From: Scenedesmus sp. ARA3
Taxonomy: Eukaryota; Chlorophyta; Chlorophyceae; Sphaeropleales; Scenedesmaceae
Reading direction: 5' to 3'
Assembly (NCBI GenBank): GCA_004335835.1
Contig: RWJK01001753.1
Span: forward strand, 62,001-126,000
Length of the DNA stretch: 64,000 nt
The translations under genes were made by a program, and so were the position numbers. Positions 1 through 64,000 of the stretch are shown piece after piece (position 1 is the first letter of the stretch; the number at the start of each line of letters is the position of its first letter). The notes under the pieces are model-generated. The model worked only from the letters and a program-made list of their open reading frames with translations. It was not told where the DNA came from and made no database searches.

Positions 1-2349
1 TGCCCACACTGCGGTGCACAGCGACGCTTTGAGTTCCAAGTGAGCCTGGAAGTTTCAAGTTTGGAGGACTGTGATCTGTTGGTGTGTGGTGTGTGGTGTG
101 TCAGGGCAGGCTACGGGTATATGACGCAACTGGTTGGGTTGTTGGGAGCCTGTTGTGTGTGAGTATGGGTGTGGGTGACTGATTGCTGTGTGGCTGTATA
201 GTTGTTGCTTAGCAGTTGTATGAGGCCGCATGCTCTGTTGCAGCATCGCAGTGTGCCGGTGGATGGTGATGTGTGTAGAGTACTTCAGCCACGGCAAGTG
301 ATGGTAACAGTATATTCTTCACTTTGACCTGAACACTTAGTGTGTGGACACCAATTCATACTCCTGATGCCTGGCTGGCTGGTAATGGTTGTGATATGAG
401 AGTTGAGTTGGTACATACGCGATCGTTTGACTGGCTATCTTCTCTTAGTGCACTTCTGGGCTGCCTGCTTGTTGGAGCACTGCTTGAACATCTGCCACCG
501 CAGAATCCTGCAACACCGGACACTCGCTGCTGCCACGCCTCTCCATGGTGGCCGCGGCATTTAACCTGGTGTAGATGAACCTCCACCACACCTGCTGCTT
601 ATTTTGGCACTTGCAAGATGACCCTTGCAGGTGCCCTGCATTGGGATTGGACAACCTGTGTTACATGCATTCGTACCGTTTTCTTTTCAAGGGCCACAGC
701 ACCGCATCTGCGCATAAGGTCAGCAGGCGATTGAGCTGTTTCTGCTGCTGTCCCCCCTGCTGCTGCCACCTCAGGTGATGCCGCAGCTGCTGTCGCTGAT
801 GGAGTTGGACGCTGAGGACCCTCATGCGCCTGACTGGTGAGTGCGGGGCTGCACAGCATGCAACTGCATATTGACGCAGCAGCTTGCGTGCTAGGCTGGA
901 TCTCATCAGTAAATCTTGAGATGAGGCAGTTGTCACGATGACAAGCGTAATGTGATTGCTGTAGGCAATGTCAGCACTTATGGGTACTTGTTTTTCTGGC
1001 CAGTGCCCCAGCTGCCTGCGATGCTGCACGTACCGGCACATGGTACGCGCCCCCACAAGTGTGCTGTGGTTGCTGCTGCAGGGGCACGATTGCGGTGTAC
1101 ACCTGCCCAAGCAGCTGCTCACCCCCCCCAGTGCAAGGCGCAGGCGGGCACTCGGCTTACGTAGAAGAGTTTGTGTGGGTGCAGCCCAGCTGAGACGCTG
1201 CCGCTGCTGCTGTCATCTATTGATGGGTCAGGGCTGGCCGCCCCATCAGCACAACAGCTGAAACAATGCTGGACGGGTTTGAAGAACTGCTCATTGAATG
1301 TGGGTGCATCACAACAGCATATGTGTGGCGGTCAACAAGACAGGGCAACTTTCAAAGCGGTGTGGAATTCTGTCAGCGCTGGTCAGCAGGGTGGTCAGCA
1401 GGCGAGGGTGGCAAACATTGCCACTGGAAGTAAGGTGGCAAACGCTGGCGGCACCACCAGCTGTGCATCATGACAGGTGAGGCGTGCAAAGATATGGCAG
1501 TGAAAGAAGTAGTGTTTGAAGCTGCCTTTGTAAGCGTGTGCGTGCCGGCATTGCACCTGCAGTGACTTAGTGACTGCATTGTACATGCTGCATCCGTTCA
1601 TCATGCATATGCTGCACTCATGTGGATACTGTCAGCAGCAGCACTTGCATAAAGGCCTGCGCATGCATGAAGTCGTGACCCCTCTCTCTCTCTCTCTCTC
1701 ATGAAGTCGTGGATCAGCAGTCGCAAACAGTTGTTCTTGCATCAGCAGCAGCTGCATGCTTGTTGTGCGCTGTGTGGCACGCCAGCATGAGTGTGTGGGT
1801 GACCCTGTACCACTGTCCGAGTGCAGTACGCAGCTCTGCTGGCCTTTCACCTGGGCACTGCCTCATGATATTGTAGGACGACAAACTCTGCTGCTGCCTG
1901 GCTGCTCTTTTGCAGGTTACCCATCGTCAGCTGCCATAGTATCTGGAGATATGTGAGAAGAATTGGCGGGATCAGATTTGGTGGCCTGCCGGCGCCTTGT
2001 TGTTCAGTCAACGAAATTTTGTTGTGTTGGAGAGAAGTGCCCAAAATTAGTGCTGCGGGCACCGTGGCGCACTTGCGCAGTTGTCGAGCACTGGAGTAGC
2101 GCCTCTTGCTTGACCTGGTGCTGGCAAGCATGCATGCATGCAGCTCATTGAGTTGAAATGGTGTAACAGAACATGATAAACACTATATACAAGACCCTTA
2201 CTGCGATCAAACTGGCTGTTGGTGCTGAGCCCTGCGCCCGAGGTGAACCAGAGCGCTGCATTCATTGTCTTGTCGTCTTAACCTGCTTGCGAGGCATCCC
2301 AAGTAGTAGTTTGATCTCAGTTTGACACATTACACTAGCTGAAATTACA
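1..2349. other. Upstream region without a supported gene
   Basis: No complete gene can be built here. The open frames are short, lack homology I recognise and mostly follow low-complexity sequence. A short CT microsatellite lies at about 1681-1700. The one stretch with coding character and clean splice borders, 775-836, is listed separately. The last part, roughly 2160-2349, is presumably the CP12 promoter and 5' UTR. Confidence 0.6.
775..836 (+). CDS. Isolated candidate exon, possibly from an importin-beta-like gene
   Basis: This 62-base segment follows a CCACCTCAG acceptor and ends at a GTGAGTGCGG donor. In one frame it reads VMPQLLSLMELDAEDPHAPD plus W, with strongly GC-ended codons unlike the surrounding sequence. 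The pattern of leucines followed by an acidic 'DAEDPHAP' loop recalls HEAT-repeat segments of importin-5-type karyopherins, and a further fragment near 1080-1130 (GHDCGVHLPKQLLTPP) could be the next piece, but I cannot join them into a continuous model. It may be a fragment of a broken gene or a chance open stretch. The family suggestion is inference only. Confidence 0.25.
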
Positions 2350-3712
2350 ATGGCTCTCCTCGCACGCTCCACCGTGGCTCGCCCCGTGGCCAGGGCCCCT
2401 GTGTCCACTCGTGTGGTCAGCGTCCGCCGTGTGGTGGTCAGGTCTACCCCTGTGAGTGCCTGCTGGCGTCAATTAGGGGCTGCAGCACGCCCGGTGACAC
2501 TCTCGGTGCTACCTATGGCCTTGCCCAATTGCCGGCATCAGTCGCTGCGCCTGGCCTGCAAAATGGCACCATTTGCACTTCTAGTTGCTTTGGAGGCTCA
2601 GTCTTGGCGCTGCTGGCTGACACTTGCAGGAGCCTGCAGCTGTGGAGACTGCCATCAAGGAGGCAGAGGACAAGTGCGCATCCGGCACCTCCGGCGAGTG
2701 CGCTGCCGCATGGGACAACGTAAGTGATCGCAGCTGCTAGCCAGGCGAACGCAGGAACCGTCTCTGACCTGGGGTTGCTCGGTTGCAGGTTGAGGAGATC
2801 TCCGCAGCCATCAGCCACAAGAAGGTCGCTGACGTGAGTATTGGCTGGTATAAGAGATGTAAACAGCATCGAGATTATGTGGCCACGCCCCTGCGGCTGT
2901 CAGGGGTGCTGGATGCAGGTTGGCACAGCTGTAGCAGCTGCAGCAAGCTGGTCAAAGCACCATGGATTGCCGCAGTGAACCCAAGTATGCTTGCAGATGC
3001 ACCAGCATGCAGCACGTTCAGTCGCTGCAGTGATGTTTTTTGCAATTATAGCAGCTGCTCGGGCAGCTGCTTTGGTCAACAGCACGTTGTCCTGCTGCTG
3101 TGCTCATCCGTGTCTGGTGTTTTTGCTGCTGCAGGCTGCCAACAGCGACCCTCTGGAGCAGTTCTGCGACGACAACCCAGATGCTGATGAGTGCCGGTGA
3201 GCAGGCTTGTCAGGGGGAACGCGCCCAGGGGGGCGGGGGGGAGGGCAGGCTGGAAAGATAGGCACAGGGCGTGCTGGGCGTGGTACACACAGCAGCAGCA
3301 GATACTGCAAGCCTGGACCACAGCAGCAGATGTGTCAGCTGCAGCGCGAAACTGTGTGATGAGGGAAACACGTATGGCGCTGTGCTGGCATGCAGCATTG
3401 GTCGAGCAGTACGCAACCCTCACACGCAGCGATTGCTGCTGTTTCTGCATTTTGAGTTGGTTGGGACGCAGAGCTGTTGGTGAAAAGCATGTGCTGTCGT
3501 TGCATCACATTGGTCAAACAATGATGCCATAGTTGATCAGCAACGTCCATTGGAAACAGCCGCTAAGATTTGCAAGTACTATGGCTGCTGCAATTGAAAT
3601 CAACGCTCCACTGCAGACCTGACTCATATGTGGCTACATTCTGATCCGCTGTCTGCTCTTGTCCCGCTCCTGCCGTCTGTTGTGGTGCTGCTGCAGCGTG
3701 TACGACGACTAA
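2350..3712 (+). CDS. CP12: Calvin cycle protein CP12, chloroplast precursor (104 aa)
   Basis: Five exons: 2350-2451, 2630-2719, 2789-2833, 3135-3196 and 3697-3712, phases closing exactly. CP12 is a small, largely disordered stromal protein that joins GAPDH and phosphoribulokinase into an inactive complex in the dark and releases them when thioredoxin reduces its disulfides. Residues 1-34 are a basic, Ser/Val/Arg-rich transit peptide starting MALLARSTVARPVARAPV. The mature part carries both redox cysteine pairs, Cys50/Cys58 in KCASGTSGEC and Cys90/Cys99 in FCDDNPDADEC, the AWD-VEEIS core around residues 61-69, and the family's acidic tail ending RVYDD. Length and both cysteine loops match canonical CP12. 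The last exon codes only the end of one Arg codon plus VYDD. No exon echo is seen in its introns. Confidence 0.96.
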
Positions 3713-5284
3713 GCGTTCTGCCAGCTCTGGGAGATTGCTCTGTCGTGTAGTGTGACCTGATCAGCGCTGGGCGCATGGCTGCAGCTGCAAGCCTGCCTGC
3801 AGCAGCCAGCCAGACGCAACAGCACTAGCATGGGCGAGGAAAAGCACAGGCAACGTGCCGAGCGGCAGTACAGTTGCCGCCGGCACTTGCACCCTTGTGG
3901 GTTTGTTGAGAGACAGGCAGGCGGCCCTGCAGCTGCTGCCGGCAGCTTCAACGTAGGCTGGGCTGGCAGAGCCGACGGGCAGGCCTGGGTTTTGTTGTCA
4001 CCTTGTGCTGAAGCGTTAGATGGACGTTTTGTTGAACGTTTGATGTGAGCGCGAGTGGCCAATGCTGCTGTGTAACCTACTGTACATTTCTTCTGTGGCA
4101 GAGCACCGCAAGCAGCACTGATTAGCCGCACAATCGAGGTGTTAGGACGTCAGCAGTAATCAGCGTGTTGCAGCCTGTGCACATGGGTAAGAAGCAGCGG
4201 TCGCCGATGATGCACTGTTTGACAGGCCCTGTGCCGGGCACTTGCTGTGCCAGACATATCTGCCTTGATGCAGTTCACAGAGAGTTTGCATATGGCATCT
4301 AGACATCCTGAGCACTCTCGATCGAAATGTGCATCGACTTGCTAGGATTGGAAAAGACAAAACGATTCATGAGACGCCTGAGCAAACACCCTGCGTGTTA
4401 ACGAGCACAAGTCATCAAGTGTGTTGAGCTGCTGAGTGAACCTCTGAGGTCAGCGCATGTTCAGGCAATCCGTTACAAGTAAACGCTGCTTGCAGCACAC
4501 CACACCTTTCACACACCTGCTGAAGTTCAGCAACCACCGCAAACGTAACATGCATGCTGTGCCGTACGGCAAGGCAGTGCAAACCACACAGCAGCACTCA
4601 TGTCTGGCACAGCAACATTGCGTGCCAACCATCTGCTGCTGGTTGTAGTGCCACATCTCAACACTCAAGGCGTCAACCGCACCACCCAACTTGCTCATGT
4701 TAACTCAGGTTGTCAAGCTGCTGGAACCTCATCCACAATCAACTTCTGTGATCCTTTCTATATGTAGTGTAGCATACTACACTAAGCGACCCAAATGGAA
4801 CCTCACCCACAGGCCACACTGCAAAGCCATCGCACCACATGCCCTGCACAACCCACATGCCCCAGTGGCAATGCACAACAGCACGCCTCACTTGCAGCCA
4901 CCAGCACACCCCGCTGGTGCTGCAGCAGCTGCCCTCACACTCCGCAACCTACCATGCTGCACCCATTCATCAGCCACACGCATGCTGCCCGCTACCTGCG
5001 CAGCATTCCGCGCGTGCAGCTGTCAAGCTGCTTGGTGTGGGCACATGCTCGGCCGAGCTGCCGCGCCGCAGCCCCCAGCAACCGCAGGAGTGGCTGCAGC
5101 GGGCAGCACGGCTCAGCGCTGCATACGCAAGCCGAGCACTGCAGCCGCCGCAGCGCTGCAGCAGCCAGAGCCACGGCTTCAGCGCCGCATCTGCCAGCTC
5201 AGTGCTGTGCAGCAACCACCTCAGCGCTGCGCCTGTCGCCTCCACACTCAGCTCCGCGCTGCAGCAGCCGCCTGCGCCCTGCGC
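3713..5284. other. Convergent intergenic region and 3' UTRs of CP12 and NDUFS3
   Basis: No gene supported. The left part is the CP12 3' UTR, with a TGTAA at 4071-4075. The right part, about 4480-5284, is probably the NDUFS3 3' UTR, read leftward. From about 5050 it is GC-rich and full of near-copies of an AGCGCTGCA word (for example near 5112, 5151, 5220 and 5284). The long plus-strand open frame over 4691-5410 is a by-product of this low-complexity sequence. Confidence 0.55.
4071..4075 (+). terminator. Putative poly(A) signal TGTAA for CP12
   Basis: TGTAA is the usual chlorophyte near-upstream poly(A) element. This one lies about 360 bases past the CP12 stop codon and is the first good candidate downstream. 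The assignment rests on motif and position only. Confidence 0.35.
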
Positions 5285-7846
5285 TCAGCGCTGCATCTCC
5301 CAGGGGCTCTCCAGGCTGAAGAGCCGGAACTCCTGGCTCAGCTCCAGCGGCTCGCTCACCACGCGCTTCTTGCCGTAGTCGTAGCGCACCTGGACGCAGC
5401 AGCAGGGTAAACAGCAACGGCAGCAGCAAAAGAAAGCAGCAGAAAACAGCGTCGCAGCACAGTGGAGGTGGTCAGTGCAAGTGCCCCTGCAATACCGCAC
5501 AACATGGCATGCGCAACCACTGTGTGCGCGTCTTAGTGAGCACGAGGACGCAAGTGACTTTCCTGCAAGCCACCCAGCTCGCTGCCGCACCGCTGTGTAC
5601 CCAGTCAGCACGACCTCCTTGCGCAGGGGGTGGGCCTGGAAGCCGACAGCGTGCTGTGCAGCAGCTCGCTCTAGCCAGACAGCATTGCATGCGCAACCAT
5701 TCTGTGCGAGCCCTGATAAGCACGAGCCCTAGTCACCACGTAGATAACTTTCCTGCAACAAGCTGTACACAACAACCAGCTCGCAGCCGCACCTCTGTGT
5801 AGCCAGTCAGCGGGAAGTCCTTGCGCAGCGGGTGGCCCTGGAAGCCGTAGTCAGTCAGGATGCGGCGCAGGTCAGGGTGGCCGGAGAAGAACACGCCAAA
5901 CATGTCCCACGTCTCGCGCTCAAACCAGTCGGCAGCGGGGTAGATGGTGGTGATGCTGGGCACGGCAGTCACCTCGTCCACACACACCTGCAGCCCAAGG
6001 GTTGTTTTTTTGCAGCAGCAGTAGTGCAGAAGATGCCAGTTGGATGTTGAATGTAAGGTGCATGCCAAGGGTGAAGGGAGTGAGGCACGGGTGCAGCGCT
6101 GCTGTGCCTTGACAGCACAGTCCACAGCACAGTCCACAACAATCGGGCAGCGCAAGCCCAGCACACAACGCCTGCTTGTTCGGTGTGTGTACCACTGCTG
6201 AAGCATCAGCCTTTGCCTGTGCAGCAGTGCAGCTCCACCACCCTATCCATTCTAGCTGACGCCACCCATGCTGCTTCTTGTGTCTCAGCTCGGCTGCTAC
6301 AACAATGACCCTGCAGCGGCCGATATGACTGCAGCAAACAACAAGATATCAAATTCCCACTCCTGCTTCCTCGCTCGCACCTTGATGCGGATCCGGTTGT
6401 TCCAGCGGGGGCTCAGCAGGTGGTACACCACCTCAAAGCGCGCAGCACGCTCCGGGAAGTCGACTGCGGTGATGTCGATGAGGCACTTGAACTGCGTGTT
6501 GATGTGGTCGCGCAGGAACCTGCGGCGATTGTGCGCAAGAGGATGGTTATGCAGGGGGTTCAGCAAGGGGTGGGGGGAGGGGCGGCGCAGGGAGTGCAGA
6601 GGATGAGTTGTGCAGGAAGAGGCACGGAGCTGTGGCGAGGAGTTGCAAACAGGTTATTGCAAAGAAGTGTACAGCAGGTGTCTGACAAAGCACGACAGCT
6701 GTCAAATTGAAGTGTAAGCAGCCGCGGCAAGCAATGCAACGCTCCTGCACAGTCAGGGCACCCTCTGCAGCTGCGCATGACAGCGCTTCCAGTTGAACGC
6801 AGCACAGTACAACTTGCTGGCGCCACTGCGCACCTGATCAGCGGCATCAGGTGCTCCGGTGACGTGTACAGCGTCTGCTCATTGTATACGTTGGTGGACT
6901 GGCCGGGGCCAGCCACCGCAAACTTGATCCAGCTGGGCACCACCTTGATCAGGTAGTCGGACAGCGAGCCCTGCAGCGCCACCACGTCGTTCCTGCAAGC
7001 ATGGATGCAACATACGCGAAACAAACAGAAAGCATATAAGCTGGGGACTTAGTACAGCAGGTTTGCTGCATGTCCAGCATGGCTAGGTGCAGCATAGGGC
7101 ACCTGGCAGCAGCACGCATGGCGATGCGCACTGCTGCTGCTCCACCAGCTGCGGCCGCTGCCGTGCCACAACTGCCTGCAGTGGTGCAGCTGCTGTGCCG
7201 TCAACAACACACACAGCTCGATCTCTGCCTGCAAGCCTGCAATGCCAGCAGCTGCCGGCAGCAGCTTTGCCAGCACAAGCACTGGGTGCACCCCACTGCC
7301 GTACTGTAGCTGGCTTGCGAAAGCGCCCAGCCACACAACTGCATATCGCACCTGTTTGCGTACTGCGCCGTCTGCCTGTCCAGCTTGCGCGCGTAGCGCA
7401 GTGACATCTCACGGCGCTGCTCCAAGCCGGCAGCGGGTGTCTCTGCCAAGCTAGTGCTGCTGCTGGCCTGTGCTGCTGCTGCTGAGACTGCGCCGTTGCT
7501 GCGCTCTCCGGGCCTGCACACACCAGCAGGACAGAACATTGCATGCCATTGCAGAGTTGGCAGACATCACAGACAAGCTGACACAGGTAGTGCAAACTCA
7601 CAGGCGTTCACCACATGTGTGGCATCAGCAAGTGCTGTGCTGCTGCTGACATTGGTGGAAGTGCTACAGAATCCTGATGGCTCCAAGGCCACTAGCTGCG
7701 GGATCTCACCGGTCTGCCAACGTGCCAAACTCCTGGGCAAGACTGCGGAGGTTGCTCTGCAGTGTGTCTGCTACGCAGGAGAGTGCTCCATAGTGCTGGG
7801 CACCTTGCTGCAGCTTGGCCAGCTGCAGCGCTGCCTGCCGGAGCAT
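5285..7846 (-). CDS. NUO9: NADH:ubiquinone oxidoreductase 30-kDa subunit NDUFS3/NUO9 (298 aa)
   Basis: Six exons on the minus strand: 7846-7710, 7513-7352, 6992-6834, 6519-6381, 5987-5793 and 5389-5285. The protein is the nuclear-encoded Fe-S protein 3 of mitochondrial complex I, part of the peripheral arm next to the Q-module. The family signature is complete in exon 5: [20 protein letters not shown] followed by a [12 protein letters not shown] segment, residues about 221-262. The middle domain begins near [20 protein letters not shown]. The first about 100 residues (starting [20 protein letters not shown]) are Arg/Ser/Ala-rich and would include the mitochondrial presequence. The C-terminus, [13 protein letters not shown], ends slightly differently from the usual SPWE tail because the stop lies inside the AGCGCTGCA repeat sequence. 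Intron 5 holds a diverged copy of the exon 5 3' end. Confidence 0.95.
5576..5648 (-). repeat. Exon echo: copy of the NDUFS3 exon 5 3' end in intron 5
   Basis: This segment matches 5779-5850, the end of exon 5 with its donor and the first bases of intron 5, over about 72 bases with scattered substitutions. The intron sequence beside it is duplicated too: 5507-5570 resembles 5686-5758, sharing GCATGCGCAACCA and ACTTTCCTGCAA. The duplication unit is therefore about 150-200 bp in direct orientation. Confidence 0.85.
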
Positions 7847-9095
7847 TGTTGAACTGGCTATACAGCGACAAGCACGGTTTCCTTAAACACAGTTTACGCA
7901 CAGAGTGCGAGGCAACACGAGCTCCAGCGGAGTCCCTCACACGCCTGTGTCAAGACACCTGTGCCTTGCTGATCTACTTCAGGAAAACACTTCAACAACA
8001 TCATCGTCCCTGTCGTTGGCCGATCTGGGGAATGGGCTTTACTGCCAGACCCTAGGGTGCGAAGTGACTGAAAGCCATTGCCCACGGCAGTAGCGTTTCT
8101 CGTCCGTTCGTGTGGCTGAAAAGGCATCATTCACGTAAAGAGTGCTCTCTTGCTGCTGCAAGGGTGAATTGCAGACGACGATACATGGGATGCAGTTGAC
8201 TGGTGGAACCGCCCTTGTCATCGCGCACACACACAAGGTCCAGTATAAAATTGGTACAACGTGCAAGCAGGTCAATCATTACAGGTCAATCATTGCATGC
8301 AACATAATGCTTACTCACATAGCAAGAAGGGGCCCCCCAGGACCAGCATGGCTACTTCAACTTCAATGTTGTGGTGCTGCTGCTCCTCCTACTTGTTCTA
8401 GTATTACCTGCATTCAAAAGAAAACCTGGTCAGTGCCGCCCTCAGTAGCCACGATGGCCTGGGGGGCAACGGCACTGACGGTCTTCTGCTCCTTTGTAGT
8501 CAGAGGTAGCCCTGGTGCTGCGTTGTCAGTAACGGGTCCAGTGCTGCAAGCAATATGAAACATCAGTAAGTGCGCGTTACAAGCAAAAAAAGCTACTGCA
8601 ACATCAGAAGACCTGCTGGAGCTCCTTGTCTGCTGCTCCACGCGTAAAGATGCCTCACATCCTTGGACCTGCTGGTGAGCTACCTAGCCCTTTCTCATCC
8701 TGGAAGCAGTCCAGCTGAGACAACATGACAACTGACCACAGACAACAGCCCAGTAACTCAATCCCTCATACTATGCAAAACATGTAGACCACGTACTATG
8801 CAGACATGGCGACTCCAATGCCGTGCCTGCCCCAGTCGCACACAATATGACGACAGACAACCTGCTGCAGATGATTTCATCTGTGGAGTTTGATACCAGA
8901 CATGTGCACACCCAGGCATCCTGCTCAATCTGTCCTGTTCCATTGTAACAGCGCTCGCTGCTGCATCCTCGTCAGCAACACTCAAGGTGCACACGTCAGC
9001 GCTGAATGTGCGCTGCAACTCACCCCGCTTGCCCCACACACACCTGAACCCCCTGCCCACACCTCACCCCATCCACTGCCTCGCCAGCAACACAT
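7847..9095. other. Intergenic region between NDUFS3 and ALB3
   Basis: No gene supported. It should contain the NDUFS3 promoter (left, read leftward) and the ALB3 3' UTR (right). A 13-base direct repeat of AGGTCAATCATT type occurs at about 8267-8292. A TTACA at 8577-8581, which is TGTAA on the minus strand, could be the ALB3 poly(A) signal about 515 bases past its stop. Confidence 0.55.
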
Positions 9096-12000
9096 TTACT
9101 TTGAGGGCGGCGCATCTGGCACCTTCACGCTCTCAAGTTGGCTGGTGCTGGTCGCAGCAGACTGCCCCTGTGCCTCTGCCTGTGTGCCGTCAGTCGCCAG
9201 CGACGCTGCCTTGACTGCTGCCTCCTTTGACTTGCGCGCACTGAACTTGGAGCCGCGGCCACTCCTCTGCTGCTGCGGCGCTGCCCCGCTGGCTGCGCTG
9301 CTGCTGGGCAGGGCCTCATCGCGAGCCTTCTTGCGAGAGCCTAGCTCCTTGCCAGACACCTGCAGCAGCACACCACACAGCCCAAATATCAGCGATCAGC
9401 CACAAACGATGATATGTTGCAGAATATGACCCGTGACCATCATGCATGCTTGCGTGTCCCCAGGTATTTGCCAGCCACAGCTCACACCCGAGACCACCTG
9501 TCAGCAGTCACCAGCCAGACATCATCAGCACCTTCCGTCACTGAGGCCAGAAAACATATAGCGGCAGAACTCAAAAGTGTCACCGCGCGCACCTTCTTTT
9601 CCCGGTCCTCCTTGGGCTTAATGACCTCGCCGGTGACATCAATGATAGCGTTGGCGTCACCCGCAGCAGCCAGCGGCGGCATGTCCACCTTGATGGTCTT
9701 CTTCATGTACATCTGCATGGCCGTGCTGATGATGTTGTTCACAAACCAGTACAGCGTGAGGCCGCTGGGCACGTTGAGAGAGAACCACCCTGCAGGCAGC
9801 ACCAGACAGGGCAGCACATGAGGCAGAAAGGGTAAGCCAGCATGCAATGGCAATTAGCGTCAACGGGAGCTTGGCGCAGTTGCCCGCGCATTCACGACAC
9901 CACTACTTTCACGATGCTGCTGGACGCCCTGTTATCTGCCTGCACCCCGACGAGACGGCATCCGTACAGATAGCCGCCTGTGAACGCTCTACATGTGAAC
10001 GCTCTGCATGACACAAACTCCAAGTCTGCACACCATGCTGCAGGCTACTTCCTTTCGTCATCCCGCCGCTCAGCGCAGCCACCGCCGCAGCTGAAACCAA
10101 CGACCATGCCAGCGGACTCAAGGCACACGCCCACAACATGTAATAACAACACAACCGTAACAAGCCGCCAGCCTCACCGATCATGAATGGGATGAAGCCC
10201 AGGATGGCCTGGGTCTGCTGCTGCTGCGGGTCGGTGCTCTGCGGCGACACAATCTTCTGGCTGATGAACTGGCTGGCCACCAGCAGCACCGGCAGCACCA
10301 GGTACGCGCCAGCGTCGTGCCAGCCGATTGGCGGCTGGCCGTCAACGAAGGGGAACAGCCAGGTCAAGCCGGCGCCCTGCAGGAAACAGCAACACAAAAA
10401 CAGCACGTTCAGAGATTGTTCAGCAGGGCGCGCGTTGCTGTTTGTTCATGACTAAGCTGAGTGAGCTGCAACAGGCAAAACCCCAAAGGCAACCACACGC
10501 AGGCCTACGACTGCTGACGGACACAAAACACGCATGCATGTGAATAGCTAATGTACGCACCGCTTTCTGCGCCGCCATGCTGGAGGGCCCGCCCAGGCTG
10601 GGGATCCAGAAGAAGCCGCTGGTCAGCAGGCCCTCATCGGCAGCCTTGGTCAGCGCCCTGCATGGGTTACATGTGAAAGTGTTTAGCACAGCACCAGGCT
10701 CACATATGACTTGTAAGCAATGACTCCATAAGAAGAGGTACGGCTGCAAGTAGGACAGCTCATGCTGCGGATTCCACTGCAGGATGCATGCAGGTGATCA
10801 ACGGCCAAGCCGCACTACTGCTGGAAGAATGCCTATGCAGCAGCCGCCGCAGCAGCAGGCGCACCTGTAGAGCCCGATGAACACGGGGATGGTGGCCAGC
10901 GTGGGCAGGCAGCCCGCCAGCGGGTTGATGCCGGCCGTCTTGTACATGCGCGCAGTCTCCAGCTGCAGCGTCTCGGGGTCGTTGGCGTACTTGGCCTGCA
11001 GCTCCTTCACACGGGGCGCCACAGCCTGCATGGCCAGCGTGGACTCCATCTGCAGCAGCAGTAGGGGCAGCCAGAAGAACGCGGCAGCAGGCAGCTGAGC
11101 GCAGGTGCACAGGGACGAAAAGTTCAATAGCATGTTCAAAGGGCTGTGTGGATGGGACGCTCGCGACAGAAAGCAGCCAGTACCGTTTGCTGTACGGCGG
11201 TCGCACTAATGAGTACTGTTTAACTAATTATTGTCAACGTGTGCACAGCACGCGCTGCGCTGCGCTGCACTGCGAGTGTGCCCCACTGCGCCGCTCACCG
11301 ACTTCTTGCTGAGTGGGTATGTGGCTGCCTTGACCAGCAGTGTGAGCAGGATGATGGCAAAGCCATAGCTGTACGGCACGCCGGCAGCGCTCAGGCCGCC
11401 CTCCAGCACCTGCACCGTGCAGTTCAACAGCCACCGCAACAGCCATGGTCATTGTACGGAGGCTGAAGTTGCTCGTCCAGCACAACATATAAATAAGCCC
11501 CCACAACAGCCACAGTCATAGTACGGAGGCTGAAGTTTGCTCGTCCAGCACATCTATATGTTGAGGCGGCCGCCAGATGATCGTAGTGAGGCGCGCCATG
11601 CAGTGCGTGCCAGGTGGTGCAGACTGGCCTCTTGCATCCCTCTGCTGCAATAGGTGCTGGTCATCTGATGCAGTTGTAGCGCTGTTAGGCGAGTGTGAAC
11701 TGCTTTGTGGTAGCAAAAGCACATCTAGTATCCCCTAGATTGGTGATCAGGTGGCTGGCGATGTCCGCCATGCATGGCCCATCGCATGCAGAGCTATCTC
11801 TGCTGCTGAAAACACATACAAGCTTTGCAAGCTTATCTACACAGACTGCATGATGCTGCTGCCCGGCACCCTGACTACAAGTGCTGTTGCCTGCTGAGGA
11901 TTTGCCGCTGCTGCTGCTGCTGCTGCTGTGCTGCAGGTCGCACCTTGAGGAACGCCTCAAAGCCATCTGCTAGGAAACCGAAAGCTCCGCCGCTTGAGCT

Positions 12001-12694
12001 GCTGGCTGCATCTGTAACGCTGTCATCTGACAGCACGTACAGAGCCTGAGTGACAGCTGCCGCGCTGTAGGGTGCATGAAAAGGGGGCAGCCAGCCAGGG
12101 AAAAACAGCAGGTGGATCAGGCTGCAGGAAGCCTTACACACCATACGGGAAAGCACGCGTGCGCATGCATGCAAGGGTGCACTGCAGATGTGCAGGCAAA
12201 CATGCGGTTGACACAAAGTACTGATTCCATGCACATCATCTCAAGGCTGGTAGCAGCATCTGGCGACATCTGCCACTGCTGCTGGCTGCTACAGCCTGAG
12301 GCTGCTGCACTTGCTGATGGCCTGCCACGTGCCCAGCTCGCCTACCTTGATGCCTTGATGGCAAAATCTGTCAGTTGCTCGCTTCCAGGCAGCATGGCCC
12401 GGGTCACAACAGCTGGCCTGCGTCCCCAGGTCCGCACTACACCTGCACCACAGAGCACACACTACTGCATGAGTGCCCCAAACCACCAACTCAATGCCGC
12501 AAGCAACCTATGTGTATGACTTTGCTTACCGAGCTTTGTGCTGCATTGCCGCAGCGCAGGCAGGCCTGCGCATGCCCTGGTGCACCTGTGTAGCACAGAG
12601 TTCCTCGCAGTGAGCGCCAAGTGCCACGACCACTCTGCATTGGCGCGTTGTAGCATCAACGTAGCTTTTACCTTCCCAACTGAGCAGTTGCCAT
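9096..12694 (-). CDS. ALB3: Thylakoid membrane insertase ALB3 (Oxa1/YidC family), about 449 aa
   Basis: Exons on the minus strand: 12694-12672, 12585-12530, 12442-12346, 12064-11944, 11409-11299, 11049-10865, 10657-10561, 10376-10178, 9789-9593 and 9359-9096. ALB3 inserts light-harvesting proteins into the thylakoid membrane with cpSRP. The Oxa1 core is plain: VPYSYGFAIILLTLLVKAAT, then a MYKTAGINPLAGCLPTLATI segment, PVFIGLYR, a GPSSMAA/GAGLTWLFPF region, ILGFIPFMIG and WFSLNVPSGLTLYWFVNNII. The C-terminal tail is basic and Ala/Ser/Lys-rich, as expected for the stromal cpSRP43-binding tail. The transit peptide (MATAQLGR, CTRACAGLPALRQ, RRPAVVTRAM) needs an 86-base first intron. An in-frame alternative starts at 12656-12654 without that intron and gives 465 aa. 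The intron before the first membrane helix is 534 bases and holds a tandem duplication. Confidence 0.93.
11437..11560. repeat. Tandem duplication inside an ALB3 intron
   Basis: Two direct copies of about 55 bases, 11437-11490 and 11502-11560, share CAACAGCCA, GTACGGAGGCTGAAGTT and GCTCGTCCAGCACA with a few differences. Both lie just outside exon 11409-11299 and contain no coding sequence, so this is the same local duplication behaviour as the exon echoes without an exon being caught. Confidence 0.8.
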
Positions 12695-12932
12695 GCTGAT
12701 TGTGGCTAATCAAGCTGGTGATGTGGCACAGGTGGTGGGCGAGCAAGTGCCCAGCAATGCTACAACTGCTAGCCTGCTTGAAAAGAAAGTCTGCTGCAGT
12801 GACGAGCTGTCTTGTCACCGGCGGTTTCAGCAAGGTGTCATGTCAGGCCAACGTGTTAGGTCAGCACTCAAAAGTGCTGATCTCTTCTGTCCCCAAGGCT
12901 TTCCTGCCGGTGTTCAACAGCATCGCAAAAAC
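12695..12932. promoter_or_regulatory. Shared divergent promoter interval, ALB3 / TFIIB-like
   Basis: Only 238 bases separate the proposed start codons of ALB3 (leftward) and the TFIIB-family gene (rightward), so both promoters and both 5' UTRs must fit here. No TATA box is obvious. If ALB3 starts at 12656 the interval grows to 276 bases. Confidence 0.5.
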
Positions 12933-14790
12933 ATGGCTGACCACCAAGCCCCAGACGTTTGTGCTGGATGTGGGGAGCAGCATACGTACGACCTGGAGGA
13001 TATGCCATGGGGGAGCAGCAAGTATGTCTGCACCGTCTGTGGCCACGTGATTGACGAGGTGGTGCTGGTCAGCTATGGCGATTACAATGAAAACGGAAGG
13101 GAAGAGCAGTATGGGACGCACGTTGCTGCCGATGACGACGGCACACGTGCAGGTGAGTGTGCAGTAGTGTTCGCCAGCAGCAGCGGCAGCAGCAGCAGCA
13201 GCACTGCATCCGCAGCTGCGCAGGATGCATCAACAATAAGATGCAATAGTGCCCAGCCCCGGTGGTGGCCTGACTTCACCTGTATCTGTAGGCGTCACTG
13301 TTTAGCTACCCTACGCTGTTGCCTGCTCGCAGCTGGCATGCTGAGCCACCAAGATGGCACTGCAAGGGGCATGCAGGGCGCAAGCAGTATACCCAGCACT
13401 GCACGCATCCTCTCATCAAACTTGGAGCGCCTGCAAGCCGGACTGTCCTTCCTAGAGCTGCCCTTGCATGTGGCGAAAGCAGCCAAGCAGCTACTGCCGC
13501 TGGTAGTAGAGGCCAATGCCAGAGCTGAGCCAAGGCGCAACACCACAGCAGCCACCGTAGCAGCAACGATCTACATGGCCGCACGTGAACTCAAACACGC
13601 GCTGCCGCTGGGCCGTGCTGGTGCTGCTTTGTCAGTGTATGGCATATACGTCGGCAAGGAGTACAGGTTAGCTGCTCGTAGTGCGGCAGCCATAGCACCT
13701 GCGAATCCTGCCTGGAAGAGCAGACAAACCTGGCTCCGCTTGACATGCCAGCTGTGCTGACAGTGCGCCATTGTGCGTGGCTGGCAAGCAAACACATACA
13801 GCAGCTTCAAGTTTAGACTGTGGCCAAAAGTGTGTTGCTCAGCGGCTTGTATCACAGCTGATGTAACAGCTGCCGCCCCGCTGTGCTGCCTTCTGCCGCT
13901 GCCCGTGCTGGCAGGCGGCTGATGGTGCTGATGCAGCGCGAGTATGTGCCACCAGCACTGGAGACGCTGGTGGTGGCAGCAGCAGCAGTGGTGCTGCCTC
14001 AGTATGAGCCAGGCATGAGCGGCAGCCTACGCTCGCAGCCTGTGGTGCGCAAGGCCTTGGAGGTTGCGGGCCTGCTGGGGCACGCTGAGGCAGCAGATGG
14101 CTACAGCCCGGCTGTGGCTGCAGGTGGGTGTTGTTGGCAGAGAGATTACAGCCAGTTGCATGCAAAGCAGGCTGTGGATACATCCTCCTAAGTTAGCATG
14201 AACACGCCGTTGCAGAGACGTTGTTGTGGAAGGAGGGTGAGGCATGTGCTCGAAGGGGTTTGCAGGCTGGCAAGGCACTCCATGCCCCTCCGGGATGCAT
14301 TAGCTGCAAATATATTGTTTGTGTACTGGCTGTTTAATGTTGGCATAGCACCACTGCAGTCGCTAGCAGTAGAATGCGCCGCATCCGCATCCGCAGCCAT
14401 GCGCATGCGATGCCTGTTGAGCGCTGCGTTGCTTGCTTGCTTGCTTGCCGCCGCTGCGCAGCCGCCATCCTGTGCATGTGCCTCTCCGAGCAGTACAAGG
14501 ACGCCAAGCCCTCCATGTATGCGTACCAGGTGGCAGCGCTGCTGCAGCACGACCGCAACGCAGTGCAGCAGCACATCCGCCGCTACGATGCTCTGCTGGC
14601 TGGCATGCTGGAGCTGCTGCCTTTCTCAACTGGCGGGGGTGGCGGTGGCGCTGGGGTGGAGGGTGTGCGGCACGCTGGCGTGCTGCTGAAGCTGCATGAG
14701 CTTGCACGCAAAGCTGAGAAATCGCAGCAAGGGCAAGGGCAGATACCACAACTACAGGGATCAGGGCAGGCTGGTCAGCAGGGCCAGTAA
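12933..14790 (+). CDS. TFIIB-family general transcription factor (363 aa)
   Basis: Four exons: 12933-13152, 13333-13666, 13915-14123 and 14462-14790. The N-terminus is a TFIIB-type zinc ribbon with Cys10-x2-Cys13 and Cys33-x2-Cys36 (CAGCGEQHTYDLED ... YVCTVCGHVIDEVVL). A cyclin-type core follows, with RNTTAATVAATIYMAARE as its clearest helix, corresponding to the R-x-P-A-A-I-A-A-A-C-I-Y-x-A motif of TFIIB repeats, and a second helical region beginning RRLMVLMQREYVPPALETLV. The C-terminal third (SEQYKDAKPSMYAYQVAALL onward) is less conserved and ends in a Gly stretch and a Gln/Gly-rich tail. The protein would position RNA polymerase at promoters. Whether it is TFIIB itself, a BRF or a plant-specific relative cannot be settled here; the weak cyclin repeats suggest a divergent member. 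Intron 3 ends with four GCTT repeats. Confidence 0.8.
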
Positions 14791-16626
14791 CAGGCGGTGG
14801 TGCTGGAGGTTCTGTTGTGGTGTTTTGTTTGCTGTGGCGGCAGCGCGGCAGTGCTGGAGGTTCTGTTGTGGTGAGTAAATTCCATGTCTTCAACTGCACT
14901 GGGATTTGTGCAGCAGATGCTGCAACATTGCATCTGATGCGGTGTATCACAGCATGTTTCCTTACGTTTGCTTGAAATGTCACAATCAGCAGGCGCGTTG
15001 GATAGCCAGCTGTGAGTCTTCAGCCTGATGCCGGGCCCGCACCACAATGAGTGGCTGCAATGCACCGAGCTGTCATCAGGCTGAAGACTCACAGCAGGGG
15101 CCATGGCAAGCTTGCCAGGCAATGCCTTCGACTGGGCCAGACTTCTTCGTGTGCACGTCGCCTAGGGCTCAACAGTGCTGGGGATGAAGGCCAGCTTGGT
15201 TATTCCCCTAAACCCTTTTGATGAAATCCAGCTTGGTTATTCAGGGTTTGAGTGTGCTGTTTTGGCTTTTATTTCGCTCCCAACATCTTTTGCACGTCTC
15301 CTTCTTGTGGCTGTGGGACACTGTGATCGTACGTGCGCTCAAGCTGCATGGTGGCGTTGCGCTTTGTTCTAGCCAAGTGTCAGCCAAGCACGGCAGCCCG
15401 TCAGGGATGTTGCATACCTTGTCATGTACTGCGATCTAAGTGGTTACATGTCTTTATGCGTGAACTCGGTGGCTGCTGACGGGCAAAGATGGGCTGGCAA
15501 TCTCGCGCAGCAAGTGGTGAACGATGGTCCAGCGGGTCCAAGGTCTGCTGCACGTAATCACGCACATGCTACTAATATAAAGTTTACATATGAGTCGGAT
15601 GCTTACAATAAAGCACAACGCCTTCGCTGCTGACCAAGCGCGCTTGTGTTATGATGTAAACAATATGGCGCCAGAGGGTACCCGCCTGCTGGCATGGTTG
15701 CCGATGCATTGGAGGGTTCCCTTTATTTTGTTCTGACTTTATGCTACTTGAATTCATTTTGCAATATTTGCTTGCTACAACAAGACCCGTGAAGTACACC
15801 GCAGTAGAAGCCGTGCAAGAGCGTGTTGGCGTAGCGGTGTGTACCTGTACGAATTTGAAACCTTCCACCAACTGTCGAAAGCCCACTTTACTACCGCGTA
15901 CCAGCACTGCGCACAGTTTCAGCACTTGCCACAGGACCCTTGCTATTCCCGTCAGCAAAGTTGTAGAGTCGCAGCTGACCTAGATTCGCCAGGCCAGATA
16001 GCATTGAAGATTTATTCTTGTCATGTCGCAATTCTAGCTGGCTCCAGCACGGTACTTTGACTGGCAGGTGGGTACTGGACAGTCACACTGCTGCAGTACA
16101 TGCATGCACTACAGCAGACTGACTACAGGCAGCAGAGGATGCAGGTTCAGCTGCAAGGAGCTATTCTGATGTCCGGAAACACGTGTCTGCTGCAGGGTGA
16201 AACATTGACATGATGGGCATGCATCCGGGCGGCACCCAGGTGCGTACAGCAGCAGCTGCATCTGTGCGGTTTTCAGGCAGCCATGGCTGCCTATGCAGCC
16301 ACCAGCAGTCAAGGCGCTAAGAGGAATGTTATGATGTTCATGTTGATTGTAGGTTGAGCCAGACATGCCGCACGATGCAGCAAGCCCACTGCTGACCGCA
16401 TGGGGCAGTCGAGAGCATACCAGGTGAGACTGATTGTTGACCACGATGCAGGTGCTGGTCAGCTGAATGTCTACTGCTGCAAGCCTCACTGCAGTCTCTG
16501 TTTTCAATAGGCGGCCGTGAATAGCAATATTAGCATAATCAGAGCCAACCACCCGTGTCGACCATCCGCTGCCCTGACCCACATGCCATGCTTCGATGCT
16601 GTACTGTGCCGCTCAGCTGTCCATTG
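14791..16626. other. Intergenic region with small direct and inverted repeats
   Basis: No gene supported. A 23-base direct repeat (GTGCTGGAGGTTCTGTTGTG core) occurs at 14800-14821 and 14851-14873, just past the TFIIB-like stop. A perfect inverted repeat lies at 15010-15094. CCAGCTTGGTTATTC occurs at 15191-15205 and 15228-15242. The minus-strand open frame at 15584-15958 has no recognisable product. The promoter of the coiled-coil gene should lie near the right end. Confidence 0.5.
15010..15094. repeat. Perfect 21-bp inverted repeat with 43-base loop
   Basis: The left arm is 15010-15030 and the right arm 15074-15094; each is the exact reverse complement of the other over 21 bases (left arm begins CTGTGAGTCTTCAGCC). 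The loop between them is 43 bases and GC-rich. Either strand of a transcript could form a strong hairpin. No target-site duplication or second copy is visible, so a foldback element is only one option. Confidence 0.9.
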
Positions 16627-19143
16627 ATGCTGGCGCCAGATGACATGGCACGCCTGCTGGGCAGCTCAAATGCGGCAGCAGCAACACAGCTTGGCGAGTA
16701 CCTGCAGGCCGAGGCAAGTGCAGCTGCGCTGCACACAGCGCAGCTGCTGCAAGAGCAACAGCCAGTCAACCAGGTAGCAGCACAGCAGCAACATCAGCAG
16801 CAGCAGCATTACCAGATGCTCATGCAGCAGCAACTACAGCAGCAGCTGGATGACGCAGCCCTGGATTGCCAGCAGGACATTGACCGCCTGAACTGGAAGA
16901 TACAACAACAACAACAGCAGCAGCAGCAGCAGCAGCAGCCAGCCAGCAGCCAACACCAGCAGCTTGAACAGCTGGCACAGCAGCCACCAGCAGGTCACCT
17001 ACAGCAGCAGCAGCAGCAGCAGCCATCGCGGCAGCAGCAACTACAGCAGCAGTATGCTGAGTCTAGTCCCGGCAGCCCTGCAGTGCCAGCGCTGAACTTG
17101 TCACGTGTCAAGATGGGCAGCAGCTCGCCAGTCAGGAACCTGCCTGAGGGCGAGGCAGTGAGCGAGGAAGTGGCCACCAAGGACGCTGAGCTGTGCTTTG
17201 AGAGGGGCAGCATCCGGCAGCACCAGCTGCACCCTGCTGCACCACTGCAGGACAGCCGCTGCTACATCTACAGGGCAGTTGGCAGGAGGGTGAGCACAGG
17301 CCTGGCGGCCATTGAGCATCCCGACACACGCAGTTGTTTGCTGCTTATACACAAATCAGTGAATGAGGATGAGTTGATTTGACAAAAGCAGCTGCAACCC
17401 ATATCAGAGTCCGCCTTTGGGAGCGCTGGCAGCTGCAGCCACCTGTTCTGCCGGTCCATCGACGTATCTGATCAAGCTTGTGCTTCCTCTCTCTGCTGCT
17501 GCTGTTGCTCCCGCAGGAGCTGTCCAGCCTGCACGACCTGCTGAGCCGGCTGCCGCAGCGCGAGTGCAGCGAGGTGCTGGCGCTGTGGGACGCGCTCATG
17601 GTGGCGCGCCACGATTGCGAGGTCATGGCGGCGCGCGGCGTGCGCGTGAGCCGCGACATCAGCAGGGACTGGCAGGAGACGGTGTCCGACCTGATTGACA
17701 GGGTGGTGGCGCAGGACAATGAGCTGGGGCAGCTGCGGCAGCAGGTGCGTGGTTGTGTGCATCGTAGGCAGGCGATGCAGACAGCGTGGACGCTTCTGCT
17801 GAGTTGAATGCGATTACTGAGCTGTTCAGCGAAACAGCTGCCCTGCGAACCAGGGAAACTTCAAACTGCTAGCTGCTAGCTGCTAGCACCAGCGCAGTAG
17901 AGGGTGGAATGCATGCCGCTGAAGCAAACTGTGTCGTGCGTTGTTCCTGCAGCTGAAGGCCACGCAGGCAGCCGCCGCAGCCGCTGCAGCCAGCAGCCCT
18001 GCAGCCGGCAGTGCGGCAGGCATGGAGGAGCTGCACGCGCAGGTGGTGCGCCTGAAGCGCCAGCGCGACAAGCTCACGCGCGACCAGCAGGAGCTCAGCA
18101 GGGCGCTGGGCGAGGCGCAGGAGGCGGCAGCACTGGCACGACAGGAGGCGGCAGCAGCAAAGGTGCGCTGCGGCAGTGTGCGGCTGGCTGCTTGTGCTGG
18201 CTGCATGCCAGTGATGTGTCTGTGCTTGGCTTTTGTAAAGTGTAGACGTGTCGTTCAAGTCATGTTACGTGGCAGGTGTCCTGGACTAGTGCAAAGCTAG
18301 TCGCACCGATTGTCATTCAAATCAATGCTTGCTGTCAAATCAATGCTTGCTCTGCAGGACCAGTATGCGGCGCTGGGTGCCAATGCAAAGGCGCTGAAGG
18401 ATCAGCACGCCAGCTTGCTGCGCCAGCACATTGAGCTGGTGGCATACGCGGAGAGCCTGGAGGCAGCAGCCACGCCAGAGGCGCTGACGCCGTTTGCAGT
18501 GGCAGGCCTGGCAGCAGAGGCTGACCAGGACAAGCCTGACCAGGCCTGCAAGAGCCCTGGAGGCAGCTTCATTGTAGTGGCTGCAAACAGCCGTCTGGGC
18601 AGCAGCGGCCGCAGGTCACCCTTTGCCGGGGCGCTGTCCTCTGGCTGCATGGATCAGCTGCTGCAGGATGGCGCTGTGCTGGCAGTGGCAGGAGATGCGA
18701 CAGCAGAGGTGTCGCTGACGCCTGCTGCCAGCAGGCTGGGTCTCGCTGCTGTGCTGCCTAGCCGTGGCAGCAGCCCGATTGGAGGCCTGCCTGCAAAGGC
18801 AGCAGCAGCGGCAGCTAGTGAGGCGGCAGCAGCAGGAGGCGCTGCCAGCAGCAGGCCGCGCAGCAGCGACGACACGCCTGACCGCGCAGACAACAGGATG
18901 GTCAGCGGCTCGCTGGCAGCATTGAGCAAGGAGGTGGAGCGGTACGACCAGCAGACACAGGCAGTGCACACGCTGCAGCTGAATGTGCTGGGCGCTGTGG
19001 CCAAGGCGCCTTCGCGGCTGATGCTGCAGCGGCCTGGCGTGCTTGCTGTTGCTGGGTGGGGCGAGGGGCGGCGGCCAGACCTGCGCGGCACGCTGGAGGC
19101 TGCACAGTTGCAGCTGGAGCTGCTGAATGGGCTGGCGCTGTGA
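16627..19143 (+). CDS. Glutamine-rich coiled-coil protein of unknown function (628 aa)
   Basis: Four exons in phase 0 throughout: 16627-17289, 17517-17744, 17953-18162 and 18358-19143. I do not recognise the family. Residues 1-180 begin MLAPDDMARLLGSSNAAAAT and are dominated by Gln runs coded by mixed CAG/CAA. Residues about 222-297 are a helical acidic/basic segment (LPQRECSEVLALWDALMVAR, WQETVSDLIDRVVAQDNELG). Residues about 298-410 have heptad character (MEELHAQVVRLKRQRDKLTR), so a parallel coiled coil is likely. The rest is Ala/Ser/Gly-rich and probably disordered. There is no signal peptide or membrane segment. The start is the first ATG after which the frame looks coding; an in-frame ATG at 16555 would add 24 less plausible residues. 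A scaffold or regulatory role is inference. Confidence 0.75.
16788..17055 (+). repeat. CAG/CAA-rich polyglutamine-coding tract
   Basis: Several runs of CAG with CAA interruptions sit inside the first exon of the coiled-coil gene, the longest near 16904-16940 and 17004-17022. The mixed codons suggest selection for the amino acid run rather than a pure unstable repeat. Confidence 0.85.
18311..18351. repeat. Tandem duplication at an intron 3' end
   Basis: The word TCAAATCAATGCTTGCT appears twice in tandem immediately before the CTGCAG acceptor of the last exon of the coiled-coil gene. A related three-fold GCTAGCT run lies in the preceding intron at about 17868-17886. Confidence 0.85.
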
Positions 19144-21123
19144 TGCATCTGTGTGGTCTGGCACCTGCTGTAGCTTGAGCAGGCCGCCTGAGCTTGTGAA
19201 TGTGGCTGCTTTGTACGGCAAGTAGGGAGATACGTTTGTGATGGTGCTGTAGTGAACGAGCTTGCATGCGCTTGCAGTGCAGGCACTGTTGGTTTGTGCA
19301 GGGCTGTTCCATGTGTGTTTGGTCTTATCTGTCCACAGCGCGGTATGCAGTCGCACGCGTTTCCTGAATGCTAAAAGAGTGCTGGCGGTGCATGCTTCAG
19401 CTGTGTGCACGGTTGCCTAGCGCCAGACAGTGCATTGCAGATGGGCTGTGCAGGAGGGGCCTGTGTGATGGCTCTGGCCGACACCGTGTTTCAAAAGAAA
19501 TGACGTCAGGCATGGCAGAAACAATGTAGATGAACAATATCTGATAGGATTAGAGTGCTGGGCAACACACCCGGTGCCTTGGCATGTCAGGGGGAGGCCA
19601 CGGCACAGCAGATGATGTGGCGGGTGTACACGGGCCTGCATTGGCAGGGTGTGTGTGGTTCTAAGGTCGTGGTGTAGGGTTGCTTGCGGATGCTGGGGAT
19701 CTGGACATATCCTGTGGGCATGACAGCGAGAGCTGCTTGATTCACATGTTGCAGAACTTAGGATGTTCAAGATAATGGAGCGGGCCCCGTAATAGCAAGT
19801 TGCTATTACCAGCAAGGTTGCAGGCATGCCTTCATGCTCATCCTGGTCACAGCTTTCCGCAAGCGCGTTGGCATGTTGGGGATGTACATCCCTTGCTCTC
19901 AGGCAGGATGCGTGCACAATAGAGCGTGTTGTGCTGTGGCTGTAGCTTTGCTGCAGCTGTGGTGCAGCAGCAGCCAGTGTGGCACAGTTGGAGGGAGCCG
20001 CTGCTGTTGGCAAATTGGCTTTTTACGTTGCCTAAGCCTGTTACTTCATGCCGACCAAATGGCAACCACAGGATCCTGTTGTGAACGTGGCTTCTTTGCA
20101 TACTGTTACAGCTATGTGTGCTCCTCAGTAGCATTGCAGCACTGCCAGTACACATGTTGTCAGCGCTCAGTGCAGCGTCTGAATGGTGCTCCTGAGTGTG
20201 TTCAGGCTGTGTGGCCATGCTGAACCCCGTTGGCTTGCAGCAAAGCGCCGGCTGTGGCAGTGGATTGACAGCTCCTGCAGCTCTTGGCTGCTTGTCATCC
20301 ACACATGCGCAGCTCCAGATGCTTGCAGAACGCATGCTACTGTTGCTGGGCTGTGCTATTAGCGCCTAGGCTAGGCTCATCTGCGTGGTGATTTATCCCT
20401 GGTGTGAGCTGTGGGGTGCGGGGAGACTGGGGCATGTGCTTAGGCACCCACAGGCAGTCGTTGCAAATGCGATCCACATATACACTTGCTATTGTGTTTT
20501 TGTGGTGCTCTGCTCCGGTAGGGACTGTGGGGCCCCAGTAGAAGTGCACTTAGAGAACATGGATGTCTGTCTGTCTGATGCTCATGGTGATCATTCCTGT
20601 TCATGCACTGTGTGGGGGTGGGACCTTGGTTCGAGCCTTGGAGCCCGTCTAGTGCCTGATGGTGCTGGCTTGAGGCAGACTTTGCAGGCTGTTGCCCATT
20701 ACCTTGTGTAGTGGGGAACATTGCACAGCCTTATGATTGCACCCTGGATTCCAGGATTCCAGGGTGTCGTTACAACCGTGGTGTGGCGGGTGTTTGTCAA
20801 GATACTACGTCAAGTAGATGCATGCGGTTTACACTGTTATCTACGCACACTGAGCACTGCTGCCGGCGCCTAGCTCAGTGGACGCTGTGTTTGCTGTGAG
20901 AGGTTTATGTTCAGCTGCCAGCTGCAGCACCAGACTGGTTCGAGTCTTGCAAATGGTTGGCCTCAACTGGGCTGGCTAATGCTGGGCTCTTTGAACCCTG
21001 ATGCCGTCAGGGAATCCTCCTACTAGTCGTGACTCACCCGCATCACTTTACCCTGCACCTGGGCGGCTCTTGAGCTGTATGCACCCAGCTGCTGCTTGGT
21101 GGTTTCACGAGCACGTTGCTGCA
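19144..21123. other. 3' flank of the coiled-coil gene and unassigned sequence
   Basis: No protein gene supported. The first several hundred bases are presumably 3' UTR. Pol III-like boxes near 20865-20950 are listed separately. A short tandem GGATTCCA occurs at about 20750-20763. Everything else looks like ordinary intergenic sequence. Confidence 0.5.
20865..20950 (+). other. tRNA-like relic with A-box and B-box (possible SINE head or tRNA pseudogene)
   Basis: TAGCTCAGTGG at 20871-20881 matches the D-arm/A-box consensus, and GGTTCGAGTCT at 20937-20947 matches the T-arm/B-box except for the last base. The A-to-B spacing is too long for a standard tRNA and no clean acceptor stem closes, so it is not a functional tRNA. 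A second GGTTCGAGCC lies upstream at about 20629. Such a pair is typical of tRNA-derived SINEs, but no dispersed copies are visible in this window. Confidence 0.4.
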
Positions 21124-21861
21124 CCCTACCGACGCCAGGCTGTGTTTATCCCACAGGATAATCGATTATTTGGTGAATATCTCAAGGATAAACTGAATAT
21201 CCCTCATGGCATGGCGGATATCCGGCAATATGTGTTTATCCTGTAATTGCGCTGGATAATCATCTGGATATCCTGACAGCATGGAGATTATCCACAGCGT
21301 AGTACAGGATCTCATACAGGGCATTGTGCAACGCTGCTGTTGGAGTTGGGTTGGCAGGAACTTCTGAGCAGGGTCCCTGGCAGTAATTGCTGCCATGCCA
21401 AGGCTGGCAGCAGGCCTGCCGCACAGGTTCTGACCGGGTAGTACGTACAAACATATCCAGGACTCTTCTAATTGCTTTGGAAACGTCTTATTGCCCAGAT
21501 TCTTAAACACCTATGAGCAATTGTCTTTCCCACCTATCATTGGCAAGCATTGCGGAGCTTTTAAGTGCAGCAGTGGTGTGTGAGTGGTGCCTGTATCATT
21601 CCTTTTCCAAGCAGAGCACAAAAGACGCCATGTCTCATATACTCGCAGTAAGCGAGCAGTGCACATAGGATCACGGGAATACGCTTGGGGGGCACTTGCT
21701 TGTCACTGTGTTACAGCACAAAATGCCACCGACAGCTATTCGCAGCTTCATCTCACAGCATGCTCTGAAACCGAAGATAGTACATACAATGTTTAATGCG
21801 TTCAGCTTACCGATATCATAGCCTGGCTAGATGCGTGCAATATGGACACGCGAGCGCAGCA
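21124..21861 (+). mobile_element. Dispersed repeat, copy 1 (core in orientation A)
   Basis: The segment is homologous to 61597-62368. It begins CCCTACCGACGCCAGGCTGT. Collinear blocks are 21124-21227 with 61597-61701, and 21401-21861 with 61897-62368. The block between, 21252-21399, matches the reverse complement of 61717-61860. Identity is high but imperfect. GGATAATC, GGATATCC and GATTATCC words recur in the left half. There is no transposase, reverse transcriptase or terminal repeat visible, so a non-autonomous element is likely; the class is unknown. The copy runs directly into an assembly gap on its right. Confidence 0.85.
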
Positions 21862-21911
21862 NNNNNNNNNNNNNNNNNNNNNNNNNNNNNNNNNNNNNNN
21901 NNNNNNNNNNN
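21862..21911. other. Assembly gap (50 N)
   Basis: A gap of placeholder size. It separates dispersed-repeat copy 1 from the ankyrin gene and may hide the missing 5' exons of the latter. Confidence 1.
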
Positions 21912-22006
21912 CAGCAGCAGCAGCAGCAAATGGCACTGTTGAATGATAAGGCATAGCAGAAGCCTGGGCGAAGCGCTGATGTGTGTATTGTATTGTCCTT
22001 CTGAAG

Positions 22007-22062
22007 GATGTTGCTGCCGGGCTTGGCGAGCCCCGCACGCCGCTGCATTATGCCGCCGGCGG
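22007..22062 (+). repeat. Exon echo upstream of the first ankyrin exon
   Basis: The segment reads DVAAGLGEPRTPLHYAAGG, against DVCAGDGESRTPLHYAAGYN in the exon at 22186. Its acceptor is TTCTGAAG instead of TTCCTGCAG. It then diverges, so it cannot replace the real exon. Confidence 0.8.
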
Positions 22063-22185
22063 CAAACACACCCTGTTGCTAACAGTAGTACTCGCTTTTT
22101 TTGTAACGAGCCTGTCAACAAGACACTGCGTGACACCACACTGCTCTGTCTTTCTGTGGTTCCTCTCTTTTTGCTGTTCCTGCAG

Positions 22186-23495
22186 GACGTGTGTGCCGGG
22201 GACGGCGAGTCACGCACACCGCTGCACTATGCCGCCGGCTACAACCACGCAGAGATCGCGATCATGCTGCTGGAGGCGGGAGCCAAGCTGGAGGCCAGGG
22301 ACTCCAAGGTGGGCATAAAGAGTAGCAGTGCTGCAGGCTTTCTCTTATGTGTGATATCCAGTCGCTGGTAACATGCGACCGCATGCTGCCAGTGGTACTG
22401 TGGTCACGGACGCAGCACACTGACCGGCTCCCAGCCACACAGTTGCAAGCATGCCGCATACATTGTATGCATGCCTGCTGCACGGTCATGTGCATTTGAA
22501 CTCGTTGTTGCCGGCCGCTGCCGCTGCTGTGCGGCATGCGCAGGGCAACACGCCGCTGCACTACGCAGCCGGCTACGGGCGGCCGCAGCTGGTGGAGCGT
22601 TTAGCTTCTGGCTGCAGCCGGCCAATCTGTCGCTGCTCTGCTGTTTCATTGCAGGGCAACACGCCGCTGCACTACGCAGCCGCATACGGGCGGCCAGCTG
22701 GTGATGCCGTTGAAAAATCCAAATGGCTGATCAGTATGATGTGGATGCTGCTACCGCTGCAATTCATATCTGCAGGGCAACACGCCGCTGCACTACGCTG
22801 CCGGCTATGGGCGGCCGCAGCTGGTGGAGCTGCTGCTGGCCCGTGGCGCTGATGCAGCGGCAACCAACGAGTCTGGCAAGACCGCCTACGAACTCGCCAC
22901 GTGAGAGTGCAGAAGGACATATCTGTAGATACATTAGATGTGTTGCGCATGGCGCTGATGCGGCAGCGACCAACGCGTCCGGCAAGACTGCATGTGAGCT
23001 GGCCACGTGAGCTGGCTTCCAGCATGTGGTGCAGCGCTGGAACCGTTGGCAGCGCGTGGGTGTCGGCACGATGTGGCCGCGCCACAGCATTGATTTTGCC
23101 GAGGGTTGCATGCCCAGCTTTGCCGGTTCAGCTCTTGCTATGCGGGCTGTCTAGTGTTTCAAGCAGGCGGAGGAACGCAGCACACGGCACACACCACTTA
23201 AGCGTGTCATAATCGTTTCATCGGAGTAGGATACAGCCTTTCAGCGCCAGAGCCAACTTCAGCCCCGCTTACATGTTGTAAAACAAAAACTCTCCAATCA
23301 CACCAGTCGCTCCCAGCTGACGACTGCACGGTACCGCCTGGTAGGCCTACCCTAGGGAATGTGCGGATGCTGTCAGCATATGTAATGGCACAGCCAGTGA
23401 TGCGTGGGAGGCCGTGCCAGTCGCATGCACATTGCATGTTAATGTGCTTGGGTCTTAAAAGGTAGTAAGGGTGCCACCCTTACTTGTGTGTTACA

Positions 23496-23527
<32 letters not shown>

Positions 23528-23590
23528 AGGCTTGATGAGCGCAACCCTCTGACAAAGGAGCAGGCAGTGCTTGAGAAGCTCAAGGTGTAG
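22186..23590 (+). CDS. AKR2-like ankyrin-repeat protein, C-terminal part (102 aa visible)
   Basis: Three exons: 22186-22308, 22776-22900 and 23530-23590. They encode two ankyrin repeats, SRTPLHYAAGYNHAEIAIML and GNTPLHYAAGYGRPQLVELL, then GKTAYELATLDERNPLTKEQ and the end LEKLKV. The order and the GNTPLHYAAGYGR motif match the C-terminal ankyrin domain of AKR2, the cytosolic receptor that brings outer-envelope proteins to chloroplasts. The N-terminal PEST and lipid-binding regions are not found; they should lie upstream, where the sequence holds a gap and the dispersed repeat. The model is therefore 5'-partial, and a different small ankyrin protein cannot be excluded. Introns carry four echo copies of its exons, and the last intron ends in a (CTG)n tract at 23496-23527. 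Confidence 0.75.
22544..22706 (+). repeat. Two exon echoes of ankyrin exon 2
   Basis: 22544-22599 and 22655-22706 each start with a GCAG acceptor and GGCAACACGCCGCTGCACTA, identical to the real exon at 22776, and read GNTPLHYAAGYGRPQLVE and GNTPLHYAAAYGRP before diverging. Neither reaches a donor in frame. Three near-identical acceptors thus lie in series within about 235 bases. Confidence 0.9.
22951..23006 (+). repeat. Exon echo of the 3' end of ankyrin exon 2
   Basis: This copy of the end of exon 22776-22900 includes its GTGAG donor. It reads GADAAATNASGKTACELA in the exon frame, against GADAAATNESGKTAYELA in the exon. The copied donor is intact. Confidence 0.88.
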
Positions 23591-24910
23591 CCGGCAGCAG
23601 CAGATGCACACCATACACTCGGTACTTTTCAAGTGACATGATACGTCTTGCAGGACGCTAAAGGAAGGCTGATGTTGTGTGCAGCCCCTGGCTTCAGGTT
23701 GCTTCGTGTGCCTCAGCATGGCGGTTTGCACCAAAGGGTGTCCATGTGTAACACCATGTACGTTCGTGTGACGACTACTCAAGCATATTGTTAGTTCTGG
23801 ACCCGGCCAAAAGGTGCCAAGCAGCCTGGGGTGCAGGCTTTCCTTCTACTTTTAACTTGAAGCGTTCACTGCACCGACTTGCTATTGGCGAGAAACATGT
23901 CAGGAGGGCCAGGTTCGGTTTGGGTGCAAATTCAAATGTTACAGAGCTGTTCCAAGGAAGGCCCTAGTCAACTTCCTGCAATCAACATGCTGACGCTCGG
24001 GTCCAAAAAGGCTTGTATGCACTGGTATGACCAGCAGCAGCAGCTGCCGCCTGCCAGCTGGCACTGGCAGGAGATGAACCAGGTAGTGCCGGCGTCAACA
24101 AATACAACAATACCCGCTGGTCTAAAGCTGGTCTAAAGCTACTAGCACTGAGTGCATGACACATCTAGCAAGAGCTGCACCTGCAGCTGGCTGCCTGCGT
24201 GCCATGCAGCTCAGTGAGCTGCCAGTTGAGGTGGCTGCGCCAACACACATTCTGAATTTAGAACGTGTTAGTCAACTGGCCGGCCGTATGCAGCGATGCG
24301 ATGCAATGTGTGCCATGTCAGCATGGCATGCAAGTAATCAATAGTCAAGCTTCCAGCAGTGCAGACAACAAACTAAAATTACTGTTGGGTTCCCCGCACT
24401 GCAGCCGTATGTACGGCATCAACAGCAATTGCTGCAACCAAGCAACGCGTCAACCTGCAAACGTCTGCAGCTGCATAAGCTCGCGCAGTGACATATGCCG
24501 GCGCTGGCAGCAATGAAACATAGAACCCGAGCACAGCTGCTGTGAGGCAGCATGCATGTCTCAGCATGCTTGGCCTCGCATGATGCAAATACACAACCGG
24601 CACAAACCAAACTACATATGCTACCTGCAAGTCAGAAACATTGCAGCTAGCTGACGCGCTGAACGACGCCTGCTGCATGCTGCAGCCGGCCTACTTTGCA
24701 ACATATGCTACCTGCCACCAGACGCAGCTGCTCTCAGCTGATCGGCTGACCACAACCTGCCGCATGCTGCAGCCAGCACCAATGCAGCCGCAGCAGCGCT
24801 GCAGCTGACTGCAGTGGTGCCGCACCGCTGCTGGCTGCCTGTGCTGCTGAAATCAGCACAGTGGCCAAGCCACATTGTCACTGTCTACGTTTATAACACA
24901 AAAGACTGCG
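23591..24910. other. Convergent 3' flanks of the ankyrin gene and GH9
   Basis: No gene supported. TGTAA at 23747-23751 is a likely poly(A) signal for the ankyrin gene, about 160 bases past its stop. The GH9 3' UTR enters from the right. A small tandem CTGGTCTAAAG occurs at about 24118-24139. Confidence 0.55.
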
Positions 24911-25309
24911 TTACTGTGGCACTGCTGCCTTGCAGATCCAGAAGTACTGGTTGTTGGGCTGGCACACCTGGCCCTGCAGGCAGCAAAGCAGCAAGCCAGC
25001 ACATGGTGGATTGCCAGGTCAGTGAACAGCTCCTCTGTTTGTGCATACAAAAGGAGGAAGTCTGGCAGGCTGCTAGCAAGCTCAGCCAAAAGCATGAGCT
25101 CGGAAACATTGCTGCGCACTCGATTGAGCAGACAGCAGCACAGAATAGCAGTGTTGGCTGTGTATGGTTGCACCTACCGCTGGGCAGCAATAGCCAGGCC
25201 ACAGGCCGTCAGTGTTGCCGCGAGAGTCGCCAAGGCCGCCGCACTGTGTGTAGTCAGGCACCTTCTTGCAGGCAGGCACGCCTGTGAATGTTGGTCAAAC
25301 ATACACATT

Positions 25310-25366
<57 letters not shown>

Positions 25367-26592
25367 TGTCAGCGTGATGGTTCCAGCAAAGGAAAGTGTC
25401 TTGCACATTGAACGTACTAGCAAGACACCGCTTGCCCGTGCACATGATTGCAACACGATCAGCAGCACGGCTGGAATTGCATGGTATTAAACTCCTATAC
25501 CAGCGCAGCGCCGCACCTGTGCCGTGGTTGGAGCAGGTGCGCGTCAAGGCAACTCCATCACAGCTGCAAAGTGCTCACACAACACGACACACGCATACGT
25601 ACACTACGTACAAGCACACCACACCACCACCGCCGCACCTGTGCCGTGGTTGGAGCAGGTGCGCGTCTTGCGCTGCGCATCGAAGGCCGCAAGGCCCGCG
25701 GCAGCGCCAGTGAAGCCCGCATTGAAGTCCATAGCCACCTCGCTGCGCTGGTAGTCGTTGCGGATGTCGGGGAACTTGTCGGACTGGTCTGGGCCGCCAA
25801 CAAGGCCACCCAGCACCTGCACAGTATACAGACAGAAGGTTATGTGAGCAGCAGAAGAAGAATGGAGGACTGCTGGTGCACGGGTATGCAAGTTTATCGA
25901 TTATGAGGCTCCCTGTACAATACGCAACTGCTGGCTGACGCACCTTGATCTTGGCGGGCGCGTCGCTCATGAAGCTGTCCAGGTTGCAGCAGTTGGCGCC
26001 AGTCTCGCCGGCGCAGCAGGTGCCGTTCTCCACCTTGCGGCAGGGCTCCTGGTAGTCGACGTTGCAGGCGGACTGGCGGTGGTGGGGGCGCTTGGGCTGG
26101 TCAGGACCGTAGCCGATCAGGTACGACTTGCCTGCAGCGCAGCAGCAGCCGCAGGGATAGTAAGCAACAGTCAGGTACAGCAAAGGAGCCAAGGGTGAGG
26201 CTTGCCTTGCAGTGTGTGCGGCTCTGGTATTTGTGTAGCTATCAGACTGGCAGCCACGGAGAGGCAGCTTGGAAGCACCGTTTATTGTCTTGAAGCCGCT
26301 GCTCCATCCGATCAAAGCCAGGCTCTCAGAACGGCAAGCTGCAGGGAGGACATTGCATCATGCGTGTGATGTAGCGCATGTGACTGCGTGCCCATGCGTT
26401 CTTTGCTGTCGGCAGACACTACAGTGCACAGTAACATAACCAACATTCCGCAGGTCACTCACCGGTGCTGGTGCCTGTGATGTAGCGCATCTGGCTGCGC
26501 GCCCAGCAGATGTGCGCCTCTGCGTTGTCTCCGTACTTGCCCATGATGGTGGCCAGGAACATCATGTTGCCCGTGTTGCGCAGCGTGCCCCT

Positions 26593-26672
<80 letters not shown>

Positions 26673-26735
26673 TCAACAGTCAGTTATGATGGTGGCCAGG
26701 AACATCATGTTGCCCGTTTTGCGCAGCGTGCCCCT

Positions 26736-26767
<32 letters not shown>

Positions 26768-29700
26768 CGCAAGTGCACAATTCAGCGAGGGCGTCCTACA
26801 GCATGGTGTTGCGGCGGTTGATTGATTGCACACCGGCAACCAGCAGCAAATGCTGCTTGTGTACATCAAGTGGTAGGCAGTGCGTCACACGCAGCCAGCT
26901 GGCTTGGAGCACACAGCCACACACCGACAATGTAACAATAAGTATAAACAACAATAACATAACAATGTAACAACCCATGTAACGCGCCACTCACCAGTCG
27001 CTGTAGTAGGCCAAGCCCTTTGGTGCGAAGCACGCGTTTGCGTAGCTCTCCTTGGGGCACTTGCTGCTGGTGTCCTCCACTCAGCCAACACATAACCCTC
27101 CAGGTACAGCTTGGCCACAGCAGCAATGCAAACACACAAATAACAAGTGTAACACCAAGTAACAGTAACATAACAATGTAACACTCCACTCACCAGTCGC
27201 TGTAGTAGGCCAGGCCCTTGGGTGTGTAGCACACGTTTGAGTAGCTCTCCTTGGGGCACTTGCTGCTGGTGTCCTCCCACTTGGCCAGCACATAGCCCTC
27301 CAGGTACAGCTTGGCCACAGCAGCAACAGGCTCCAAGTCGATTGACACCACCAGGGCAGCCACTCCGGGCATGACTGCATCATAATCGTAGCTGTTTTAG
27401 GTGTTTGCAAGCACAGAAAAGGAAGCAGAGGCAGAGAAGGCAAGCAGATGTCAGTGTTGCAAGTGTCAAGCGCACCACAAGCAGTACAGGGTTGGGGTTG
27501 GCAAGTGCTGGGTGAGTCCGGCAGCCCTCCAGGTACAGCTTGGCCACAGCAGCAACAGGCTCCAGGTCAATTGACACCACCAGGGCAGCCACTCCTGGCA
27601 TGACTGCATCGTAGTCGTAGCTGTTGATGTGAGGCAGGCGGCAGCGGCAGAGGGCAAGCAATTGTGAGTGACAAGCTGGGGCAGGTGGTGCAGGAACAGC
27701 TTGGCTGCAGCTTGGCCACAGCATGGCAACAGCAGCAACAGGCTCCAGGTCAATTGACACCACCAGGGCTGCCACTCCTGGCATGACTGCATCGTAGTCG
27801 TAGCTGTGTTTGGTTTGCAGGTGGGTTTTTGCAGGGCAGAGACACAAAGGCGAAGAGGAAGAGGCAGGCAAGCAGATGTTAGTGTCAAGTTGGCTGCAAG
27901 CAGTTTCCCTAAACACAGCAAACAACAACCTCTACAGGCTGCCATTCGCTCAGTCCTGCGCAGCGACACACCTTGCAATATGAAGGACACTGACAAACGC
28001 CATCAGTACTCACCCCAGGCCATACTTCATGTTGTCGATGGAAACGGCCCCGTTGAACTGAGACACAGCCTCATCGCAGAACTCACCATCATACTTGCAC
28101 AGCCAGCCTTGCGAGCTCAGCATACAACAGCCGCACAGCAGCATCACTCACCCCAAGCTCTACTTCAGGTTGTTGACAGAGTTCACATCCTCACATCGCG
28201 CAGCACAACACAGCCACCTCATTCACTACCTGATCAGCGCAGCCGCAGCAGCACTCACCCCAGGCCATACTTCATGTTGTTGATGGAAATCGCGCCGTTG
28301 AACTGCGCCACCGCCTCATCGCAGAACTCGCCGTCATACTTGCACAGCCAGCCGGCAGCCCAGGCCATCTGCGCGGTGTAGCCATCGGGCCAGAAGGAGC
28401 TGTAGGCCTGGAACACGCCGTTGGGGGTCTTCCAGCTGCAAAGTGACAGCAGCAGCAGCAGCAGCAGCAGCAGAGAAGACGGCAGGTTTGCGAAACCGAA
28501 GTCTGTATGTTGTTGGCTGTCGTGGTTGCCGACAGCATGATCATACTATGGCCGGAGACAGCAGGTGTGCTGCCACGGCCCACAAACGCACTTCATGTTG
28601 TGCACGGCCCGTAAGCTTGACCAAACACTGCCACTAATAGCGCAGCTTGTTCAGGCTCAGGCTCAAGTTAGTCAGCTCAAGCCGGCAAAACCCGTTGCCA
28701 GCACTCACTTCAGGGGGTAGGCCTTAGCAAAGTCATACGCCTGCTGCGCATGCTTGAACAGCTTGGCGGCATACGCATCCTGGCCCAGCCCGCGGAACAG
28801 CGCCGCACTGGCAGCAAAGGCAGCAGCATACTCGGACGCCAGGTCAGCGCCGGGCCTGTCCTTGTCAGCGATGTAGGTGGTGCGGCTGTTGGTGGCGTGC
28901 TCGGGGCGGCCGAAGTACCAGTGGTCGGGGCGGGCAGAGATCTGCAGTGTTGCAATGCAGTAGGAGGGCAGGTGTATGTGAGGTGATGTGGCATGTACAG
29001 GCGTGCTCGGGGCGGCCAAAGTACCAGTGGTCGGGGCGGGCGGAGATCTGCAATGCAGCAGGAGGTCAAGAGTTTGTAAGGTGTTGGTGGCATGTTCTGG
29101 GCGGTCAAAGTGCCAGTGGTCGGGGCGGGCAGAGATCTGCAGTGTTGCAATGCATTGGCAGGGCAGGTGTTTATCAGGTAGGTGTGGGCAGTAGTGGGGG
29201 CGGGCAGAGATCTGTAGTGAGGAGGGCACAGGTGTGGCAGCAGGAGGGCAGGTGTGAGATGGATAGGCGAGGCTGCGCAGCGGACTATGCTGTCGATCTG
29301 ATGCTGTACATGGTGCTGCTGGTTGGGGCGTTCAAAGGCAAGAGATGAGCCGGCAGGCATGCTGCAGCTGCTGCTTCTGCAGCTCAAGCAAATCAGCCTG
29401 AGTCTGCTAGGCTACGCTGCACGATGCACGTGACACCACAGACAGACCGCTGCTTGTTGCTGCAAGCCGCACCTGTCCCACGAATGCATTGTCCTCTGGT
29501 GCATCACCCGACTTGATGTGTGCCTTCATCAGCCAGTCAGCACCCCACTTGACAATGCGCACGGCAACATCCCTGCAGACAGAAGGCAGGCACGCAGCAG
29601 TTATAACAGGCAGCAAGCAGCGGAGAAGCTGTTCATCAGCTAGCAGCATGCCAGTTTCCCTTTTAATACAAAGCAGCAGCTGCCACTGGTGCATTGGCAC

Positions 29701-30734
29701 AGGGTTTGCACGGTATGACAAACCAGAAGACAAGGCGTTTCAACTCATGTAGCCTGAGCATTGCATGCTTTGCTGCATGTCTCACAGTCTTACGCAATGC
29801 AGTTTAGACCCCACCAGTTGCCGCTGGAGGTGTATGCCCCCCTGAACTCCATGGCAGATCATTTGCCGCAGATTCAGACAAACCCTGTTGACCATTCTGG
29901 ATCCAAACCTAACCCACCAGTTGCTGGAGGTGTAGGCCTCCCCGAACTCCTTGGCACTAGCACAGGGTTTTTTGCTGTTGCACACTAGGGTTCCAAACAT
30001 GTTGAAAGAAAGAGCTGCAACAGTTGTTATGTGCATGTCTCACCAGTTGCCGCTGGAGGTGTAGGCCTCCCTGAACTCCATCATGGAGAAGGCCAGGTTG
30101 GCCATGGTCCACGCTAGCGCGTGGGGGCACTTGAGGTAGTCTGAGGCAGCGGCAGCAGCAGCAGCAGCGGTGGTAGCTGTCAGCGGGAACATTGTAAAAG
30201 CGGCATGGAAAGATCAGCACAAGTGCACAGTAGTGACAGCACGTTCCGGCCTGCAGGCTGCAAGTGTTGTACCACAGCGTGCCAGTGCAGTGTTCCCCAA
30301 CCACATGCAGGCACCTATGTCCTGCTGCACAGGCAGAAGCTGCAGCCATTTCAAAACTAAAAACTGATCATTCAACCAATGTAAAGTCAAGCTGCTCACC
30401 GCCTGCGTCGTAGAAGCCTCCTGCCAGGTCCACGCCGATATCCTTGCCGTCAGTCAGGTGGGCACTCTTCTTGTAGCCGCCAGGCTTGCCGTGCAGCATG
30501 CGGTTCCAGCTGCAATCAGGCAGATTGGCAGAGTGGCAGAGGTGGCAGAGAATGTGAGAGAAAACAGGTTGCATGTGCAGTCTTCTTGTAGCTGCGAGGC
30601 TTGCCGTGCAGCATGCGGTTCCAGCTGCAGTGAGGCAGGCAATTGAGGGGCTAAAACAGAGCAGGCAGGAGTGCAGGCATGGTGTAACAGTGCAGCTGAC
30701 AGCAGTCTCAGCACAAGCCATCCTGCAGCTGCTC

Positions 30735-30765
<31 letters not shown>

Positions 30766-31352
30766 AAGCTGCACTGCATCTTCATGGGAAAAGACGACCT
30801 GCGTTTGTGTCAGCTGCAAGCCAGCCTGCACACTCACGCAGGCAGGTCTCCAGCCATCTGGCCCTCATAGAACAGGTATGCCAGGCACAGCACTTCTTCA
30901 TAATTGTCTTCCCTACCGCTGCGTGCCTTGCGTGGCGCGGTGAAGGGGTCGCGCTTGGCAGCCGCTGACTCGGCCTGTGCTGCTGTCTCGGCAATACTGT
31001 TGCCCTGCAGCAAATAGGGGCAGTACAGTGGACAGTACAGAGCAGTACAGGTGAGTGTAGGCGCGCAGCGTAGAGGCTGGTTTGACCAATTGCACTGCTG
31101 GCTTTGTTTTACCGCAGCATTGTCGCAGATAATGTAAGGATTGCTTGGCTCAATGCAGCACTGTTGCTGGTTATGTAAAGGCAGATTGTTCAGCACGTTC
31201 CTGCAGCAGCTGCTTGATATTTTCCACACAAGCTTGTCCTTAAGGGCGGCTGCATGTGATGCGTGTGGCAGGCCATGGCTCACCAGTACAAGTAGCAGCA
31301 GGCCCAGACCGATTACTGGCGCCCGCATCTTCAGCAACCGGGGCATAAGCAT
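24911..31352 (-). CDS. Secreted GH9 endo-beta-1,4-glucanase with C-terminal Cys-rich CBM-like module (603 aa)
   Basis: Thirteen exons: 31352-31284, 31004-30838, 30509-30400, 30140-30044, 29572-29473, 28941-28709, 28435-28259, 27391-27194, 26590-26463, 26131-25944, 25816-25639, 25281-25178 and 24973-24911. The enzyme would hydrolyse beta-1,4-glucan outside the cell or in the wall. Residues 1-23 are a signal peptide (LGLLLLVL). The GH9 fold starts at NYEEVLCLAYLFYEGQ. The catalytic Asp motif DAGD is at 113-116, split by intron 3; the PKRPHHR motif is at about 439-445; the acid Glu is in SEVAMDFNAGFTGA, near residue 515. After a linker, residues 550-599 carry YTQCGGLGDSRG, GYCCPA and QVCQPNNQYFWIC, resembling the small cellulose-binding modules of other algal GH9 enzymes. 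Introns hold more than ten exon echoes. Confidence 0.93.
25311..25365. repeat. (CAG)18 tract in a GH9 intron
   Basis: About 18 uninterrupted CAG units, read as CTG on the GH9 sense strand, lie about 30 bases upstream of the acceptor of the Cys-rich-module exon. Confidence 0.95.
25509..25545 (-). repeat. Exon echo of the GH9 exon 11 3' end
   Basis: It matches 25632-25668 (end of exon 11 with its GTGCGG donor) almost base for base. A second usable donor therefore lies about 120 bases into the intron. Confidence 0.88.
26362..26400 (-). repeat. Exon echo of the GH9 exon 9 3' end
   Basis: It shares GTGATGTAGCGCAT and CTGCG(T/C)GCCCA with the exon 9 end at about 26475-26510. More diverged than most, with the donor lost. 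Confidence 0.7.
26593..26671. repeat. (CAG)n tract adjoining the GH9 exon 9 acceptor
   Basis: About 26 CAG units with one CAA interruption, read as CTG on the sense strand, end directly at the CTGCAG acceptor of exon 9 (26590). The tract replaces a normal polypyrimidine run. Confidence 0.95.
26686..26764 (-). repeat. Exon echo of the GH9 exon 9 5' end plus a second (CAG)n tract
   Basis: 26686-26738 repeats the start of exon 9 (parent about 26541-26598) with its acceptor, and is followed by a second CAG tract of about ten units. The trinucleotide tract was evidently copied with the exon start. Confidence 0.9.
26987..27127 (-). repeat. Exon echo of the GH9 exon 8 3' half
   Basis: About 140 bases match 27188-27330, covering the end of exon 8 and its donor. 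The flanking intron word AACAATGTAAC is copied as well. A short deletion in the echo near 27080 breaks the frame. Confidence 0.9.
27522..27806 (-). repeat. Two exon echoes of the GH9 exon 8 5' half
   Basis: 27522-27622 and 27711-27806 each match the start of exon 8 (27295-27391), reading SYDYDAVMPGVAALVVSIDL behind an acceptor-like CAG. Over this stretch the two echoes resemble each other more than the parent, suggesting successive duplication. Confidence 0.92.
28009..28204 (-). repeat. Two exon echoes of the GH9 exon 7 3' half
   Basis: 28009-28108 matches the end of exon 7 (28252-28351) over about 100 bases with its GTGAGT donor. 28147-28204 is a shorter, more diverged copy with the same donor. 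Both lie in the intron following exon 7. Confidence 0.9.
29002..29219 (-). repeat. Three exon echoes of the GH9 exon 6 5' end
   Basis: 29002-29052, 29084-29145 and about 29190-29219 repeat the start of exon 6 (28890-28945), each with the TCTGCCCGCC(C/A)(C/G) beginning and an AG acceptor. Divergence and truncation increase with distance from the exon. Confidence 0.88.
29812..29957 (-). repeat. Two exon echoes of the GH9 exon 4 3' end
   Basis: 29812-29857 and 29915-29957 repeat the end of exon 4 (30041-30085). The GTGAGAC donor of the exon appears as GTGGG in both echoes. The second echo has lost three bases. Confidence 0.88.
30580..30630 (-). repeat. Exon echo of the GH9 exon 3 5' end
   Basis: It repeats the acceptor and first about 45 bases of exon 3 (30462-30511), encoding WNRMLHGKP then a changed RSYKKT. 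It lies in intron 2, upstream of the real exon. Confidence 0.9.
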
Positions 31353-32443
31353 TTGCGCTTGAAGCTCTGGTCGTTCTGGGGCGTGCAGTGCTCTCCTTGT
31401 CGTGCCTGCACAGCGTGCGTCAGACAAGTACAGCTTGTTGACCAGCGGAGCTGTTTGATGAGATTTCAAAGCTTTTAAGAGAGCAGAAAAATATATCTCT
31501 AGTACACAAAGCAAGCAGACGCTCTGCAAGGTGACAGTGCGGAATTGCTGGGCTCAGGCAACAGTCTACGCGTTCCTCTTGCGCAGATCTACATGATCGC
31601 CTGCCCGTACCCTTCTACATACCTCAACAACTAAACGAAAGTGGTTATATATGTTTTGAATGAGAAAGGTCGACCTGTCTCACAGAAGCAGTAGCACTCC
31701 GCTAGCAGCAATACACTTGTCGAATGTATACACGGTCAGCAATGGTGCGTCAAAACATCTCACTAAGCCTTACCACGAAGACGTGCTGAATATATGCGTG
31801 AGAAGTCTTGCAGGACGCGGACATGGTATGGTCAGGCGCGGCCTGGCACTGTCAGGGACGCACATCCGTCAGGTCCAGCGGAAGGTGGCGATGCTGCAAC
31901 CCTCTCATTCGTTGACTGCATTATTCGTCTTATACCTTCCGCATTATGGCTGCTTATCGGAGTCGGGCAACAAGCACTGAATCAACAAGCACGCCGGGAG
32001 CTGTTGCTCAATTTCCCCAGTCATGGCCTGGTAGTGCTGCACGAGTCATTCGGTGCACTTGTTTGTCAAATACTGTGCAGCACACTCCTAGCGCTCATGC
32101 CTGACTCCTGCTGCCACAGCCCAGTGCTGAATGGGAAGCACCAGTGCCTGGGGACCCTGCCTGGCTCTGTCAGGGTGAACTGCTGTGAACATAGCACATG
32201 CAACCCAGTACCTGTCCTCCTTGCCAAACCTCCACCACAGTATATATACGTTGCGTTACAAGAGAAACTCCTAACCGCCAACCGCCGCCCGCCAGCGCAG
32301 CTGCAGCAGCAGCCACTGCCGCTGCAGCAGCCCCTCCTGCAGCTGCAGCCAGCACAACAGCCAGCAGCAGCGCATCACGCAGCACCTGCCAACACCAGCA
32401 GCCTGGCCTGACTGGCTTGGAAACTGCCTGCTGATGCAGCTGC
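31353..32443. other. Intergenic region between GH9 and RPS18
   Basis: It should contain the GH9 promoter and 5' UTR (left) and the RPS18 3' UTR (right). A plus-strand open frame of 205 codons at 31794-32411 has no recognisable domain and ends in low-complexity Gln/Pro/Ala sequence antisense to the RPS18 3' flank, so I do not call it. TTACA at 32256-32260, TGTAA on the minus strand, lies about 185 bases past the RPS18 stop and is a likely poly(A) signal. Confidence 0.5.
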
Positions 32444-34947
<2,504 letters not shown>

Positions 34948-37385
34948 CTTGCCACCGTTGACAAGAAAATGCGGGCAGAGTGCCGATCCAAAGAGGGAGA
35001 GCTTGTGGCACCTGGCTGCCGTATGAAGTGCCTCGATTTGCAGCAGCCCGCGGGGTTTAACCGGCAGCATTGAATTTGCGATTCCAGCCTTGCCCGTTGC
35101 TCGAGAACGCGTGGCACTTTATGTTTTACATGGTTTCCACGCATGTATTTCCAGCGTAGGTATCTGTTACCAGCTGTAGCATGTTCTGCTGCAGCCAGTC
35201 AGGCCTGGTGCCTGTTGCCAGCTTTGTCATACACTCAAATATGGCCTGCTGCAAGCCCAGATGATACTGTGACGAATGTATCCAAAGCTGTGCAGTTCAT
35301 GCCATGGCCACTGCCAAGCACCCAATTCTTGACAGAACATCACCAGTGGGGCAAGTCACCTTGACAGCCGATTGTGCTGCAACACAGCACTAAGCAGCAA
35401 CTCCGATGCAGTAAAGAAGCTGGGATAACATTGCAGACTTACAGTCCTAACACAGGCTAGATTCAACCCGTCAGTGTCAGTGAGTCCTAACAAAGCCATC
35501 CCCCAAAACTGGCGGCCCGTGCCGGCGGCATGCCAACATTACATTTCAACACGAGTTGATGTGAAGCACTGCAAGCGTGACGACGACATGCAGAGTATTA
35601 TAAAGCATTGCAGAGGGGGAGCAGCCTTGGGGGAAGGTGCGCTGTGATGAGGCTCTTTATGCATGGATCCATGTGGAAAAGCCTTGCAGGGGCACTGCTC
35701 GTGACTAGCAGCACCATGCCTGATGCGGACACCCAACATGCATGTCACTGCAACACAGCCAGCGGCAACTGCATGCTTGACATTGGCAGAATGCGTCGCT
35801 AGACGGCGCACATGCAGACAAATGCAATTTGTCTATCAAACATGGTGCAACACTGCTTTGGCTACCATAGCTGCCAGGCAAATGTGCAGGTACACACGGT
35901 AGCACACTGAAAGCAAGGATAGGCAACAGAGCACGCATGTGTTGTCAACCGGGCCTGGTGCTTGGAACACACATGGTATACAGCAATGCTGTTAGCAGTG
36001 ATCACAGTCATGACTTGGTTGGCTGCAGCCAAGCGCCAGCTGGCGCTTTGCAGCTGCGATGCCTGTACAACAAACGCAGCCTGTCCAGCACCATGATATG
36101 CCCTGCAGTGCAGGGCTGCAGTGCAGCATTGCTTGCAGGTGCGCAGTTGTGCATTCATCATGTCTAAAACTGCCTTTTCACAGCACACCAGACACCCCTG
36201 AGGTCACGGCTTGCACTGCTGCATTGCATCTCCAGCAGCACCTTCACGTCACAAAACGCATACGCCTGCTTCATCCACCAATACTAATGATCAACACTCT
36301 GACAAAAGCTTGCAAGGAGCTTGTCAGTACCATCCCCTTGATGCACAGGTCAGCTGGCAGCTGCAGCATACAATGACATAAAAACAGACTTGAGCCCCAG
36401 GCCCTAACCTTGACAGCGCTGGTGCCACAACACGCAGAGCACATTGAGCAAGGGCAACAATGTATTATTCTGTGGTTCAGCAAGCTTGCTGCACAAATTA
36501 TGCAGCTGGACGTGTAGCTCTTCTGTTTGCTGCCGCTCTGAACAAAATAGTCCCCTTCTGTTTGCTGGTGCTGTAAACAAAATACTGCCCGCACAACGGT
36601 GTTGGCTTTGCACTACCGTATGCTGTACAGCAAACGGCTGAAAATCGCGCACCTTTCTCATGTCACAAAGACAGCTTGCACAATGCAACATCAGCTTGGT
36701 AGCAATTGTATTTCAACAAGGCATTCAGAGTTGCTGCAGTCAGGCCATTGACCTCCCAAATCACAGGTCAAGCTGACATGCCTTGGCGTCACTTATCGCA
36801 ATGCTGACAGTGCCCACTCAGACAGAGGCATCCTCAGGCAGCTCCGTCTGATAGCAAGCGACCCGCTTTTGGCAGCAGCCCCAATCCTGGCTTTGACAGC
36901 CACTGCCGGCTGGCAGCTGCTGGGCTCACCCCTTATTGGAGCAGCTGCTGTAACATGGACATCAGATGTGAGCATGTGCTGCTGGTTCCGCGATCGATAC
37001 AATCTGCTTGTGCTAACATGCTCAATCCAAAACACCACTCACACTCTGGCCAAGCGTGGTTGCAGCATGAGCTGCTAGCAGCAGGTCAGTGACGGGGGAG
37101 CTCCACCCAAATTTATTGCGCTGCACCAAGGCAGCCATTCCTCGCACCCAGCCGCCGGTTTAGTTCACCACCAAACCGTGAGTGCTCATCAGCACGCTGT
37201 GACAGCGTAACCCATCACAGCACCCAAACCTCTCTACCAGGTTATGCAGTGATGCCTCATCATGCATGGCTTATGCCTGCATGATGCCCGCCACCTGCTG
37301 TTACACCCGCCCTCTTCACATCACCAGCACATCAGTGACGGTTCCACATAAGCTCCCCTGCACTATCCCGTGTTGTTCCTGTTCC
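34948..37385. other. Intergenic region upstream of RPS18
   Basis: No gene supported over about 2.4 kb. It contains the RPS18 promoter at the left and the 3' UTR of the minus-strand membrane-protein gene at the right; TTACA at 37301-37305 (TGTAA on the minus strand) is its probable poly(A) signal. The open frames are short and without homology I recognise. Confidence 0.5.
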
Positions 37386-38786
37386 TCAGCTTGCGCTGCC
37401 AGGCAGCGGTGCCTCACCAATGCGCGCTGTGTCATCGCCACGGCTGCGCCGCTGCCCCGTCCCCTCTGACGCATCAATGCAGATGCTGTCGCCATCAACA
37501 CCGCCAGGCAGCAGCGCATCACCAGCAGCATGCTCTGGCAGCACAAACCCTGGCGCTGCCGCCACAGCTGCTGCTGGTGCTGCTCCAGCCTCCGATGCAC
37601 CCCCAGCTGCAGACGCCGAGCCAGCTGCGCTCGTCACTGCCACCACCTGTGCAGCGCCAAACTGCACGCGCTTGCCGCTCTCGCTGCCGTCGCTGCTGCG
37701 GCCGCGCGGCTGCCCTGCTGCCTCCCCCGCACCCCCGCTGCTGCTGCTGCCGCCATCAGAGCTCCTCTTCAGCCGCTCCAGCTGCTGCTGGTAGTACGTG
37801 ACAGCCGCTTCGCCGCCATTCTCGCCAGCGGCCCCTGAGCCGCTGGTGGCGCGCTTGTTGCGCATGATGAGCACCGAGTCGTTGATGTTGCCTGCCCGCA
37901 GGCGCTTCTGCTCCTCCTCAGGCAGGTCCAGGAAGGCCACCATGGGCACCCTGCCGGCGCCTGCTGCATCGCCGCTGCTGCGGTTGCCGCAGTTGCTGCC
38001 GCCGTCGCTGCTGGCGTAGATGACTGGCAGGCTGGCACCGCCTTTCACATCCTCGCCTGCAGTGATGAAGTTGATGCAAGGCATGATGTCAGGCAGCAGT
38101 AGGATCACACACATAGTGCATCACAGAGGCAGCTGATTGCAACTTGCAAGATGGGCTGCAGCCTATCGCACGCCTTGCAGGAAGGGGATGACTGTTCATG
38201 CTGAACAGCTGGTGAAGCGTGGCCATCCCGCTTATGCCCAAAATTCAAGCAGGCTGGGTTAACAGGCAGACACCCCCATGGCATGCACTGTTGCACAGAA
38301 CATGCTGTCCTGCAACGATGAGGTCTGCTTTGGTCACCAAGCACAGTGCTGCTCGCTCTCACCTGTGATGCGTTTCTTCGCCACAACGACAGAGTCGTGG
38401 GCATGCCGCAGGTCTTTCTTCAGCTGCTCTATGTCGGCTGCTTCCTCAGGTGCACTCCTGCGCCGCCTGTGCCACCACATGCATAATGCTGTCGCCACCA
38501 GCAGGAGAAGCACGCCTGCTGATGCTGCACCGAAGCCAGAAGAAGAGCCATGGCTGCTTGTCGGGACACCTGTTGACAGAGGTGCCAGCAGAATCAGTGG
38601 TAAATGACATAAGGCACGTTAAGATGGAGACTAAACAGTAGTGGGCAGCCTTATTGCCGGGGCCTGTGATGCTGCTACACCCATGGCACACACATGCTGC
38701 TTCTGGGACGCAGCTAAAGTTGCACCACTGGGACGTGCGGTGCTGTGCTGCTGCTCACCCTGTTGTAACATGAGCAGGCGAACCAT
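37386..38786 (-). CDS. Single-pass membrane protein of unknown function (301 aa)
   Basis: Three exons: 38786-38759, 38569-38363 and 38056-37386. I do not recognise the family. A short N-terminus (MVRLLMLQQGVPTSSHGSSS) is followed by one hydrophobic helix at about 23-42 (GAASAGVLLLLVATALCMWW), then HRRRRS, which predicts an N-out, C-in topology. Residues about 48-80 (APEEAADIEQLKKDLRHAHD) are helical and coiled-coil-like. The remaining 220 residues are Ala/Gly/Ser-rich with short ordered islands, PMVAFLDLPEEEQKRLRAGN and INDSVLIMRNKRA. The first exon is short and rests on phase fit and a good GTGAGC donor. The gene is divergent from EMC10, with about 0.6 kb between starts. No functional call is justified. 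Confidence 0.7.
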
Positions 38787-39380
38787 CTTAAGCGCCACTG
38801 GCAGTATATGCGTCGCTCAGTGGATGATTGCGTTTAATTGCATTCCAACAGTGCAGGCTCGTCAATCATTGACTGACGGTCAGTATAGTTTTCTCAAGTT
38901 CAGAACACGGCTGCCTCAAGGCTTGCTGTGGTGCGCAGCAAAAACGTTAAAAGTGAGAAGCTTGTTGATATATCGATGGCAGGAGGCAACAGGCTCTCCG
39001 CCCTGCACGGCAGTACGGATTTGCTGACGGGCTTGCCAGTTTTGAGCGAACTCAGCATATGTTTAAAAAAAACTGTGGATGACAGTTTGTCGTAACTCCT
39101 GCAGTTTCAGGTGTGCCGGTGCCTGCTTGCATGGTCGGCAGGGCCTTCGGGGTCTCCGTGACTTCACCTGGCCAAAGCCCTGGAGGTTCGCATGGCACTG
39201 TGAACCACCGGTGATGTGCGTGCCCTTTGCACAACATTCAACGAAAAGAACTCTTCTGTGATGCTGTTACGGTCTCTGCAGTGCACAGTCTAGCAGATCA
39301 CAGCACCTACTGTTGTCCTTCAGCAACTGGTGGAGTGCAGAAGGTACCCTCTCATTCTTGGCGTACAGATCTGCTTAGAA
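38787..39380. promoter_or_regulatory. Divergent intergenic interval, membrane-protein gene / EMC10
   Basis: This 594-base interval holds both promoters. An A-rich run lies at 39064-39070. No TATA box or other defined element is identified. Confidence 0.4.
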
Positions 39381-42010
39381 ATGATGCAAGCAGCATCTGC
39401 AGTGCTGCTGTTGTTGTTGGCAGCCAGCAGCACAGTAAGCAGAGCAGCACAGACGCAATGTATAGTGGAGCACTCGCTTGATGGAGGCAGCAGCTACCAA
39501 CGAATTGGGCTGCTGCAACTAGATGACGACACAAAGGTGAGAGCTGTGCAACATTTGTGTGTTTTGGAATGCAGAGCATTGTAATGGTTGGCGCCCTTTG
39601 TCAGCTGCAGCTAGCGTCGCTGCAGCATCATCATAGCAGCATCAGCAACAGCAAGCAGCCCATGCTATGGCGCATCAGGTGAAGCAAGCATAAAGCTATG
39701 CCATGTTCACAGCTGTTCACAGCTACCGACACACTGTGCTGCTGCAGATAATAAATGCCGGCAGCAGAGATCAACAGCTGCTGCAGCAGTGACTGAGCTC
39801 ACCCGCCCTCCATGCCCCACAGCACCCTACGGCTACCATACTTGCATGCTTTCCTGCATCAATCACAGCAGAACCAAGCTTACTTCGCCCTTGCTTTTCC
39901 GTGTTTCTAGGGTGGCCAATCCGCTGTGACAGGCTCTTACCAGCGGCAGCCAACTACAGCGCAGCAGCTGGACCAGCTGAAGCAGCTCGTGGAGCAGGAT
40001 AGGTGCGAGACTCGGCACACTTAACTGTGCTTCAATAACTGCAGGCATCTGCAGTTTGCGCCCTGCCGCTGTCATACCATAGTGGCCTAACGCTGTCTAT
40101 CACTTGATTTGCATTCCAGCAGATTTTTGCCTGCAACGCACACTGCCAATACAACTGTTGACGCAGCACCCCTCATTCCGCATCGCTTGCCACACCCACT
40201 AGGCGTAGTACCTGCTCCTCACATAAGCCATATATCTGTTATTCTCTGATGCCACGGGGACGCAACATAACTGCATATATCCATCGTCAATCCTGCAGGC
40301 TGTACCTGTGGCGCCTCAAGCCCCAGGGCCAGCCCACCATCCTCACTTCTATCAAAGCAGCATGCTTCGCGCAGCACCTGCAGCAGCACACGCCCGTGCT
40401 GCACCTGGACGCCGCAGGCCACGTCATCAGCAGCCAGCTGGCAGTTCCTGCAAGCCACGATGGCTCCTGCAGCCCTGCAAAGGCGCTTGCTGAGCTGGCA
40501 GTGCTGAAGCATGATGCCCAGGCAATGGCAGAGCCAGTGGAGATGCAGGTGATCTTGATACAATACAATACTATATGGTATATAGTTTTGTTTTGTATTG
40601 TAATGTGTTGTATTATGCCGTATAGTATATTGTAATGTATTGCAATGGCAGAGCCCGGGGAGATGCAGTTGATCTGAGGTTTGAGCAGCATGGTGGCGGG
40701 GGCGCTTTCCAACATTATTGAATGCACATATGTTGCAAGTTGCAATCACAAAGCGTGCTGTCTGCAACTCTGTGTACTGCAGGTGGTGGTGAAGGCGCCT
40801 GTGCTTGCGCCGCGCGTGCCTGCAGGGCCAGAGGGCGTCCCAGTGGAGCTGGCTACAGCAGCTGCAGGTGCGGCCCTTGCAGGATGATCAAAACAATAAC
40901 GGGAATGATTTGCAGCTGCTGTGTTGGGAGCTAGCGGCTGTCCGGTGTGGTTGTTGTGTGTGCACATGCTGGCTCATTGGGTGCTGTAGGTCACACGCGT
41001 CTGTGCCCCACTCCCAGGCTTGCCAAGTGGTCCAGGGTAATGCACTCCACATGATGCACCTATTCTGCCATTTGTGCCTGCAGGAGGTGCACCCAAGCCA
41101 GCCGGCCAGCAGCAGCAGCAGCAGCAGGGTGGCCAGGCTGGTGCTGGCGGGCAGCAGCAGCAGCAGCAGGAGGGTGCTGAGGGCGAGGCTGCTGCCCCGC
41201 CTGTCGACAACCGCACCTGGTGGCAGAAGAACTGGCTCTTTGTGATGGCTGGCGGCACATTCGTGAGTGGCGGTGCTGTGTTTTAAATCAACAGGCCTCA
41301 GGGGTGTTGGCTGGCAGAGCAGGGGGCTGCTGATTGTGATAGCGTGCACTTACAAAGGCTGCTGTGACCAGCTGGCGCAGGCATGTGAATGCTGTGATCA
41401 TGTGAGGCAAACCGGCTCAGCTACATTGTGTTACGGCGGAACACGCCAGTGCTGTGAGCTTGCTGGTGGCAGAAGAACTGGCTGTTTGTGATGGCTGGAG
41501 GCACCTTTGTGAGTGCGTGCTGCTGCTGTTACATACTGTGTGCTATTGTAGCAGCTATGAAAACAGCTATGAAACATAGCCCTGAGGGATCATTGCAGCA
41601 GAGCAGAGGGCTGCTGCCTGTCACAGCAGGCACCACACAACAACTGCCAACAACGATGCGAATGTTGGAGGCTGTGGTTCAGTACCAGCCGCTGGCACAG
41701 CAGCGATAGTTGAGGCAAACCATGCGAGTGCCTTGAGCACGCTGGATGCTGCTGTGCTTGCTGTCCATGTGCGTGTTGCATGGTCCTACTTGGCACCTCT
41801 CCACGTGGACATTCACGTGTGGACATTGCAGCAGTCAGGCACCTGCATTGTTCCTTTTTCTTATGTTTTCCTGCTTCGTGTGCCTGTGCCGCTGTCCTGC
41901 AGGTGTTGAACATGGCCCTGAAAAACGCCATCCCAGACCCGCCCCCTGCAGCAGGAGCTGCCAGGCCTGCTGGTGCAAGGCCTGCCGGCGCTGCAGCACG
42001 CAGGCAGTAG
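39381..42010 (+). CDS. EMC10: ER membrane protein complex subunit 10 (EMC10), 289 aa
   Basis: Six exons: 39381-39536, 39911-40002, 40299-40548, 40783-40867, 41084-41262 and 41903-42010. EMC10 is a lumenal/transmembrane subunit of the ER complex that inserts tail-anchored and multipass proteins. Residues 1-23 are a signal peptide (MMQAASAVLLLLLAASSTVS). The lumenal domain shows VEHSLDGGSSYQRIG, YLWRLKPQGQPTILTSIKAA, LHLDAAGHVISSQLAV and VVVKAPVLAPRVPAGPEGVP, the beta-sandwich pattern of EMC10. A Gln/Gly-rich linker precedes the single membrane segment near residues 240-262 (NWLFVMAGGTF, VLNMALKNAIPD). The tail PPPAAGAARPAGARPAGAAA is unusually long and Pro/Ala-rich compared with animal EMC10. 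The introns hold two exon echoes and one AT-rich island. TGTAA at 42377-42381 is a possible poly(A) signal. Confidence 0.85.
40555..40641. repeat. AT-rich island in EMC10 intron 3
   Basis: A run rich in TATA, TTGTATTG and ATACAATA words, far lower in GC than the flanks. It lies between exon 3 and its echo at 40642-40676. Confidence 0.8.
40642..40676 (+). repeat. Exon echo of the EMC10 exon 3 3' end, donor destroyed
   Basis: It matches 40522-40556 (GCAATGGCAGAGCC and GGAGATGCAG), but the donor GT after CAG has become TT, so it cannot act as a 5' splice site. Confidence 0.85.
41462..41516 (+). repeat. Exon echo of the EMC10 exon 5 3' end
   Basis: It matches 41217-41271 and reads WQKNWLFVMAGGTF with its GTGAGTG donor intact. 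Downstream intron sequence is copied too (41287-41345 against 41580-41625), so the unit is about 245 bp. Confidence 0.92.
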
Positions 42011-42466
42011 CAGTAGCAGCAGCAGCTGCAGGACAATCCAATGACTTTATTAGTTGTGTGGGTCAGCATGGCGAGGTTGGTGGTGCAGCAGTGCAGCAGC
42101 AGCGGTCAGCTGTATGGTCCTGAAGATGGGCAGCTCGCAACTGCCGGGCAGCTGCTGTGGCAAGCAGCCTGTGAGGAGCATGTTTGCTGGTGCCTGCATA
42201 AGATGGGCAGCAATCGTTTTGCTGCAAAAAGAGCGATGGTTGCTGCGCAGCTCACATATGCGACCCGCTTCGTGGTTGAGTGTGGTTGAGTGCTACAGGG
42301 GCCCTGAGGGTGCAGGGCTTGGTACGTCACCCTCGGGCCTCTGACCGTTTCCTTCTACTCATGGCCTAGTATCTCGTGTAACTTGTGTAGATGAACGAAG
42401 GAATGGTTTGAGAGGCAGTAGTTCGATTTGATTTCTACGTAGCGGGCTGCTGTCCAATACACAGAC

Positions 42467-43514
42467 ATGCAGGCCACACACTCCCTAGCATCGCGGCCGC
42501 TCCGCGTGCAGCGCAGAAGCGTGTTGTGCAGATGCGAATCAAATGGAGCGAAAAAGAAGGTCGTTGTGCTCGGCGGCACCGGACGTGTTGGCTCAGCAAC
42601 AGCAGTGTCCCTGATAGACAACTTCAGCCAGCAGTATGAGATCACAGTAGCAAGCAGAAGCCAGGAATCGTTTGACAAGATATGCGAGCTACGGCCAGGT
42701 GATTGGCAGTGCTGAGAAGCCTGCAGGCAGTACATGTGCACCTTCATGGCCTGCTGCTGCAGCTGCCTGCTCATGCAGGGCGTTCTGCTGCTCCCAGTGC
42801 TGGCCGCATGCCTAACCTCAGCACATAAAATACGTGCGTATGCAGGTCTTAAAAACGCGCGCTTTGCTCCTTGTGACATCACAAACAAGGAGTCAATCAA
42901 GGTGTGGAGACTGCCTTGCCTGAACTGCAGCTCTGCTGCCAGCCTGAGCGGTCATGGTCCAATGCAGGGACGTGCATTGCAGCTGCCACGCAAGCAGCAG
43001 ATGCACGAAGGCGTGCCTAGTGCATTCACAGTTATGTGGCAGTACTGTAGTAGTAATGGCTGCTGATGCAAACCATAGTGTGCCCTCTCAGTGCGATAAG
43101 TAACATGTGCAGCCAGGTAGCGGTGCCTTGGAGTCTTGTCATGTGCATGAATCATTGGCATGAATCACTTGATGAGTCACTTGACAATAGCACGCAGCAG
43201 CTGCCAGGATGTGTCGTTGAAGAACAGCAGTTGCACAGCAGACAGTGAAGCCCTGGGAAACACTCTGCAGCAGTGCGCCAGCCTGGCATGTTTATGCTTG
43301 TGCTTTTGCCTGCCTGCGAGCATGCCTGCTGCGCTACACACAGAACTTCAGTTGTGGTCCCTGCGCCAGTTGATGCTCCTGCAGCACTGAGCAGTCGTGT
43401 GCCCACCAGATTATATCTGTAACTGCTGCAACTCAGCGGGGGTTGGAGGCCAACACATTGTGTTCAGTTCATCTTCTGTGCTGCTGTCACAGCAAGTTGC
43501 AACAACACGCGCTT

Positions 43515-43555
<41 letters not shown>

Positions 43556-45117
43556 GCCGCGCCGCCGCCAGGCGCTCATCGCTGGCACAGACCTGGTGCT
43601 TCATACTGCGGGGCCCTTCCAGCACTCCAAGAACTTCAACGTGATTGAGGCAGCGCTGGAGACGAAGACGCCCTACATAGACGTCTGTGATGACACACAT
43701 TACTCACAGGGGTGCGGCCTGTGCTGCTGCTGATGCTGCCAAGTGGAGTTTCCCTGCATGCCGGCCTGCTAAAAGTGTAACTCCGACTCAGGTTTTTGAA
43801 CCTTTGCAGCTCCTGCAGAACTCAGCTTGCGCTCACAAGCTATTGCCGCATGCAGCGCGCTGTTAATTCACCTCCTTCTCTTCAAGCCTGCTGTCTGCTA
43901 CTTACTGCTTTCGCGGTCTGTCTGCTGCAGCATCAAGGGCTGCCACGCCCGGGCTGTTGCGGCAGGCATCCCTGCCCTCACCACTGTCTGTTTGAACTGC
44001 TGGAACTGATTTGCGCGGCTTTGCATTTGTGCTGCTGCAGCATCAAGGGCTACACGACCAGGCTGTTGCCGCAGGCATCCCTGCCCTCACCAGTATTGGA
44101 TTGACCTGCTTGAACTGCTCCGTACTGCTTTGAATCTGCGCCTGCTGCAGCATCAAGGGCTACCACGACCAGGCTGTTGCGGCAGGCATCCCTGCCCTCA
44201 CCACTGCCGGCATCTACCCCGGCACCAGCAATGTGATGGCAGCACACATCGTGTCCATCAGCAGAGGGGAGTACGACGAGAACTGGAACTACAAGCAGCC
44301 GGCAGCAGGTGCGGGTGATCAGATGGCAGTGGCTAAAGGGCACTCTGTGCAGTTGTGTTGTGTTGGGCGGGTGTGTTGGGTGGCTGGCGGTTGGTTGCCG
44401 CGTGGTGCTGCAGCTCACATCTGCTTTGTTCCTTCAGTAGAGACTGTCAGTAGAGGCCGTCAGCGGGGGGNNNNNNNNNNNNNNNNNNNNNNNNNNNNNN
44501 NNNNNNNNNGGCGTGCGACGTTAACTGGAACCACAAGCAGCCGGCAGCAGGTGCGTGTGATGGCCGTGTGATGGCCGTTAGGCGCTTCTGTGGCCTGTTG
44601 GGCTTTTGACGATGGGGGCGTATTGTGTTGTGGAGGAAGGGGTGCTTTTGTGCAGACAACAAGCAGCGGCAGCAGGCGCGTGTCATGATCAGGTGGCAGC
44701 GCACAGGGGGCGTATCGTGTATGTGGAGAAAAAGGGTCTTTCGTGCATACCTGGTTGCAGTACGACCACACCAAACCTGGTGTCGGCAGCTTGCAACCAG
44801 GTGTGCACAAACCACCTAGGTGCATGCTTTAAGGCTGTGGAGGGATGGCGTGGTGGAAAGGGTTGGTTGGGAAAAGGGTTGGCTGGTTGGGAAAGGGTTG
44901 GTTCGGTTGGGGTTGGTTGGCTGGCCGGTGGCGTGCTGCTGCAGCTTGCATCTGTCTGGAGTAGTTCAGTTCAGCCGGCCACATGCGAGCGTTCATGCAG
45001 TTCTTGTGGTTGCTGCTCCTGCTGCTTCAGTGCTGCCTTGACTGCCGCTGGTGCTGCTGGCGCTGCTAGCATGCGTCACTAGTGTCGCAGCATATATCAA
45101 CATACACCACCCCATGT

Positions 45118-45166
<49 letters not shown>

Positions 45167-46203
45167 TGAGGGCATTGAGCCCACCATGCTGCGCTACAGC
45201 TACTACACCGCTGGCAGCGGCGGCGCAGGGCCCACCATCCTGGAGACGTCCTTCCTGCTGGCTGGAGAGCAGTGCACGGTGTACAAGGAGGGCCAGGCGT
45301 ACCAGCTGCCACCCATTAGTAACAGGCGGGAGGTGGACTTTGGGCCAGGTGGGGACAGCAGAATGGGTCCGAGTTTAGGTTTCTGGAGTTTGCAAGCCAC
45401 AATAGGAGGGAGGGTAAGACTCGGGGCTAGTTCAAGAAAGCAGGTTGGGGGTTGCCTTATTGGGCGCAGGTATTTGGTGCTTGCGCGTCCCACCATCCTG
45501 GAGATATCCTTCCTGCTTGCTGGCGAGCAGTGCACAGTCTATAAAGAGGGCCAGGCGTACCAGCTGCCACCGATTAGTAACAGGCGGGAGGTGGACTTTG
45601 GGCCAGGTGGGGACACATCAGGCTGTATGCTTGTGTAGTGCACAGTACTTTGCCAGGGTGTGTTTGTCAGCAATCATGCACCCTACAAGTTCATCACACA
45701 CTGCCACGTTTTGCGGCGTTGCAGGCATCGGGCGCAAGGGCGTGTACCTGTACAACCTGCCCGAGGTCATGTCTGCGTTCAAGTACATCAAGGTGCCTGG
45801 CGTGAGTGCGCGCTTCGGCACCGACCCCTTCATCTGGAACTGGGCGATGTGGCTGGTGGCGCGGCTGTGCCCACCACAGTTCCTGCAAGACAGGAGCCAG
45901 GTGGGCTATGAGAGTGTTGAAAGGTTTAGGGTTTTGGGTGTTAGGGCACCGATCCCTTCATCTGGAACTGGGCGATGTGGCTGGTGGCAAGGCTGTGTCC
46001 GCCGCAGTTCCTGCAGGACAGGAGCCAGGTGGGTGCGTTGGTGGGCTGGTGGGCTGGTGGGGTGGCGGGCTGGTCAGCTGTGGTTCATTTGGCTGCGGCA
46101 ATTCAGGGGGCTGCAGTTTGAGCTAAACGTAATGTCAGCACATTGGGCGGCAATGGCACCTTTGAAGATAGTGTGTTGTGGGGCTGAGCGCTGATGTGCG
46201 TTG

Positions 46204-46234
<31 letters not shown>

Positions 46235-47438
46235 AGGTGCGCTGGCTGGCGCGCCTGAGTGACCCCTGGGTGCGCATCGTGGACAAGATCATCGGCGAGG
46301 CAGTGGTGAGTCAGCAGCGACACGTCAGCAACAGCACAAGCAGCAAGCAGCTAAATAGTTAGCTTCATCTGTAGCAGCGTAGCAGCTGTTGTGGTGAGCG
46401 ACCCCTGGGTGCGCATCGTGGACAAGATCATCGGCGAGGCAGTGGTGAGTGGGGACAGGCAAAACTTGGGACGCATGTGCCCTGCTGTACTTGGTACGTG
46501 TAGCAGTATGCCCTCACATCTGCGTGGCATGGTTGACTTTTGGTACGCATTGTGAACAAGATAATCAGTGACGCAGCAGTGACGCGCCATAAGCAGCAAC
46601 CATATCTCCGTTGAACAGCAGCAAGCCGCCACTACTTCTGGCTGCTGCTTCTGTGGCTGCTGTAGCAGCTGCAGCAGTGACACATCCAGTTGCTGTTCCC
46701 GCGGCTGCAGCAGCAGCACCGGTATGCGCGTGGAGGTTGACTTTGACGGCGGCAACAACTTATTCTTTTCAATCTCAGATTTAAGGAAGCATTTATCAGT
46801 TTCCCGCGCCTGCAGGGTAAGGGCGTGGAGGTGGGCTGTGAAAGAGGCAAGACCGAATCTGCTTTGATTTAAAAGTTCAGCAAGAAACTTCCATGTTCTG
46901 GTTTACCGGATAATCGTGTTTGCAGGGCATGCGCGTGGAGGTGGATTTTGAGGGCGGCAAGAATGCCAGCGGCATCTACGTGCACAAGAAGCTGCCTGAG
47001 GCCATGGGCAACAGCGTGGCAGCCTTTGCACACGCCGTGCTGAGCGGGCAGAGCCAGCCGGGCGTGTGGTACCCTGAGGAGAAGGAGGCACTGGCGGTGA
47101 GCTGTTGTTTTGAAATGGTTTTGAATTGGTTTTGAAGTGAAGAATGTACCACAGCAGCGAGCATTTGGCGTTACACATGTCATGCTGTTTTGATGTGATG
47201 GCTGCGGTGCAGGTGGCAGAGCCAGCTGGGCGTGTGGCAGCCTGAGGAAAAGGATGCGCTGCTGTTGTCGCATCAGGTGGCCAGTGGATGTGGATGGGCA
47301 GAGCTAGCTTAGCGTGGTCCATACCCATTGTTCCACCTGGCGTGCTGCTGCTGCTGCGTGCAATTCGCCGCGCGTCCCTGCAGTACGTTGCCAAGCGCTG
47401 CAGCTGCTCACTGTCCATACCCACTGCTCTGCCTGGCG

Positions 47439-47480
<42 letters not shown>

Positions 47481-47603
47481 GCGCAGGACCGCCGCGCGTT
47501 CCTGCAGTACGCGGCCAAGGGCTGCACCCGCTTCGACCTCAACCGGCCTGCCTGGGCACTGGAGAGCGATGTGAAGCAGCTGGGTGGCCTCATCTACTGG
47601 TGA
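42467..47603 (+). CDS. Saccharopine-dehydrogenase-like NAD(P)-binding oxidoreductase, plastid-targeted (433 aa)
   Basis: Nine exons: 42467-42698, 42846-42901, 43572-43711, 44151-44308, 45166-45348, 45725-45900, 46237-46305, 46926-47096 and 47487-47603. It belongs to the plant/algal saccharopine-dehydrogenase-like family of plastid proteins; the substrate is unknown and lysine catabolism should not be assumed. Residues 1-25 are a transit-like peptide. The Rossmann motif GGTGRVG is at 36-42, followed by the sheet/loop ITVASRSQESF. Family landmarks: DLVLHTAGPFQHSKNFNVIE, TPYIDVCDDTHYSQ, GIPALTTAGIYPGTSNVMAA, DPFIWNWAMWLVARLCPP and GKNASGIYVHKKLPEAMGNS. The protein ends DVKQLGGLIYW. Introns are packed with exon echoes, one intron contains an assembly gap, and four introns end in (CTG)n tracts at the acceptor. 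Confidence 0.9.
43931..44093 (+). repeat. Two exon echoes of the 5' end of exon 4 (saccharopine-DH-like)
   Basis: 43931-43987 and 44041-44093 repeat the start of exon 44151 behind identical CTGCAG acceptors and the CATCAAGGGC beginning. The first keeps the frame (HARAVAAGIPALTT). The second has a one-base deletion in the TACCACGAC segment. Three equivalent acceptors thus occur in 220 bases. Confidence 0.92.
44471..44509. other. Assembly gap (39 N) inside an exon-echo array
   Basis: The gap interrupts a copy of the 3' end of exon 4: CAGCGGGG just before it and the GTTAACTGGAA part just after it both correspond to exon sequence. The duplicated array probably caused the gap. Confidence 0.95.
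44518..44686 (+). repeat. Two exon echoes of the 3' end of exon 4 (saccharopine-DH-like)
   Basis: 44518-44560 matches 44275-44317 (NWNHKQPAAG with a GTGCGTG donor). 44657-44686 is a shorter copy (ACAAGCAGCGGCAGCAGG) in which the donor GT has become GC. Confidence 0.85.
44860..44920 (+). other. G-run array, candidate G-quadruplex
   Basis: Runs of three or four G occur at 44860-44862, 44869-44871, 44876-44878, 44889-44891, 44895-44897 and 44909-44912 with short loops of mostly TTGGTT and AAA. It lies in intron 4 of the saccharopine-DH-like gene, on the transcribed-sense strand, so both DNA and pre-mRNA could form it. Confidence 0.6.
45119..45163 (+). repeat. (CTG)15 tract adjoining the exon 5 acceptor
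   Basis: Fifteen CTG-frame units run directly into the GCCAG acceptor of exon 45166. Similar tracts end at the acceptors of exons 43572, 46237 and 47487 of the same gene. Confidence 0.95.
45489..45613 (+). repeat. Long exon echo of exon 5 (saccharopine-DH-like)
   Basis: About 125 bases match 45231-45355 closely. The copy stays open in the exon frame (PTILEISFLLAGEQCTVYKE onward) and keeps the GTGGGGAC donor. It begins in mid-exon and has no acceptor in the right phase, so it is not a usable cassette exon. Confidence 0.95.
45945..46036 (+). repeat. Exon echo of the 3' end of exon 6
   Basis: It matches 45817-45906, covering DPFIWNWAMWLVARLCPPQF LQDRSQ and the GTGGG donor. The copied frame starts after a shift, because one base is missing near its start. 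Confidence 0.92.
46394..46585 (+). repeat. Two exon echoes of exon 7
   Basis: 46394-46450 repeats SDPWVRIVDKIIGEAV with its GTGAGT donor and no base change in the coding part after GTGAGCGACCCC. 46540-46585 is an older copy (GTACGCATTGTGAACAAGAT). Confidence 0.9.
46721..46856 (+). repeat. Two exon echoes of the 5' end of exon 8
   Basis: 46721-46758 and 46811-46856 repeat the start of exon 46926 (MRVEVDFEGGK) with clear divergence; the second retains a CTGCAGGG acceptor. Confidence 0.82.
47213..47262 (+). repeat. Exon echo of the 3' end of exon 8
   Basis: It matches 47047-47096 (GGCAGAGCCAGC, GGCGTGTGG, CCTGAGGA) with three small indels and no donor GT at the expected place. Confidence 0.82.
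47357..47402 (+). repeat. Exon echo of the 5' end of exon 9, with its CTG tract
   Basis: It matches 47481-47525. The preceding intron is copied too: CATACCCA(T/C)TG(T/C)TC and CTGGCGTGCTGCTGCTG precede both the echo and the real exon, so the duplicated unit is about 120 bp including a CTG tract. The echo tract is short; the tract at the real exon has expanded. Confidence 0.9.
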
Positions 47604-49568
47604 AGCCGCTGCAAAAAAGGCGCAGCAACATCCACTGGGTGCAGCTGCTGGGCAGCCTTATCCACAGGTGAAGGCGCTGCATGTCCCCAACACGTAGTGG
47701 GTGCAATGTTGCAGTGGCTGTAGAGGGCGCTGTATGCAGAGCTTGTGGCGTGGCTAGTGCCTGTGGCAGTTGGTTCCACACCAGCTGCATCAGCTGCAAC
47801 AGGCTTGTTATAGCCTGCGCTGCGCATGGCTGTGTAGCTGTGCGGCTGCGCAGGGGCTTCGGCCGAGGTGTTTAGGCGGCCGGCGTGGTGGATGGTTTGC
47901 AGGAGAGCGTTGTAGTGGGGCGTGGAGTGTAGCAGAGTCGCTGCTGTCGCAGGGGTGAAGGTTGCCCAGGTGCATGCTGTGTGGCTGTCCTGCTACAGTA
48001 CACACCAGGTGCCTCATACTGCCGTTGATTTGGTACATGTGTGCACACTCCTCAGGATGCTGTTTGCTTGGCACCCTGGTAGGACAGCTTCTGAGCACGT
48101 TCTGTGCAGCTTAGCAGCACGCGCACTGCTTCAGCCAACGGGGGCATATGCAGCACCTGCTGTGGCACATGCATGGCCATATGGTTCCTGCAAGGTCCGA
48201 CAGTCCTGCAGAGGTCCTGCAGATTGTGCGTGCACAGCGCATGGTGCGGCTGTGGGGTGCGAGCTCAGCCTTGCAGCCTGGTCGACTTGGGGCGGCTAGG
48301 CGACTGCTGTCGAGTGGCTGGTGCAGATTATGTGCATGCGTGTTGTGTCATCTTTGTTTGTGAGCATTCTTCAGCGTTGAGAGGAACGGTATTGCAGGCC
48401 TGCGATCTGCTGGCCTTGGATGCATTTGGCGTATGTGCAACGATTCGGGTGTTGTAGATAGAGGGGTTGCATGGTGCTTTTATGCGGCATACGCCACTAC
48501 AGACACCTGGTGAATAGGAAGCTGCAAGTAGCTCAGCTCGGGCTGTTGGGTGTTGTGTTTTGACGGCTGCTTGCATCCATGCTGCTGTCTTACGGGGTTG
48601 CAGCTGCGTCGGCGGACCTGATGTGGGTGACAGGGCAGCAGGGATGCCTGGCGTGAGCCGAGTGGTGGTACCTGGTTGGTGCCAGCAATCTGTGTGCACA
48701 CACGTGCATGCTTGCTGTGCAGAACAGCTTCTGCTGTGCAGCTTCATTGTTGAGTGCTGGCAAACGTGGGCAGACCCTTAGTGCAGGGTTCATGCGGCGT
48801 GGCTTGTCCATGCCCCCTGCTTGACACCTGTAGCCCCCAGCAGTGCTGCTAGGTTGCTGTGTTCAAGGTGTGTAGACGGTGTGGTCGTCTACGTGCGTCA
48901 CAAGGTAACAAATCCGGCGCTAGTGCTGGTTAACCAGACAGAACGTTTTGTCCAATGATAGTGCAAGGCGTAGTCTAGCTGTCTGGACATGTACGACTGC
49001 TACGTTTGCTGCTGTTATGTGATTGATTGTCCTGCATTACCCTTCACAGCTTCTAGCGCTGCCTGGTGCTGCTCTGATTGTTCAGAACAGGCCTCTTGAT
49101 TGCCAACACTCACCGAGCGGCTACAGCCTGTAGCAAGCGGCTTGCTGCCTGTCACAGTGTGCAGCCTGTTCTGAGTGCAAGAACGCCGTGCACCGCAGCA
49201 TGAACCGTCAAGGGTTGATCCTATTGGTGATGCTCCCATTCTACTGGTTGCTGGACGTTGAACACCCCAACCTCCGCCCGGAGTTTGGTTGACCCGCCCA
49301 GTTGACATGTACTCATGGCGGCCCACCTTAGCCAGCAAAAACATAGATTTTCACGACGTAAGGCATAATAGAAAATATATGAGTGTTTCAAGAGGTAAAA
49401 TCGATCCGTTGCATATGGTAATCAGGAGTGCCCTTTCAGCAGCCTCTGTTGTGCCCCTTTCTCCTCCCGTATGTGCTCGCGGTTTGGTACATGTAGCGGT
49501 AACATCCCAGCAGCTAAAACAGGACACCGCTTGTTATTAGAGAGACTGCACGTGAGTCATATGGTCAG
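47604..49568. other. 3' flank of the saccharopine-DH-like gene and bHLH promoter region
   Basis: No gene supported. At 47636-47679 the end of exon 9, its stop region and the first 3' UTR bases are echoed (parent about 47570-47614), so the duplication habit continues past the coding region. The rest is unremarkable; the bHLH 5' UTR and promoter should lie near the right end. Confidence 0.55.
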
Positions 49569-51758
49569 ATGAAGGAGGACAGCGTTGTTGAAAGTGGCTC
49601 GCCCTCAGATGCTGCTGCCAGACTCTGCGCAGAGGCGATCACAACCCTTAGTAATGCCGCTGACACTAGGAAAAAGAGAATGCTAGGCAGGCAGCCGACT
49701 GCCACTATGGCTCAGCAGCAGCCCAATTTGGGCCTGGGAGGCCTAGCGAACATCGGTGGAGGCCTTGGATATCCAGAACTGGCGCTGTTGAGCAGCCTTG
49801 GTGCGCACGGTCTAGGAATGGGCAACATGGGCAGTGGCATGGGCCAGATGCCAGCATATGGGCACCCCGAAGGGCAGCCCCAGCCTGCAGATCAAGATGA
49901 ACAGCGTCAAGGTGGACGGGGTGGAGGGCGCACTCGATCCGGGGGCGACTCCCGCTCCAGCAGTGCATACGCAAGCAGGCACCAGGCAGCAGAGCAGCGC
50001 CGCAGGACACGCATCAATGAAAGGTGCGGGCAATGTCAATATAATTGACTTATCAGCATTCAGGGGTTGCAGCGGTTTGTAGGACAAAAAGGAAACTACT
50101 AAACACACGGTGTCCCCCGTGATCTGCCTGACCCGCCTGGTTCACAGGCACGCCGGATACCTAGGCACGGGAACACGATGTGGTCATCCGCTTGACGCCG
50201 CGCTTCGCTAGCATGCTGCTGAGTTTGCCTCCCTTTTGCTTTCAGCTCTGCTGCCTGCTGACTCGCGTGCCCCTGCCTGCCCTGCCCCATCTGCCTGCCT
50301 GCGTCATATGTTGCTGCTACTTGCTTCGGCAGGTTGGAGCTGCTTCGGAAACTCGTGCCACATGCGGAGAGGGCCAACACAGCATGCTTCTTGGAGGAGG
50401 TCATCAAGTACATTGAGCTGCTCAGGAGCCGCAACGCCAGCCTGGAAAAGATGATTAAAGACTTGCAGGCAGGAGGTGCCACCAGCAGCGGCGGAGCAGC
50501 TGCAGCTGCAGCAGCAGGCAACAACAACACCCTGCCAGCGCCGCCAGCGCTCGACCTACGCCAGCAGCAAGCCTCCGCCGCTGCCGCAGCAGCAGCAGCA
50601 GCAGAGGCCCAGCAGGCAGAAGCTGCTGCAGCTGCAGATGCTGCTGCTGCAGCCGCGGCTGCCGCTGCTGCAGCCGTGCCTGCGCCAGCACCCCAGGCAG
50701 CACCTGCCGTGGATGCAGCAGCAGCAGCAGCAGCATCTGCACCCATGCCTTCCACTAGCCAGGCACTGCTGGGCCTGCAGGGGCTGCTGCCCCAGGGCAT
50801 CGATGTGCAGACGCTGCTGCAGCAGGCCCTAATCAATGCACAGGCGCAGCTGCTGCAGCAGCACCAGCAGCACCAGGCGCTTGTGGCTCAGCAGCAGCCA
50901 ACAAGCAGCAGCGGCGGCCCAGCCATGTCAGGCGGAGGCGCGGCTTCTAACCCAGCAGCAGCAACCACCAGCTCAGCTGGCGCGGCTCCCAGCCAGCAGC
51001 AGCAGCAGCAAGCGGCGGCAGCAGCCGCTGTAGAGCAGCAGCAGCAGAATGCGCAGATGCAGAACCACCAGCTGCTGGCGGCACCCCCAAGCCTTGTGCT
51101 GCATCCTCCTGCAGCAGCAGCAGCTGTGCCGGGCCAGCAGCAGCCGTCCATTTTGTCGACACTCTCGACGCCTGCAGGCGGCATCACGCCAGATCTGTTT
51201 GCTGCACCTGCCGCTAAGCCTCCGTCTCCAGGTGCAGCAGCTGCTGCAGGCAACAACGCTGGCAGCACTATCATCCCTGGATCCACGCTGCCCGCAGATC
51301 TGCAGAAGCTGATGGTGCAGCTGGACCCTACCGCTGCTGCTGCTGCTGCTGCTGTGCCGGCATCTGCAGCACCAGCTGGTGCTGGCATGCTGTCGCCGGC
51401 TGGCTCGCTGCTGAGTACGCTGTCAGGCGCCGCAGCAGCAGCTGCTGCAAACGGCGGCGGCAGCAGCAACGGCATGGCCATGCTGCAGGGCCTGCAGCAG
51501 CAGCAGCAGCAAGGTGCGGCGCCGTATGCGGCTGCTAGTGGCATGGCAGGCAGTGCCGGCCTGCACAGCTCTGCTTTCCTGGCGGGTCTGTCTGCTGTGG
51601 CTGCTGCCGGCGCGGCAGAGACTGCTGCTGCGAATGCGCTTGTTGAGAGGCAGCAGGCGGCGGCTGCCGCTGCTGCTGCTGCAGCTGCAGCGGCTGATCT
51701 GGATGAGGATGGTGGGAAGGCTATGCCGCACAAGAAGAGGAAGATGCTGGTGCTGTGA
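49569..51758 (+). CDS. BIM-like basic helix-loop-helix transcription factor (626 aa)
   Basis: Two exons: 49569-50023 and 50333-51758. The single intron splits the domain between the basic region and helix 1. Residues 138-195 form the bHLH: HQAAEQRRRTRINER, then LELLRKLVPHAERANTACFL and EEVIKYIELLRSRNASLEKM. His138, Glu142 and Arg146 fit E-box (CACGTG-type) contact positions. The order HxxxEQRRRxxINxR with LVP and FLEEVIKYI is that of plant BIM-type bHLH proteins, which in land plants work with brassinosteroid signalling; that pathway role should not be transferred to an alga. About 430 residues C-terminal to the domain are Ala/Gln/Pro/Ser-rich and probably disordered, ending in a basic PHKKRKMLVL that could be a nuclear signal. 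TGTAA at 51983-51987 is a likely poly(A) signal. Confidence 0.9.
50560..51700 (+). repeat. Low-complexity Ala/Gln-coding region
   Basis: GCAGCAGCA/GCTGCTGCT runs encode poly-Ala and poly-Gln in the bHLH gene. The long open frames on the opposite strand here are artefacts of this composition. Confidence 0.9.
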
Positions 51759-54700
51759 GCATTGGCGAGGCATCTACTGTTATCGGTGGTTTGCTGTGCG
51801 TCGGGGAGGTTGCGGGGTGCTCAGCGGCAGGTGGTGTTTGCAGGGGCGTGCATGTAGAAAGCAGCAGCCGGTCGGGAGTTTTATGGTTGATCTGCTAGCT
51901 GGCAGCTTGCTTCTGGGAGCTGTCACGTGCTGTTGCATGGCAAGGTTTGGGAGCTGCGTAGGAGCAGCCACTGCTGCTGCGGTGTAAGGCACGGCAGCAG
52001 CAGCAGCAGCAAAGCTTCGCAGCGCGATCACTTTGCGGTCGTTGTCATGTCTAGATTGGGTTGCCGTGCATGCATACGGTTAGTGCCCGTGTTGGCGCCA
52101 CTTGTTTTTGGTCGTGCATGTTGCATGCTACGCCAGTAGACATCAAACATATACACAGCACCTGGGCCGTTTTGGCCATTCTGCTGTGCTGCTGCGTTCA
52201 CAGATTCAGTGGCAGGTGGTGGCCAAAACTTTTGGGCGGATCGCAGAGGTACCATTTGAGCAATGCTTTTACTGCTTTGCAGCAACAGCTCTCTGCTGAA
52301 AGCTGCTGTACTAAGGCTGAAGGTTGTGCTGGTTGGTCAATGTTTGTTGACTTTGGATGGTTTGCGTGTTGCGGGAAGGCATTGTCTGGCCGCTCCCAAG
52401 CACTTTGCTTCCGGGGTCTATGGCAGCACTCGCTTGTTTTGACATAGAAGAGCATTGCCGAGCAACAAGGGCTCAAAGGACCTCACAAAACCTGCTGCGG
52501 TGCATACGCCGTTACTCGGCAGGCTTGTGCTGACATGGTCAGTGCTCTGCCAGGCTATAATCGCTTTGTCGGTGGTTGATGCAACGCATGGCGCGGCCGG
52601 TACTGCACTTGCATGTGTGGCGCATTTGTCGCGCCCGCTCGTATGGTTTCACAGCAGCTGCCCGGCTTAGCGGCATGACAGCCGCGTTGCTGGTGCTCCT
52701 GCTACTGATCAGGGCATCTGCTGGCGCAAGGAGTGCAGCAGTTTGAAAACAGGGCGTGGCAGGTGGTGTACACATGTGTGGGTTGTCTGCGGTACTGTTC
52801 AGCGAGGTTGCTTCTTTCGTTGACCCTGCGTCAGCATTAGCTGCATGTCCCATCACGGCATGCCTATCAAAAAGGCCGACTTGTTGTACAACACACACAC
52901 CAGCTATAGGTGCAGATGCGTTTGAGCATGCGTGTGTGCCGCAGCGTGCAACGCAGCGGGCGTCCTTTTGCGCTGCTGTGGATGTGTGTGTGCGTGTCTT
53001 CTTTCCGAGCTGGCTAGGGGTGCGTGCACATTTTTGCATGCGTAGGAACGGCAGCACAGCAAATGTGGATGGCCGTTGCACCCCTTCAGACTCTGCTAGG
53101 ACTGAGCAAACTGGCGATGGTAGGGGCGCTGTTGTGGTGCGCGCATCAGCGTCACTTTACACTGCATTGATGGCTCAGCGCAGCGTCGCGTGCAGCCTTG
53201 TTTGGTGTTTAGGTCTTTCACATATATATGAGAGGTAGCGCTCTGCCTGGCTACCTGATGTCTTTTTGCTGCTGCGGCGTGCCTGGCAGATTGCTGCAGG
53301 CATAGCTGCTGCATGCTAGATACGGCTAGAGTGCTTCCTTTTTGTCATTGTCAGCGGCGTCACTTTACCATAGACGTTGTGGCATGGTGGTGACACAATG
53401 CATTGGACACAATGCATTGTGTGCAGCGGACTACTGCTTGTGATGCAGGGGTGAGGTTCTGCTGTGCTTGTAAAGCCCTGCCCAGGGCCTAACGAGTGCA
53501 GCAGTTAACTGCAGGCCTTGCACATAACACCTTTGTTTACTGCTGGCGCAAAAAGAGGCTGGGATCCTGGTGTGGGTTCTTCTTTGTTATCTTACCTAGG
53601 CACACGAATTCAGCCGCAGCTGGTACCACTTTTGTGCTTGTTTTCATGTTGGTGGCTGTTGTTGAGCCAGTGCAACTAGCATTCGTGGCAGACGCAGCAG
53701 CATTACCCGCCGATGATATAGATGTGTGGCGCTTTCGGGCGGTCTTATATAATTACTAGCGCACCTTACATATGGCATATGGCAGGATGCCTGCACACAA
53801 ATTGTGAAGGAGTGTGCGGTGCGTGCTGCTGCAGCTCTGCGTGCGAGCTGCGTGGATTGTGGTTGTGCACCAGTAGAGTTGCGGTGCTTGGTCAGATGTG
53901 GGGAGGTCTGCAGTGTGCTCGCTGTGCGTGTGTTTGCAGATGCTGCCTTGACGTTATATACACATCACCACACTTGGAGTTTGGCGAATTGTTTAAGCAG
54001 TTGATGAAAAAGCAGATGGTTGCAGGAAAAGGCGGCTGTGAGTTGCCTGGTCTGGTGTTGCCTTGCAGGCAGCCTCGCTTGCATGGTGGCTGCTGCCATA
54101 TATATCTACATTGCTGTCTGTACTATGCGGCCCTGCCTTTGGAATGCTACGCTACGGTGTGTGTGCATACGTAGTGTATGCTGCGATGTGATGTTGCTCG
54201 TTCAAACCAACAGGTAGGAACCCAACACTGTGTGCGCTCGTGGTGGGTCAGGTGTCGGCCCGTGTTATAACACGTTTTGTCGGCCCGCAACCTGCAACCC
54301 TATTGCATCACTGGAACAGGTGTGGCAAGTGGACGTCGATGTTTCAGACATGCGTGCGTATCTGCCGGTGTGTTGATGGGCCGGTGTGTTGATGGGCCTG
54401 GGGGTCATTCAACACACTGTGCCTAGGTTTGGGGATGGCTGTATGCACTCGCATGCCAGGCCAGACATCCCTGCACACAGTGGTCAGGTGGTGTTGCAGC
54501 ATGCCTGTGCTGCAGCTGTTCACCTTGTGCATGGCGTGCACTCCCCCTGCATGGTGTGTGGCCCCCCGCTGGCTACCCTCAGTCAAGAAACTGGCGTGTG
54601 TGCTGGCAGCGCCGCTGCTGCGGCGCTTGCAGCCATTTGCTGCGCTTTTTTTTGCTGCGCTTTTGCAACCCAATTGATGCATGGCAGGTGCCGGGCAGCT

Positions 54701-55567
54701 GCTCATCTTGCAGGCCTGGGAGCTCTGCCGTGCTGTTTTTGATTCGGGTCACTTTCGAAGCTTTTCCTGGATTGGATGTGTGTGCATTGCTTGCTGCTGA
54801 ACCTAATCGCGCTTGAGCTGCCAGTGATGCTTCAGCTTTCAGCTTTGGGCTGTGGGTGCAGCAAGACTGTGGCCATTGTGGTGCTGTTGAGCATCCGGCA
54901 GCTTCTGTACAGCTTCAGAGCATGCTAGGGACATCTCGCCCGGGCTGTGTGTTACGCGCTGAGGATTGTAACATGATGATGTGCCTGAGCCACCACCTGT
55001 GCTTCAAATTGATGCAGCAAGCTGGCTGGTAGCAGCTAGCCGCCTGGATCACTCAATGACTTGATCGTGAAACCCTCAGGGGCTGAGGTGTCCAGTATGG
55101 ACTGAATCCAATCGGCAACTGTCTGTGTATGGACTGTTCACAAATGTGCCAGCAAGTGCGTCACCTGCAGCTTTGCCAAAGCTGTATGATACAGCTAGCA
55201 CTCAGTGCAGCCTGCATGCTGGTAGAATCTGCACCTGTCTGCAGCACACGCGGTTTACCTAGCGAGTTGCAGATGCGCAATCGCAATGTTGGCATCGTCA
55301 GCCATGGCTGCTACCTCAAACATCAGGCAAAGACACTTCACCTGCAGGACCAGCTGGTCTGTCACTTCTTCCAAACTTCTGGGTTTAGGTCAGCGCCCAG
55401 TAATCTGAGCCTATACGTGCGAGGCGCGGGTTGAGTGAACGTACCTGCTCGCGTTGATCATCGTGAGGAGGCCCAGAATCTGCGCGTGCATCGTCGACAG
55501 CATCAGTGCTGTCCCATTGTGCCTGCCACCGCCATTGCGGCATCAACGCCCGCATACCTTTCATAAT
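51759..55567. other. Large intergenic region, 3.8 kb
   Basis: No gene supported on either strand. After the bHLH 3' UTR the sequence is T/G-rich on the plus strand with many short, unrelated open frames. A tandem pair of GACACAATGCATTG occurs at about 53391-53418, each containing the palindrome CAATGCATTG. The promoter of the LCAT-type gene should be near 55300-55567. An unrecognised non-coding RNA or fast-evolving gene cannot be excluded. Confidence 0.5.
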
Positions 55568-58500
55568 ATGAGCTATCTGGTGATTCTGGCGGTTCTGCTT
55601 GCCAGTGCATCGCAGGCACTGGCACAGCCCCCAATCATCATTCTGCCAGGTGCGTGAGAGACAGAGAGTGGTTTTCGCCTGCTGCAAACAACCCACCCTA
55701 ACGCAAACTGCGTATCATCAATGTATAGCGGCGGGGTTCTTGCTTAAGCACGACTTGCCCTCCTTGCCGTTGACTACACTTCAAACTATGAAGTCTGTGC
55801 GTGCAGCATAAAGCAGCCTGCTTGCACTGCCATACTACGACCATGCCTTGTATCTGTCATTCTAACCGCGCCGCTGGCCCAAGCTGGCTGCTGCTGGCTG
55901 CAGTGCAGCATCTGCTGCTGCAGGGCTTGCAGCTCTCTTCAGTCTGGTTCCTCTGCGCCCAGGTGTCGCCTGCGGGATCCTGCATATGAGCTCAGTACAC
56001 CTCCAGAGCACCCTAATCTCTGTTACGTATTGACCCCTGCTGTTTATTTGCATGCTGCAGGCCTGCTGGACTCGCAGCTGATCGTTACTTACAACAAGAG
56101 CGCTGACAGCTCCGCAGCATGCAACAACAACTTCAACAACACCGTGATGTGGGTCCCCTCCATCGGCAATGCTACAGAGATAGGGAACTTCCTCACCACC
56201 TTTGCAGCCGGGCCTGGCAAGCAGTTGCCTGACTGCTGGTTCCACGTTATGCAGCTGCAGCGCAACGCCGCCAGGCAAGTACGTTGAGCACCTCATCACC
56301 CGCAACCTTTTTTAAAACAGCCCCTGCAATGCTTAGGCCCATGCGCAGCAGCAGCAGCAGCAGCAGCAACGCCAGTTGGCTGCAGTGCCGTCCTGAAATC
56401 CGTGCCGCCAGCGCCCCACCGGCTGGCAGGCCCAGGCCAGAGCCGCTGCTGTGCAGTGCAGTTTGCTGCATCTGCTCAACGGCCTTGCCGCTCAAAGACA
56501 ACCCTACGCATGCAACAGCAGGGCTGGAGCCCTTGCTCCCTGTGTTTAGGCAGATGCAGTACCTACTAGTGTTAGTAACACTTACTACTGCGCAGCAGAC
56601 GCACAGCATATGCAGCGCACGGCATATGGGCTGATGCACACCTACTGCGCTGCTGACGTCAATGCTTTTCATCATGCTTCCTTTCCCTGTCATGCATGCA
56701 GGAAGATCTTCACCAGCAACATTGGCGTCACGGTCAGGCCTGCACTTTCCATCAGCCAGTCATACGTGCTCAAGCCTCTCCAGAGGCTGCTGCTTGCAAA
56801 AACTGGCCTGAACTACAGCGCCAGCCGCATCAAAGTGTTGGCCTATGGTGAGGCTGCTGTGGTTGTGTCGGCAGCAGCAGCAGCTGTGGGTGTGTCGGCA
56901 GCAGCAGCAGCTGTGGGTGTGTCAGCAGCAGCACACCACACCAAGCAGCTGCATCTGCGACGGCTACCAGCCACGCTGCTGCTGCACATGCTATGGATGC
57001 CATGTACCCCATAGGTGCATACCCTGTTGTGCTTCATTGCAGCCTGGCGATCAGATCTGATCAGCGTGATCACCGCTGCTGCTGCTGCTGCTGCTGCAGA
57101 TTGGCGGCTGGACATCAACAGCATGACGAGGGGCGGGCAGCTGGCGCAGCTGCGTGGCAGGATCCAGACAATTTCCCGCCAATTCAAGAACGAAAGCGTC
57201 ATTCTTGTTGGCTACTCCCAGGGAAATCTTGTGGCTCGCGCTCTTCTGCGCGACACCAAAATGTGAGCTTGTGTCTTTCTGCATTCAGCAGTACTTGTGC
57301 TGCTGCTGCTACTGTTGCTGCTGCTCTGTACTTGATATCTTGCAGCCTTTCGTAGTGCAGTATGTCTGCCTACCTGCAGCAGCTGCATTTTTCTGCACGC
57401 AACCAACCCCTCATCCGCAGGCCTGCACTCGCACCTGGTATGCGTTGTTGCATCTTTCGTCATCTGTCATCCTGTCATCCTGCCACAACCACTGGCGCTC
57501 TGCAACCTGCTGCTCCCTGCATGCAGGCAAGCCCTCGTCAAAGGGTACATTGCAATCGCCCCTCCTTTCGGAGGATCCGCTCGCGTGATGGGTGCCCTGA
57601 GCAGTGGCGCACTCGAAGGCAACATCATGCCGGACCTGGAAGCAAAACTGCAAATTCCGCCGCCTTACAATCAAATTATCAGCCGTGAATACCTCATGTA
57701 CAATGCTGCACAGGAGCTTGCAAGCCTTGCAATGCAGGCACCCAGCCCTGCCGGGTTCCCCGGTGATCCAGTGAGTATGCAGTTTGTGACTTTCGGGGCT
57801 CCGCGCTTTGCAGTTTTTTGGTTGGGCGACGGCGCAGTTTTTGACACAGAAGCCTCAGCTTGATTGCGCTTGCTTTGAAATCAAGTATATCGCCAGGATT
57901 GCACACAGTGTGTGCACGTGATGGTTGGCTGGTAATCACTCTTTCCTCTGTATGCGGCACATGACCCGCTCACGTGCTGACATGCATGCAGGCAGACAAG
58001 CAGTTGGGACCAGCAGGATGGCCTTCTTTTTGGGGGCCAGGCACTTCTTGCACATGCCATGCGCAGGCCGCATGTGCTGACTCGATGTTTATGTTGTCCC
58101 GCATGCTGCAGGTGGTTGCTGTTGCTGGGCCCAAGAGCTATAAGGTCAGCCAGCTGGGGCAGCTCTTCAGTGATATCGGCCAGCCAATGCTGGTGAGTCA
58201 GCAGTTTTTGTTGTGAAACACTACATCATGGGCCATGCTTCAACGATGCCAGCTGGCTGTGTGCTCTGCCTGCCTGCGCTGTTGCATGCTGCTGCCTGCC
58301 TAGAGGGATGATAAACAGGCAGGCAGGCGTGCAGGCAGGCGGCAGCACGCGTGCACAGCCCCACACAGCTGCCAAGTAACTTGCTGCGCCTGGCTGTGCA
58401 ATTATTGATTATATAGTTTTATTGTTGTATCATTTTTGGGGCTTCCGGGCTTCACAAACACAAACTATCCCTAGCAGCCGCCTGCTGTGCTTCCTGCCCG

Positions 58501-59646
58501 CTGCGGCAGCCGCCCTCCACCAACGCAGCACTTGCCGAACAACAACAGAACGCAGCACTTGCCGAACAACAAAGGAAAACTCTCCCTTTACAACACATCC
58601 GCCAGCCCGCTGCTCTTCGCTGGCACCTTTTAGGCAACATCAGTCACCTGCATGCGTGCGAAACTGCGCCTGTTTTGTTGAACGCCTTGCGGCACTGCCG
58701 CCAACATGCTCCGTGTCCCTGCCCGAGGACTTTCATGGTGTTGAGGAGCAGAAACAGGGTGAGCTTGAGCAGCAGTTGTTGCTTGTGTAAATCCTGGACG
58801 CACAACAAAAATGAAGTATGCTTGTTACGGCTGCATGCAGGCAGAAGCGCTCAAGAGCCAGGTGGATGCGTCCGACTTTGTACCCATCCCTGGAGTGCCC
58901 ACCTACTGCATCTACGGCGGCGCACAGCCCACTCCCACGCAGCTCACCTACAAAGCTGCCTTTGCAGCCGACAAAATCAACGAGCTTCCCGTCACTGCTG
59001 GTTTTGTGGACGGGGACTCTGTGGTGCCCCTCAGCAGCCTGAGCCTGTGTGATAAGTGAGTGGCTGCTGTTCTTTCCTGCAAGGCTCTGCGTCTTTCCTG
59101 CAGGGCTCTGCTTGTTTTCCTGCAAGCCTCTGCAGGCTCTGTGGTGCCCCTGACCAGCCTGAGCCTGTGTGACGAGTGAGGGCTGCTGTCGTATAATCTG
59201 CAACTGCTGCTCCAGTTATTATATGTGCTGCGTCTGCACTTCAGAGCGCCAGAGACATGGCTTATCCGCACACGTGCGCAATTCAATACGACTGAGATGC
59301 CTTGTGCTGGGGCAGCATCAGATGCAGACAACAGCGGGTGCAACACTTCTGTCATTCTGACCGCTCACACGGCGGGGTTCTTGCTGCCATACGCTTGACT
59401 GATACCACACTGGCATGACTCGGCAGCGGCTCGCTTATTGAGTAGCATTCTGGCTGCCGCGTATCACCCTGCTGCTCTGCTCACACACCTCGCGTTGTCC
59501 GCGCTGCTTGTACCTTCTGCAGGCTGACCGACAAAGACAACGTGTACAAACTGATGGGCAAGATCAACCATTTCACCGTCTTAAACGAAACTGCTGGCCT
59601 GGCGGCTATCGCCAAAGCCTTTGAAAAGATCCTTGAGAAGAAGTAG
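55568..59646 (+). CDS. Secreted LCAT-type alpha/beta hydrolase (phospholipase/acyltransferase family), 422 aa
   Basis: Eight exons: 55568-55649, 56061-56274, 56702-56847, 57100-57262, 57527-57770, 58112-58192, 58841-59055 and 59523-59646. Residues 1-20 are a signal peptide (MSYLVILAVLLASASQALAQ), followed by PPIIILPGLLDSQL, the typical LCAT start. YDWRLDINSM, around residue 148, is the family's conserved YDWR motif. The nucleophile elbow is GYSQG with Ser187, in SVILVGYSQGNLVARALL. The likely acid is Asp367 or Asp369 in GFVDGDSVVPL and the base His398 in KINHFTVL, so the triad is complete. Related enzymes move or release acyl groups of phospholipids and sterols; the substrate is unknown. The second intron appears to use a GC donor. 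The C-terminus is EKILEKK, with no membrane anchor. Confidence 0.88.
56275..56276 (+). other. Apparent GC-AG intron donor
   Basis: To keep RKIFTSNIGVTV in frame, exon 2 must end GCCAG before GCAAGTACG. The bases after the GC fit a strong donor (GCAAGT), the known GC-AG variant. A GT four bases further on would shift the frame. Confidence 0.65.
58255..58350. repeat. Imperfect inverted repeat of CTGCCTGC / GCAGGCAG words in an LCAT-gene intron
   Basis: Left part GCTCTGCCTGCCTGCG and GCTGCTGCCTGCCT face AGGCAGGCAGGCGTGCAGGC and GGCAGCACGCG across a short AT-rich spacer near 58300-58312. It could form a long imperfect hairpin. Confidence 0.7.
59131..59180 (+). repeat. Exon echo of the LCAT-type exon 7 3' end
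   Basis: It matches 59017-59062, reading GSVVPLTSLSLCD with a GTGAGGG donor. The surrounding intron also carries three imperfect tandem copies of a TTTCCTGCA(A/G)G(G/C)CTCTGC word (59076-59134). Confidence 0.88.
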
Positions 59647-61596
59647 ACTGCTGCTGCAACGCTGGCAGGCGCACTCTTGGCCACAGCCGTGCAGCGCAGT
59701 TGCTTGATAATGCATGTGCTGGAACGCATCGAAGAGTGGCTGTGCCAGCCAGGATGGTAAGGCAGCGCATGCCCAAGTTGGGTGCTTGTTTGCTGCCCAC
59801 CACACTTCAGCGGAGTCTGTTAGAAGTGTGGCTTCTGGGACGCTTTTTTTGTGGATTTTAGGCAGCGCATGGAGGTGCGAATGGCGCCACAACAATGACA
59901 CACAGAGCAGCTGGTAGAGCTGCTCCCGCTCTGGTTGCAGGACAGCTGCCGCCTGGCAGAGAGCTGTGCTGCATTCATCATTTTCAAATTCTTGTGACAG
60001 AGCAGCCACGGGGTTGCAGCAAGGTCATGTTATGTTGCACCAAGGCCATGTTCTGCTGCGAGTGTTGGGAAATAACCCTGGCAACGGGGACAGCGCCATC
60101 ACATGCCCGCATACGCATGATAGTGGGGGCGATTTCAGCAAATTTGCGAGAAAAAGGAAATGCGTTGTCAGGTGATTGCAAGCATGTGAATACGCATGTT
60201 TGATTGCCAGTGTTGTCAATGGCTGCCACTGTTGGCTGCCCAGAGGTGGCTTGAAGAGTCATGCTGCTGCAGCGTACAGCGCTTGCAATGCATCGTGCTT
60301 TTTTTCTTCTCTGTAGCAGCAGATGTTGCAGTAGGGGTAGCATGGTGGCCCCAAAAGTGGTAGGGCATGGCAGCACATACATCCTGCTTGCTGGCACCCT
60401 TGCTGTCATTGCTAGTATCACGTGACCTGCTTGTTGTTCTCGGTTTGTCCTCATCTTCACGCAATGCACACACAGAGGGACACCAGCCTGATTGCATGCA
60501 ATGCGTGTCTTAACGCTTCAGCTTGGTTCGTTTGGGGTGTTCAGGGTTCCTTCAGGGCCGCCTTTTGCTGCGCGCCGCTGAATACACGCTGATCTTGCTT
60601 TTGGCTTTGTGCCAACAGCGCTGCTGTGCCGGCAGCACTATGTGCACCTCAATCAGCTGCTTCTCTTCATTAGATCTTCAGCGAGTCCTCGTACACTAGG
60701 TGTGTATGGATGGGCAGCAATAGCTTTGCACACTCTGCGTACACTCTCAATCCCCATCGTTTTGCCCAGGCAGCCCACACACATGAGTGCAGCGACTGTG
60801 ATAGTGATCCATCTCAGTGCGCAATTGCATGGCCTGTGTTGCCGTGTTTGCAGGGAATTCCCCCTGGTATGCCATCTGGCAAACAAATTTATCTTTTGAT
60901 GTCGTGCTACATGTGTTGGGGGTTCGGTTTGAACAGCATGTGTTGCCCTGCATGCAGTGCTGTGCACACCATGCCAGCGTGTTTCATCACACACTGCTGC
61001 TTGCCGCGCAAGCAGTGGTGTTCAGCACACCTGAAAGTGTAGGACCTGGTAGGAAAATTTGAAGCACTTCACAGCGCATGCAATGTTCTGCCCACAGCAT
61101 CCTATTATCCTACATGGCATTGTTCTCATAGGCACAGCAGCGTCCGTTGCTGCTGTTGCTCAACTGTTAGTGCACCCTGCACTATGGCCATGCCTCTTTC
61201 CATGGGATCCTTTGCCTCTGCTGCTGCTACTGCAGCCGCCTTGCCCTTTTCTGAGGCTGTGGGTTGTGTCACTGCAGCTGCACGCATCATGCTTGTTGTT
61301 GAAGATATGGTACCCTGCAGCACACAGCAGTCCCACCTGCACAGGGCAGTGCACCTTACCGTACGGAAGTAGTAGCTACTTGTTGATCGTTCAGTGGCCA
61401 TGCTGTGGGTTGCCTGGGCACTGCTTAGACTTGTACTGCATGCTGAGGACAGATGCTTAGTTCGTGGGCTGCCTCAGGCAAACCTCGCACTGCTGCAGTC
61501 TGCCAGCAGCGCTGTCGTTGGCAGCACTGTTGTACTGCCTGCACCCCCCAAGGTGTACTACTGTGTTACAGCGCTGCATGCAACTGCTCTTTTGGT
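59647..61596. other. Intergenic region downstream of the LCAT-type gene
   Basis: No gene supported. The left part is presumably 3' UTR, though no clear TGTAA lies close to the stop. Open frames are short and without recognisable domains. Confidence 0.5.
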
Positions 61597-62368
61597 CCCT
61601 ACCGACGCCAGGCTGTGTTTATCTCACAGGATAATCGATTATCTGGTGAAAATCTCAAGGATAATCTGATTATCCCTCATGGCATGGCGGATATCCGGCA
61701 TTGTGGCAGCATGTCAGCATGGCAGCAATGACTGTTGGGGACCCTCTCAGAAGTTCCTGCCCACCTACCTCAACAGCAGCGTTGCACAATGCCCTGTGTG
61801 AGACCCTGTACTGCGCTGTGGATAATCTCCATGCTGTCAGGATATCCAGTTGATCATCCATGCTATCACAGGGCATATATATGCCAAGCCTCTTGAAGGC
61901 TGGCAGCAGGCCTGCAGCACCCTGCAGCACAGGGTCTGACCGGGTAGTACGTACAAACATGCTCAAGACTCTTATAACTGCTTTGAAAACATCTTATTGT
62001 TCAGATACTGCAATACCCATGAGCAATGCCTTTCTCACTTGTCAGTGGCAAGCCTTGCTGAGCTTCCAAGTGCAGCAGTGGTATGCAGCGTGGTGCCTGT
62101 ATCATTCCTTTTCCAGGCAGAGCACAGCAAACACCAGGTCTCAATTACCCGCAGTAAGCGAGCAGTGCACATAGGATCGTGCGAATAAGCTTTGGAGGCA
62201 CTTGCTTGTCACTGTGTTACAGCACAAAATGCCACCGACAGCTAAACGCAGCTTCACCCGCACAGCATGGTCTGACGTCGAGGATAATGCATACAATGTT
62301 TATAAGTTCAGCTTACCGACTCAACAGCCTGGCTAGATGCGTGCAATACGGACACGCGAGCGCAGCAG
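61597..62368 (+). mobile_element. Dispersed repeat, copy 2 (core inverted relative to copy 1)
   Basis: This is the partner of 21124-21861. It starts at the same CCCTACCGACGCCAGG and ends with the shared GGACACGCGAGCGCAGCA. The internal block 61717-61860 is the reverse complement of 21252-21399. Near-palindromic GGCGGATATCCGGCA at about 61686-61700 marks the left breakpoint. A 14-base tandem CGAAGCATCGGTCT follows at 62448-62475. No coding capacity. Confidence 0.85.
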
Positions 62369-62518
62369 CTGTTCGGCCGTTACCCTGCTTGATCCTGACC
62401 GTGCGCTGCCGGTCATAGTGCGTATGATGACGAGTTCCTTGTGTAAGCGAAGCATCGGTCTCGAAGCATCGGTCTAGATCAGGGCTAGCCATGCAGTTTG
62501 GGGGTTGCAGGAGCTACC

Positions 62519-63384
62519 AACAGTTGAGGTCGCTGGCAGTGACTTGCTGCTGCTCGGCACAAGAGCCAATGCATTGAACTGGACGGTGGATAACATACGA
62601 AGCAATACTGATGAGAGTTGAGCAGGTGCGTACGTGATCTGGGGCTCTGCCCTACGTCAGTCAGCAAGTGGGGTAAAGTGCAGCAGCGCCACTGAAACAT
62701 ACAGCAGCAGGTGCCTCCATTTAGGCCACAACAGGTGTATGTACTCACCAGATCTGGCAGCTGATTTGCTAGATATCTGCTCATCAGCTCGAAATTATGC
62801 TCAGCGTCCTGGTCCACAGCACCCCTGCCCTGCTGTGTGCTGTTGCTGCTGGTGTGCCGCGCCTTACCCCATGCCAGGTGGCCCACAACAGCGATGATAA
62901 TGAATGGGGTTGTCTCATGACCTTCGAGCCAACTGGATCAATGTCGCTGCTGCCATTGGGTCTGGTCAACTCGGCTGAGCACACGGAGCAGCGACGCAGC
63001 TGGTGGTTTCGGCTGGTGTTGTGCTGGGCTGGTTGGATCTGCTGCAGCACCAGTGGTTGCATGATGAAGTGATGATGTTTGTGTCGCCAGACAGCAGCTA
63101 CACAGCAGCACGCATGCTGTCTACAGCTGCATAATCAGCTGGATGACGCTCTTGTGTGCAGTGGGTGGCTGCCATCAGCATCACCACCCGTGCGGCACAT
63201 TGCTGACCTTGTTTGGTTAGCTAGGCAGGTGATCAGGTGCTGGCCTAGCCAAGTGCCCTTGCAAAGCCGTCNNNNNNNNNNNNNNNNNNNNNNNNNNNNN
63301 NNNNNNNNNNNNNNNNNNNNNAACAGTTGAGGTCGCTGGCAGCGACTTGCTGCTGCTCGGCACAAGAGCCAATGCACTGAACTG
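62519..63384. repeat. 63-bp direct repeat pair around an assembly gap
   Basis: 62519-62581 and 63322-63384 are identical except for two transitions. The second copy begins exactly at the end of the 63272-63321 gap. Read on the minus strand both encode VQCIGSCAEQQQV-(T/A)-ASDLNC; one difference is synonymous and the other gives Thr/Ala. Confidence 0.9.
63272..63321. other. Assembly gap (50 N)
   Basis: A placeholder-size gap directly abutting a duplicated 63-base segment, which suggests a tandem or larger duplication the assembler could not resolve. Confidence 1.
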
Positions 63385-63508
63385 CGCAGGTTTCCCACGG
63401 CTCCTTCCACGGCTGCACTCCTTTACCACAGAACTGAACATTTTGTGCGTTAATAGAGTCAACGTGTGCCACTAGGCAGCACAACACCTTGATGGTGGGA
63501 ATGGCCAT
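63322..63508 (-). CDS. Candidate small Cys-rich exon or gene fragment, truncated by a gap
   Basis: From an ATG at 63508-63506 the minus strand is open through 62 codons into the gap. It reads MAIPTIKVLCCLVAHVDSIN, then VQFCGKGVQPWKEPWETC and the duplicated VQCIGSCAEQQQVAASDLNC. Cys spacing is regular in the second half and a copy at 62519-62581 has conserved its frame and ends at a stop after DLNCW. It resembles a secreted Cys-rich domain exon, but I do not recognise a family and the start is uncertain. It may be an internal exon of a gene running leftward through the gap. Confidence 0.3.
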
Positions 63509-64000
63509 CTGTTACATGGCATCGATTGTGTGCCTGCCCTGGTAACCGATGCCGCCACTGTGCCAACATGTTGTGCCAACTGTACAGTGCATTGCACCTC
63601 GTGAAAGCTGGGCGGTTACTGCTGGTTCTCCACCATCCAGTCAATTTGACAGTCTTCTGCCTGCGAGGGCTCCATGCTGCTGGCAACAATGCGCGTCAAC
63701 ACATCATAGTAAACACCAGGCTGCCGCAGCCAGCGGGTGGCTGAACAGCAGAACCCCAAGCATCATTGTTTAGGTTTGTCGGTGCACGTGTAGTGTACAC
63801 GCACCATGGTTGCAAGCAATCGTTGCGATCTGTGCTGTGCTGAACATGCGTGCACGCATGCACAGTAGCGGCAGCCGCTGCATGCTACTGCAGCCACTGC
63901 AGCGCAGGTAACAGCTGCCACAGAGCAATGGCATAGCCCTATACGACATATCGACCTTCCAAAATGTGCCAGCACAGAAGCATACAGCTGGCATCTGCAA

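Follow-up and report, generated by a model that had tools for sequence, protein, structure and literature searches.

Exon-End Copies in the Window

The window is a stretch of 64,000 nucleotides of Scenedesmus sp. ARA3 DNA, positions 62001-126000 of its contig in an assembly of 87.27 Mb and 1567 contigs. A sequence-only reading had proposed that the NDUFS3, ankyrin, GH9, RPS18, EMC10, saccharopine-DH-like and LCAT-type genes carry partial copies of exon ends, here termed echoes, in the introns next to the parent exons, and that ALB3 and the remaining genes do not. The identities of GH9 and the saccharopine-DH-like gene rest on homologous proteins, while the other gene names are taken from that reading. 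The spliced saccharopine-DH-like query matched Tetradesmus obliquus OEZ86_013684 (433 aa) at 100% (rounded) over the query, by which the window was assigned to T. obliquus. Exons were mapped with a codon-model exon finder whose first training set was 21 homology-fixed exons and whose second was its own output. Except in GH9 and the saccharopine-DH-like gene, this map is self-trained and calls some echoes exons.

Self-comparison of the window (E ≤ 1e-2, any distance) gave 51 pairs, 45 direct and 6 inverted. After masking and removal of redundancy, 32 direct pairs were found at lags of 40-600 bp, and 28 of them overlapped a predicted exon. All 28 were located in the seven genes named above (Table 1). 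The remaining genes were free of exon-overlapping pairs, but ALB3 has a lag-67 tandem pair located 11 bp from the predicted exon 11429-11552 and cannot be called free of copies. Ankyrin pairs such as 22001/22180 could be ordinary ankyrin repeats instead of echoes. The copies at 44510 and 63322 adjoin N gaps, so these two could reflect scaffolding.

Table 1. Echoes in the window. Lag is the distance between copy and parent, or between copies.
Gene	Feature	Parent	Lag (bp)	Position	Strand	Remark
NDUFS3-type	Exon 3' end + donor	5679-5847	180	5499..5645	-	2 synonymous, 6 non-synonymous codon changes
Ankyrin	Array of exon 5'-end copies at ~22540, 22650, 22772			22510..22826	+	Self-comparison
Ankyrin	Exon 3'-end + donor copies 22844-22905, 22950-23011		106	22844..23011	+	Self-comparison, codon count
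GH9	Exon 3' end + donor	25628-25667	122	25506..25545	-	97.5% identical, flanks unrelated
GH9	Exon 5' end + acceptor	26543-26592	143	26686..26735	-	Self-comparison, homology-fixed exons
GH9	Exon 3' end + donor, frameshifted	27139-27326	205	26934..27126	-	Self-comparison, homology-fixed exons
GH9	Two echoes, exon 5' end + acceptor	Exon 27193-27390		27523..27890	-	Self-comparison
GH9	Exon 3' end + donor	28246-28353	245	28001..28123	-	Codes OEZ86_013679 residues 1-37
GH9	Echo array, exon 5' end + acceptor	Exon 28714-28944		29000..29219	-	Self-comparison, homology-fixed exons
GH9	Two echoes, exon 3' end	Exon 30043-30147	126, 229	29810..29956	-	Self-comparison, homology-fixed exons
GH9	Exon 5' end + acceptor	30459-30523	115	30574..30638	-	Self-comparison, homology-fixed exons
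RPS18-type	Echo copies, exon 5' end + acceptor	Exon 33269-33452	119	33530..33703	-	Self-comparison
EMC10-type	Exon 3' end + donor	41217-41282	246	41463..41530	+	Codon changes 4/4 synonymous
Saccharopine-DH-like	Two echoes, acceptor + exon 5' end	Exon 44150-44310		43922..44092	+	Second with 1-bp deletion
Saccharopine-DH-like	Two decayed echoes, exon 3' end + donor			44510..44687	+	First begins at N-gap edge
Saccharopine-DH-like	Exon 3' end + donor	45231-45357	258	45489..45615	+	7 synonymous, 1 non-synonymous
Saccharopine-DH-like	Exon 3' end + donor	45817-45905	128	45945..46033	+	7/7 synonymous
Saccharopine-DH-like	Exon 3' end + donor	46256-46311	139	46395..46450	+	98.2% identity
Saccharopine-DH-like	Exon 5' end	46926-46963	205	46721..46758	+	Self-comparison, homology-fixed exons
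Saccharopine-DH-like	Exon 3' end	47047-47093	168	47215..47261	+	Self-comparison, homology-fixed exons
Saccharopine-DH-like	Exon 5' end	47490-47532	124	47366..47408	+	Masked pair set, homology-fixed exons
LCAT-type	Exon 3' end + donor	59017-59070	120	59137..59189	+	Self-comparison

Orientation and Spacing of the Copies

Together with 25 further stretches of the same genome, the window made up a sample of 272,867 non-N bases (~273 kb). Here 231 direct and only 4 inverted repeat pairs were found at most 1 kb apart, as expected for local tandem duplication, where copies are close and directly oriented; at any distance the numbers were 294 and 20. A single repeat array, L012 (58 direct pairs), supplied 38 of the 231 and was excluded from counts after this tally. 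Masking of simple repeats and removal of redundant pairs before counting resulted in 104 non-redundant pairs.

Spacing was scored by exact 14-mers and is free of alignment-length bias. It peaked sharply at 110-130 bp (46 clusters) and again at 220-250 bp. Lags of 100-150 bp held 77 clusters compared to 19 in the trough at 50-100 bp, and shuffled sequence gave 0 in both ranges; overall, 322 clusters were found compared to 7 after shuffling. A separate short-lag group of 46 clusters was located at 10-50 bp.

Copies of 5' ends had been claimed to lie upstream of the parent and copies of 3' ends downstream. This agrees with 57 of 59 scorable pairs (35 3'-end copies downstream, 22 5'-end copies upstream, and 2 5'-end copies downstream), direction being unscorable in 15 of the 74 border pairs. 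Local tandem duplication across exon-intron borders, first noted in the window, was found to be widespread in the 273-kb sample with its directions kept.

Concentration on Exon Borders

Seventy-four of the 104 pairs held or touched a border, compared to 23.9 ± 4.1 in 500 random placements within these loci (maximum 38), and 79 overlapped an exon (32.0 ± 4.5 when so placed). Inside gene spans, 55 of 68 pairs were on borders (34.3 ± 3.4 random). For lags of 95-150 bp, the 43 pairs at borders corresponded to 1.075 per kb of possible start positions, while intron interiors had 2 pairs (0.057/kb), intergenic or unpredicted sequence 5 (0.031/kb) and the inside of exons 1 (0.045/kb). Per possible position, the border rate was ~19 times that of intron interiors and ~35 times that of intergenic sequence. 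Because of this ~19-35 fold concentration, simple duplication at random, with borders crossed by chance, is insufficient as an explanation. Neither the concentration nor a preferred unit of ~115 bp had been anticipated in the sequence-only reading.

The same was found where exons are fixed by homology. All 12 GH9 pairs were at an exon end or no more than 15 bp away from one (37% expected if uniform), and so were 9 of the 10 pairs in the saccharopine-DH-like gene (31% expected), one of these nine being at the stop codon, where there is no intron. The distribution was patchy, with a border pair in 20 of 37 clusters of at least three predicted exons and at least two border pairs in 14 of the 37. 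Exons bearing pairs were shorter than others (median 135.5 and 167 bp, p = 0.003).

Anatomy of the Duplicated Unit

Of 62 located splice sites 39 were used, the other 23 having a lag out of range or being the second site of a pair. In these 39 pairs (lag 96-151 bp) the exon part had a median of 46 bp (IQR 37-54.5), implying an intron part of 71 bp. The exon part was not uniformly distributed along the unit (KS p = 5e-6, and p = 0.016 with 30 bp of intron required), and its distribution fits a rule of at least 40-50 bp of intron (KS p 0.21 and 0.50). Lags with a remainder of 0, 1, or 2 after division by three numbered 8, 15, and 16, i.e., without an excess of lags divisible by three. In one of the further stretches (L013, 892-1291) four contiguous copies of one exon edge were found, mostly spaced by ~118 bp.

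Intron sequence past the splice site had been described as often copied along. This was found in 43 of 74 border pairs, 21 being contiguous tandems and 22 having a similar remainder, but in 31 the rest of the unit was without similarity, which is not predicted by contiguous duplication followed by even decay. In six of nine border pairs whose aligned part was at least 95% identical, the intron part was unlike. Rapid intron turnover may be the cause of the unrecognizable remainders. Pairs of 95-98% identity beside unrelated sequence are awkward even under rapid turnover.

Evolution of the Echoes

Codons were compared in 76 pairs (1478 codons), 3 of the 79 exon pairs being dropped for having fewer than 8 codons. 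There were 166 synonymous and 204 non-synonymous codon changes and, in addition, 40 indel codons. Mismatches at the three codon positions were 108:105:214, close to 1:1:2, and the synonymous share was 0.449 compared to 0.422 expected for a neutral echo of a parent that changes synonymously alone (p = 0.16). On the whole, the changes in echoes are those of DNA free of constraint next to a parent under constraint; they behave as dead copies would, unlike pieces of another allele or exons in use. A general coding constraint on echoes, the impression given by a few saccharopine-DH-like and GH9 pairs, was rejected by this frame-aware count. When codon periodicity was tested without reference to frame, the signal was weak (0.523 vs. 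0.499, p = 0.0065).

The synonymous share varied between pairs beyond sampling (χ2 = 96.8, 49 df, p = 6e-5). At the extremes, synonymous to non-synonymous changes were 7:0, 5:0, and 4:0 in some pairs and 0:8 and 0:5 in others, and a minority of pairs was coding-like. Such variation counts against the duplication model proposed below.

Splice dinucleotides were still present at 26 of 29 echo donors and at 26 of 29 echo acceptors, a count restricted to alignments that reach the splice site, which favors retention. The suggested roles of echoes as decoy splice sites or as a source of new exons found no support. Mismatches per site were 0.099 in the exon part and 0.162 in the intron part of pairs.

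The suggestion that echoes make introns grow had a mixed outcome. In GH9 all 7 echo-bearing introns were longer than all 4 others, whereas one echo-free intron of the saccharopine-DH-like gene has 667 bp. Among 165 predicted introns, no significant link was found between echo number and intron length (Spearman 0.08, p = 0.30).

A GH9 Echo in a Separate Annotation

The first 37 residues of OEZ86_013679 from T. obliquus were found to be 97% identical (36/37) to the GH9 echo at 28123-28013, compared to 78% for the parent exon. The start of the protein includes MLSSQ, which belongs to the private intron flank of the echo, and the remainder matches the parent exons; the deposited gene model seems to begin within the echo. 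Since a separately annotated protein opens with this echo and its own intron flank, misassembly, the outcome that was to count against the echoes, is unlikely for it, a check that covers one echo alone, in two assemblies that may share reads. In a protein search for another gene model containing an echo, none of the best 120 of 618 matches was named T. obliquus.

Origin of the Echoes

The copies are local, direct, border-centered, and size-limited, they evolve mostly as non-coding DNA, and one is present in a separate annotation. We consider it probable that echoes result from recurrent local direct (tandem) duplication of ~115 bp at exons or close to them, with splicing acting as a filter. 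The usual unit would be ~100-140 bp, with ~45 bp from the exon and ~70 bp from the intron around the splice site. Slippage during replication or break repair at or near exons would give rise to the duplications. Those wholly within exons would break the protein and be removed by selection, while those in which the real site and the echo are separated by ~40-50 bp of intron would survive, as splicing would still pick the real site. The copy still attached to the exon body would then stay in use, and the other, now intronic, would decay without constraint. No mechanism shown so far accounts for the rule on unit size or for the focus on exons.

A more specific version, in which a mutational process aimed at splice junctions or transcribed exons lays ~115-bp direct copies centered on the splice site, is put forward tentatively and with considerable doubt. 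A mutational bias toward exons or splice junctions is a live possibility, because survivorship alone hardly yields a 19-fold excess over intron interiors, which tolerate copies. Candidate routes for such copying could be co-transcriptional splicing, R-loops, or RNA-guided repair, and if it were true, the lineage would have a steady source of intron sequence with ready-made splice sites.

Survivorship alone would mean that duplication occurs evenly everywhere, that exonic copies are purged and that those touching exons are recognizable for longest. The lower divergence of the exon part agrees with this, and so does the small number of wholly exonic pairs (1 of 104 in the placement test, where random placement gave 2.6, and 3 of 104 by the per-position rule). 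However, it has to account for the border rate of 1.075/kb against 0.057/kb and 0.031/kb. Correction for lost non-exonic copies, with 58% survival (43/74), leaves an 11- and 20-fold border excess, and even the harsher correction of 28% (21/74, contiguous pairs only) leaves about 5- and 10-fold, and we regard survivorship as an unlikely sole cause.

Gene conversion between exon and echo, which would preserve the similarity of exon parts as intron parts diverge, could be read from aligned parts that are 95-98% identical beside unrelated remainders. In its simple form, however, conversion leaves the synonymous share unraised and does not explain pairs of the 7:0 type, and the ratio of intron to exon divergence of ~1.6 over the aligned bases (0.162/0.099) is near the ~1.5 reckoned for neutrality; we find it decidedly unlikely.

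It is very improbable that the echoes are assembly artefacts, i.e., fragments of another haplotype or of read length placed in tandem. Two copies do begin at N gaps, and a few pairs differ at synonymous sites only. Furthermore, the T. obliquus UTEX 393 draft was built with 101-bp reads and gap filling (PMC5255914), the assembly of another strain is about twice as large with 207,967,116 bases (PMC5552973), and diploidy is likely in a related Scenedesmus (PMC7955037). Against this, allelic pieces should differ mostly at synonymous sites, but 204 of 370 changed codons were non-synonymous and another 40 were indel codons. The protein that holds one echo and its private flank is annotated on a 5.2-Mb contig, although the assemblies may share reads. 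When searched against its own assembly, the saccharopine-DH-like gene gave, besides itself, only short matches, none longer than 57 bases. A haplotype mixture was judged unlikely from the count of codon changes and the separately annotated GH9 echo.

Selection for echoes as alternative ends of exons or as splice-site decoys with a regulatory role is the least credible account, since the retained dinucleotides (26/29 donors, 26/29 acceptors) come from a tally biased to retention by its limitation to echoes aligned up to the site, and the several purely synonymous echoes are set against the near-neutral 1:1:2 pattern overall, lags without an excess of multiples of three and OEZ86_013684 corresponding to parent exons.

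Relation to Known Systems

Introner elements are intron-linked repeats found in many genes that derive from a shared element. Echoes are likewise intron-linked and occur in many genes, but each copies the edge of its own neighboring exon. Of two stretches of the window searched against the genome, one matched itself alone and the other, from the saccharopine-DH-like gene, itself and short sequences that were mostly simple repeats. In tandem exon duplication with mutually exclusive splicing, exon sequence is repeated in the neighboring intron. Echoes also repeat an exon in the adjacent intron, but they comprise only part of an exon, are in many cases out of frame, and decay; neither the frame (lag remainders 8/15/16) nor the coding constraint (share 0.449 vs. 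0.422 for neutrality) of alternative exons was found overall, a minority of pairs being coding-like. Gao and Lynch reportedly described, in 2009, internal gene duplications in eukaryotes, including segments with entire introns. Echoes share with these their place within genes and, going by that description, are set apart as partial exons that stay intronic.

It is already known that genes undergo internal tandem duplication and can gain introns by this route (PMC4974935). In the potato RdRp case treated there, exon sequence with splice signals is likewise duplicated locally in tandem and duplicated exon sequence becomes intronic (PMC4974935). That case creates a new intron, whereas in T. obliquus existing introns gain extra, apparently unused exon ends in many places. 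In the AGGT model the duplicate itself becomes a new intron where the sequence had been exonic; the GH9 and saccharopine-DH-like echoes were instead found inside larger introns, and the annotated or homologous proteins of these two genes follow the parent exons. Exon-edge copies as a genome-wide habit were not found among the top 8-15 open-licence papers per literature search as judged by title and start of abstract, which is weak evidence of absence. The best reading is that of a known mutation type in an unusually focused, genome-wide and border-centered form with a ~115-bp unit.

Should the preference for borders and the 115-bp unit prove general in the genome, they would provide a natural experiment in which a second, initially equal splice site is placed beside the real one. 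The many duplications of this kind in T. obliquus would allow direct tests of how splice sites are chosen, of exon definition, and of where intron sequence comes from. Annotators should be aware that gene models may begin within an echo, as one deposited model appears to.

Synonymous Echoes

Counting codon changes set a minority of the echoes apart from the remainder, as their differences from the parent were solely or nearly solely synonymous. The origin of these echoes is possibly allelic, or they possibly arose via conversion.

Echo pairs with synonymous or nearly synonymous changes (L013 is one of the further genome stretches sampled)
Pair	Position	Synonymous:non-synonymous
Near-synonymous	window 45231-45615	7:1
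Synonymous-only	window 45817-46033	7:0
Synonymous-only	window 41217-41530	4:0
Synonymous-only	L013 4568 and 4705	5:0

Gene Models

OEZ86_013679, a gene model deposited for T. obliquus, apparently starts within the GH9 echo at window 28013-28123, and the T. obliquus annotation may therefore hold further errors of this kind. ALB3, considered free of echoes in the sequence-only reading, was found not to be wholly so: a tandem pair with a lag of 67 bp (window 11429-11552) is located 11 bp from one of its gene's predicted exons.

Other Repeats

Short-lag direct repeats (lags of 10-50 bp) formed 46 clusters of 14-mers in the sample loci, a second group distinct from the 110-130 bp peak. A separate repeat array with 58 direct repeat pairs was observed in the 10 kb sampled stretch L012 (G000:C1000:10001-20000).

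Self-comparison of the window identified a dispersed repeat of ~740 bp in two copies (21124-21861 and 61597-62367) with a piecewise identity of 84-95%, and an inner segment of ~159 bp in opposite orientation between them. An N gap (21862-21911) adjoins the end of one copy. The same comparison identified a 63-bp repeat with 97% identity (62519-62581 and 63322-63384), one copy being immediately preceded by an N gap; this repeat may represent a contig end left unmerged.
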